DNA from: Chitinophagaceae bacterium | Lineage (GTDB): Bacteria; Bacteroidota; Bacteroidia; Chitinophagales; Chitinophagaceae | DNA: 40,750 bases | Direction of reading: 5' to 3' | Assembly: GCA_013140985.1 (NCBI GenBank) | Contig: JABFRU010000033.1 | Location: forward strand, 1-40,750 | Shown: in pieces, positions 1 through 40,750 of the stretch | Numbering within the stretch: the stretch's first letter is position 1 | Layout: each line of letters begins with the position of its first letter | Notes under the pieces: model-generated | Database searches by the model: none | Told to the model about the DNA's origin: nothing | What the model saw: only the letters and a program-made list of their open reading frames with translations | Translations under genes and position numbers: made by a program

Positions 1-1304
1 GTGTAGGTATCGGTACCACTACCCCCGATGCTTCAACCCTTTTGCATATGAATAGCACAAATAAAGGAGTGTTATTTCCGCAGGTTAGTTTGGACAGTTT
101 AAAAGACGTAACCAGCATTTCAAGCCCGTTGAATGGCCTCGTTGTTTATAATACTACCCAGCCAGGAGTACGGAATGATATGGCCCGGGGATATTACTAC
201 TACAGCACTTCACTCTCCACATGGGTCAGGCTTTCAGACAATGCAAATGATAATGTTTGGAAACCCGGCGGCTTGCTGGGTGTGCTATTAAGAGATACAA
301 CAGATGGGGTAGAAATGCTTGACAACTATACCGGGTCAGTAATTAACCACAGCCCTAAAGTCAAAATCCTGCGCCTGCGGGATTCAGCATTATTGAATTC
401 AAAAAATAATATCAACTCCCTGGTACTGACGGGTGTTAACAGGAAAGTTGCCGCAGGCTGGGAGCTAAGACAGAAAAACTCAATCATTTTTGAAAATGGA
501 TATTATTCTACCGGCAGTTCTTCAGGTACTATAGAACAGGTGGCGGCTATATCGGCTTATTCCGAAAACCCGACTACTACGAATCCATCTGATAAGAGGT
601 TTAACGGGCTGGCCTTTTATACATTTTCCGTTCCGACCAACACTGCATCAGCCGATACACCCAGTGTTTCATTGTTTTATCATAATGTAGGTATTGGTGC
701 CTATGCAACAGATATAAAAAATGTAACCGAAGGCCGCCTCCAGATTACGGGATTCAGTAATGGCGATCAATTATCTCTTCGCCATCCGTCCAGTATTAAT
801 CTGAAATGGGGATTATATGTAAGCTCTATAGACAGCTCACTTAATTTTTATTCCAATGGGTCGCTCCGCTCGAATATCGACCGGGTTACAGGCGTCTATA
901 CAGCCTTATCCGACCGCAATGCCAAAAAGAATATTATTCCATTGAAGCAAGTGCTTGAAACCGTCCTTCAATTACCTGTTTACAGTTATCATTATCTCGA
1001 CAGTAAAAATGATGACAGGCGAATGATAGGACTAATGGCGCAGGATGTGCAACCTTATTTTCCTGAACTGGTGTATCAGCGGTATGACAGGGAAATTGAC
1101 AAACCTGTGCTTACCATGGATTACAGTGGCTTCGGGGTACTTGCCATTAAAGCGATACAGGAGCAGCAAAAAATAATTGATGAACTTAAAAAACAGGTGG
1201 AAGCATCGGATAAAAATAATCTTTCGGAATTGGTTAATAAACAACAGCAGATAATTGAACAGCTTACCAGGCGTATTGAGCAATTGGAGAAAAGTAAAAA
1301 CTGA
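1..1304 (+). CDS. Surface/tail-fibre-like protein with C-terminal peptidase S74 chaperone domain (5' partial)
   Basis: The reading frame is open to the left edge of the window (first full codon at base 3), so the N-terminus is missing. The first visible residues read VGIGTTTPDAST followed by a NKGVLFPQV-like stretch, the N-terminal repeat typical of Bacteroidota adhesin or tail-fibre-like secreted proteins. The C-terminal region contains SDRNAKKNI (from base 909) and IGLMAQDVQ, the hallmarks of the intramolecular chaperone (peptidase S74) domain that trimerises and then cleaves itself from phage endosialidases and related fibres. The Ser and the Lys five residues later, the known autocleavage dyad, are both present. 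The last 50 or so residues form a predicted coiled coil rich in Gln, Leu and Glu. The middle shows no family I recognise. It is probably secreted to the surface. No phage structural genes lie beside it, so I do not call a prophage. Confidence 0.85.
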   Translation, partial: VGIGTTTPDASTLLHMNSTNKGVLFPQVSLDSLKDVTSISSPLNGLVVYNTTQPGVRNDMARGYYYYSTSLSTWVRLSDNANDNVWKPGGLLGVLLRDTTDGVEMLDNYTGSVINHSPKVKILRLRDSALLNSKNNINSLVLTGVNRKVAAGWELRQKNSIIFENGYYSTGSSSGTIEQVAAISAYSENPTTTNPSDKRFNGLAFYTFSVPTNTASADTPSVSLFYHNVGIGAYATDIKNVTEGRLQITGFSNGDQLSLRHPSSINLKWGLYVSSIDSSLNFYSNGSLRSNIDRVTGVYTALSDRNAKKNIIPLKQVLETVLQLPVYSYHYLDSKNDDRRMIGLMAQDVQPYFPELVYQRYDREIDKPVLTMDYSGFGVLAIKAIQEQQKIIDELKKQVEASDKNNLSELVNKQQQIIEQLTRRIEQLEKSKN

Positions 1305-1527
1305 AGACCTCCCTTGTTAATAAATATATTACCCATCCGCCTTTTTAATTCAGATCCGTGTAAGGCATGGCCAGGATGCTATTGATCTATTAATTCTTTC
1401 AGCGACAGGAAGAAACTTTGCCCAAAAGATCAGCAGGGATAGACCATCCAACTATTTTTTCTGAATTGAAGCTGGTTGTTTTTTAAACTAACAATGTTAT
1501 TAGTTGTCTCAAACTAAATTAAAGCAC

Positions 1528-2448
1528 ATGAAAAAACACATTAACCCGTTCCTGCTTGCAGCCCTGGCCCTTTTTTCCGCATTTAGTGCAGGAGCACAAA
1601 ACAGCGGCATTGATTCTACAGGTCTCCCCGGAGATAATTTCAGTTTGCAGGGTGCATTACAAATGTTTCAAAAAGCAACTTCCATAGAGGAATTTGAAAC
1701 TTTTTTGAATAAAGAAGATAATAGTGTAAATAACCTCGACCTCAACGAAGATGGCGATATTGACTATGTAAGAGTTATTTCTAAAATGGATAAGGATGTT
1801 CATGCTTTTATAATACAAGTAGCAGTTTCTGCTTCTGAAAACCAGGATATAGCCGTTATTGAACTGGAAAAGACCGGGAATGAAATAGCTGTGCTACAGA
1901 TTATTGGCGATGAAGATATTTATGGAGAAGAATTGATCGTGGAGCCTGATGAGGTTGAAGATGGCTCATCTTATATTGATTGGAGCAATAACAATATCCT
2001 GAGTGGTCCCAATAGTGCAACTGATGAATATTCCGGTACAAACAGAATTGTTATCAATGTTTGGCTCTGGCCTTCTGTTCGTTTTGTATTTGGTGTTAAT
2101 TATGTACCCTGGATTTCTCCCTGGCGCTGGAATTATTACCCAGGCTGGTGGAAGCCATGGAAACCTTATCGTTGGCATGTATGGCATCCAAGACGTGTGG
2201 TTTATCACAGAAGTTTTGTAGTTGTAACTACACACCGGGTTGGCAGGGCACATAAAATATATACCCCTTATCGTACCACATCAGTTACCGTTAGAACCCG
2301 GCATTCTGCATCTCTCGGTAATTACAGGGTGACGAGGACAAAAACCTCGGTTACCGGGCCAAAAGGAAAAACAACTACTGTCAAAAAAACAACTGTTACG
2401 GGGCCAAAAGGCGGAAAGGCAACTAAAGTAAAAGTAAGAAAGCACTGA
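1528..2448 (+). CDS. Secreted protein with EF-hand-like loop, Trp-rich segment and basic tail; function unknown
   Basis: 306 residues from the ATG at 1528. A TTG eight codons upstream is possible, but the ATG gives a clean signal peptide (MKKHINPFLL start, cleavage after SAGAQ near residue 24). Residues 71-82 read DLNEDGDIDYVR, matching the Asp/Asn spacing of a calcium-binding EF-hand or dockerin loop. A compact alpha/beta-like stretch follows to about residue 145. About 60 residues rich in Trp, Tyr, Pro and Arg (VWLWPSVRFVFG, then WISPWRWNYYPGWW) come next. The C-terminus is a basic tail with two copies of a VTGPKG-containing unit. Proteins of this build are common in Bacteroidota and I know of no assigned function. 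The basic tail might bind nucleic acid or an acidic polymer, but that is speculation. A strong terminator follows. Confidence 0.75.
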   Translation: MKKHINPFLLAALALFSAFSAGAQNSGIDSTGLPGDNFSLQGALQMFQKATSIEEFETFLNKEDNSVNNLDLNEDGDIDYVRVISKMDKDVHAFIIQVAVSASENQDIAVIELEKTGNEIAVLQIIGDEDIYGEELIVEPDEVEDGSSYIDWSNNNILSGPNSATDEYSGTNRIVINVWLWPSVRFVFGVNYVPWISPWRWNYYPGWWKPWKPYRWHVWHPRRVVYHRSFVVVTTHRVGRAHKIYTPYRTTSVTVRTRHSASLGNYRVTRTKTSVTGPKGKTTTVKKTTVTGPKGGKATKVKVRKH

Positions 2449-2471
2449 TAAATATAATATTTCACTGATAT

Positions 2472-2506
2472 AAAATGCACAGCTTCTCTGCTGTGCATTT
2501 TCTTTT
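2472..2506 (+). terminator. Rho-independent terminator after the 1528-2448 gene
   Basis: A perfect 12-bp stem (AAAATGCACAGC at 2472-2483 pairs with 2490-2501) with a 6-base loop, followed by a T-rich run. It lies 24 bases past the stop codon. Confidence 0.9.
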
Positions 2507-2640
2507 AATAAAAACAAGGCTGAAATATTTGATTTTTCCAGATTTGGCCTTAACTTACTTCTACCGGTTAACTCACCTGTCTGATCCACACCTCCGAAAA
2601 TGTCCAAGCTCTTAATTTTTAATCTTTAAAATTTAATCCC

Positions 2641-3021
2641 ATGGTTCAGGTAGACATCTCACAGCTCTCCACAGAGTGCAATGCCTGGAGAGAGACGCTT
2701 CGTAATTATCGTGAAGAATTCCAAAACAATGAAGCAAGACTCAGGCAGGTTGCAGGGCAACCACTCTCTAAAGAACAATTACAGGACGTAGAACATCTCC
2801 ACAACCAGTTTCACATCCAGCTCATCAACATTCACGACCTCAAGCAGGCGATCAAAACACACGACAGGAAAATTAATTTTGAAAAAACGGCTTTCAATGG
2901 CATGGCCAATGAAGACAGCCTGGCTCATCATGAGTCACTTCACGACGAGTATCAGCAACTAGAACAAACATTGGTTGATCTTCGTGATGAGTTCAGTAAG
3001 TTTTTAAAAGGAGCATCATAA
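2641..3021 (+). CDS. Small helical protein of unknown function
   Basis: 126 residues from the ATG at 2641. It has no signal peptide and no membrane segment, so it is probably cytoplasmic. Nearly the whole chain is charged and rich in Gln, Glu, Leu and His, with heptad-like spacing (residues 12-60 and 95-124), suggesting a helical hairpin or coiled coil. It stands alone between a terminator and the EF-G paralogue 140 bases downstream, in the same orientation. I do not recognise a family. The clean frame, ATG start and normal composition make it a real gene. Confidence 0.65.
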   Translation: MVQVDISQLSTECNAWRETLRNYREEFQNNEARLRQVAGQPLSKEQLQDVEHLHNQFHIQLINIHDLKQAIKTHDRKINFEKTAFNGMANEDSLAHHESLHDEYQQLEQTLVDLRDEFSKFLKGAS

Positions 3022-3030
3022 TAAGGAGAT

Positions 3031-3056
3031 GTCATGCTGAGGCCCTCCAAGCATGA
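3031..3056. repeat. Small dyad of the GTCATGCTGAG type
   Basis: Between two genes, TCATGC (3032-3037) is followed after 13 bases by its complement GCATGA (3051-3056). The GTCATGC core also occurs at about 21758. From memory, GTCATGCTGAG dyads are frequent between genes in Bacteroidota. A copy count in the whole genome would settle it. Confidence 0.35.
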
Positions 3057-3160
3057 TTCCACGAATGTAACTGGTTATTGGAGTTGATTTGTTATTTGTC
3101 TTTCCCTCCCCATTAAATTCAAAAGACAAACTGATTGTTTATTGCTAAAACTGAAATTCC

Positions 3161-5296
3161 ATGCCTGAATTTGATACCTCACATGTAAAAAATATTGTCT
3201 TGCTGGGCCATGCCGGTTCAGGTAAGACAACCTTAGCGGAATGCATGCTCTATGAAGCCGGCATTATTACACGCCGCGGCAGCATTGCCGAAAGAAATAC
3301 AACCGGCGATTACCACGAACTGGAACAGGAAAGGGGTAATTCCATTTTCAGTAAACTTCTTCATACTAAATGGCGGGGCTATAAGATAAATATCATTGAT
3401 ACTCCCGGCTATGATGACTTTGTTGGCGAAGTTATTTCAGCATTGCGGGTTGCCGATACCGGCGTCATGCTTTTAAATGCTGTGATGGGAGTGGAAGTCG
3501 GCACTGATATCATTTGGGATTATACAGAGAAATTCAAGACCCCGATGATCTTTGCCGTGAATAAGCTGGATGATGACAATGCAGATTTTGATAAAACAGT
3601 AAAAGAAGCCAAAGCACATTTTGGAAGTAAAGTGGTGGTGGTGCAATATCCTCGCCAGGTAGGAGTGGGTTTTCATGAGATCATTGATGTGCTGCGGATG
3701 ACAATGTATAAATTCAAAGAAGGCGGAGGCAAGCCTGAAAAGCTGCCGATACCCGATGATGAAAAAGCAAGAGCTGATGAATTACACAAGGAACTCATCG
3801 AAGCCATTGCCAGCAACGATGAAACACTGATGGAAACATATTTTGATAAAGGAGAATTGATGGAAGATGAAATGAAAATGGGAATGAAGAAAGCCATGAT
3901 CAATCATGACCTCTTTCCATTATTCTGCTTATCAGCAGACCGCAATATGGGCAGCGGCCGCCTCATGGGTTTTATTGATAATGTTTGTCCCAGCGCCAAT
4001 GAAATGCCACCACAGGTTACAAGAAGTGGTGATAAACTAACCTGTGATGCTAATGGCCCGGCCTGTATTTTTATTTATAAAACTATTTCCGAGCCGCATG
4101 TGGGCGAACTTTCATTCTTTAAAGTTTATTCCGGTACGGTGAAATTGGGGATGGAACTGGAAAATGAAAGTACCAACGTTACTGAAAAGCTAAACCAGCT
4201 TTTCCTGGTGGAAGGTAATAAACGTACTGCCACACATGAACTGGTAGCCGGTGATATTGGCGCTACATTGAAACTGAAAAATACTCATGTCAATAATACA
4301 TTGCATGCAAAAGGCAAGAACTATGAGTTGCCTTCCATAGAATACCCTTCTCACAACATGACAGTGGCTATTGAGTTGGTGAAAAAAGGAGAAGAAGAAA
4401 AATTATCACAGGCATTACACCAGTTAAGGGAAGAAGACCCGACACTATTGGTTGAAGTTTCTCCTGAATTGAAACAAACATTGATCCATTGCCAGGGCGA
4501 TATGCACCTTGCTGTAGCCAAATGGAAAATAGACCACCAGCATAAACTGGAGGTAAAATTTGTAAAACCAAAAATTGCTTACCGGGAAACGATCCGCAAA
4601 ATGGCCGATGCCAACTATCGTCACAAAAAGCAAAGTGGTGGATCGGGCCAGTTCGGCGAAGTCTATCTGCGGATAGAACCCTGGTATGAAGGAATGCCCG
4701 AGCCTGCCGATTTGAATGTAAGAGGAAGAGATACACATGACCTTGAATGGGGCGGCAAATTGGTCTTCTATAATTGCATTGTAGGCGGCGCTATCGAAAC
4801 AAGATTTCTTCCTTCTGTATTAAAAGGAGTGATGGAAAAAATGCACAACGGTCCGCTCACAGGTTCTTATGCCAGGGATATCCGTGTATGTGTATATGAT
4901 GGAAAGATGCACCCGGTTGACAGCAATGATATTTCATTTAAGATAGCTGGGTTGCAGGCATTTCGCCAGGCATTCCAGCAAGCCGATCCGCAAATATTGG
5001 AACCGATCTATCATGTGGAAGTTCTTTGTCCCGATGATCTTACCGGTTCTGTGATGGGTGATCTGCAAAGCCGCCGTGCAATTGTAGAAGGAATAGACAG
5101 TGAAGGACATTTTCAAAAGATCATTGCAAAAGTTCCGCTGGCAGAAATGGATGGTTATTCATCGTCACTTCGTTCTATTACACAGGGCAGGGCCAAATTC
5201 AAAATGAGTTTCCAGGCTTATGAAGCGGTACCATTTGAATTGCAACGGAAATTGATCGATGATTACAGCAAAACAGCAAAAGAAGAATACGCTTAA
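3161..5296 (+). CDS. Elongation factor G paralogue (EF-G2 type), predicted GTPase-defective
   Basis: 711 residues with the full five-domain EF-G architecture: G domain about 1-280, domain II about 290-390, domains III-V to the end (YRETIRKMADANYRHKKQSG opens domain IV). The P-loop GHAGSGKT (16-23) and NKLD (134-137) are intact. The two residues that run the GTPase switch are not. In switch I the canonical RGITIT is RGNSIF, so the Mg-coordinating Thr is Phe63. In G3 the canonical DTPGH is DTPGY, so the catalytic His is Tyr84. The EF-G gene at 38303 in this window has both residues. A Bacteroides EF-G2 paralogue has been reported as a translocase without GTPase activity that matters during starvation; this protein fits that type. 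I do not call it TetM-like because ribosome-protection proteins keep the His. It is transcribed alone and ends at a bidirectional terminator. Confidence 0.9.
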   Translation: MPEFDTSHVKNIVLLGHAGSGKTTLAECMLYEAGIITRRGSIAERNTTGDYHELEQERGNSIFSKLLHTKWRGYKINIIDTPGYDDFVGEVISALRVADTGVMLLNAVMGVEVGTDIIWDYTEKFKTPMIFAVNKLDDDNADFDKTVKEAKAHFGSKVVVVQYPRQVGVGFHEIIDVLRMTMYKFKEGGGKPEKLPIPDDEKARADELHKELIEAIASNDETLMETYFDKGELMEDEMKMGMKKAMINHDLFPLFCLSADRNMGSGRLMGFIDNVCPSANEMPPQVTRSGDKLTCDANGPACIFIYKTISEPHVGELSFFKVYSGTVKLGMELENESTNVTEKLNQLFLVEGNKRTATHELVAGDIGATLKLKNTHVNNTLHAKGKNYELPSIEYPSHNMTVAIELVKKGEEEKLSQALHQLREEDPTLLVEVSPELKQTLIHCQGDMHLAVAKWKIDHQHKLEVKFVKPKIAYRETIRKMADANYRHKKQSGGSGQFGEVYLRIEPWYEGMPEPADLNVRGRDTHDLEWGGKLVFYNCIVGGAIETRFLPSVLKGVMEKMHNGPLTGSYARDIRVCVYDGKMHPVDSNDISFKIAGLQAFRQAFQQADPQILEPIYHVEVLCPDDLTGSVMGDLQSRRAIVEGIDSEGHFQKIIAKVPLAEMDGYSSSLRSITQGRAKFKMSFQAYEAVPFELQRKLIDDYSKTAKEEYA

Positions 5297-5321
5297 CAAC
5301 CTATACCAACTGCACACTAAT

Positions 5322-5359
5322 AAAAACCGCTTTGTCTTACAGGGCGGTTTTTGATTTTC
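5322..5359. terminator. Bidirectional terminator between convergent genes
   Basis: AAAAACCGC (5322-5330) pairs with GCGGTTTTT (5344-5352) around a 13-base loop, with A-run and T-run flanks. It serves the EF-G paralogue (plus) and the Omp85-like gene (minus, stop at 5368). Confidence 0.85.
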
Positions 5360-5367
5360 AATCCAGC

Positions 5368-7974
5368 TTAAAACAGCGTATTCATTTTAAACTGAAAAAT
5401 TTTCATCTCATTGGAGATCCCATACGTCAGCGTAAAGCAGGTAAAATGAAAAGGAGCTAACAACAATCCACCGCCATAAGATGAATGCCATGTATCGGAA
5501 CTTTCACCCGGCATCCACACTCTTCCGTCATCTACAAAAGCTATCAACCCGATCTTTGCATTCAGCAAATGCGTTCTCATATTGGTAATAAAGTGAAGCT
5601 CATTATTATTATAAAAAGAAGTCTTGCCCCAGAATCTTTCTCTTCTGTATCCACGAAAATTTTCAGGTCCGCCGATCACTGCATGTTGGATGAACAATGC
5701 GTTGTTCAATACATCAGCAGGACCAACGATAGTTTCACCGCCTGCCCGGATACATAAAGAGAATTTCTTACTAAGCGGCAACCATGTTTGCAATTTTGCA
5801 GAGTAGTTTTGAAAGAACTGGTCTCTTGAGAAATTTTTAAGATAAGACCCACTGGCGGCAAGGCTGAAACCTTTTGTCGGAACAACATCATCGTTCACCG
5901 TAACAAAATTGTATTTCCATCTCAGGCCACCATAATTATTTTTATCAAATAATTTCAGATCAGATGGGCTGAACACCGTAGTTGCATATCTTCCTCCATC
6001 AGATTTATTTTCCTGCAGGTGATAAAGAACAGATAATTCAATTTCGTTCTTTCCAAGCTGACGACGTATGCCGGTTGCTGCTGTCAATTCATGGCTTCTT
6101 ACCTGGTAATAATTATCAAATAATTCATTCCATATTGTTTCATTACCCGGGCCGGGAAAATTTCTCCAGACAGCGCCATCATATTTCGCTTTGAAGAAAA
6201 TATCCCATTTACCAATGATGCGGGGATATACAAAACCATACGATGTGTTTATGTTATGCTGAACAATGGAATACTTGATATCAAAGTTGTGGCGTGATGC
6301 AAAGGGTTCCCGCCGCCATTTGTATTTTTTACCCGACCAGTTCAGGCCAACATAAATGCGGTCTTCATGTTCATAGCCAACAGCCGGAGAGAAGCCTTTT
6401 GAATCATATTCAAAGTTCTTGTACTTATAAGCATGTATCGCACTATCATTTGAAAGATGTTTTCGGGCTGAACTTGTTTGAAAGATATTATCACCGTTAT
6501 CATAAACATATACCCTGCTGCCTGATTGTACCATGGAATCTTTTCCCGGCCCGCCAATAATACGAATGGTAATAGGAGAGTTGCCCGTAATATCATACAC
6601 ATCTTCACCACCGATACCATGTATCCTTACCTCAGTAGTGTGTTCAGGCTTGAATTTGCGGTGATAAAAAGGCTGCTCGTCTTTTTTCCCTTTCTTGCTG
6701 ATCTTATACACAGATACTACTGTTTCACCGGACCCATCTCTTTTAATGTGAAAATGCTCTCTCTTTTCTGTTCCTGCAATATCAACTTCTTTTGCGATCA
6801 ATAAATAATAGCTTTTGGCTATACTGTCTAATTGACCACGGCGGGAGATCAATTTTTCGATCAGCTCATTTCCGCTTACAGCAAATATTTCAGGAGGTAG
6901 CTGTTGCACAGACCGGGTTATTACATCATCTGTCAATGAACGTTGCAGATCTGTTGCAGCATTCACCCAATTGTCCATATCCATTTCATTGGAAAAAAAT
7001 CTATCGAAATACCTTTCGGGGTTATTAAAGCTTTTTACATTGCCCATTTGATGATCGAAATGCTGCATGTAAGAGAAACCTGCAAGCGGTAGCATTTTAT
7101 CGATCAATTTCCCATTGTGTGTATAGAAAGCCTGGTCCCGGTCACGGGGAACAGGGGTGTATAAGGTCTTGTCATTCACAGTGCGTTTACCCCAGCGAAA
7201 ATTATCTTCATGCCTGTCCCAATCGCCTATCAGCATATCAAATAATCTTGCTTTGATGAATGCGTACTGGTCGGCATCGGCATCATTGTCTTCCAGTAAT
7301 TCGGCTATTACTTTTTCTGTACTGCTGAATTTTTTAAAATTGCCGAGGTTGTCTGCATCGCTCCAGTCGCCATCGGGTCTTTGTTCCAGCATATACAAGT
7401 CATCGCCATATTTACTATTGAATGTATCTAATGCAGGTTGTTTGGGTAAATAAACAAGTACAGGAGTTGGGTGATAGATACCTGCTTTGTCCATCATGAT
7501 GCTTATGGGAAAAGCGCCATAAGGGTAGGAGCTTGACAATTGATCATTAATAATATCTTCAACGAAACTTCCCCGGAAACGGTCTTCGATCACTTCTTCC
7601 CTCGATTTATTTACAGAACGCAAAGAATATTCTTTTCCCTCTTTTGTTTTAAGCCGGAATGATTTTGTTTCATTGCCTCCTCCACCTGCCTGGTAGGGTT
7701 TTAATCCGCCATAGACTGTGTCCAGCCATAATACAGGGACAGTTACCGGTGTTCCCCATTCTACACGGCGGTTAGTTCCCCATGCTTTTTGCCAACTTCC
7801 TGTTCTTTGTTGTAATGATGGATTAGCGGCGATGGTTTTATATCGAAGCGTATCTGCCGGAGTTTGTGCATTGACAATTACTACCGGGAGAATAAAAAAA
7901 AGTATGAGGAGTTTTTTCAAAGTACCCGATGAGTTACAAATAGTGTGCAATGTTTTACCGATCCCTGTAAACAA
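5368..7974 (-). CDS. Outer-membrane Omp85/BamA-like barrel protein with kinase-like N-terminal region
   Basis: 868 residues, with a signal peptide of about 37 residues (hydrophobic 20-35, ending VNAQ). From about residue 540 to the end the chain alternates like an outer-membrane beta-barrel, contains the GGPENFRGY motif typical of Omp85/BamA barrels, and ends in Phe as BAM substrates do. The periplasmic part lacks recognisable POTRA repeats. It contains YSLRSVNK (Lys123), then GDWDRHEDNFRW (250-261) and DRD (278-280). This spacing resembles the Lys / DRHxxN / DxD set of HipA-, CotH- or Fam20-type atypical kinases; that is my inference from motifs only. Related Bacteroidota proteins can carry a metallophosphoesterase in front of this region; this one does not. 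The ATG lies inside the end of the upstream crystallin gene (20-base overlap), implying coupled translation. A TTG start at about residue 19 is an alternative. Confidence 0.75.
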   Translation of the reverse strand: MFTGIGKTLHTICNSSGTLKKLLILFFILPVVIVNAQTPADTLRYKTIAANPSLQQRTGSWQKAWGTNRRVEWGTPVTVPVLWLDTVYGGLKPYQAGGGGNETKSFRLKTKEGKEYSLRSVNKSREEVIEDRFRGSFVEDIINDQLSSSYPYGAFPISIMMDKAGIYHPTPVLVYLPKQPALDTFNSKYGDDLYMLEQRPDGDWSDADNLGNFKKFSSTEKVIAELLEDNDADADQYAFIKARLFDMLIGDWDRHEDNFRWGKRTVNDKTLYTPVPRDRDQAFYTHNGKLIDKMLPLAGFSYMQHFDHQMGNVKSFNNPERYFDRFFSNEMDMDNWVNAATDLQRSLTDDVITRSVQQLPPEIFAVSGNELIEKLISRRGQLDSIAKSYYLLIAKEVDIAGTEKREHFHIKRDGSGETVVSVYKISKKGKKDEQPFYHRKFKPEHTTEVRIHGIGGEDVYDITGNSPITIRIIGGPGKDSMVQSGSRVYVYDNGDNIFQTSSARKHLSNDSAIHAYKYKNFEYDSKGFSPAVGYEHEDRIYVGLNWSGKKYKWRREPFASRHNFDIKYSIVQHNINTSYGFVYPRIIGKWDIFFKAKYDGAVWRNFPGPGNETIWNELFDNYYQVRSHELTAATGIRRQLGKNEIELSVLYHLQENKSDGGRYATTVFSPSDLKLFDKNNYGGLRWKYNFVTVNDDVVPTKGFSLAASGSYLKNFSRDQFFQNYSAKLQTWLPLSKKFSLCIRAGGETIVGPADVLNNALFIQHAVIGGPENFRGYRRERFWGKTSFYNNNELHFITNMRTHLLNAKIGLIAFVDDGRVWMPGESSDTWHSSYGGGLLLAPFHFTCFTLTYGISNEMKIFQFKMNTLF

Positions 7975-9133
7975 CTATGGAAGATGTCTTATCGTTCCAG
8001 TTAGATAAATAGAATTTTGTTTTGGAAGCAGTGATCGTATAAGATTTTCCCCCAAAATTCTCAAACTCATAGATCACAACACGATAACCATCGGGTACAG
8101 TGAGTGAACTGAGTGAATTATCTGTAAAGCCTGCCTGCGACATGGTACTGTAGCTGCCGGGCAACAGTGAGGCCGATTGCCCCTTATAATCTTCATCTGT
8201 GTAAATAATAACAACCTCATTGCTGTTGTTGTTATTATTGTTATTTCCGTAACCTCTGTCTTCTACTACCAGTGAGCCGATCCTGTTTTTTAAGTTATAA
8301 TCAAGACAACTGTTATTGCCTGTTAATTCAGTGGATTGCCCGTATAAATTGTCATTATTAATAAATGCTTTTACCCGCAACGTAGAAGGAATTTGTATCG
8401 AACCAATAGCATATTTTAAAACACCAAGCTTTTCACCAGAATAATACCCCGGCATCAGCCGGAGGGCATTGCCATCATAATTACATTCTGAATAGAAGGT
8501 GGCATAACTACTGCTATTATTACCGTTATTAGCCGGCTGCGTTGTTTTAGCTTCAATGATCAATGAACCTATTTTGTCATTTACATTACTTGACAGGTAG
8601 CTCTGGCTTTCTGTGTAAATACTGTTGTATCCCGAAAGATTTTCATTATTCAAATAAACTTTTACCTGCAGGTTCCCGTTTATTTTGAATGAAGAAATAT
8701 TATAGCGTAGCGTTCCCAGTTGGGCCCCGGTATAACTTCCGGGCCGCAAACTTTGAGAATAACCGCCATAACTGCTGTTGTTATAAAAAGTCACATAATC
8801 ATTTTGTGAATAATTGCCGCCAAGTGTATTTTCTACAACAATGGAAGAAGTATTATCGTTCCATTCAGCAGGAAGGCAAGTTATGCTGGTTGTATATGTT
8901 TTTGAACCACCGACGAAATTATCGTCCATGTATAATGTTATTTTGAACCCGTATGGTATTTGAATGGAGGAAAGCCTGTCGTTGCCAATTTTCATCTGGT
9001 AAAGGCGGTAATTGCCTGGTTCAAGCGAATAACTCGGGCCACTATAATTGCAATCCTCATAAAGTGTAACATAATTCTGTGCAGAAACAGCGGTAGCGAT
9101 AAAGAATACCGGCAGTAGTAAAATTTTGTACAT
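7955..9133 (-). CDS. Secreted four-domain beta-gamma crystallin protein
   Basis: 392 residues: signal peptide 1-18 (ending AVSAQ), then four beta-gamma crystallin domains at about 20-101, 112-195, 209-291 and 306-391. Each has the aromatic-rich Greek-key pattern (YEDCNYSG, YNNSSYGG, YSECNYDG, YTDEDYKG) with a second key. The calcium-site signature [N/D][N/D]xx[S/T]S is canonical in domain 1 (NDRLSS, NDNTSS) and domain 4 (DNSLSS, NDKTSS). It is degenerate in domains 2 and 3 (for example NDKIGS, KNRIGS), so perhaps half the sites bind calcium. A run of seven Asn (297-303) links domains 3 and 4. It likely acts outside the cell or in the periplasm as a calcium-stabilised structural or binding protein. 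Its 3' end overlaps the Omp85-like gene by 20 bases, so the two are probably one transcript. Confidence 0.9.
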   Translation of the reverse strand: MYKILLLPVFFIATAVSAQNYVTLYEDCNYSGPSYSLEPGNYRLYQMKIGNDRLSSIQIPYGFKITLYMDDNFVGGSKTYTTSITCLPAEWNDNTSSIVVENTLGGNYSQNDYVTFYNNSSYGGYSQSLRPGSYTGAQLGTLRYNISSFKINGNLQVKVYLNNENLSGYNSIYTESQSYLSSNVNDKIGSLIIEAKTTQPANNGNNSSSYATFYSECNYDGNALRLMPGYYSGEKLGVLKYAIGSIQIPSTLRVKAFINNDNLYGQSTELTGNNSCLDYNLKNRIGSLVVEDRGYGNNNNNNNSNEVVIIYTDEDYKGQSASLLPGSYSTMSQAGFTDNSLSSLTVPDGYRVVIYEFENFGGKSYTITASKTKFYLSNWNDKTSSIVVYRDR

Positions 9134-9181
9134 AGGTCTGTGTTTATGGTTATGCAGCAGCAGAAAGTTATGAAAGTTTTC

Positions 9182-9886
9182 TTACTTGCTGTCAAAAGTC
9201 ACACATTCCTTTAATTCTTTCTCCGTATAAGCAAGATCGTATTGCGTTAATATATCTTCCGGTACCCCATTCCATTGGGCAGGAACATTGCCGGCATAGC
9301 CAATGTCCTTAACACCGATCTCAGACGTATAGAAACCTGTAGCCGTTAAATTCCGCATCAAACTAAAGAAAGAAACTCCCTGCTGCATACCCGGTTTTAT
9401 CTTGCCTTTTTTTATTTCTTTTCCACTCTCATCTTTATAGCTTATTTCGGGATAAGCGATCTCATCCACCAGTGCGATCTGTTGCTCATGTGTGCAATCT
9501 TTAAATGATTTTTCATGACGTTTCAGGCATTGCATATCTAACCAGCGCAATCCCCCCCGCATGGGAGTTTGATGCGAAGGCATGTCTTTTACAATGAATT
9601 CAATGAAGTCCGGCACTTTGGCATCGGATGCGCTGCCACTAACATCATCTTTTGGGATAATGATATCAGCCAAAATAGTGATCGTTGCCATTTCATGTTC
9701 CGTAAAAAACTTTTCTTTGGCCAGCAATTCATTCTCATATTTCAACTCATCCGGGTTGCGGTCAATAGTAAATGTTGCCGGATTCCCCTGTGGTGTTTTT
9801 TTATCCTGTGTTTTACAACTGGCAATGGCGATCGGTGTGGCGATAGCGCCGGCGGCGATCAATTTTAAAGATTTTCGACGATCCAT
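9182..9886 (-). CDS. Gluconate 2-dehydrogenase subunit 3 family protein (Tat-exported small subunit)
   Basis: 234 residues. The N-terminus MDRRKSLKLIAAGAIA is a twin-arginine signal, and IASC (21-24) could be a lipobox, so a Tat lipoprotein is possible. The region from about residue 58 (FFTEHEMATITILADIIIP, then a VPDFIEFIVKD stretch) matches the subunit 3 family of gluconate 2-dehydrogenase and related FAD-dependent sugar dehydrogenases. In those complexes the small subunit helps the leaderless flavoprotein to fold and carries it through Tat. The GMC flavoprotein gene is immediately upstream on the same strand, 74 bases away. A symmetric heptamer repeat fills that gap and ends 6 bases before this ATG. 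Confidence 0.88.
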   Translation of the reverse strand: MDRRKSLKLIAAGAIATPIAIASCKTQDKKTPQGNPATFTIDRNPDELKYENELLAKEKFFTEHEMATITILADIIIPKDDVSGSASDAKVPDFIEFIVKDMPSHQTPMRGGLRWLDMQCLKRHEKSFKDCTHEQQIALVDEIAYPEISYKDESGKEIKKGKIKPGMQQGVSFFSLMRNLTATGFYTSEIGVKDIGYAGNVPAQWNGVPEDILTQYDLAYTEKELKECVTFDSK

Positions 9887-9892
9887 AAAAAA

Positions 9893-9954
9893 GTTTGATG
9901 TTTGATGTTTGACGTTTGATGTTAACCTCGAACATCAAACCCCGAACCTCAAAC
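9893..9954. repeat. Inverted heptamer array, element A (4+4 units, 6-base centre)
   Basis: Four tandem 7-base units of the form GTTTGAY (9893-9920) are followed by the palindrome GTTAAC (9921-9926). Four 7-base units in the opposite orientation come next, of the form NYCRAAC (9927-9954: CTCGAAC, ATCAAAC, CCCGAAC, CTCAAAC). The longest perfect pairing is GTTTGATGTT (9914-9923) with AACATCAAAC (9931-9940). The array occupies nearly the whole gap between the GMC gene and its small-subunit partner, so the shared transcript would fold into a hairpin just before the second start codon. Confidence 0.8.
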
Positions 9955-9960
9955 TGGTTT

Positions 9961-11709
9961 CTATAAGTTCTGTTTCTTCATCTCATCAACAATATATTCT
10001 GATGCCCGCATACTTAGCGCCAATATCGTCCAGGTGATATTTTTATCGGCTTGCGAAACAAATTGTCCGCCATCCACACAAAAAACATTTTTGCAATCAT
10101 GCGCCTGGCTCCATTTATTCAGGGCTGAGCTTTTTGCATCATTACCCATTCTTACTGTTCCGGCCTCATGGATGATCTCGCCGGGCTTGGCCAGGCCCCA
10201 TTGATTCTTTTCATCATCATCGCCGCCCCAGGTAATGATAGCACCCATGTTATGCATCACTTCTTTGAAAGTTTCTTTCATGTGTTTGGCCTGTTTTACC
10301 TCATGCTCACTCCATTTTACATTGAATTTTAAAACAGGTATGCCGAATTTGTCAACCATATTCGGATCTATCTCACAATAATTGCTTTCCAATGGTATCG
10401 CCTCACCACGACCAGCCATACCCACACCACAACCAAAAAAATGACGATAATCTTCTTTGAGTGAAGCGCCATAGCCACCCGGTTCTTTTTGTTTTCCTTT
10501 CACTACATATTTTCCATTGAGATTTTCAATACCCCAGCTAAATCCATACGATGGCTGACTCATGCCGCCCCAGTATTCGATATGATAACCTCTCGGGAAA
10601 TCCAGTTTTTTATTATCCAGCCACCAGGGAGAATAAATATGTGCACCACCTACGCCATCTTCGTTATACTTTTTTCTGTCAAAGAGTTGCGGCAAGATCC
10701 CACCCAATGCTGCGCCGGTAGAATCATGTAAATATTTTCCTACTACATCACTGCTGTTTGCCAGGCCATTGGGATGACGCTGCGATCTTGAATTCAATAG
10801 CAACCTTGCACTTTCGCAGGCACTTGCAGCAAGGATCACTACTTTACCTTCCACCTGGTATTCCATCATATCATCTTTGCTGATATAAGAAACACCGGTT
10901 GCCAGTCCTTCATTATTCGTCAACACTTCTCTTGCCATGGCATTCGATAGCACATCCACATTGCCTGTTGCGATAGCAGGATAAATTAAAACATTGGGAG
11001 AGGAGAAATCGGCTTTTGCCATGCTGCAATTGCGGTTACATTGTCCGCAGAAAAAACAAACTCCTCTTTCTGCATCATTCTCTATTTTTTCTGTCAAAAT
11101 AGAAAGTCGGGAAGGAATAACTTTTACCCCGGCCTGCGTTGCCGCATTTTTGATAAAGAGTTCATGCAGTCTCGGTTTGGGTGGTTTCAGAAAAAAGCCA
11201 TCGGGGTCATTTTCCAAACCTTCATTGGTACCGAATATGCCGATCATTTTATCTACCCTGTCATAATAAGGTTTGATATCGTCATAGCTGATCGGCCAGT
11301 CATCGCCAAGGCCATCAATACTTCTTCTTTTAAAATCTTTAGGACCAAAGCGCAATGAAATTCTTCCCCAATGATTCGTACGGCCACCGAGCATCCTTGC
11401 TCTCCACCATGCCCAATCGGTTCCTTTTTCTTTGGTGAATGGCTCTCCTTCAAGACTCCAGCCACCATAACAAGCATCAAAATCTCCGAAGGGACGAAGT
11501 TTGGTACTGGCGCCTCTTCGGGGAGATTCCCATGGATTTTTTAATTGGGTGATATTTTTTTGCGGGTCGTACATATATCCCGCCTCAATGATGCAAACTT
11601 TCAGGCCAGCTTTGGCCAATATATAGGCAGCCATACCGCCACCGGCACCCGAGCCAACGATCACCGCATCATATTTCTTTGGATTCTTTTTTATTTGTAC
11701 ATCTCCCAT
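9961..11709 (-). CDS. GMC-family FAD-dependent oxidoreductase (sugar/polyol dehydrogenase-like large subunit)
   Basis: 582 residues. The N-terminal FAD-binding motif is VIVGSGAGGG (16-25), with GGRTNHWGR at 108-116 and the C-terminal GMC signature around HEAGTVRMG and VDGGQFVSQADKN. There is no signal peptide, consistent with co-export by the Tat-signal partner downstream. Residues 218-228 read CFFCGQCNRNC, a Cx2Cx2Cx3C cluster. Bacterial FAD glucose dehydrogenase large subunits use a comparable Cys cluster to hold an iron-sulfur centre, so an Fe-S centre is likely here (inference). The substrate is unknown; gluconate, glucose, sorbose or polyols are all possible. No cytochrome c subunit is nearby, so the electron acceptor must be elsewhere. 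It is the first gene of a two-gene unit. Confidence 0.88.
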   Translation of the reverse strand: MGDVQIKKNPKKYDAVIVGSGAGGGMAAYILAKAGLKVCIIEAGYMYDPQKNITQLKNPWESPRRGASTKLRPFGDFDACYGGWSLEGEPFTKEKGTDWAWWRARMLGGRTNHWGRISLRFGPKDFKRRSIDGLGDDWPISYDDIKPYYDRVDKMIGIFGTNEGLENDPDGFFLKPPKPRLHELFIKNAATQAGVKVIPSRLSILTEKIENDAERGVCFFCGQCNRNCSMAKADFSSPNVLIYPAIATGNVDVLSNAMAREVLTNNEGLATGVSYISKDDMMEYQVEGKVVILAASACESARLLLNSRSQRHPNGLANSSDVVGKYLHDSTGAALGGILPQLFDRKKYNEDGVGGAHIYSPWWLDNKKLDFPRGYHIEYWGGMSQPSYGFSWGIENLNGKYVVKGKQKEPGGYGASLKEDYRHFFGCGVGMAGRGEAIPLESNYCEIDPNMVDKFGIPVLKFNVKWSEHEVKQAKHMKETFKEVMHNMGAIITWGGDDDEKNQWGLAKPGEIIHEAGTVRMGNDAKSSALNKWSQAHDCKNVFCVDGGQFVSQADKNITWTILALSMRASEYIVDEMKKQNL

Positions 11710-11784
11710 ACAGCAGTTTTAGGATTGATGCAACAATTTACCGGGATTTTTTTTAATGGGTGGGTTTCTTATTAATATTTCTGC

Positions 11785-11847
11785 ACACAGGGGGCACGGA
11801 GTACACGGAGATATTTGAGTTCCCTGTGCTCTCTGTGTACTCTGTGT
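11785..11847. repeat. Inverted nonamer array, element D (3+3 units, 9-base centre)
   Basis: Three tandem 9-base units (ACACAGGGG, GCACGGAGT, ACACGGAGA; 11785-11811), a 9-base centre (11812-11820), then three 9-base units in inverted orientation (11821-11847). CACGGAGTACACGGAG (11795-11810) faces CTCTGTGTACTCTGTG (11831-11846); the two differences from perfect complementarity become G-U pairs in RNA. It lies in the divergent region between the GMC gene and the pullulanase gene. Confidence 0.8.
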
Positions 11848-11856
11848 GATTGTATT

Positions 11857-11864
11857 TATCTTTA
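11857..11864 (+). promoter_or_regulatory. Possible promoter -7 element for pullulanase
   Basis: TATCTTTA matches 7 of 8 positions of the Bacteroidota TAnnTTTG element, 20 bases before the ATG at 11885 and just after element D. No clear upstream TTG box. Confidence 0.35.
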
Positions 11865-11884
11865 GACCTTCAACTATTTCATCC

Positions 11885-13855
11885 ATGAAGAAAGGATTTA
11901 TGCTGCTGAGTTTTATACTACAGTTGTTTGCAGGCAAAGCACAGAAGACGGATTATAGTAAGTATCCTGTTTATACCGGTAATGACCTCGGGTTGACCTA
12001 TTCAAAAACCAGATCTGTCTTTAAGATCTGGGCACCTACTGCTGAAGAAGTTGAGTTGAAAATATATCCGGAAAATTCAGAAAGTATGGGACGAAAGGAA
12101 ATCATGCAAAAAAGTAATAATGGGACATGGATCGCAACAATTATGGGAGATTACAAAGAAAGCATGTATACTTTTAGTGTAAAGATCAACGGGAAATGGT
12201 TGGATAATGTTCCTGATCCTTATGCAAAAGCCGTCGGCATCAATGGCAAAAGGGCAATGGTGATCGATTTGAAAGAAACAAATCCTCCGGGATGGTCAAC
12301 CGATAAAAGCCCTGCTTTCAAAAACCCAACCGATGCGATCATATATGAATTGCATGTAAGAGATGCAAGCATAGCTGCTAATTCAGGAATAAAGAACAAA
12401 GGGAAGTTTATTGGACTGGCTGAGAAAGGAACCAAGAATACGACTGGCTTATCAACGGGACTTGATCATTTAAAAGAATTGGGAGTTACACATATTCATT
12501 TACTGCCATCTTATGATTATAATTCAGTGGATGAAACCAAACCGGATGCAAAATATAACTGGGGCTATGATCCGCTGAACTATAATGTGCCCGAAGGCTC
12601 TTATTCCACCAATGCATATGATGGGGTAACAAGGATCAAAGAATTCAAACAGCTCATTCAAACATTTCATCAGAACGGATTGAGAGTGGTGATGGATGTG
12701 GTGTATAATCATACGGCGCTGACAGAAAATTCCAATTTTAATCAACTCGTTCCCGGTTATTATTACCGGCAAACAAAAGATGGAAAATTTTCCAATGCCA
12801 CTGCCTGCGGTAATGAAACAGCGAGTGAAAGACCGATGTTCAGAAAATTCATGCTCGAGTCAATGATGTATTGGGTAAAGGAATATCATATTGATGGGTT
12901 CCGTGTTGACCTGATGGGCGTGCATGATATTGAAACGATGAACCTCATTTCCCGGGAGCTGCACAAAATAAAACCCGATATATTATTATATGGTGAAGGA
13001 TGGACAGCCGGGGCATCGCCATTGCCCGATTCAGTAAGAGCATTAAAGGCGAATGCTTATAAACTCGATCGTATCGCTGTCTTCAGTGATGATATAAGAG
13101 ATGGAATAAAAGGTCATGTGTTCACCCATGATGCAAAAGGTTTTGCTACCGGGCAAACCGGAACGGAAGAAAGCATAAAGTTTGGTATTGTTGCTTCTGT
13201 CAAACATCCGCAGGTGGATTACAGCAAAGTAAATTATTCCAAAGCGCCGTATGCTGCCCAGCCTTATCATACCGTTACTTATTGTGAGTGCCACGATAAT
13301 CATTGTCTCAAAGACCGCATTGATCTTTCTGCAAAAGATGCCAGCGAAGCAGATAAAAGAAAAATGTATAAACTGGCATTATCCATTGTGCTTACATCCC
13401 AGGGAATAAGTTTTCTTCATGCAGGTACAGAATTCATGCGAAACAAAAAAGGAGTGGAGAATAGTTTTGAATCACCCGATAGTATCAATGCTATTGATTG
13501 GGACCTGAAATCTGCCAATAAAGATGTATTTGATTATGTAAAAGCATTGATCAGCATACGTAAACAACATCCTGCATTCAGAATGATGGATGCAAGGCAA
13601 GTCGCTGCCAATATTGTTTTTGATGCACAAACTGTTCCGGGTGTTGTCACTTATACTATCAATGGTGCTGTAGTAAATGATAAATGGAAGAAAATAAAAA
13701 TTTGTTTGAATGGAACTGCGGAACAGCAAATGGTAGAGTTAGGTCCGAAAGAATGGAAGACTGCTGTGCTAAACAATCAGGCATTTACCAATGTGCCGGT
13801 TTCAGGAAAGTTCCAGGTATGGCCTTATAGCTGTTCCATTTTTTACCAGGAATGA
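11885..13855 (+). CDS. pulA: Secreted type I pullulanase (CBM48 + GH13)
   Basis: 656 residues from the ATG at 11885. An upstream in-frame ATG at 11846 adds 13 residues and would bury the signal peptide, so I reject it. Signal peptide about 1-19. An N-terminal beta-sandwich (about 30-130, SVFKIWAPTAEEVELKIY) is CBM48-like. The GH13 barrel carries YNWGYDP (224-230), the signature of type I pullulanases. It also has DVVYNH (271-276), the nucleophile Asp342 in GFRVDLMG, the acid/base Glu371 in LLYGEGW, and Asp471 in HDNH. It should cut alpha-1,6 branches of pullulan, glycogen or starch limit dextrins in the periplasm or outside. It stands alone with no SusCD genes nearby, and ends directly against the next gene on the opposite strand. 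Confidence 0.93.
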   Translation: MKKGFMLLSFILQLFAGKAQKTDYSKYPVYTGNDLGLTYSKTRSVFKIWAPTAEEVELKIYPENSESMGRKEIMQKSNNGTWIATIMGDYKESMYTFSVKINGKWLDNVPDPYAKAVGINGKRAMVIDLKETNPPGWSTDKSPAFKNPTDAIIYELHVRDASIAANSGIKNKGKFIGLAEKGTKNTTGLSTGLDHLKELGVTHIHLLPSYDYNSVDETKPDAKYNWGYDPLNYNVPEGSYSTNAYDGVTRIKEFKQLIQTFHQNGLRVVMDVVYNHTALTENSNFNQLVPGYYYRQTKDGKFSNATACGNETASERPMFRKFMLESMMYWVKEYHIDGFRVDLMGVHDIETMNLISRELHKIKPDILLYGEGWTAGASPLPDSVRALKANAYKLDRIAVFSDDIRDGIKGHVFTHDAKGFATGQTGTEESIKFGIVASVKHPQVDYSKVNYSKAPYAAQPYHTVTYCECHDNHCLKDRIDLSAKDASEADKRKMYKLALSIVLTSQGISFLHAGTEFMRNKKGVENSFESPDSINAIDWDLKSANKDVFDYVKALISIRKQHPAFRMMDARQVAANIVFDAQTVPGVVTYTINGAVVNDKWKKIKICLNGTAEQQMVELGPKEWKTAVLNNQAFTNVPVSGKFQVWPYSCSIFYQE

Positions 13856-14116
13856 TCAGCCGGTCTTTCCCTCATCAACTCTTTTTCCGATAAAATAGCC
13901 GGTAGCTGTTCCGACTATTGTTCCAACAGCTATCCATACTGCCGAGCCTGAAGCAAAAAAACCTATTGCAAAACCTACTACAAAACCGGCAATGGCAAAC
14001 ATCCACCTGCCGCTGACCTTGTTTCTTGCTGCAGAAGCTGCAACATGGGAATCATGAGAGCTTTTGAATTGCCTGAGATGTTGCTTATGTTTTTTGCGGT
14101 GATGTGAACGGGCCAT
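13856..14116 (-). CDS. Small glycine-zipper membrane protein, unknown function
   Basis: 86 residues from the ATG at 14116. A longer frame starting at 14209 has an unlikely Phe/Cys-rich beginning. The first 40 residues are strongly basic (MARSHHRKKHKQHLRQFKSSH). Two hydrophobic segments with GxxxG spacing follow (about residues 44-60 and 62-77). The short tail GKRVDEGKTG is charged. The layout suits a small inner-membrane protein with two helices packed through glycine zippers. It converges on the pullulanase gene with no space between the two stop codons. Confidence 0.6.
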   Translation of the reverse strand: MARSHHRKKHKQHLRQFKSSHDSHVAASAARNKVSGRWMFAIAGFVVGFAIGFFASGSAVWIAVGTIVGTATGYFIGKRVDEGKTG

Positions 14117-14312
14117 GACTTTTTGTTTGAGAAGGTAAGAAGAATTGGGGATTTTATAAAAACAAATGCAGAAGCCTGTGGCTTGGTGGAAGAATACAAA
14201 ATCCGGCAACAGAAGATGACCTGTCTAAAAAATATACTGTCTTTTTGATTACAAGCTGATTCGTTGCGTTGACCTATTTCTGTAATATGTTTTATACACA
14301 AAAAAAATATAC

Positions 14313-14786
14313 ATGAAAAACAAAATCATCCTTGTCGGCTTCTTTGCATTATCACTACTTTCCTGCAGCAAATCTGATGATGATGCCAGTAGCAGTGGTA
14401 ATATAACGGTTATCCCGGCTTCTGCAGTACCTGCAACTATTATGACCACTTTTAACAACAACTTTCCCGGAGCCAGCCAGGTGGAATGGCAGCGCAATGG
14501 CAGCAACAACAGTGTTGGCAGTGACTTCAACCAGAACAGTCAACGTCACCATGCCGGTTTTGATGACAGTGGCCATCAATCATCTCATTCTATCATTTGC
14601 CTGGAAGCGCCTGTACCACAGGTAGTGCTGGATGCATTCCGTTCTAATTTTCCCACAGACAGTGTTTATGAATGGAAATTAAGAAACGACGGCACATGGA
14701 GAGCTCATATAATGAGGGGCAGTATAAAATATGAAGCTACTTTCAGTGCTTCAGGTTCATTGATCAAATTTGAACGGTCAAAATAA
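14313..14786 (+). CDS. PepSY-like (beta-lactamase-inhibitor-like) lipoprotein
   Basis: 157 residues. The lipoprotein signal ends in LLSC (Cys18), followed by SKSDDDAS. This acidic stretch resembles the Bacteroidota lipoprotein export signal, so surface exposure is possible. Two related units follow: VPATIMTTFNNNFPGASQVEW (about 40-60) and VPQVVLDAFRSNFPTDSVYEW (about 101-121). Each has a helix, then a Trp and a beta hairpin, the pattern of the PepSY-like/BLIP-like family found in Bacteroidota lipoproteins. The first unit lacks most of its hairpin and has instead an Asn/Ser/His-rich stretch (62-90). Ligand unknown. A strong terminator follows. Confidence 0.75.
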   Translation: MKNKIILVGFFALSLLSCSKSDDDASSSGNITVIPASAVPATIMTTFNNNFPGASQVEWQRNGSNNSVGSDFNQNSQRHHAGFDDSGHQSSHSIICLEAPVPQVVLDAFRSNFPTDSVYEWKLRNDGTWRAHIMRGSIKYEATFSASGSLIKFERSK

Positions 14787-14803
14787 TCAAAAGATATTCC
14801 TGT

Positions 14804-14840
14804 AAAACCGTTTCGTTGCGGCGAAACGGTTTTCTTATTT
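14804..14840. terminator. Bidirectional terminator
   Basis: Perfect 12-bp stem (AAAACCGTTTCG at 14804-14815, complement at 14822-14833) with a 6-base loop. It separates the plus-strand lipoprotein gene from the minus-strand gene whose stop codon is at 14835. Confidence 0.92.
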
Positions 14841-15830
14841 ACTATTCACTGCCGCTGAATATGGATTGATTGTTACACTAACAGAAAAACTTCCATTTTT
14901 CAGTGATTGGATATTCCGGGTGATCTCAAATATACCTGAAGGCGCATCTGTTTTGGGAACAATAGTTATTTGATGTGTATTGCCACCTTCAAGAGTGATG
15001 ACAGAAGGACTTGTATTGGTAATGGTAACAGGAATTTTTTCTTCCAGCCCTTCCAGTCCACTTATTTTGATATGAACCAGGGTTTTTTCGCCACGACGAA
15101 GGTTGGTTTTATCAGCTGTCAGATCCAGTTTTAATATATTGACTGGTGATGTTTGTGTGGTTCCCTTCTCTTTACATTCTATTGTTACCTTACCGGTGAA
15201 TTTCTCCGGTGATTTAAAAAACAATTGAGAAGTTGATTCAGCAAGCAATTCGGTTTTTTCTCCGTTGATCATTACAGAAGTATTGCTGATATTCCCGTCA
15301 AAACTTCCTGTTATCGTAGCCGCATCGCCGGATACAGCATATGGTGGAATAGTAAAACTATTTTTGACTATGTAAGCATTTGTTATGCTAAGCTGACCGG
15401 TTTTTACTGTTTCCCCCGTACTGTTCTTTAGTTGCAATACTGTTGTGCCGTTGCCGGAAGTTGCGGGTAATTGTAATTGAAAAGAACCTCTTTGCAGGGG
15501 AATATTCAACTCCCCAAGGCTTAGGTGATAGGATTGCAATACAGTTAAATTTCTGCTGCTGTCTTTTGATAACCTGCCGCCGGGTTCCAAATATACAGTG
15601 CCTGATACAACAGCTCCTGGTGAAAGCGGAGGCAAATAGACAGTGATCTTTCCTTCTTTGGTATCAAAAGTTTGAATGATGAGCCGGTCGTTTTGTTTTT
15701 CTGTATTTATATTTCCCAATACTTTGGCTTCAACACTTGCCAAATTGATATTATCCCATAGCGACTGTGCCTGCATCCTGCTAAGCGGGAGCAGAAAAAC
15801 AACTACAAATATTTTTACGGTCATTCTCAT
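14835..15830 (-). CDS. Secreted beta-rich protein, second gene of a coupled pair; unknown function
   Basis: 331 residues with a signal peptide 1-22 (ending MQAQ). The rest is almost all beta-strand in pattern. A stretch around 68-84 (LPPLSPGAVVSGTVYLEP) precedes an Ig-like domain at about 150-215 (ITGSFDGNISNTSVMINGEK). A second Ig/CARDB-like domain sits at about 235-325 (LTADKTNLRRGEKTLVHIKI). It has no catalytic motif I recognise. Its start codon overlaps the stop of the upstream 651-residue gene (TAATG), so the two proteins are translated together and probably act together at the cell surface or in the periplasm. Confidence 0.7.
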   Translation of the reverse strand: MRMTVKIFVVVFLLPLSRMQAQSLWDNINLASVEAKVLGNINTEKQNDRLIIQTFDTKEGKITVYLPPLSPGAVVSGTVYLEPGGRLSKDSSRNLTVLQSYHLSLGELNIPLQRGSFQLQLPATSGNGTTVLQLKNSTGETVKTGQLSITNAYIVKNSFTIPPYAVSGDAATITGSFDGNISNTSVMINGEKTELLAESTSQLFFKSPEKFTGKVTIECKEKGTTQTSPVNILKLDLTADKTNLRRGEKTLVHIKISGLEGLEEKIPVTITNTSPSVITLEGGNTHQITIVPKTDAPSGIFEITRNIQSLKNGSFSVSVTINPYSAAVNSK

Positions 15831-17785
15831 TAGTTCATTGCATTAACTACCGGTATCATTTTCTCCATCACATTATCAAGAAGTTTGAAATCGCCTTTTG
15901 CTGCACATTCCCCGGCGGCTTTCTGCAAAGCTTCCAACTGTGCCATCAAAGGCGCATTCTTTGGATTGTTCATAAGTACAGCAACCTGGTTTAATATTTT
16001 AGCCAGGTAGTTACGCAACGCCTGCTGGTAAGCGGGGCCCTGGTTATGTTCATCTGCCCTTGCCAGGTGCGATAATATGAGCATGGCATTTACCCAGCCC
16101 TGTCCATTGGTAGCAGCAGGAAGTCCATTTGCCATTGCTGTTAATTGCCCCGGCGACAAATAAGGTGGTGCAGAGAATTCATGCATCTTGCCATCACAAA
16201 ACATGCTTACATCGAATACACATTTTTCTTTATCAATACTGATGAATACGGACATTTCTTTACCATTCACCTGTTTGGAAAAGCTGAAACCATAATATCT
16301 TGACATATTGGGGTCAGTAGAAACACCGCCCATGCCGATGCTCCGGGTGCTGTGGAATTCTGAAAGGTTTCCTTTGCTTAAACCAGACTGTGCCATAGTG
16401 ATGAGTTCAGAGAAAACCTGGTCATCACTGAGGTTGCAGAAAATGACTTCGAGATTAAAACCAAAATCGAATGATTGGTAACCACAATCTTTGGATTCAA
16501 ACCAAAAAGTGTTATCACTGATCTGTGCATAGCCATCTTTAAAACCAAACCTCAATAGCCCATTGTTTTTTCTCCGGATACTGTCGCAGCAATTATTTTT
16601 TTCAGTGAAATGAATGATCCTTTTTTCAACACCTTTGCCGCAGGGTTTATTTGCACATTCACATTCATATTCTGCTTCAAATTCCATGTAACCAGGATCC
16701 CGCATATTGACCTCCAGCGGCCGTTGCCACCATAGCGAGCCGGAATGAGAGTAATATTTATAATGTGGAGTATATCTTATTTTCACAAACGTATTAGGCT
16801 TGCATTCATCCGGGCAGTTACACCTGATGACCGGCGGTTCAAATGTCAGCATATTGGCCATCCAGGGGACCGAGTCTTTTGTAATTTCTTTTCCTGTTTC
16901 TTTATCTATGATACGCATAGGCGTCACTACTTCACATTTGGTGCAGTCGCAGGGTTTTACATCAGGGCCGCTAACGGTTGGTGTAAATGGTTTGTCCTCA
17001 GGTTTTGAAGGGACATTCAATACTTTGGCCTCTGTTCCTACTGCCTGGAAAGTATTCCAGAAATCATCGATGCCTTTATCAATTTTTTCTTTTTGTTCCT
17101 TGGGAAGAGTGATGGGTTTTATGTTATTCTTTTCTTCAAACTGCTCATAGGTTCGTGTAATAAATTGTTCTTTGGTATAAGGTTTCTTTCTTAATTCAGA
17201 AGTATATATCCAGAATGTTTGTTGTATCACAGCTTCTCTTTCTTTTTCCGGTGATCCTGAAAAGGGGGTAGTGATCTTTCCCTCGGTTTTTAATTTATCA
17301 TACCGATCGCTTATCCCATTCAATGCCTGCAGCAGATAAGGCGCCATCTCGGCCGGTTTTGTATCGGGATCAAGCCTTAGCTGAAACGGCGGAGGTTGCC
17401 CGCCGGTATTTTCATCTATTTTGATCCATTCAGTGATCGGTTTGAAATTAGTTTTTTCATCAACAGGTGGCTTAGTGATGTCGGCGCAAAAACCCTGCAG
17501 GTTTATTTTAATGGTTTGGCCCGCCGGAACCGTTACCGGTTGTTTTAAAGTTATATACGGCTGGTACTGGCCGCCTGATGGTATAAAGTAAGGACCTAAT
17601 GAAACTTTCACTTCCCTGTCCGAAGGATTATAAATGGTCATTGCAACAATATCCCCGGTTGTTTTGCCGGTGCCGGTAGCGGTGATGGTCATCGCCCCGA
17701 TTTGTGCCCTGACAAATGTTGATGACAGCAGGCAGGCTATGGATAAAAAAATAGGTATCCTGCTCTTGAGAAATAAATTTTTCAT
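15830..17785 (-). CDS. Large secreted Cys-rich protein, first gene of a coupled pair; unknown function
   Basis: 651 residues from the ATG at 17785. A more upstream ATG at 17821 adds 12 residues before the signal peptide. Signal peptide about 1-28 (ending FVRAQ). An N-terminal beta domain (about 29-105, YNPSDREVKVSLG then LQGFCAD) is followed by a charged helical region (145-250). Four short Cys clusters come next: CDCTKC (279-284), CNCPDEC (322-328), CECANKPC (375-382) and CC (399-400). The C-terminal 150 residues are helical. The clusters could bind metal or form disulfides; export favours disulfides. I recognise no family. It is coupled to the 331-residue gene by a TAATG overlap. Confidence 0.7.
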   Translation of the reverse strand: MKNLFLKSRIPIFLSIACLLSSTFVRAQIGAMTITATGTGKTTGDIVAMTIYNPSDREVKVSLGPYFIPSGGQYQPYITLKQPVTVPAGQTIKINLQGFCADITKPPVDEKTNFKPITEWIKIDENTGGQPPPFQLRLDPDTKPAEMAPYLLQALNGISDRYDKLKTEGKITTPFSGSPEKEREAVIQQTFWIYTSELRKKPYTKEQFITRTYEQFEEKNNIKPITLPKEQKEKIDKGIDDFWNTFQAVGTEAKVLNVPSKPEDKPFTPTVSGPDVKPCDCTKCEVVTPMRIIDKETGKEITKDSVPWMANMLTFEPPVIRCNCPDECKPNTFVKIRYTPHYKYYSHSGSLWWQRPLEVNMRDPGYMEFEAEYECECANKPCGKGVEKRIIHFTEKNNCCDSIRRKNNGLLRFGFKDGYAQISDNTFWFESKDCGYQSFDFGFNLEVIFCNLSDDQVFSELITMAQSGLSKGNLSEFHSTRSIGMGGVSTDPNMSRYYGFSFSKQVNGKEMSVFISIDKEKCVFDVSMFCDGKMHEFSAPPYLSPGQLTAMANGLPAATNGQGWVNAMLILSHLARADEHNQGPAYQQALRNYLAKILNQVAVLMNNPKNAPLMAQLEALQKAAGECAAKGDFKLLDNVMEKMIPVVNAMN

Positions 17786-17929
17786 TGCGGTGGTATTTGA
17801 ATGAAAAAATAAAAGCAGCATCCAGTGGGTGGGGAAGACTCTAAAGTTAGATTGTTTTTAGAATATGGGTATTAAATAAAAATGAACAAAACACATGGAT
17901 AAGAATTCAGCAGTTGCCGGCTGGCAGGT

Positions 17930-19006
17930 CTATAATCCCAGTTTTCTTTTCAATGCTTCAGGAAGCCCTGCTTTATTCGTCATCACTATTACTGTATTCA
18001 ACCGGAAATAATTTTCATCCATATAAAGGTATCCTTTGTATTTGCTTAACCAGGTACCCCATGAATTTTTCAGGTAATACCATTTCTTGTTGTTCTCATC
18101 TTTACCGATGCCAACAATATGAAGCATGTGATCTCTTTCTGTTGTCAGGTCAGCATAGTTCTTTGGTCTTATCGCATCATAGGTTTGATAAGTAGTATTT
18201 GTTGATGCAAGACCGCCAAATGAATTGAACCCTTCATTGGTCACATCACCTTCCCAGCCAACTGACCAGCCCTTTGCTAATGCAGTATCAATTAACATCT
18301 GAAAATCTGTTAGTGGAATATTGCAGATACTGTCATTCGCCCAGTTGAACCTGTCCACCAGCAAACATTTCTTATAATAAGGAAGATCCGGGAATGACAT
18401 TAACTCAACATAATCACTTGTTGATGGCATTATTTCTTTTGCAAAAGTTTTTGGCGTATGATCTTTCAGGTCATACCAGAATGTTTGCGGTACTTTGCCA
18501 AGGTATTGATCAAGTATTTTGTTTACTCTGCGAAGGTCATCACCACTCAATTCTGTTTTTCCCTGCTCCAGCAGATCATACATAAATTCTTTCATCGTCG
18601 TATCCAGTTCTGCATGGTTGTGGCTGCTTTCACCGTTAGGGCGACCGGGATAAGCATCTTCCGGCACTATACCATATCTGTCTATCACCCTTAGCACATC
18701 ATGAAACTGGCCGCCGCCTTCGCAATAGGTTTTGCCCCTGGTGGCGAGAAACATATTGATCTTATCAATATAAGCGTAGCGGGCAATGAACATCTCTGAA
18801 AGATTGAGCCGCTTGCCTGTAATTTTTAGAATATCACTTTCAAACAGGGAGTTGGTGCCAAATGCCCAGCAGGTTGGGCTCTGGCTTTGATCTTTTACAT
18901 TGGTGCATTGTACAGAATCCGTCAGCCGGATCACAGGTTGCGATGACGACTGGGCATTGCTGAAGAAATAGGCAGCTATAAAAGGAAATAACAATAGCAA
19001 CTTCAT
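17930..19006 (-). CDS. Secreted C1-family (papain/bleomycin-hydrolase-like) cysteine peptidase
   Basis: 358 residues with a signal peptide 1-19 (ending SNAQ). The active site is readable: Gln40 (oxyanion) and Cys46 in VKDQSQSPTCWAFG, His293 in RDHMLHIVGIG, and Asn314 in YYLKNSWG. The Gln-to-Cys spacing of six matches papain. The long insert between the halves and the YYLKNSWG ending resemble the C1B branch (bleomycin hydrolase, PepC), but those are cytosolic while this one is exported. There is no separate propeptide: only about 20 residues lie between the signal peptide and the active-site region. It starts 215 bases from a divergent T9SS-cargo gene. Confidence 0.88.
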   Translation of the reverse strand: MKLLLLFPFIAAYFFSNAQSSSQPVIRLTDSVQCTNVKDQSQSPTCWAFGTNSLFESDILKITGKRLNLSEMFIARYAYIDKINMFLATRGKTYCEGGGQFHDVLRVIDRYGIVPEDAYPGRPNGESSHNHAELDTTMKEFMYDLLEQGKTELSGDDLRRVNKILDQYLGKVPQTFWYDLKDHTPKTFAKEIMPSTSDYVELMSFPDLPYYKKCLLVDRFNWANDSICNIPLTDFQMLIDTALAKGWSVGWEGDVTNEGFNSFGGLASTNTTYQTYDAIRPKNYADLTTERDHMLHIVGIGKDENNKKWYYLKNSWGTWLSKYKGYLYMDENYFRLNTVIVMTNKAGLPEALKRKLGL

Positions 19007-19221
19007 CCGGAAGTGTTTGAAAACGAAACTAACGAAGCTGCCTGTAAAAAAGTATCCGGTATCATTTCTTTAAGCTGGATTTAAGCCTTTTGCGGCCTTT
19101 CAGTTACTGCTTCCTGCCAAAGCAGGATGCCTTTAAAAATACCCTAAATGAGGTATAGGCTGTCTGATGAAAAAAAGTAAGCTTTGCAGCTGCATCTTTA
19201 TTTATCAGTAAAACCATTGCT
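19007..19221. other. Divergent intergenic region between peptidase and T9SS cargo genes
   Basis: 215 bases expected to hold promoters for both genes. On the plus strand AAGCTTTG (near 19180) matches 7 of 8 positions of the TAnnTTTG element. On the minus strand TAGTTTCG, about 30 bases before the peptidase ATG, is also a one-mismatch match. No RNA gene or repeat is visible. Confidence 0.3.
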
Positions 19222-21621
19222 ATGAGAAAATTTTTTCTTGCCGTAGGGTTATTGTTATCCTTCACTTATATGCTGCAGGCACAGCGTACAGAAATCAAAA
19301 AGTATGTACCTGGTACAGTAAGGGCAGGAGATGTTTATCTCCTCACTTCTTATGGTGAACGTATCGGTAACAACCTTTCACGGGTATATGTTATAGAGGT
19401 TTTGGAAACCAACTATTACTATATAAATGCTATTGCCAATCTTTCGTACAGGCAGAATGTGAATGTATATATTGATAATACAGCTTTCAGCACAATGATG
19501 GGTACCAGTAATGGCTGGCAGTTTTCTACTGTTGCAAACCAGGATCCTGTGAAGCTTACAAAAGGAAAATATACTCTCCGGTTTGAGTCCGGTAACATAA
19601 TGGTTCCAATGGTGGATGAATTATTGGTAACGAGAACATCAATGTCAAGAAACCTGTTGCCGGAAGCTGCAAAGTCTTTTTTAGATAAAACAGATGCGCT
19701 GAAACAGCAACCCGTTCTTTCAATGGCTGCCAATCAAATAAATGATCTTGCCGGAAAAGTTCTTCCCAATCCTGAAGGTGAGTATTCACATGCCATAGAT
19801 ACTGCATTTGCGTATTCTCATTTTTCATGGATATACCTTAGCCCCGGTAGCCATATTTTTAAAACAACGGGTTCTACTATCAGCAGATCGCTTACCATAT
19901 TTAATCCTGCTAATTTTACTGAATCATGGTCAAATGTAAATGGCGGTATTAACGGGGAATCCTATTTGAACATCAGTACGGCGACTGGTACATACTATGC
20001 CGTTATGCTGAGACCTGTAACAAATGGCCAGACAGGAACAACGAATATTACTTATAATGGCGACCCGCTTGTGAGTAATGTAGTGATCGGAGGTAAAACC
20101 TATTCAATGCCACAGGTAAGGGGCGGCGATATGAACTTCTTTACCTGCAAGATCACCGGCGATACAAGGATATTTGTTTCAAAATTTTCATCCAGCAGTG
20201 TAAGAGGTTATAATGATGATTATAGTACACTCGGTAACTGGAACTGGGGACTTGCCTCCCGCATAAAGAAAAATTTCACTGGTAGCGATTCAGTTCAATA
20301 CACTTTTGTTTGCGCTTACAGCCCATACAGTACCGGCATCTGTGATATTTATATGGGATGCGGAAACGGGAATGTACCCATACTGGAGCCCCAAAACTTT
20401 CCCTTATTTACTGTCGATGATGCTATCAGGACCGGCACCACGGGCTACTACAACTGTATATCATGGAGCGGAGGCATAACAAGCACCTGGATATGGCCGC
20501 CGAGTTCGCTTTCCACTTACAATTGCACCAGCGCAAATTATCTGCAGTGCTTTGATAATTTTTATAGCAACAACCCTGTTCGTTACCCTGGCGCCTGGAA
20601 CTATACCCGCACTGGTGCCACCGAAGCCAATTCAGTAGTTGACCTCTGGAAAACCGCATCTGCTTATCAGCATGCATCTGTAAGGGAGCCGGGCAACAAT
20701 CATCCGCACGGATATGACTGGGAAAGTAAACCCGGTGGCCTTTGGCGGACTTTACACCCCCGTTATGCCCTCACCAATGCCAACTGGTATGGTTCGGTAA
20801 GCAACTATTATAAAGCTACCGGCACCTATGCAAGAAATAGCGCAGAAATGAATTTTGCGACCGATGCAGATGCAGTAAAAGCCGGTGTAGCCATCTTTGA
20901 TGTTGCCGTTCTTACAAAAGAAGCCAGCGAAAAATTATCAACGCTCTTACGGAAGAATAGTTTTTCAACAGAACAAAAATTCAATGAACTCTATGCGGCA
21001 TGGGATGCCACCAAAGCGGCCAACAGCAGCTTAAGCGATCCGTCAATGTATTGCCAGAATAAAGAATTCAAAGCGATGGAAGCATTTGCACTCGCCAATC
21101 ATTATCCTGTAATGCTGCTGGTCTTTGATAAGTTCATTAAAGGCGATCATTTTATCGGCGACCTGCTGCTGACATTGACAAAAGAAAAATATGGTAAACT
21201 GCTGGATGAAGTAAAAACGGAGAGATTGGCAAACTTATATGATAAAGAAGGACGTTACCGTATTCATGGTGATCATGATAATGGTGTGCTGTATATAGAA
21301 AAAATACTGAAAGGATTGAAAGAAGAGATCGTTCCCGAACCCATCAGCACTGATGTGACAGTTAGCGTTTCACCCAACCCTGTTGTGGACCGGTTAACTG
21401 TTCTGCTCAACACTGCTAAATCATCAAAGGTTAGCATAGTGATCGTATCTGCACAAACAGGAATGAAACAGGTGGTACGTACCGAAACTGTTTTAGCTGC
21501 CGGCATACATCGTTTTGAAACATCGGTAAAAGATATTGTTGGTGCCAATGGCAATATGCTGGCTGTACAGGTAACGGTGGATGGAGTGGTGAAGACGGTG
21601 AAAGTAATGGTGATGAGATAG
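19222..21621 (+). CDS. T9SS-secreted protein with a possible Cys/His catalytic domain
   Basis: 799 residues: signal peptide 1-20, a beta-rich N-terminal half (about 21-395), and a central domain at about 395-545. Residues 715-799 are a type IX secretion sorting domain (starts SVSPNPVVDRLTV, ends VKTVKVMVMR). The central domain has YYNCISW with Cys412, a WIWPP motif, His484 in YQHASV, W500-ESK, and His512 in LHPRY. This order (Cys, Trp-rich WP, His, WxSKxG, His) resembles bacterial domains with a YNCIAWA motif that I associate with NlpC/papain-like folds. The enzymatic assignment is inference. The segment about 545-700 is helical. The protein should be carried across the outer membrane and cleaved or anchored at the surface. 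It diverges from the secreted C1 peptidase gene. Confidence 0.8.
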   Translation: MRKFFLAVGLLLSFTYMLQAQRTEIKKYVPGTVRAGDVYLLTSYGERIGNNLSRVYVIEVLETNYYYINAIANLSYRQNVNVYIDNTAFSTMMGTSNGWQFSTVANQDPVKLTKGKYTLRFESGNIMVPMVDELLVTRTSMSRNLLPEAAKSFLDKTDALKQQPVLSMAANQINDLAGKVLPNPEGEYSHAIDTAFAYSHFSWIYLSPGSHIFKTTGSTISRSLTIFNPANFTESWSNVNGGINGESYLNISTATGTYYAVMLRPVTNGQTGTTNITYNGDPLVSNVVIGGKTYSMPQVRGGDMNFFTCKITGDTRIFVSKFSSSSVRGYNDDYSTLGNWNWGLASRIKKNFTGSDSVQYTFVCAYSPYSTGICDIYMGCGNGNVPILEPQNFPLFTVDDAIRTGTTGYYNCISWSGGITSTWIWPPSSLSTYNCTSANYLQCFDNFYSNNPVRYPGAWNYTRTGATEANSVVDLWKTASAYQHASVREPGNNHPHGYDWESKPGGLWRTLHPRYALTNANWYGSVSNYYKATGTYARNSAEMNFATDADAVKAGVAIFDVAVLTKEASEKLSTLLRKNSFSTEQKFNELYAAWDATKAANSSLSDPSMYCQNKEFKAMEAFALANHYPVMLLVFDKFIKGDHFIGDLLLTLTKEKYGKLLDEVKTERLANLYDKEGRYRIHGDHDNGVLYIEKILKGLKEEIVPEPISTDVTVSVSPNPVVDRLTVLLNTAKSSKVSIVIVSAQTGMKQVVRTETVLAAGIHRFETSVKDIVGANGNMLAVQVTVDGVVKTVKVMVMR

Positions 21622-21629
21622 ATCGTAGT

Positions 21630-21676
21630 TAAACCCCGTCAGCGGCTGAAAACCCTGACGGCGGTTTATATTTTTT
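21630..21676 (+). repeat. Dispersed 36-base dyad, copy 1, with T-tail (terminator-like)
   Basis: Bases 21631-21666 begin AAACCCCGTCAGCGG and end CTGACGGCGGTT. AAACC-CCGTCAG pairs with CTGACGG-C-GGTTT, leaving a bulge, and TATATTTTTT follows. The same element recurs at 29697-29732 (30 of 36 bases identical). It sits 9 bases after the stop of the T9SS cargo gene. Confidence 0.7.
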
Positions 21677-21685
21677 GAATGATTG

Positions 21686-21715
21686 AAAAGCCGGCCGTTG
21701 CCGGCTTTTTTATTT
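21686..21715 (+). terminator. Rho-independent terminator
   Basis: AAAAGCCGGC (21686-21695), 4-base loop, GCCGGCTTTT (21700-21709), then more T. This is the second hairpin after the T9SS cargo gene. Confidence 0.9.
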
Positions 21716-21751
21716 GGTGGAACAAGGCGCTAGTGATTGTTGATCTTTCGG

Positions 21752-21787
21752 AGTCTTGTCATGCGAGGAACGAGGCATCTTAAGACT
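21752..21787. repeat. GTCATGCGAGG-type intergenic dyad
   Basis: AGTCTT (21752-21757) and AAGACT (21782-21787) frame a GTCATGC...GGCATC core with a 7-base internal periodicity (CGAGGAA, CGAGGCA). It resembles commonly seen Bacteroidota intergenic GTCATGC dyads and shares GTCATGC with 3031-3037. Confidence 0.45.
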
Positions 21788-21807
21788 GCCGCCCGGCGCA
21801 TAATCCT

Positions 21808-21815
21808 TACCTTTG
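21808..21815 (+). promoter_or_regulatory. Promoter -7 element for the thiolase gene
   Basis: TACCTTTG is an exact TAnnTTTG match, 20 bases before the ATG at 21836. It supports the short start over the longer frame starting at 21737, which would contain the promoter. No matching -33 TTG box is evident. Confidence 0.6.
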
Positions 21816-21835
21816 CGCCACAATTCAAAAGCTAT

Positions 21836-23014
21836 ATGAAAGAAGTCGTAATCGTTTCGGCTGTAAGAACCCCGATGGGAAGTTTCGGAGGATCATTAAA
21901 GAATTTATCCGCTACACAACTCGGTGCTGTCGCTATCAAAGGCGCTGTATCCAAAGCAGGTATTGATGCAAAACAGGTGCAGGATGTTTTAATGGGCTGT
22001 GTATTGCAGGCCAACCTGGGACAAGCACCCGCAAGACAGGCAGCCAAGTTTGCGGGCTTACCCAACGAAGTGAATTGTACAACCATCAATAAAGTTTGTG
22101 CCAGCGGTATGAAAGCCATTGCACAGGCAGCGCAAAGTATCCTGCTCGGTGATGCAGATATCGTTGTCGCCGGTGGTATGGAAAGTATGAGCAATGTTCC
22201 TTTTTATTCGCCCATGCTCCGCTGGGGTAATAAATACGGCGATACAACAATGATAGATGGTTTGGCCAAAGATGGCCTTACCGATGTGTATGATGGCAAA
22301 GCAATGGGTAATGCAGCAGAATTATGCGCAAAGGAATGCGGCATCAGCCGTGAAGAGCAGGACAGATTTGCCATAGAAAGTTATAAGCGTTCACAGGCAG
22401 CATGGGAAAAAGGTTTGTTTGCTCATGAAGTGGTGCCGGTTGAAATTCCTCAGCGCAAAGGCGATCCTGTCATCATTTCAAAAGATGAAGAGCCTTATAA
22501 TGTAAAGTTTGATAAGATACCTTCACTCAATCCTGCTTTTCAAAAAGACGGAACAGTAACAGCAGCCAATGCCTCAACAATGAATGATGGCGCTGCGGCA
22601 TTAGTATTGATGAGTGCAGAGAAAGCAAAAGAATTGGGATTAAAACCGATCGGTAAAATAGTTTCGTATGCCGATGCTGAGCAAGCGCCGGAATGGTTTA
22701 CCACTACACCATCAGTCGCTGTTCCAAAAGCAGTCAGCAAAGCCGGTTTGAAAATGGAAGACATCTCTTACTGGGAATTGAATGAAGCATTTGCTGTTGT
22801 CGGTATCGAGAATACAAGAAGGATGAAACTCGATCCATCTAAAGTGAATGTGCATGGCGGCGCTGTTTCTATGGGTCATCCATTGGGCGCCAGTGGCGCA
22901 AGGATCATTGTCACCTTATTAAATGTATTGAAAGCAAATAATGCGAAGTATGGTGCAGCGGGAATCTGTAATGGAGGAGGCGGCGCATCAGCAATGGTTA
23001 TCGAAGCCCTCTAA
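21836..23014 (+). CDS. atoB: Acetyl-CoA C-acetyltransferase (thiolase)
   Basis: 392 residues, the usual thiolase II length. The nucleophile Cys88 is in TTINKVCASGMKAI, His348 in GGAVSMGHPLGASG, Cys378 in CNGGGGASAMV, and NEAFA lies between. These match biosynthetic thiolases, which condense two acetyl-CoA to acetoacetyl-CoA and can run in reverse. Other beta-oxidation or ketone genes are absent here, so the pathway cannot be read from context (fatty acid or acetoacetate turnover are the candidates). The ATG at 21836 is chosen over an upstream ATG because the family starts at this point and a promoter element lies between. It is a single-gene unit, followed by a large palindromic repeat. Confidence 0.93.
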   Translation: MKEVVIVSAVRTPMGSFGGSLKNLSATQLGAVAIKGAVSKAGIDAKQVQDVLMGCVLQANLGQAPARQAAKFAGLPNEVNCTTINKVCASGMKAIAQAAQSILLGDADIVVAGGMESMSNVPFYSPMLRWGNKYGDTTMIDGLAKDGLTDVYDGKAMGNAAELCAKECGISREEQDRFAIESYKRSQAAWEKGLFAHEVVPVEIPQRKGDPVIISKDEEPYNVKFDKIPSLNPAFQKDGTVTAANASTMNDGAAALVLMSAEKAKELGLKPIGKIVSYADAEQAPEWFTTTPSVAVPKAVSKAGLKMEDISYWELNEAFAVVGIENTRRMKLDPSKVNVHGGAVSMGHPLGASGARIIVTLLNVLKANNAKYGAAGICNGGGGASAMVIEAL

Positions 23015-23015
23015 A

Positions 23016-23110
23016 TCTCCCTAAAGGGAGACTTCGCAGCGTCTTCAACTTTATAAATACATTACATAAGCATAGCGTCTTTGTAAGCCCCTTTAGGGGT
23101 TTGGGGTTTT
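23016..23110. repeat. Paired palindromes (CCCTAAAGGG type) after the thiolase gene
   Basis: TCTCCCTAAAGGGAGA (23016-23031) is a 7+7 palindrome. CCCCTTTAGGGG (23088-23099) is a second one, followed by TTTGGGGTTTT. The left arm with its flanks resembles the reverse complement of the right arm, so the whole 95-base stretch forms a larger imperfect inverted repeat. AGCGTCTT occurs directly repeated inside it. It may terminate transcription after the thiolase gene. Confidence 0.65.
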
Positions 23111-23181
23111 ATTTAAATCAGTATTCAACCGTTCATTAAAAAAAAGAATTTCCCTTCTTTGTTTTTTATACTTTCAGTTCT

Positions 23182-23643
23182 ATGAAAGTATTTTTTATTG
23201 TATTAGTGATTTTGTTCTACTCCTGTAATAACAAGCCTGATCTTGCCAAAGAAGAAAAAGCCATAAGAGACCTGCTGCAACAGGAAAGAAAAGCTCATTT
23301 CGACAGGAATGCAGAATTATTTGTGTCGGAGTTTGCCGACAGCATGATCAGTATTAATAAAGGGAAACTGACGCAAACTTCAATTGAAGAAAACAAAAAA
23401 CGTATAGCCAGTTATTTCGGGAGAGTGCAATTCATTAAATGGGATGATGTGGCCGAACCTATCATTCGTTTCTCCGGCGATGGATCGCTGGCTTATGCCA
23501 TTGTACAAAAGCAGGTCATTCTTTCTTACCCCGATAGTTTGCAGCATATAATTACCGATACTACAGATTACGCATGGGTATCCATCTACCGCAAGCAAAA
23601 AGGAGAGTGGAAGGTAGAAGCAAATGCATCAACCAATAAATGA
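23182..23643 (+). CDS. NTF2-like (SnoaL/DUF4440-type) lipoprotein
   Basis: 153 residues. The short signal ends in FYSC (Cys15). The rest (KAIRDLLQQERKAHFDRNAE, then WVSIYRKQKGEWKVEAN at the end) has the helix-then-curved-sheet pattern of the NTF2-like superfamily, close to DUF4440 or SnoaL-type proteins. Such domains bind small ligands or act as enzymes; no catalytic residue can be assigned. It is likely anchored in a membrane facing the periplasm. It converges on the next gene, 11 bases between stop codons, without an obvious hairpin. Confidence 0.75.
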   Translation: MKVFFIVLVILFYSCNNKPDLAKEEKAIRDLLQQERKAHFDRNAELFVSEFADSMISINKGKLTQTSIEENKKRIASYFGRVQFIKWDDVAEPIIRFSGDGSLAYAIVQKQVILSYPDSLQHIITDTTDYAWVSIYRKQKGEWKVEANASTNK

Positions 23644-23654
23644 CCCGGGAGTAT

Positions 23655-24758
23655 TTATAAGATCAATAAACTTCCGGCACCAAGTTGATTCTTCGCCTGG
23701 TCAAAAATTTTATAATAGATCACTCCTCTCCGGTTCATCAGCGTTTCTGTTGATACTGATCCTGATTCTGTAACAACCGTTGATAAAACTTGTCCTGCAG
23801 CATTCATAAAATAAATGGTCAGCTTTTCACTGTTCATATTGCTGATATTAAGCGTTGCTCCTTTTTCCCAGGGACTTGGATAAAGGAATGTTGTATTACT
23901 ATTTCTTGCAAACGAAACAGCAGCAACAGGTGAATATTTTTGCTCACCGGTAATTTCTTTCATGTTTAAACGATAATAAGAAATGCCGGGCGATGGACGG
24001 GTATCAATATAATTGTAATTGGCAACCGGAGTATTCATGGAGGCAACATTTGCAATAGATGAGAAACTAACTCCATTTGAGGAACGTTCTACTTCATAAT
24101 GATCCATATTAGCTTCTGAGCTTGTCTTCCAGTTTAGTTGTACGGAGCTTGTTTGTTTTGTAGCAGTAAAACTGGTAAGCAATACAGGAAGGGTGAGATA
24201 ATTAAAGTTTACGGTGATCCGGATACTGTTGACCTGGCCGGCTGTAGGTGTACCGTCAGCAACAGCTCGTTTCACAGATATCGCTACACCAAATCCCGGA
24301 TCATTGATCAATGCATTGGTCCATGCAACGCCCCAGGAATCAGCTGGTCCGCCATACAAGATGTAACTGTCAGCAGGAGTAAAAGGCTCGTTTCTTGCAT
24401 TATCGGTGCCAACAATAACCCCATTTTGCACAATACGAACACTATAATCTCTTGTGCGGTTGTTAGGATCGGAGCATTCTATCTCCACTCTTATACCTGT
24501 GATGATAGTACCGGCGGGAATATTGAAACCGAAATTTGTTGCCACAAGATAATCTGTATAGCTCCCCGCACCCGCCAGGTCGTCAAAGCTGGCATAGTTG
24601 TTATCGCTGGCCGAAACATTATTGACATTATTCCATTTCTTATTGGAACCAGGCAGATCTGTATTAAGAAATGTGGCCGGGTAACGATTACCTTCGGATT
24701 GAGCAGCCAGATGAATGACGCTGAGCAATTGTATTGCCAGCAGGAGATGGAATTTCAT
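23655..24758 (-). CDS. T9SS-sorted secreted protein with FN3-like domain
   Basis: 367 residues from the ATG at 24758. An ATG at 24791 adds 11 residues before the signal peptide. Signal peptide 1-20 (ending HLAAQ). Residues about 21-185 form a beta-rich domain (VATNFGFNIPAGTIITGIRV, then SVRIVQNG) that looks like a jelly roll. An FN3-like unit follows at about 192-285 (VQLNWKTSSEANMDHYEVE). The end (TTFLYPSPWEKGATLNI to GAGSLLIL) is a T9SS type A sorting domain. No enzymatic motif is visible; an adhesin or structural cargo is most likely. Confidence 0.82.
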   Translation of the reverse strand: MKFHLLLAIQLLSVIHLAAQSEGNRYPATFLNTDLPGSNKKWNNVNNVSASDNNYASFDDLAGAGSYTDYLVATNFGFNIPAGTIITGIRVEIECSDPNNRTRDYSVRIVQNGVIVGTDNARNEPFTPADSYILYGGPADSWGVAWTNALINDPGFGVAISVKRAVADGTPTAGQVNSIRITVNFNYLTLPVLLTSFTATKQTSSVQLNWKTSSEANMDHYEVERSSNGVSFSSIANVASMNTPVANYNYIDTRPSPGISYYRLNMKEITGEQKYSPVAAVSFARNSNTTFLYPSPWEKGATLNISNMNSEKLTIYFMNAAGQVLSTVVTESGSVSTETLMNRRGVIYYKIFDQAKNQLGAGSLLIL

Positions 24759-24911
24759 ATTGGATATTTTGGTTTCTTCGAAAAAAAGCAACCCGAAAAC
24801 TACAAAACAGAGTAAACCCGGTCAATGAAATCGAAGATTTTTCTGCCAACTGGTATTTTAACAAGTAATTGTTCCTGTAAAATAAAAGTATATTTACTTC
24901 TTTAAGCCTTT

Positions 24912-25424
24912 ATGATCAATATCCGCTTCTGTACCACTGAGGATGCAGCCCTGGTAGCCGATATGAGCCGGCAAACCTTTTATGAAACTTTTGCGTCAGA
25001 GAATTCGGCTGAGAACATGGATAAGTTCATGCAGACACAGTTTAGCCGTGAAGTACTGGTAAAAGAAGTGGGAGCGGGGGGCGATATTTTTTTCCTTGCT
25101 TATGATGATGAAAAACCCGTTGGTTATGTAAGAATGCGGGAAGGTGATAAGCTGCCGGAATTAGGAAATAGGAGAACTATTGAGATTGCCCGCATCTATG
25201 CTGTTATGGATTCAATAGGAAAAGGAGTAGGCAGTGTATTAATGCAAAAATGTATTGAGGTGGCATTGGAAAGAAATAAAGAGGTGATCTGGCTGGGTGT
25301 TTGGGAAAAAAATAAAAGGGCCATTGATTTTTATACCCGCTGGGGATTTGAAAAATTCAGTACCCATGTTTTTATGCTGGGTGATGATCCTCAAACTGAC
25401 TGGTTGATGAAAAAAGAATTGTAA
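24912..25424 (+). CDS. GNAT-family N-acetyltransferase (PaiA-like)
   Basis: 170 residues. The acetyl-CoA motif A is IARIYAVMDSIGKGVGSVLM (about 94-113), with the SIGKGVG pyrophosphate loop. Motif B follows in IWLGVWEKNKRAIDFYTRWGF. The N-terminal MINIRFCTTEDA and the FYETFASEN segment resemble PaiA-type spermidine/spermine acetyltransferases, but the substrate cannot be told from the sequence. Cytoplasmic. The next gene begins 17 bases downstream in the same direction, so the two may share a transcript. Confidence 0.85.
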   Translation: MINIRFCTTEDAALVADMSRQTFYETFASENSAENMDKFMQTQFSREVLVKEVGAGGDIFFLAYDDEKPVGYVRMREGDKLPELGNRRTIEIARIYAVMDSIGKGVGSVLMQKCIEVALERNKEVIWLGVWEKNKRAIDFYTRWGFEKFSTHVFMLGDDPQTDWLMKKEL

Positions 25425-25441
25425 TTTGTGACCAATTTACT

Positions 25442-26044
25442 ATGACCCATTCGAGAAAGCTTCTTAGTTGTTTGTTGTTCCTTATCGTTGCTGCAGGTAT
25501 TTCTTCTGCACAGGAACAAAAGATGGCCATCCGTGTTTCGCAGGATGATGCCGTTACACTGACCGAATTTGAATCGACGATCAAGCTCAAAAAGAAGTCT
25601 TTTAAATTCCAGGTAATGCTGAAGAATGTGGAAGGTGTTTATGTTTTTGCCAGTATCAGAGATTCAGTTTACCGGTTTACCGAAAACGGACCTATCCAGG
25701 ATTTTATCTACCTGCCTCTTTTGAAATTAAAAGACGATGAATTCAATCGTCTCAAGGAACTGAATATCAGCGAAACAGGGTGGTCTTATTGGTATTATAC
25801 TCCAACTGCAGAAACACATTCATTTGCCAGGAAAGTAACAAATATTGACACTAATACTTATATCTGTTCCAAGATCATCAAAGAATTCTATGATGTAGCT
25901 GACAACTTCAACATTAAGATCCGCGACATAGATAAGCCTCTGTATGTTTTTTTCATTGCCGTTGCTGATTATGATGATACCGGCCGGCCTTTGAAGGAGT
26001 TGATACGTCGCAAAGTAAAGATCGAGTGGACGGATGACGAATAG
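25442..26044 (+). CDS. Secreted protein of unknown function
   Basis: 200 residues with a signal peptide of about 24 residues (hydrophobic core LLSCLLFLIVAAG, ending SSAQ). The mature part is mixed alpha/beta, with a conserved-looking beta start (FKFQVMLKNVEGVYVFASI) and an acidic C-terminus (IEWTDDE). It has no lipobox: the Cys in LLSC is followed by hydrophobic residues, inside the core. No family recognised. Probably co-transcribed with the acetyltransferase gene 17 bases upstream. Confidence 0.65.
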   Translation: MTHSRKLLSCLLFLIVAAGISSAQEQKMAIRVSQDDAVTLTEFESTIKLKKKSFKFQVMLKNVEGVYVFASIRDSVYRFTENGPIQDFIYLPLLKLKDDEFNRLKELNISETGWSYWYYTPTAETHSFARKVTNIDTNTYICSKIIKEFYDVADNFNIKIRDIDKPLYVFFIAVADYDDTGRPLKELIRRKVKIEWTDDE

Positions 26045-26247
26045 AATAACTACTGCCCTTCAACTGTCGTAAAGCTCCCACCAGCTTTGTATATTTTCCT
26101 GCAAGACAGGTACTAAAACTTTCTGTAATACGTTTAGGTCATATTCATTCAAACAATTTTTTTGAAAAAATGACAGGACATTAAACTATTTAGCTCGTTT
26201 ATCGTCTATTGTCCGTCAGTAACCAATTCTTCAATAAAACCCCTTTT

Positions 26248-27177
26248 ATGAAAGCCCGGATTCTCTCATTAACCGCACTCATTTTCTCTTTAAGTTTTTT
26301 GATCGTATCCTGTCAAAAAGATGCCAGCGATGATCAAACCGATTATTCAGCTGAAACAGCTACGCATTCCGATGATGATTCCCGTTTTGCCGATGAGTCA
26401 GATGCAGCCTCTGATGATGTTCTCGGCCAGTTGGAATTCAATATTGGTTTCAGTGGCCGCGGCGGACAAGTGCAAACTATTTGCGATGCTACTGTGGTTG
26501 TTGATACATTGAGCAATCCCCGCACTATCACTATTACTTTTAATGGTACTCCTTGTTTACCCGGTCGTACCCGTACAGGTGTTATCGTTGTATCAATGGC
26601 ACAGAACATCCGCTGGAGAGATGCCGGTGCCGTTATTAATGTAACGTTCCAGAACTTCAGGATCACAAGAACCAGGGATAATAAGAGTATCACTTTTAAC
26701 GGTACCCAGGCCTATACCAATGTAAGTGGTGGTTTACTTATCAACCTGCCGACATTAAATACGATCACTCATACTATCACCAGCAATAACATGTCCATTA
26801 CATTTGATAATGGCAGCCAGCGTACATGGAGTGTAGCAAGAAGAAGAGTGTTCACTTATAATAATGGCGTGGTAGTTACCGTTACCGGCATGCATTCACA
26901 AGGCGGAATTACCGGTATTGCTGAATGGGGTACTAACCGTTTTGGCCGCAATTTCACAACTGCTATTACGCAGCCGGTTGTAAGACGCCAGGATTGCAGC
27001 TTCAGGGTTGGCAGTGGGAAAGTTACACATACCACGCCTGCATTCACAGCTTCTGCAACTTTCGGTTTGGATGCAACAGGTAATCCAACAGGATGTCCCG
27101 GTGCGAATCCTTATTACCTGAAAGCAGAGTGGACCCGTCCTAATGGAACTACCTATTCAACATTGATACCTTATTAA
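26248..27177 (+). CDS. Lipoprotein of unknown function
   Basis: 309 residues from the ATG at 26248. The frame extends to 26209, but the later ATG gives a proper lipoprotein signal ending IVSC (Cys22). The first 40 residues after the Cys are rich in Asp and Ser (QKDASDDQTDY), an acidic stretch like the Bacteroidota surface-lipoprotein export signal. The remainder is beta-rich with many Thr and Asn (ITITFNGTPCLPGRTRTG, ITFDNGSQRTW), suggesting a beta-sandwich or beta-prism. Four Cys in the mature part could form disulfides. No known family. A strong terminator follows. Confidence 0.7.
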   Translation: MKARILSLTALIFSLSFLIVSCQKDASDDQTDYSAETATHSDDDSRFADESDAASDDVLGQLEFNIGFSGRGGQVQTICDATVVVDTLSNPRTITITFNGTPCLPGRTRTGVIVVSMAQNIRWRDAGAVINVTFQNFRITRTRDNKSITFNGTQAYTNVSGGLLINLPTLNTITHTITSNNMSITFDNGSQRTWSVARRRVFTYNNGVVVTVTGMHSQGGITGIAEWGTNRFGRNFTTAITQPVVRRQDCSFRVGSGKVTHTTPAFTASATFGLDATGNPTGCPGANPYYLKAEWTRPNGTTYSTLIPY

Positions 27178-27209
27178 AAATTAAAGCGATTTACATTTTA
27201 TGTATAGTG

Positions 27210-27244
27210 AACCGTCTCGCCTTAGGCGAGACGGTTTGTTTTTT
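27210..27244 (+). terminator. Rho-independent terminator
   Basis: Perfect 12-bp stem AACCGTCTCGCC (27210-27221) with its complement at 27225-27236 and a TTA loop, then TGTTTTTT. It isolates hutI from the lipoprotein gene. Confidence 0.93.
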
Positions 27245-27278
27245 ATGGCACTTGGATATTTACAAGTAAATTAGCGGC

Positions 27279-28511
27279 ATGTCTTCTGTTATTATTGAAA
27301 ACATCAAACTGCTTGTAAATACAAGAGAAGAAAGCAAACTGCTTAGAAGAAAAGAATTGGCCCATCTTCCCTGCATTGAAAATGCTTATATCATTGTTGA
27401 AGACGGTATCATTGCTGAGTACGGCCCGATGGCTGCATTGAAGAAGACAGATACCAACAGTATTGATGCTTCCGGTCAATACATACTTCCCTGCTGGTGC
27501 GATTCGCATACACATTTGGTTTTTGCAGCTTACCGTGAAGAAGAATTTGTTGATAAGATAAAGGGATTGAGTTATGCAGAGATAGCAGCAAAAGGCGGAG
27601 GCATACTTAATTCTGCTAAAAAACTAAATGAAACGTCGGAAGCAGAATTATTGCGAATCGCTATGATCCGTTTGAATGAAGTGATGCGTTCAGGAACCGG
27701 CGCTATAGAAATAAAAAGTGGCTATGGACTTTCAGTGGAAGGAGAATTGAAAATGCTTCGGGTCATCAAAAAATTAAAAGAACTGTCACCTATTCCAATT
27801 AAAGCAACATTTCTTGGTGCACACACTTATCCGGTTGAATATAAAGAGAACCATCAGGGATATATTGATTGTATTATTAATGAAATGATGCCGGTGATCG
27901 CCAAAGAAAAATTAGCCGATTATATTGATGTGTTTTGTGAAACAGGATTTTTTTCGTCGGACGAAACAGAAACGATCTGCAAGGCAGGAATGAGTTATGG
28001 ATTGAAACCAAAGATACATGCGAACCAATTGAATTTATCCGGAGGCGTGGAAACAGGCGTTCAACTCGGGGCTTTATCCGTTGATCATTTGGAAACGATG
28101 AATGATGCAGCTATTCAAACGCTGGCTGGTTCAAATACCATTGGAACGTTATTACCCACAGCTGCTTTCTTTTTACGAATGCCTTTTCAACCAGCAAGGC
28201 AATTGATCGATGCCGGCTGTGCCATTGCATTGGCCAGCGATTTTAACCCCGGTTCATCCCCGTCAGGTAATATGAACCTGGTTGTTGCCATGAGTTGTAT
28301 TCAAATGAAAATGCTTCCGGAAGAAGCGATCAATGCGGCGACCCTCAATGGCGCTTATGCAATGGAACTCCAGGATGAAGTAGGAAGTATTACCGTTGGT
28401 AAAAAAGCCAATCTTATAGTAACCAAACAAATTCCTTCACTGGCTTACCTGCCTTATGCTTTTGGATCGAATTGTATTGACAAAGTGATGATATCCGGAG
28501 AGTGGATCTAA
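27279..28511 (+). CDS. hutI: Imidazolonepropionase
   Basis: 410 residues, the normal length. It hydrolyses 4-imidazolone-5-propanoate to N-formimino-L-glutamate in histidine breakdown. Amidohydrolase metal ligands are visible: His77 and His79 in CDSHTHLVF, His247 in KIHANQL, and Asp321 in ASDFNPGSSPSGNM. His182 lies in FLGAHTYP. No hutH, hutU or hutG genes are in the window. The gene is followed directly by a 94-base heptamer element and then shikimate genes in the same orientation, an unusual neighbour. A terminator upstream indicates its own promoter in 27245-27278, which I cannot pinpoint. Confidence 0.95.
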   Translation: MSSVIIENIKLLVNTREESKLLRRKELAHLPCIENAYIIVEDGIIAEYGPMAALKKTDTNSIDASGQYILPCWCDSHTHLVFAAYREEEFVDKIKGLSYAEIAAKGGGILNSAKKLNETSEAELLRIAMIRLNEVMRSGTGAIEIKSGYGLSVEGELKMLRVIKKLKELSPIPIKATFLGAHTYPVEYKENHQGYIDCIINEMMPVIAKEKLADYIDVFCETGFFSSDETETICKAGMSYGLKPKIHANQLNLSGGVETGVQLGALSVDHLETMNDAAIQTLAGSNTIGTLLPTAAFFLRMPFQPARQLIDAGCAIALASDFNPGSSPSGNMNLVVAMSCIQMKMLPEEAINAATLNGAYAMELQDEVGSITVGKKANLIVTKQIPSLAYLPYAFGSNCIDKVMISGEWI

Positions 28512-28605
28512 ATTATTTACGAATGATGATTTTGGATTTACGATTTGTTTAAGTACGGTATTGTATGCAGAAATCGTAAATCGTAATTCGTATTTCGTAA
28601 TTTGC
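28512..28605. repeat. Inverted heptamer array, element B (5+5 units, 24-base centre)
   Basis: Five 7-base units (28512-28546: ATTATTT, ACGAATG, ATGATTT, TGGATTT, ACGATTT), a 24-base centre (28547-28570), and five inverted 7-base units (28571-28605: AAATCGT twice, AATTCGT, ATTTCGT, AATTTGC). GATTTACGATTT (28535-28546) pairs perfectly with AAATCGTAAATC (28571-28582). The element starts at the base after the hutI stop codon and ends at the base before the ATG of the next gene, filling the gap exactly. Confidence 0.8.
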
Positions 28606-29697
28606 ATGATGCAATCAACAGAGCAAGAAATAAATGAAGTGACGCAAGTTGCATGGAATAAGCGACCATTGATAATTAGCGGACCCTGCAGCGCAGAAAC
28701 AGAAGAGCAGATGCTGGCAACAGCACAACGTTTAGCTGCTATTAATAAAGTTGATGTATTAAGAGCCGGTATCTGGAAACCGAGAACCAAGCCCGGTATG
28801 TTTGAAGGCGTAGGTGCAAAAGGATTGCCCTGGCTGCAACAGGCAAAAAAAATAACCGGTCTGCCGACAACAGTGGAAGTAGCAACGGCCAAACAAGTGC
28901 AGGATGCATTGACCTTTGATGTTGACATTTTATGGATCGGTGCAAGAACAACAGTGAACCCTTTTAGTGTGCAGGAAGTTGCCGATGCATTGCGGGGAGT
29001 GAATGTGCCGGTGCTCATCAAAAACCCGATCAATCCTGATCTTGAATTGTGGGGTGGCGCTGTGGAAAGAGTGGCGAGGGCAGGTGTAAAACAAATTGGT
29101 TTGATCCACCGGGGATTTTCTTCTTATGGAAATACTGAATACCGCAATGCGCCTATGTGGCACCTGGCTATTGAAATGAAATTGAAATATCCCGGTATGC
29201 TTTTTATTAATGATCCATCGCATATCTGCGGACGCAGGGATATTTTGCTCGATACAATGCAGAAAGCCATTGATCTTGATTATGACGGACTGATGATTGA
29301 AAGTCATATCGACCCGGATAATGCATGGAGTGATGCAAATCAACAAGTAACACCGGAAGTTTTAAAAGAAATGCTGGATACGATCATCTGGAGAAAAGAA
29401 GATATCAATTCAGACGAATTTCATGCGGCATTGGAGAAATTACGCCAGCAGATCAATCAACTGGATGATGAACTTATGCAGATACTCGGTCAGCGGATGA
29501 GGATCGCTGAACAAATCGGTAAGTATAAGAAGGAAAATAATATTACGATCCTGCAAACCAACCGCTGGAACGAGATCATTGAAAGGGCTACGCAAAAAGG
29601 TGATAAGATCGGGCTGAGTAAGGAATTCATCACTAAATATTTTGATGCTGTGCACATGGAAAGTATCAATCACCAGAAGAAGATAATGGATAGCTAA
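28606..29697 (+). CDS. aroG: Bifunctional DAHP synthase / chorismate mutase
   Basis: 363 residues from the ATG at 28606; a second ATG follows at once. An in-frame TTG at 28561 lies inside the repeat and is rejected. The N-terminal 265 or so residues are a KDO8P-synthase-like (type I beta) DAHP synthase with SGPCSAET and RAGIWKPRTKPGMFEGVG. It condenses phosphoenolpyruvate and erythrose-4-phosphate. The C-terminal 90 residues (KLRQQINQLDDELMQILGQR, then IGKYKKEN) are an AroQ-type chorismate mutase making prephenate. In related fusions the mutase domain can also give feedback control. No Shine-Dalgarno is present because the repeat abuts the start. The symbol aroG is a convenience; such fusions carry various names. 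Confidence 0.92.
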   Translation: MMQSTEQEINEVTQVAWNKRPLIISGPCSAETEEQMLATAQRLAAINKVDVLRAGIWKPRTKPGMFEGVGAKGLPWLQQAKKITGLPTTVEVATAKQVQDALTFDVDILWIGARTTVNPFSVQEVADALRGVNVPVLIKNPINPDLELWGGAVERVARAGVKQIGLIHRGFSSYGNTEYRNAPMWHLAIEMKLKYPGMLFINDPSHICGRRDILLDTMQKAIDLDYDGLMIESHIDPDNAWSDANQQVTPEVLKEMLDTIIWRKEDINSDEFHAALEKLRQQINQLDDELMQILGQRMRIAEQIGKYKKENNITILQTNRWNEIIERATQKGDKIGLSKEFITKYFDAVHMESINHQKKIMDS

Positions 29698-29732
29698 AAC
29701 CCCGTGAGCGGTCGCAGACCCTGATGGCGGTT
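29697..29732 (+). repeat. Dispersed 36-base dyad, copy 2
   Basis: AAACCCCGTGAGCGG ... CCCTGATGGCGGTT matches the element at 21631-21666 at 30 of 36 positions. Unlike copy 1 it has no T-tail, and it lies between two pathway genes, overlapping the last base of the upstream stop codon and ending 13 bases before the aroB ATG. Confidence 0.75.
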
Positions 29733-29745
29733 CCAATAAATACTA

Positions 29746-30765
29746 ATGAAGAAACTAACGTATAAATTTTCCAATTCGTCAACAGATATCTACCTGGCTT
29801 ATGGCATCAGTCATTTGAAAAAAATAACTGATCCTTCTTCCACTATATTGATAACAGACCGGAATGTTTATAATGCCCATGCAAAAAGATTCAAAGACTG
29901 GGATACGATCATTTTAAAACCGGGAGAAGAATTCAAAGTGCAGGCGACTGTTGATGCAGTAATTGAAAAGCTCATTGAAATGGAAGCCGACCGGGAAACA
30001 ACATTAGTTGGCATTGGCGGTGGTGTGATCACTGACATTACCGGTTATGTGGCTTCTGTTTATATGCGGGGAATACGATTTGGTTTTTTACCTACTTCAG
30101 TATTGGGTTTAGTAGATGCTTCTATTGGTGGTAAAAATGGAATTGATGCAGGTGTATATAAAAATATGGTAGGAGTTATCCGGCAACCTGCATTCATTTT
30201 ACATGATATGATCTTCCTGAATTCACTGCCACAGGAAGAATGGGAAAATGGTTTTGCAGAAGTGATCAAACATGCCTGTATAAAAGATTCGGCGATGTTC
30301 AACGAACTGGAGACAAATTCTTTGAAGACATACCAGTCAAAACAAAAATCAATTTGTGAATTAGTTCAGAAGAATGCTATTCTCAAAACCAAAGTGGTGC
30401 AGAAAGATGAATTTGAGAAAGGAGAAAGGCGGTTGTTGAATTTCGGTCACACAGTAGGTCATGCATTGGAAACACAATATGAGTTGTTGCACGGACAAGC
30501 TATTGCTATTGGTATAACCTATGCCTGTCATATTTCAGAGCAATTGACAGGATTCAAGCAAACAGAAAGAGTAGTTGGTCTTTTAGAAAGATACAATCTT
30601 CCCACTTATGCTTCTTTTGATAAGCAAAAAGTTTTTGATGTATTGAAGATGGATAAGAAGCGGGAAAGAAAAGAAATGAATTATGTGTTGCTGGAAAGAA
30701 TAGGAAAGGGAGTGGTGAAAAAAATTCCGCTTAAACAATTGGAGAAGTTCATTCAATATCTATAA
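29746..30765 (+). CDS. aroB: 3-dehydroquinate synthase
   Basis: 339 residues. It converts DAHP to 3-dehydroquinate, using NAD and a divalent metal. Visible motifs: the NAD-binding GIGGGVITDITGYVAS (89-104), the FLPTSVLGLVDASIGGKNGID block (114-134), and metal ligands Glu172 (AEVIKH), His235 (NFGHTVGHALE) and His249. It is slightly shorter than the typical 350-360. It lies between the DAHP synthase gene and aroA; the aroA GTG follows after 3 bases, so the two are probably translationally coupled. Confidence 0.95.
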   Translation: MKKLTYKFSNSSTDIYLAYGISHLKKITDPSSTILITDRNVYNAHAKRFKDWDTIILKPGEEFKVQATVDAVIEKLIEMEADRETTLVGIGGGVITDITGYVASVYMRGIRFGFLPTSVLGLVDASIGGKNGIDAGVYKNMVGVIRQPAFILHDMIFLNSLPQEEWENGFAEVIKHACIKDSAMFNELETNSLKTYQSKQKSICELVQKNAILKTKVVQKDEFEKGERRLLNFGHTVGHALETQYELLHGQAIAIGITYACHISEQLTGFKQTERVVGLLERYNLPTYASFDKQKVFDVLKMDKKRERKEMNYVLLERIGKGVVKKIPLKQLEKFIQYL

Positions 30766-30768
30766 TTA

Positions 30769-32082
30769 GTGAAAGTAACCATACATCCATCACAATTAAA
30801 AGGAAATGTGCAGGTCCCGCCATCCAAAAGCTATACACAACGGGCATTGGCAGCTGCTTTATTGAGGAAAGGCGAAACGATCATTTATAATGCAGGAAAA
30901 AGTAATGATGATCTTGCTGCTTTACATATCATCCGGCAGCTCGGGGCAAAAATTTCTGAGCAGGACGATGGAATTAAGATCGTCAGTAATGGTGATGTAA
31001 GAATAGAAGGTGATGCCGAAATAAATTTCGGAGAAAGTGGCCTGGGAGCAAGGATGTTTACACCCATTATTTCATTGTCAGGACAAAAAGTTGTTCTGAA
31101 TGGGGAGGGAAGTCTTTTAAAAAGACCCATGTCTTTTTTTGAAGAAGTGCTGCCGGAATTTGGAATAAGGGTTAAGACAGAAAATGGTAAATTACCAATA
31201 ACGATCCGCGGGAAATTTAATGCAAAGAAAGCGGTTGTTGATAGCAGATTGGTGAAGTCTGGCCCGGGTGCTAAAATGATCATTGATGGATCGTTAAGTT
31301 CTCAGTTTCTCACAGGCTTATTGTTTGCATTGAGTAAATCACCGGAGCCGGTAGTGATATCAGTAAAGAATCTTGTCAGCGCTAATTATATTGATATTAC
31401 AATAAAAGTACTTGAGCAGTTTGGTCTTGCTTCAGTTTCTAATACTTTTAGATACGAACGATTGGTGATACAAAGCAAACAACCTGTACCAGGAGTGCTT
31501 GAGTACACTGTAGAAAATGATTGGAGCAGTGCGGCCTTCTTGTTAGTAGCCGGGGCAATAGCAGGCCCGATAACAATAAGAGGTCTGGACCTGAATTCTG
31601 TGCAGGCGGATAAAGCGATCATTGATGTATTAATATCAGTGAATGCCGGTATTGCTATCGAAGCAAAAGGGATAAAAATTCATCCATCACCGATGAAAGC
31701 TTTTGATTTTGATGCAACAAATTGTCCTGATCTTTTTCCTCCGCTGGTTGTGTTGGCTGCATATTGTGACGGCCGATCACATATTAAAGGTGTAAATCGT
31801 TTAGCACATAAAGAAAGCAACAGGGCCATTGCATTACAGAAGGAATTTGGAAAAATGGGAGTGAAGATCGAATTGAATGATGATATAATGATCATCCATG
31901 GTGGTAAGGGAGTGAAAGGAGCTACTGTTCATTCCAGTTATGATCATCGTATTGCTATGGCTTGTGCCGTGGCGGCATTAAAAGCAGAAGGAACAACCAC
32001 TATTGAAGAAGCGGGAGCGATCAAAAAATCTTATCCTGGTTTTTATAATGATTTGAAAAGCCTCGGTGCTGATGTATCTTAG
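30769..32082 (+). CDS. aroA: 3-phosphoshikimate 1-carboxyvinyltransferase (EPSP synthase)
   Basis: 437 residues, with a GTG start 3 bases after the aroB stop. It transfers the enolpyruvyl group of PEP to shikimate-3-phosphate. Conserved: Lys20 in PPSKSYTQR, Arg95, KESNR (for the usual KETDR), and DHRIAMA near the C-terminus. The PEP loop differs from E. coli NAGTAMRP: it reads ESGLGARM (89-96), so the Thr97 equivalent is Leu92 and the Pro101 equivalent is Met96. Changes at these two positions are known to lower glyphosate binding in other EPSP synthases; whether this holds here is inference. The catalytic residues look intact, so I expect an active enzyme. Confidence 0.93.
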   Translation: MKVTIHPSQLKGNVQVPPSKSYTQRALAAALLRKGETIIYNAGKSNDDLAALHIIRQLGAKISEQDDGIKIVSNGDVRIEGDAEINFGESGLGARMFTPIISLSGQKVVLNGEGSLLKRPMSFFEEVLPEFGIRVKTENGKLPITIRGKFNAKKAVVDSRLVKSGPGAKMIIDGSLSSQFLTGLLFALSKSPEPVVISVKNLVSANYIDITIKVLEQFGLASVSNTFRYERLVIQSKQPVPGVLEYTVENDWSSAAFLLVAGAIAGPITIRGLDLNSVQADKAIIDVLISVNAGIAIEAKGIKIHPSPMKAFDFDATNCPDLFPPLVVLAAYCDGRSHIKGVNRLAHKESNRAIALQKEFGKMGVKIELNDDIMIIHGGKGVKGATVHSSYDHRIAMACAVAALKAEGTTTIEEAGAIKKSYPGFYNDLKSLGADVS

Positions 32083-32083
32083 C

Positions 32084-32159
32084 AGAAGCTAGTAGCCAGT
32101 AGTAAGCAGCGAGTAGGGGAGCCTTCCTGCTAGCTATTCCCTACTCGCCGTTTCCAAGT
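32084..32159. repeat. Inverted heptamer array, element C (5+5 units, 6-base centre)
   Basis: Five 7-base units (32084-32118: AGAAGCT, AGTAGCC, AGTAGTA, AGCAGCG, AGTAGGG), a 6-base centre GAGCCT, and five inverted units (32125-32159: TCCTGCT, AGCTATT, CCCTACT, CGCCGTT, TCCAAGT). The last two are degenerate. GCGAGTAGGG (32109-32118) pairs perfectly with CCCTACTCGC (32139-32148). It begins one base after the aroA stop codon and ends 20 bases before the aroC ATG. Confidence 0.75.
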
Positions 32160-32179
32160 AGCTCAAACCTAAAAACAAT

Positions 32180-33172
32180 ATGAACTCATTCGGCCGCATA
32201 TTCCGCATTTCCATTTTTGGTGAATCGCATGGCGAATCAGCAGGGATCGTCATTGACGGATGTCCTGCGGGTTTATCAGTAACAGTAAATGATTTTTTAC
32301 CTGACCTGGAAAAAAGAAAAGGTGGCATACAAAAAGGGACCACACCGAGACAGGAAGAAGATATTCCCATTTTTAAAAGTGGTTTGTTCAATGACAAAAC
32401 AACCGGTGCACCGATCACTATTTTATTTGAGAATAAAAATGTAAGAAGCAGTGATTATGAAAAGCAGAAAGCCATACCAAGGCCAGGCCATGCTGATTTT
32501 GTAGCAAGAAAAAAATTTGGCGGGTTCGAAGATTTTCGGGGCAGCGGACATTTTAGCGGAAGATTGACAGTGGCATTGGTGGCGGCGGGAGTTATTGCGA
32601 AGAAGTTATTGAAGGAGGTTAAGGTTGAGGCTAAGATTTTAGAGATTGGTGGCGAAAGTGATTTGGATAAAGGCCTGCAAAAAGCAATTGATGCAAAAGA
32701 TTCTATCGGTGGTATCATTGAATGCCGGGTAAATGGATTACCAGCTGGTCTGGGAGAACCTTTCTTTGATTCAGCAGAATCATTGCTCAGTCATATTGTA
32801 TTTGCTATTCCAGCTGTTCGTGGTATTGAATTCGGAACTGGTTTTATTGCAGCAAAAATGTTCGGCAGCAAACATAATGATGCTATTGAGAATATGGAGG
32901 GCAAAACAAGAACCAATCATGCCGGCGGAATTGTTGGTGGATTAACGAATGGAAACGAATTGGTATTCCGTATCGCTGTCAAACCTGCTTCTTCCACACC
33001 CAAAGAACAAACAACACTGAACTGGGAAACAGAAAAAGTGGAAACCGTTTCTGTAAAAGGCCGTCATGATCTTTGTATTGCATTAAGAGTACCTGTAATT
33101 TTGGAAGCAGTAACAGCTATTGTGCTTGCCGATCTTTTATTATTGGAACAAAAAATAAAAAGAGTTTTATAA
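32180..33172 (+). CDS. aroC: Chorismate synthase
   Basis: 330 residues, somewhat shorter than the usual 350-390. It makes chorismate from EPSP with reduced FMN. Signatures: FGESHGESAGIVIDGCPAG (14-32, His17), RPGHADFVARKKFGG followed by DFRGSGHFSGR, the NHAGGIVGGLTNGNELVFRI block, and the C-terminal RHDLCIALRVPVILEAVTA. The second signature is RGSGHFSGR rather than the common RGGGRSSAR, a variant I associate with Bacteroidota; it keeps the two Arg. The stop overlaps the start of the DUF952 gene (TAATG). Confidence 0.95.
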   Translation: MNSFGRIFRISIFGESHGESAGIVIDGCPAGLSVTVNDFLPDLEKRKGGIQKGTTPRQEEDIPIFKSGLFNDKTTGAPITILFENKNVRSSDYEKQKAIPRPGHADFVARKKFGGFEDFRGSGHFSGRLTVALVAAGVIAKKLLKEVKVEAKILEIGGESDLDKGLQKAIDAKDSIGGIIECRVNGLPAGLGEPFFDSAESLLSHIVFAIPAVRGIEFGTGFIAAKMFGSKHNDAIENMEGKTRTNHAGGIVGGLTNGNELVFRIAVKPASSTPKEQTTLNWETEKVETVSVKGRHDLCIALRVPVILEAVTAIVLADLLLLEQKIKRVL

Positions 33173-33474
33173 TGCCGGTCATTTATCATATTGCTTTTGC
33201 CAATGCCTGGGCGGAAGCCAAACAAAAAGGTTCTTATGAACATCCTACTTTAAAAAGCGAAGGTTTTATTCATTGCTCATTGGACAACCAGGTGGCGGGT
33301 GTATTGGAAAGGTATTTCCAGGGAGAGAAGAATTTAGTGAAACTGGTGATCGATACAGATAAGCTGACCAGTAAATTTATTTTCGACTGGTCGCAATCCA
33401 CAGCTGACACTTATCCGCACATTTATGGGCCTATCAATATTGATGCGGTCATAGATGTTTTGCCGATCAATTAA
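33172..33474 (+). CDS. DUF952 family protein
   Basis: 100 residues from the ATG at 33172. The frame is open further upstream inside aroC, but the family starts MPVIYHIAFANAWAEA. The motifs SEGFIHCSLDNQVAGVLERYF and PHIYGPIN are typical of DUF952, a small fold related to ADP-ribosyltransferase-like proteins with no settled function. Translational coupling to aroC through TAATG suggests co-expression but not necessarily a shared role. Its last 4 bases overlap the end of the convergent dipeptidase gene. Confidence 0.88.
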   Translation: MPVIYHIAFANAWAEAKQKGSYEHPTLKSEGFIHCSLDNQVAGVLERYFQGEKNLVKLVIDTDKLTSKFIFDWSQSTADTYPHIYGPINIDAVIDVLPIN

Positions 33475-34202
33475 TTCAAAGGTTTGCTCAACTTTTTAAA
33501 ATCAATATCCAGTATCTCATATTTATCACTGCCCGGTAAAAAATAATGCCACCATTCTGATTCAAATAATTTGAAACCATGTTTCTCCATGGTTGATTTT
33601 AATAGCTGGCGATTTTGTAAAACTTCTTCCGGCAGTTTGGTAAAACTATGATGAGCTGTGTCGGAGAAATTATCAAAGCCGGTTCCCATATTCAATTCCT
33701 TTCCTGTTTTCACGTTAATAATGGTCAGATCAATGGCAAGCCCCCTGTTGTGACCGCTGCCTTTGGATGGATTGGCTACATATCTTTCGTCTTTGACCAG
33801 CTCCCAGAATTTTACGGTTACAGAAAAAGGGCGATAAGCATCGAATACTTTTATCCCATAACCCATCGCATTCAATTCCTCCTGCACTTTTTTTAATGCA
33901 TTAGCTGCCGGCAAGCGCATATAGGTTTGATTAGTTCCTGCGGGATACATCAAACGTTTCATAAAGTTATTGGTGGTAGCATAGCGCAGATCGTAAACAA
34001 TTCCCGGTATCACACTTTTCAACTCCACCATTTTTTTCAACGAATCTTTCTTAACCTGTTTTTTGTAATCATCCCAGTTGCTGGTAACCGGTGGCCTAGT
34101 ATAACTACTATCCTGCGCAGCTATCTTTAACAACAGCAATGTTGAAAAAATAAACAGCAGGAACTCTTTAAAGTAGAAACGAAATGTTATTTTAGTAATC
34201 AT
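33471..34202 (-). CDS. ddpX: D-alanyl-D-alanine dipeptidase, VanX-like (M15D), exported
   Basis: 243 residues, signal peptide 1-29 (ending KIAAQ). Zinc site: His151 and Asp158 in GSGHNRGLAIDLT, and His219 in ESEWWHY with catalytic Glu216. Arg124 in DAYRP is the VanX transition-state Arg. It should cut D-Ala-D-Ala dipeptide, or a related D-amino-acid peptide, in the periplasm. Unlike the cytoplasmic VanX of resistance clusters it is exported, and no vanH/vanA genes are nearby, so salvage or cell-wall turnover is more likely than vancomycin resistance. It diverges from an L,D-transpeptidase gene with 83 bases between the starts. Confidence 0.9.
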   Translation of the reverse strand: MITKITFRFYFKEFLLFIFSTLLLLKIAAQDSSYTRPPVTSNWDDYKKQVKKDSLKKMVELKSVIPGIVYDLRYATTNNFMKRLMYPAGTNQTYMRLPAANALKKVQEELNAMGYGIKVFDAYRPFSVTVKFWELVKDERYVANPSKGSGHNRGLAIDLTIINVKTGKELNMGTGFDNFSDTAHHSFTKLPEEVLQNRQLLKSTMEKHGFKLFESEWWHYFLPGSDKYEILDIDFKKLSKPLN

Positions 34203-34285
34203 AACCGGCGCTTGTCAATTTAAGACAAAATCCGGATATGTTTTTTGCCTGCCCCGCCCAACGCGGTGGCTACCACACACTGCTT

Positions 34286-35962
34286 ATGAGGACAAAGGTT
34301 TATTTCTTTGGAATAGTTGCCTGCCTGTTTGTTTTTACGGCTTGTAAAAATAGTAACCGGAGAGGCAGCATTGCTGTCACTCCCGGGCAGCTACAGCAAA
34401 AAGCTGCAGACATTATCAAGTCATCTATAATACATGCGGCTGCAACAGGCGGTGTGCTTCCGGATTCAGTCAAACTTTCCCAATCAAGGCTTTCGAAACT
34501 TTTGTACGAAAAGAATGAATATGCACCGCTCTGGTGCAAAGAGCAAGATTGGTTGCCTGCCGGTGATTCTCTTTTTCGCCTCATTGAAAAAGCTCAGTTG
34601 TTCGGTCTATTTCCTGAAGATTATCATGTAAAAGAGGTCTCAGGTATCAGGCAAAAATTTTTCAACGATAGTTTGCGAAAAGGAGATCAGAAAGATGCCT
34701 CCTTATGGGCGGAAGCAGATATGATGCTGACAGATGCATTCTTTCAAATGGTAAAAGATATAAAGTTAGGCAGGTTACCACATGATAGTGTTACACTCAG
34801 AAAGGATTCTGTACTCACTGATTCATTTTACATGGCCAAATTTGCATTAGTGCAACAACAAACTTCTCCTGCACAAATTTTTCAATCGCTTGAACCAGGC
34901 CATACCGGTTACCGGTTATTGAAAAAAGCCATTCCAAAATTTCTTGACAGCGCCAATTACCGTTCATTCACCAAAGTGCCTTCACCCGGTAAAGACCCTG
35001 TTGCTTTTAAAAAAGCCCTGCAGCAAAGACTTTATGAAGAAGGCTTTCTTGCTACTGACAGTGTAGTTGCGGATTCAGCAACAATAGCACTGGCTGTAAA
35101 AAAATTCCAGGAAAAAAAAGGCATTGCTATAGATGGCAGGGTGGGAGAAGGAACCATTCGTATGTTAAATGATAATGATAAGGAGCGGTTTATACGCATT
35201 GCCATCAGCATGGATAAGTATAAAATGCTGCCTGAAAAAATGCCTTCCAAATATGTATGGGTCAATATACCGAGTTATTATATGCAATTGATAGATGGAG
35301 ATTCTGTAAAGATCAATTCGAAAATCATTATCGGTAAATCTAAAACAAGAACACCGGTGCTTACCAGTAATATCAATGAATTGATCACTTATCCGCAATG
35401 GGTACCACCTCCCAGTATTGTGATGAAAGAAATTTTGCCTGCTGTTAAAAAGAACCCGGGTTATCTTGCTAAAAAAGGATTCAGCCTTTGGGATTCGAAG
35501 GGTGAAGAAATAGATCCTTATACTGTTGATTGGTCAAAGTACAACAAGGGCATTCCCTACCGGGTAGTACAGGGCAGCGGTGATGCCAATGCACTAGGTA
35601 TAATGAAATTTGTATTCAGCAATAAATACTCCGTTTACCTGCACGATACCAATCAGCGGTATTTGTTTGGCCAGGTCATGCGGTCATTGAGCCATGGTTG
35701 TGTAAGAGTACAGGATTGGGATAAATTGACCTTTTATCTTTTACGCAATGACAGCATCAGTACTGGCCGGGGTTATTCGAGAGCAGATTCGGTTCGTACA
35801 TGGCTTAAGAATAAACAAAAAAGGAGTGTGGCATTAAAAAATAAAATGCCGGTTTTCATTCGATATATTACCTGCGAAGGGAGAAATGGGAATGTGATCT
35901 TTCATGATGATATATACGGGGATGATAAAATGCTGAAAGAAAAATATTTTGCATCCAAGTAG
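34286..35962 (+). CDS. L,D-transpeptidase (YcbB-like) lipoprotein
   Basis: 558 residues from the ATG at 34286; the earlier ATG at 34238 would put 16 residues before the signal. The signal ends FTAC (about Cys20), suggesting a lipoprotein. An N-terminal scaffold (about 60-250) contains a helical region like that of YcbB. A peptidoglycan-binding domain (IALAVKKFQEKKGIAIDGRV) precedes the YkuD catalytic domain with His470 and Cys472 in SLSHGCVRVQ. It should form meso-DAP to meso-DAP (3-3) crosslinks or attach proteins to peptidoglycan in the periplasm. It is divergent from the VanX-like gene, and a terminator follows. Confidence 0.92.
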   Translation: MRTKVYFFGIVACLFVFTACKNSNRRGSIAVTPGQLQQKAADIIKSSIIHAAATGGVLPDSVKLSQSRLSKLLYEKNEYAPLWCKEQDWLPAGDSLFRLIEKAQLFGLFPEDYHVKEVSGIRQKFFNDSLRKGDQKDASLWAEADMMLTDAFFQMVKDIKLGRLPHDSVTLRKDSVLTDSFYMAKFALVQQQTSPAQIFQSLEPGHTGYRLLKKAIPKFLDSANYRSFTKVPSPGKDPVAFKKALQQRLYEEGFLATDSVVADSATIALAVKKFQEKKGIAIDGRVGEGTIRMLNDNDKERFIRIAISMDKYKMLPEKMPSKYVWVNIPSYYMQLIDGDSVKINSKIIIGKSKTRTPVLTSNINELITYPQWVPPPSIVMKEILPAVKKNPGYLAKKGFSLWDSKGEEIDPYTVDWSKYNKGIPYRVVQGSGDANALGIMKFVFSNKYSVYLHDTNQRYLFGQVMRSLSHGCVRVQDWDKLTFYLLRNDSISTGRGYSRADSVRTWLKNKQKRSVALKNKMPVFIRYITCEGRNGNVIFHDDIYGDDKMLKEKYFASK

Positions 35963-35983
35963 TCAGGAGTTGCTTTTTGGTAA

Positions 35984-36011
35984 CCTGATTTCAGAAAAAT
36001 CAGGCTTTTTT
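35984..36011 (+). terminator. Rho-independent terminator
   Basis: CCTGATTT (35984-35991) pairs with AAATCAGG (35997-36004) around a 5-base loop, then CTTTTTTG. Confidence 0.88.
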
Positions 36012-36080
36012 GTGAAAAACAACCTCCAAAACTGTGAATATGAAGTAAATAATTTATTTTAGATTATTGAACTTAGCCGT

Positions 36081-36088
36081 TATTTTTG
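36081..36088 (+). promoter_or_regulatory. Promoter -7 element for the OmpA-family gene
   Basis: TATTTTTG is an exact TAnnTTTG match, 28 bases before the ATG at 36117. No good -33 box at the expected spacing. Confidence 0.5.
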
Positions 36089-36116
36089 TTCAGATTTAAA
36101 ACCAAACTATCTCTTT

Positions 36117-37520
36117 ATGAAGAAGATACTTTCTTTATTGTTTGTATTATACCTGCTTGTATCCACTGGTTATAGTCAAAACAAAGATTGGGTAAGGCCC
36201 AAGGCTCTCGGTGTCAGCTTTTTTCTTAATGATTTTATAACTCCGGATAGGATTCGTACGAGTTCACTGAGTACTGTTATCAGTAATAAGAATTTTGCCC
36301 GTATGCGGCAAATGTCACCCGGTCTGGCATTAAACTATTTCCAGGGAGTTACTAATCATGTTGACATTAATGTTAACCTTGGTGGTTCCTTTGTTCAGTA
36401 TCCAATGCCTAATAAAACTTTTTCTAATGAAAGTTTTCTTCTTGAGTTCAGTGCTACGGCTAATCTAAAAATGATGACCGAGAAATACTGGGTATCTCCC
36501 TATATCATTGCAGGAGTTGGCGCTCACAGGTATCGTAATTATTATGGAGCTTTTATGCCGCTCGGGCTTGGATTGAAAGTAAATTTCTGGGATGAAGCCC
36601 ATTTCTTCGTTACATCTACTTACAGGGTTCCTGTAACTACTGAAACAGCAAATTATCATTTACAACATGCCATCGGTATAGCAGGTGCGTTGAAGAAAAA
36701 AACTCCTAAAGTTATTCCTCCTGCTGACCGTGATAAGGACGGTGTTCTTGATAATGTGGACCTTTGTCCCGATGATCCGGGCCCTGCTGCTTTCCAGGGT
36801 TGTCCTGACAGGGATGGTGATGGTATTATCGACAAGAGTGATAAATGTCCCGATGTCCCCGGTCTTGCCCGTTACGAAGGTTGTCCAATACCTGACCGTG
36901 ATAAAGATGGTATCAACGATGAAGAAGATAAATGTCCGGATGTTCCCGGTCTTGCCCGTTACCAGGGATGCCCGATACCAGATTCAGATAAAGATGGTAT
37001 CAATGATGAAGAAGACAAATGTCCAACTGTTCCGGGTGTTGCCCGTTACCAGGGATGCCCGATACCAGATACAGATGGTGATGGTACCAATGATGAAGAA
37101 GACAGGTGTGTAACTATTCCTGGTCCAAAAGAAAATTTCGGTTGCCCTATTATCCCTGAAGAGATCAAGAAGAGAGTAGATATTGCTGCTAAGAATATTC
37201 TGTTTGTTACCGGAAGTGCTAAACTGCAAAGCAAATCGTTTAAAGGATTGAATGATGTGGTAAAGATCCTGCAGGACAATCCTGGCATGAGCCTGCAGAT
37301 AGACGGCCATACTGATTGGGTGGGTACTGAAGAGTACAACCAAAAACTAAGTGATGACCGTGCCGCTTCTGTAAGAGCTTATATGATCAGCAAAGGAATT
37401 GATGAAAGTCGTATTACCTCTGCCGGTCATGGTGAGACAATGCCTGTAGCTACAAACAATACCGCAGCTGGCCGTCAGCAGAACCGCAGGGTTGAGATGA
37501 AATTGAGCTATTATCAATAA
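36117..37520 (+). CDS. OmpA-family outer-membrane protein with thrombospondin type 3 repeats
   Basis: 467 residues: signal peptide 1-20, an eight-strand-like beta-barrel (about 25-195), and five calcium-binding TSP3-type units (about 204-343, pattern DxDxDGxxDxxDxCPxxPG). An OmpA C-terminal domain follows (about 358-467). The OmpA domain has IDGHTDWVGTEEYN and LSDDRAASVRAYM, the residues that hold diaminopimelate in peptidoglycan. It ties the outer membrane to the cell wall, with the calcium-stiffened repeats as a spacer. Three of the units are near-identical 87-base DNA repeats. Monocistronic: it has its own promoter and terminator. Confidence 0.95.
   Translation: MKKILSLLFVLYLLVSTGYSQNKDWVRPKALGVSFFLNDFITPDRIRTSSLSTVISNKNFARMRQMSPGLALNYFQGVTNHVDINVNLGGSFVQYPMPNKTFSNESFLLEFSATANLKMMTEKYWVSPYIIAGVGAHRYRNYYGAFMPLGLGLKVNFWDEAHFFVTSTYRVPVTTETANYHLQHAIGIAGALKKKTPKVIPPADRDKDGVLDNVDLCPDDPGPAAFQGCPDRDGDGIIDKSDKCPDVPGLARYEGCPIPDRDKDGINDEEDKCPDVPGLARYQGCPIPDSDKDGINDEEDKCPTVPGVARYQGCPIPDTDGDGTNDEEDRCVTIPGPKENFGCPIIPEEIKKRVDIAAKNILFVTGSAKLQSKSFKGLNDVVKILQDNPGMSLQIDGHTDWVGTEEYNQKLSDDRAASVRAYMISKGIDESRITSAGHGETMPVATNNTAAGRQQNRRVEMKLSYYQ
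36840..37100 (+). repeat. Three 87-base tandem repeats inside the OmpA-family gene
   Basis: Units at 36840-36926, 36927-37013 and 37014-37100, each coding 29 residues (DKCPDVPGLARYEGCPIPDR and variants). The high identity of units 1 and 2 suggests recent duplication, and the unit number could vary between strains. Confidence 0.85.
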
Positions 37521-37541
37521 GATTTGAAATTGAACAAATAC

Positions 37542-37576
37542 AAAATGTCCTCTCATTCGAGAGGACATTTTTTTTA
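37542..37576. terminator. Bidirectional terminator
   Basis: 13-bp perfect stem (AAAATGTCCTCTC at 37542-37554, complement at 37559-37571), 4-base loop and T-run. It serves the OmpA-family gene and the convergent cupin gene. Confidence 0.92.
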
Positions 37577-37583
37577 AGGCTAC

Positions 37584-38126
37584 TTAAAACCTTACATATT
37601 TTTCTGTGAGCTGTTGATCTATTCCTTTCTTCCTTGCTTTTCTGGCCTGCCTTCTTAGAATGAATTCAAACAGGCTCATCCACCCGGGAAGATTGCTTTC
37701 GCTGATATCGAATAACCAGGCCAGCGCCAGCTTGTCTTTTGGAAAACCATTGGGTTTGCAAAGCCCATCATTGGCTAATCCATATCCGATCTGTAATGAT
37801 TGTTCGAAACCACGGCTGGCTGGTTTTAATTCCACCCTGAATTTGCAAGACTTACCGCTTCTGTTACGGAAAAAATGATTGATATTAGGATCGGCAGTCG
37901 CAGATTGACCGGGTTGTAATGTATGAATGGTCTTTCCCAATTTCACCTGTACTTCTCCTTCAATGCAGGAAAAACTTTCTGAATAAGTTTTATGATAATG
38001 CAATCCCACGCCGCCGCCATCAGCTAATTCTACTTCAACAAGTGTGTATTGGCCATTGGTATCGGCATGGGTTTTTAAAAATATCACCTGGTCTTTTTGT
38101 ATCGGGTTGTAGATCTTTCTTTCCAT
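37584..38126 (-). CDS. Cupin-domain protein
   Basis: 180 residues, no signal peptide. Residues about 28-100 form one cupin domain: VGLHYHKTYSESFSCIEGEV carries the first motif (G(X)5HXH(X)3-4E(X)6G), and LQPGQSATADPNINHFFRN the second. The HxH, Glu and His metal ligands are there. The C-terminal 60 residues are helical and basic. The substrate is unknown; sugar isomerase, dioxygenase or binding protein are all possible. It converges with the OmpA-family gene and diverges from fusA. Confidence 0.82.
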   Translation of the reverse strand: MERKIYNPIQKDQVIFLKTHADTNGQYTLVEVELADGGGVGLHYHKTYSESFSCIEGEVQVKLGKTIHTLQPGQSATADPNINHFFRNRSGKSCKFRVELKPASRGFEQSLQIGYGLANDGLCKPNGFPKDKLALAWLFDISESNLPGWMSLFEFILRRQARKARKKGIDQQLTEKYVRF

Positions 38127-38265
38127 GCTGGCTAAATACGGAGTTTAAAGATAGAAGGATTTTTATACTAAGGCTTTCTGCCTTATTTAATTATGCGCCT
38201 GTTATTATTTGTACACATTGGTCATTAAGAAGGAATTAAGCTCTGCAATTTTCACCAAATTCCCT

Positions 38266-38273
38266 TACTTTTG
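38266..38273 (+). promoter_or_regulatory. Promoter -7 element for fusA
   Basis: TACTTTTG is an exact TAnnTTTG match, 29 bases before the ATG. It predicts a short leader that still contains the AAAGGAA ribosome-binding site at 38288-38294, one of the few clear Shine-Dalgarno sequences in the window. Confidence 0.65.
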
Positions 38274-38302
38274 CGCCTCCAAATTATAAAGGAAAAATTA
38301 TC

Positions 38303-40447
38303 ATGGCTGACTTAAAATTTCAAAGAAACTTCGGTATTGCCGCTCACATTGATGCAGGCAAGACCACTACGACGGAACGTATCCTTCGCTATACAGGGAT
38401 GATCCACCGTATCGGTGAGGTGCATGATGGCGCTGCTACTACCGACTGGATGGAGCAGGAAAAAGAAAGAGGTATTACCATTACCTCTGCGGCTGTTAGC
38501 TGCCAGTGGAATTTTCCTACCAATAAAGGCAAGGAATATGCTGATACAAAAAAATATTCTTTTAATATCATTGATACTCCGGGCCACGTTGACTTCACAG
38601 TAGAAGTTGAACGTTCTATGAGGGTGTTGGATGGTTTGATCGCATTGTTCTCTGCGGTTGATGGTGTAGAACCACAATCTGAAACAGTATGGCGCCAGGC
38701 CAATCGTTATGGTGTGCCCCGTATCGGGTTCGTAAATAAAATGGACCGTGCCGGTGCTGACTTCCTGATGGTGGTTAAGCAGGTAAAAGATATGCTCGGT
38801 TCAAAAGCCGTTCCTCTACAGTTACCGATCGGCGCTGAAGATGATTTCAAAGGTGTGGTTGACCTGATCAAAATGAAAGGCATCATCTGGCATATGGAAA
38901 CAGAGGGAATGACGTTTGATGAGATCGAAGTTCCTGCCGATATGCTGGAAGAAGCAAAAGAATGGAGAGCAAGTCTTGTAGAGGCTGTTGCTGAATATGA
39001 TGATAAACTCATGGAGAAATTCTTCGAAGATCCCAACAGTATCACTGAAGATGAAATGCATGAAGCTATCCGTAAAGCAACGGTTGACCTCAGCATCGTT
39101 CCGATGATGTGCGGTTCTTCCTTTAAGAATAAAGGTGTGCAAACGGCGCTTGATGCGGTTTGCCGTTACCTGCCCTCACCGGTTGATATTCCGGATACAG
39201 TAGGTACCAATCCTGATACAGGTGAAGAAGAAACAAGAAAAGCAGATCCCAAAGCTCCTTTCGCAGCATTAGCCTTTAAGATCATGACCGATCCGTTCGT
39301 AGGTCGCCTTGCGTTCTTCCGGTGCTATTCCGGTCATTTGGATGCTGGTTCTTATGTATTGAATGTAAGAAGTGGTAAGAAAGAAAGGATCAGCCGTATC
39401 ATGAAGATGTTTGCGAACAAGCAGAACCCTATTGATTTTATCGAAGCAGGTGATATCGGTGCAGCTGTTGGTTTCAAAGAAATAAAAACCGGTGATACGT
39501 TGTGTGATGAGAATCACCCGATCACTTTGGAGAATATGTTCATCCCGGAACCGGTTATCGCAGTAGCTATCGAGCCAAAAACCCAGGCTGACGTAGATAA
39601 AATGGGTATGGCTATTTCAAAATTGGTGGAAGAAGATCCTACACTTCGTGTAAATACTGATGAAGAAACCGGGCAGACCATTCTTCGTGGAATGGGTGAA
39701 CTGCACCTGGAGATCATCATTGATCGTATGCGCCGTGAGTTCAAAGTAGAAGTGAACCAGGGTGCACCGCAGGTAGCTTATAAAGAAGCGTTCGGTGCAA
39801 CAATTCAGCACCGTGAGACATTGAAAAAACAAACCGGTGGTCGTGGTAAGTTCGCTGATATCATTTTCGATATCGGGCCGGTCGATGCAGACTGGAAAGC
39901 AGAGAACCCGGATAAGCATTTCCAGTTCGTTAATAATATCGTAGGTGGATCCATTCCCCGTGAATTCATCACCCCGATCCAAAAAGGATTTGAGCAGGCG
40001 ATGACCAATGGTGTATTGGCCAACTATCCAATGGATAATATGAAGATCCGTGTATTTGATGGCGGTTTCCATGCGGTTGACTCAGATGCGATGTCATTTG
40101 AACTTTGCGCCAAGCAAGGTTTCCGCGAAGCAGCAAGAAAAGCAAAACCAGTTTTACTGGAACCCATCATGAAAGTGGAAGTTATTACTCCTGCCCAGTA
40201 CATGGGTGATGTTACAGGTGACCTGAACCGTCGTCGTGGTATGCTGGAAGGTATGGATACCCGTGCCGGTGCTGAAGTGATCAAAGCCAAAGTTCCATTG
40301 AGCGAAATGTTTGGTTATGTAACGCAACTTCGTTCATTGTCGTCTGGCCGGGCTTCATCTACTATGGAGTTCTCACATTATGCACCTACACCAAACAATA
40401 TCGCTGAAGAAGTGATAGCGAAGGTGAAAGGGAAAGTAAGCGCCTAA
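38303..40447 (+). CDS. fusA: Elongation factor G (canonical)
   Basis: 714 residues; catalyses GTP-dependent translocation on the ribosome. The G domain is complete: AHIDAGKT (14-21), switch I ERGITIT with Thr61, DTPGHVDF with catalytic His95, and NKMD (145-148). Domain IV ([20 protein letters not shown]) and domain V are normal. It starts at a well-placed ATG after AAAGGAA. In most Bacteroidota fusA lies in the str operon with rpsL, rpsG and rpsJ; here it has its own promoter, a cupin gene on the opposite strand upstream, and a terminator directly after. It is the functional reference for the switch-defective paralogue at 3161. Confidence 0.97.
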
Positions 40448-40469
40448 ATTTCAAAATGAGCAATACGAG

Positions 40470-40505
40470 ATCCCGTCCCGTTTTAAGCGAGACGGGATTT
40501 TTCTT
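40470..40505 (+). terminator. Rho-independent terminator after fusA
   Basis: ATCCCGTC (40470-40477) pairs with GACGGGAT (40491-40498), then TTTTTCTTT. Located 23 bases past the fusA stop. Confidence 0.88.
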
Positions 40506-40750
40506 TGGGAAATTAACCCGAATCAACCGAAGTATTACCTGCTGGCATTGTGTTTGCTGAATTATTTCCTCAGCCAACTCCGTTTTTAGGAACCAATCTA
40601 TTCTTGCCGGCGCTTTTGTTCCGGCGATGAAAAACACAAATGCTAAAACCCGATCATTGGGGTACGGATTAAGGACTCATTCCTGGGTCCTTATTTTTTT
40701 GCTGTAAAGGATCATTAAATACATAGAGCAAACCCACTGCAGATGTAACA
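40506..40750 (+). other. Window-end intergenic region with a possible small RNA
   Basis: No convincing protein gene. A hairpin GCCGG...CCGGC (about 40607-40625) and a good terminator (40671-40700) lie 165 or more bases beyond the fusA terminator. A short independent transcript could end there. No promoter is evident and no RNA family is recognised. Confidence 0.25.
40671..40700 (+). terminator. Orphan rho-independent terminator
   Basis: AAGGAC (40671-40676) pairs with GTCCTT (40687-40692), then A and seven T. It has no gene immediately upstream on this strand apart from fusA, which already has a terminator. Confidence 0.65.

Follow-up and report, generated by a model that had tools for sequence, protein, structure and literature searches.

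Cyanobacterial STRRs are intergenic heptamers in direct arrays. The TAACTGA heptamer repeats known from Beggiatoaceae, Cyanobacteria and Bacteroidetes have one unit sequence, with 169 direct sets and one indirect set in the genome described in the accessible part of the source (PMC4679880). REP and REPIN elements are GTAG/CGTC-tagged palindromes of 20-40 bp paired with RAYTs, which are Y1 transposases (PMC3733652, accessible part). The 23S rRNA intervening sequence (IVS) of Coxiella burnetii, of 428 nt, contains an S23 ORF, is closed by a terminal stem of 28 bp and carries tandem GACAGAT heptamers upstream of the ORF (2 or 3 by strain); it lies inside the 23S rRNA gene, RNase III cuts it out, and it has been termed a selfish element (PMC4990558, accessible part). 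Among open-access papers, a scope in which a subscription paper could be missed, no recognised description of the hairpin class reported here was found, and the sole published heptamer link found was one 23S rRNA IVS (PMC4990558, accessible part).

The window, the whole stretch of 40,750 nucleotides of Chitinophagaceae DNA that was analysed, contained four intergenic hairpins with periodic arms (A to D; Table 1), each about 5-36 bases 5' of a start codon (start codons assumed). In their existence, in this position and in their mutually unrelated unit sequences, they agreed with the original prediction. All four were ORF-less and lay between protein genes, not inside a 23S rRNA gene.

Table 1. 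Coordinates of the four hairpins and of the arms of A in the window
Feature	Position	Strand	Description
Element A	9893..9954	.	(GTTTGAN)4 - GTTAAC - 4 inverted units, from sequence
A left arm	9893..9920	+	Four GTTTGAY heptamers
A right arm	9927..9954	-	Four inverted GTTYGRN heptamers
Element B	28517..28600	.	AAATCGT-type heptamer arms, 28517-28546 / 28571-28600; 24-base centre
Element C	32081..32163	.	AGTAGNN heptamer arms, 32094-32118 paired with 32139-32163
Element D	11784..11848	.	Degenerate ACACGGAGW nonamer arms; blind scan lag 9

Element A occupied a 74-base gap from the stop of a GMC oxidoreductase gene (9961, -) to the start of a Gluconate_2-dh3 gene (9886, -), and the seventh base of its right-arm heptamers did not follow the left arm. 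Element B was flanked by the stop of an amidohydrolase gene (28511) and the start of a DAHP synthase gene (28606). C lay between the EPSP synthase and chorismate synthase genes, with a new TAG stop of EPSP synthase supplied by the junction, and D between the divergent genes of a GMC oxidoreductase (start 11709, -) and an alpha-amylase-family protein (start 11885, +). Arm complementarity was 24/31, 24/30, 19/25 and 20/28 for A, B, C and D, and RNA folding z-scores on the two strands were -5.9/-6.1, -5.6/-5.1, -2.6/-3.6 and -4.1/-3.4, respectively. A blind scan for periodic hairpins found A, B and D in the window (one hairpin in a Markov copy of it), and C was detected there solely as an inverted repeat; of the four, A and B are the stronger examples. 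No Rfam family reached the gathering threshold in the window. Tandem pairs of TAACTGA, the sole unit tried, did not occur in the window with up to 2 mismatches allowed, and had no exact match in 384 loci. The hairpins resembled the TAACTGA repeats as intergenic heptamers, which in that case also lie often directly 5' of start codons, but those are direct arrays of one unit, and the accessible part of their description does not mention an S23 link (PMC4679880). As had been anticipated, direct heptamer repeats of the STRR type do not describe the class to which A to D belong.

The blind scan found 44 periodic-arm hairpins in 525,573 bases of the same genome and none in a Markov control of equal size (43 vs 1 in an earlier run), which places them beyond chance. 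Density was 84 per Mb over the 29 stretches scanned and 74 per Mb in the window alone; the former may be slightly high because some stretches came from contigs in earlier hit lists (L033 was picked for a single-arm A hit, and an S23 or GxxExxY gene is present in L039, L285, L286, L287 and L296). The hairpins fall into dispersed sequence families. In agreement with the original prediction, they are a class in which a single architecture is combined with many unit sequences, not one mobile repeat. The A pattern matched 33 times, overlaps included, at 20 array places (4 matches with the reversed pattern), and B had additional partial copies in this genome. Periods were 7 nt in 24 hairpins, 8 in 11, 9 in 6 and other in 3; units of 7 and 9 thus occurred as predicted, but a restriction to odd lengths did not hold. 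Nor did the predicted matching of unit number on both arms: array lengths were equal in 13 of 44 hairpins, against 27% with permuted arms (p = 0.375; length estimate crude), within one unit in 27, and uncorrelated (rho = -0.11).

Hairpins were intergenic in 44 of 45 cases although ORFs cover 89%, and often lay few bases from stop and start codons. This placement and the stable RNA folds would suit hairpins with a regulatory role in the host (as terminators, mRNA stabilisers or post-transcriptional sites) that selection keeps at junctions; selection against gene disruption, however, would leave the same positions. Neighbouring genes were codirectional for 32 of 44 hairpins vs 248 of 371 background gene pairs, with no clear orientation preference, the sites of A and C were empty in most readable congeners, and regulation leaves periodic arms with an ORF inside unexplained. 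A regulatory origin is accordingly rated as quite improbable.

The genome had 16 matches to S23 (PF05635, a four-helix bundle) and 10 to GxxExxY (PF13366, of the PD-(D/E)XK nuclease family going by its Pfam name). In a PDB sequence search the S23 profile matched 2gsc and 2rld, and one GxxExxY protein gave no match; S23 is not known to have a catalytic site. The S23 proteins are distant relatives of Avd of diversity-generating retroelements (1 of 3 own proteins scanned matched the NCBIfam Avd model, E 2e-4, far below the cut-off). Avd works with a reverse transcriptase.

The S23 genes lay between inverted arrays of 7-8-nt units (16/16 by reading, 15/16 by score; cut-off 16 or more), and the GxxExxY loci between inverted repeats (9/9), mostly of loose 8-10-nt CACRGAG-like units. 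Inverted flanks were found for 8 of 263 random genes, drawn from 20 stretches of which some were chosen for A hits; one of the eight was the S23 locus L059 itself and one was flanked by periodic 9-mers. Mismatched pairs of upstream and downstream flanks had inverted arms in 13/240 and 3/72 cases in this genome, and in 26/756, 75/870 and 1027/6006 elsewhere. The association recurred in several phyla. Among the 28 best-ranked S23 loci of relatives 18 reached the score and 10 fell short, among the 30 best-ranked GxxExxY loci of the phylum 24 reached it and 6 fell short, and in named GTDB genomes of several phyla 70 of 78 S23 loci had inverted arms (a non-random sample: the best 80 of 566 confirmed matches to a single S23 subfamily, less two with short flanks). 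Arms were periodic for all 16 own S23 genes (best lag 7, 8 or 14; p no higher than 0.022), and lag 7 was best in 63 of the 68 GTDB loci that had a score of at least 16 together with p up to 0.02 (best 80 of 566). Own GxxExxY arms were periodic in 4 of 9 only (p up to 0.05), and the inverted repeat of L074 was non-periodic. The ORF had no stops in 14 of 16 S23 matches and 7 of 9 GxxExxY loci. Full-size elements consist of two inverted short-unit arrays around one small S23 or GxxExxY ORF; the measured ones (L052, L058 and L060) are about 0.5-0.6 kb long.

REP/REPIN elements mobilised by a RAYT would follow the same logic of dispersed hairpins and one protein, and the genome contains five Y1 genes, of which two had inverted flanks. 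None of the five, however, had significantly periodic flanks (p = 0.36-0.91), and two Y1 genes carried different palindromes (TGTCCCGTAGGGACA type). Mobilisation by a RAYT is therefore disfavoured and highly improbable. The likeness to REP/REPIN - RAYT systems is in dispersed intergenic hairpins with one candidate cognate protein family, and the difference in the multi-unit arms and the S23 and GxxExxY proteins found here (PMC3733652, accessible part).

A common leader hairpin (GGTGAAAAAA..TTTTTCACC) between left arm and ORF, first seen by eye, was not general: a simple pattern for it occurred in 1/16 own S23, 1/9 own GxxExxY, 1/5 Y1 and 0/78 GTDB loci (best 80 of 566), and in 7/263 random upstream regions.

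Units were common to ORF-bearing and ORF-less copies. The best match of A was the S23 element L060 (27 vs a shuffle maximum of 16), and C matched the S23 elements L052 (19 vs 13) and L214, L202 and L051 (16-15 vs 14). The best S23 arms for B were in other genomes (16 vs 14.5), with no significant match by shuffle test to ORF-bearing elements of its own genome. The best match of D was to GxxExxY element arms (15 vs 12; S23 arms 9 vs 11.5). Each of these assignments, A, B and C to S23 arms and D to GxxExxY arms, exceeded all 60 shuffles. In a comparison with MITEs of DDE transposons, whose terminal repeats would recur in a transposase-bearing parent copy, the arms of A and C were common to ORF-bearing elements of their own genome, whose ORF is not a known transposase. 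Over the genome, 27 of 43 ORF-less hairpins matched an ORF-bearing element of the same genome beyond 40 shuffles, and 16 of 43 had no such match by that test. By their sequences, A, B and C look like the S23 kind (7- or 8-nt units) and D like the GxxExxY kind (loose 8-10-nt CACRGAG-like units). It is fairly likely that A to D belong, as copies without an ORF, to two related kinds of small, mobile and IVS-like element whose full-size members carry an S23 or a GxxExxY ORF.

Unit sequence was coupled to protein clade, with S23 protein identity correlated with array similarity (rho = 0.44, Mantel p = 0.001, n = 98; inverted-arm loci only, L212 and L216, repeats of L098 and L108, being dropped from this test only). 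Such coupling would also be expected if gene and arms were inherited as a linked unit. The number of S23 genes correlated with hairpin density over nine related genomes (rho = 0.88, p = 0.002), with tiny counts outside the genome of the window (G000). Hairpins of lag 7-10 per Mb, from 111-526 kb per genome, numbered 80 in G000, 24 in G011, 18 in G009, 10 in G014, 5 in G008 and G013, and 0 in G002, G010 and G018; with all lags they numbered 84 in G000, 32 in G011, 27 in G009, 10 in G013 and G014, 5 each in G008, G002 and G010, and 0 in G018. The two genomes that lack S23 were both without lag 7-10 hairpins over 200 kb each, and G008 had 11 S23 genes yet one hairpin in 194 kb.

In the gap occupied by A, 6 of 8 readable congeners had no hairpin and 2 of 8 had other unit families. 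The junction of C was without C in 9 of 10 readable congeners; the remaining one (G009) had an unrelated insert of two ORFs resembling a toxin-antitoxin pair, not of this hairpin class. D was not seen in 7 congener stretches, in three of which the downstream gene differs, and the flanks of B were not syntenic in congeners. L052, a 509-bp S23 element, lay between two protein-coding frames. It fills precisely the space between their stop and start codons, which overlap in three congeners and there form a near-exact empty site; in a check for target duplication, comparison with G008, G009 and G004 showed one additional A at the most, at a TAATG/TGATG junction. Judged from these comparisons with congeners, A, C and L052 are insertions at gene junctions.

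The original prediction had proposed a building process, either slippage across a hairpin or an enzyme. Slippage with template switching across a hairpin would need no dedicated protein and would make S23 and GxxExxY genes passengers in long hairpins. The independent variation of unit counts on the two arms, the published IVS with 2 or 3 heptamers by strain (PMC4990558, accessible part) and the three different unit families in one gap across three congeners (the G007 case judged by eye) fit this origin, but the excess of inverted flanks at S23 (15/16) and GxxExxY genes (9/9) over random genes (8/263), the unit sequence that follows protein clade, the recurrence of identical units at unlinked places and the near-exact empty site of L052 do not. 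Slippage alone is disfavoured because of the dispersed families, the S23 and GxxExxY ORFs between full-size arms and the insertions relative to congeners, and is unlikely; it probably tunes unit number only. An enzyme or binding protein is the better lead.

Under the preferred reading as mobile IVS-like elements, the S23 or GxxExxY protein would bind the repeated units as a multivalent site on a folded single strand of DNA or RNA, and would help the hairpin to copy itself into new junctions, in trans also for ORF-less copies, by a transposition chemistry that we infer. Unit number would later drift via slippage, and copies would persist where stop and start codons remain intact. RNase III may cleave the stem in mRNA, as it does in 23S rRNA IVSs; the folds are compatible with such excision. 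The elements share with the C. burnetii IVS the S23 ORF enclosed by terminal inverted repeats that form a stem, and the tandem heptamers (PMC4990558, accessible part). They differ in that A to D and L052 are between protein genes and have many unit families, in that ORF-less hairpins are common (44 in 526 kb), and in the second kind, which carries GxxExxY.

A broader reading, held tentatively and somewhat short of probable, is that S23 and GxxExxY constitute two new DNA mobility systems, whose protein clades each read their own short tandem unit in a folded strand and spread hairpins, gene-bearing or not, into gene junctions in many bacterial phyla, the 23S rRNA IVSs being the few that landed in rRNA. 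One architecture would account for heptamer and nonamer repeats at scattered sites, two families of small, functionally uncharacterised proteins would gain a context, and 23S rRNA IVSs would possibly be one corner of a large element class, so that orphan repeats, orphan proteins and rRNA intervening sequences become linked. The pairing of protein clade and unit makes recognition directly testable by binding to cognate vs swapped units. Annotation is affected by single-arm arrays within gene frames; such arrays in open frames encode inserted QTSNFKP-like peptides.

Inverted arrays of short units recurred in the own genome (assembly GCA_013140985.1). With a detector that took arms of at least 18 bases, short loops and arms periodic at p up to 0.015 relative to shuffled arms, 29 stretches (525,573 bases without N) contained 112 hairpins, 44 of them periodic, against 28 and 0 in a dinucleotide Markov control, in agreement with the class put forward in the original prediction. 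An earlier run gave 43 periodic hairpins in the own genome and 1 in the control; the window alone gave 3, and its Markov copy 1. The density of about 84 periodic hairpins per Mb extrapolates to about 300 in the whole 3.86 Mb genome. The lag was 7 in 24 of the 44, 8 in 11, 9 in 6 and another value in 3. Unit number, predicted to match on both arms, was equal in 13/44 hairpins, and this part of the prediction was not sustained. Hairpins with lags of 7 to 10, window included, were outside ORFs in 44/45 cases, in DNA that was 89% ORF; many were only a few bases from both adjoining genes, and neighbour orientation was close to background. A search with the unit pattern of element A (GTTTGAN) gave 33 matches, overlapping ones included, at 20 places with arrays (reversed-pattern control, 4).

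On contig 36, the ORF between one pair of family A arrays belonged to the S23 / 23S_rRNA_IVP four-helix-bundle family. All S23 matches of the genome were therefore taken (PF05635, 16 matches), together with Y1 transposases (PF01797, 5) and GxxExxY genes (PF13366, 10 matches at 9 loci). By reading, inverted arrays enclosed 16/16 S23 genes. At a fixed score, inverted flanks matched at 15/16 S23 genes and 9/9 GxxExxY loci. The corresponding counts were 2/5 for Y1 genes, 8/263 for random genes, and 13/240 and 3/72 for mismatched pairs of flanks. The best lag of S23 arms was 7 in 10 loci, 14 in 3 and 8 in 3, with p no higher than 0.022 in each. In GxxExxY loci the arms had a loose spacing of 8-10 bases (p up to 0.05 in 4/9 loci), and the inverted repeat of one locus, L074, was non-periodic. 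Flanks of the five Y1 genes had no significant period. Frames were mostly unbroken (14/16 S23 matches, 7/9 GxxExxY loci). Hairpins without an ORF had units in common with ORF-bearing elements of the own genome in 27/43 cases; the other 16 had no matching ORF-bearing element within it.

Elements A to D, all without an ORF, were more stably folded than their shuffled versions on both strands.

Inverted-array elements of the window; fold z is relative to shuffled sequence, each strand separately
Element	Position	Feature	Arm period	Fold z (two strands)
A	9893-9954	intergenic hairpin	7	-5.9/-6.1
B	28517-28600	intergenic hairpin	7	-5.6/-5.1
C	32081-32163	intergenic hairpin	7	-2.6/-3.6
D	11784-11848	intergenic hairpin	~9	-4.1/-3.4

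Ordinary genes adjoined them (GMC oxidoreductase, gluconate 2-dehydrogenase subunit 3, alpha-amylase-family enzyme, amidohydrolase, DAHP synthase, EPSP synthase and chorismate synthase). Arms of A matched the S23 element L060 (score 27; shuffle maximum 16). Arms of B matched S23 arms from other genomes (16; shuffle maximum 14.5), with no significant match to ORF-bearing elements of the own genome. Arms of C matched S23 arms (16; shuffle maximum 14), including those of the S23 element L052 (19 vs 13). Arms of D matched GxxExxY arms (15; shuffle maximum 12) and scored 9 with S23 arms, below the shuffle maximum of 11.5. The predicted unit lengths of 7 or 9 thus correspond to two protein families, S23 (A to C) and GxxExxY (D). 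Elsewhere in the window, about three tandem 87-base repeats (36804-37102) lay within an ORF (36117-37520).

The association recurred in other genomes. In relatives of the same genus and order, inverted flanks were present at 18/28 S23 loci cut (26/756 mismatched pairs), and across Bacteroidota at 24/30 GxxExxY loci sampled (75/870 mismatched pairs, matching more often because GxxExxY units have one common theme). For one S23 subfamily, 78 loci in named GTDB genomes were analysed, from the best 80 of 566 matches; 70 had inverted arms (1027/6006 mismatched pairs), and lag 7 was best in 63 of the 68 with inverted arms and p up to 0.02. By record titles, the GTDB loci came from Bacteroidota, Ignavibacteria, KSB1, Deltaproteobacteria and one Alphaproteobacterium.

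Protein identity and array similarity were coupled: a Mantel test on the 98 S23 loci that had inverted arms gave rho 0.44 (p 0.001), and on the own genome plus relatives alone rho 0.15 (p 0.004, n = 30). Clearly similar arrays made up 2-11% of pairs below 40% protein identity, 25% at 40-50%, 49% at 50-60% and 79% at 60-80%. This coupling is compatible with recognition of the units by the protein, and also with plain linked inheritance. Genomes with more S23 matches tended to have denser hairpins of lag 7-10; rho was 0.88 (p 0.002) over nine genomes, which were related and had small counts, and 0.92 with S23 counted per Mb of genome. Both S23-free genomes had no such hairpin in 200 kb each; congener G008 was an exception to the correlation, with 11 S23 matches but 1 hairpin in 194 kb.

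Elements were inserted at gene junctions. The hairpin of site A was absent from 6/8 congeners with a readable gap; G007 and G009 held hairpins of other units there (confirmed by scan in G009, by eye in G007). C was absent from 9/10 congeners with a readable junction, the tenth, G009, having an unrelated two-ORF insert, and the arrival of C gave EPSP synthase a new stop. By eye, the insert of G009 (L182, G009:C529:8058-8736) resembles a toxin-antitoxin pair whose second protein is PIN-like. The ORF-bearing element L052 (about 509 bp; one stop in its S23 frame) lay exactly between TAA and ATG; the same flanks were 5-60 bp apart in five congeners, with stop and start overlapping in G008, G009 and G004 (TAATG, TGATG). 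At the place of another S23 element, L058, 33 bp (G008) and 85 bp (G003) separated the flanks, and G009 had an S23-like match. Target duplication or movement was not seen in these comparisons.

Beside the observed architecture, association, coupling, junction insertion and mostly unbroken ORFs, a mechanism may be proposed in which units on the folded strand would be recognised multivalently, the hairpin copied into gene junctions, unit number altered by slippage, and ORF-less copies mobilised in trans. D, ExK and Q were kept in at least 90% of 35 GxxExxY proteins, a pattern expected for PD-(D/E)XK nucleases. Solved structures within the S23 family were 2gsc and 2rld, and one own S23 protein weakly matched the DGR Avd model. 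No account of the hairpin class was recognised in the open-access literature searched. The closest published case found was the intervening sequence (IVS) of Coxiella 23S rRNA, with an S23 ORF, a 28-bp terminal stem, RNase III excision, and 2-3 tandem heptamers depending on strain; the same text describes an S23 family protein of Xanthomonas as a homopentamer (PMC4990558). REP elements (PMC3733652) and TAACTGA repeats (PMC4679880), as their available text describes them, differ from this class.

REP-like palindromes of TGTCCCGTAGGGACA type adjoined two Y1 transposase genes (L067, L068 flanks). By eye, a small A-rich/T-rich hairpin (GGTGAAAAAA..TTTTTCACC type) stood upstream of S23 genes L052, L061 and L065, GxxExxY gene L074 and Y1 gene L067, unrelated ORFs of mobile type in the own genome; as a feature before mobile-type ORFs it was tested and was not general. 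Two separate 9-mer hairpins (GTCAAATNN) at L039 (8766-8868 and 7681-7816) surrounded a minus-strand gene, presumably rhomboid-like, and no cognate ORF was found for this family. A GCCCCATGGGGC-type palindrome array (L196) was upstream of DAHP synthase in G009. Single-arm family A arrays occurred within genes of the own genome (L003, L004, L005, L012, L013, L015, L019, L020, L026); 9/9 examined were inside an open frame of 221-597 aa, antisense to GTTTGAN, and encoded QTSNFKPQTSN-like inserts, the gene at L019 being apparently YggS. At L004, a second heptamer family, TTCTGAC, followed the GTTTGAN array in the same open frame.
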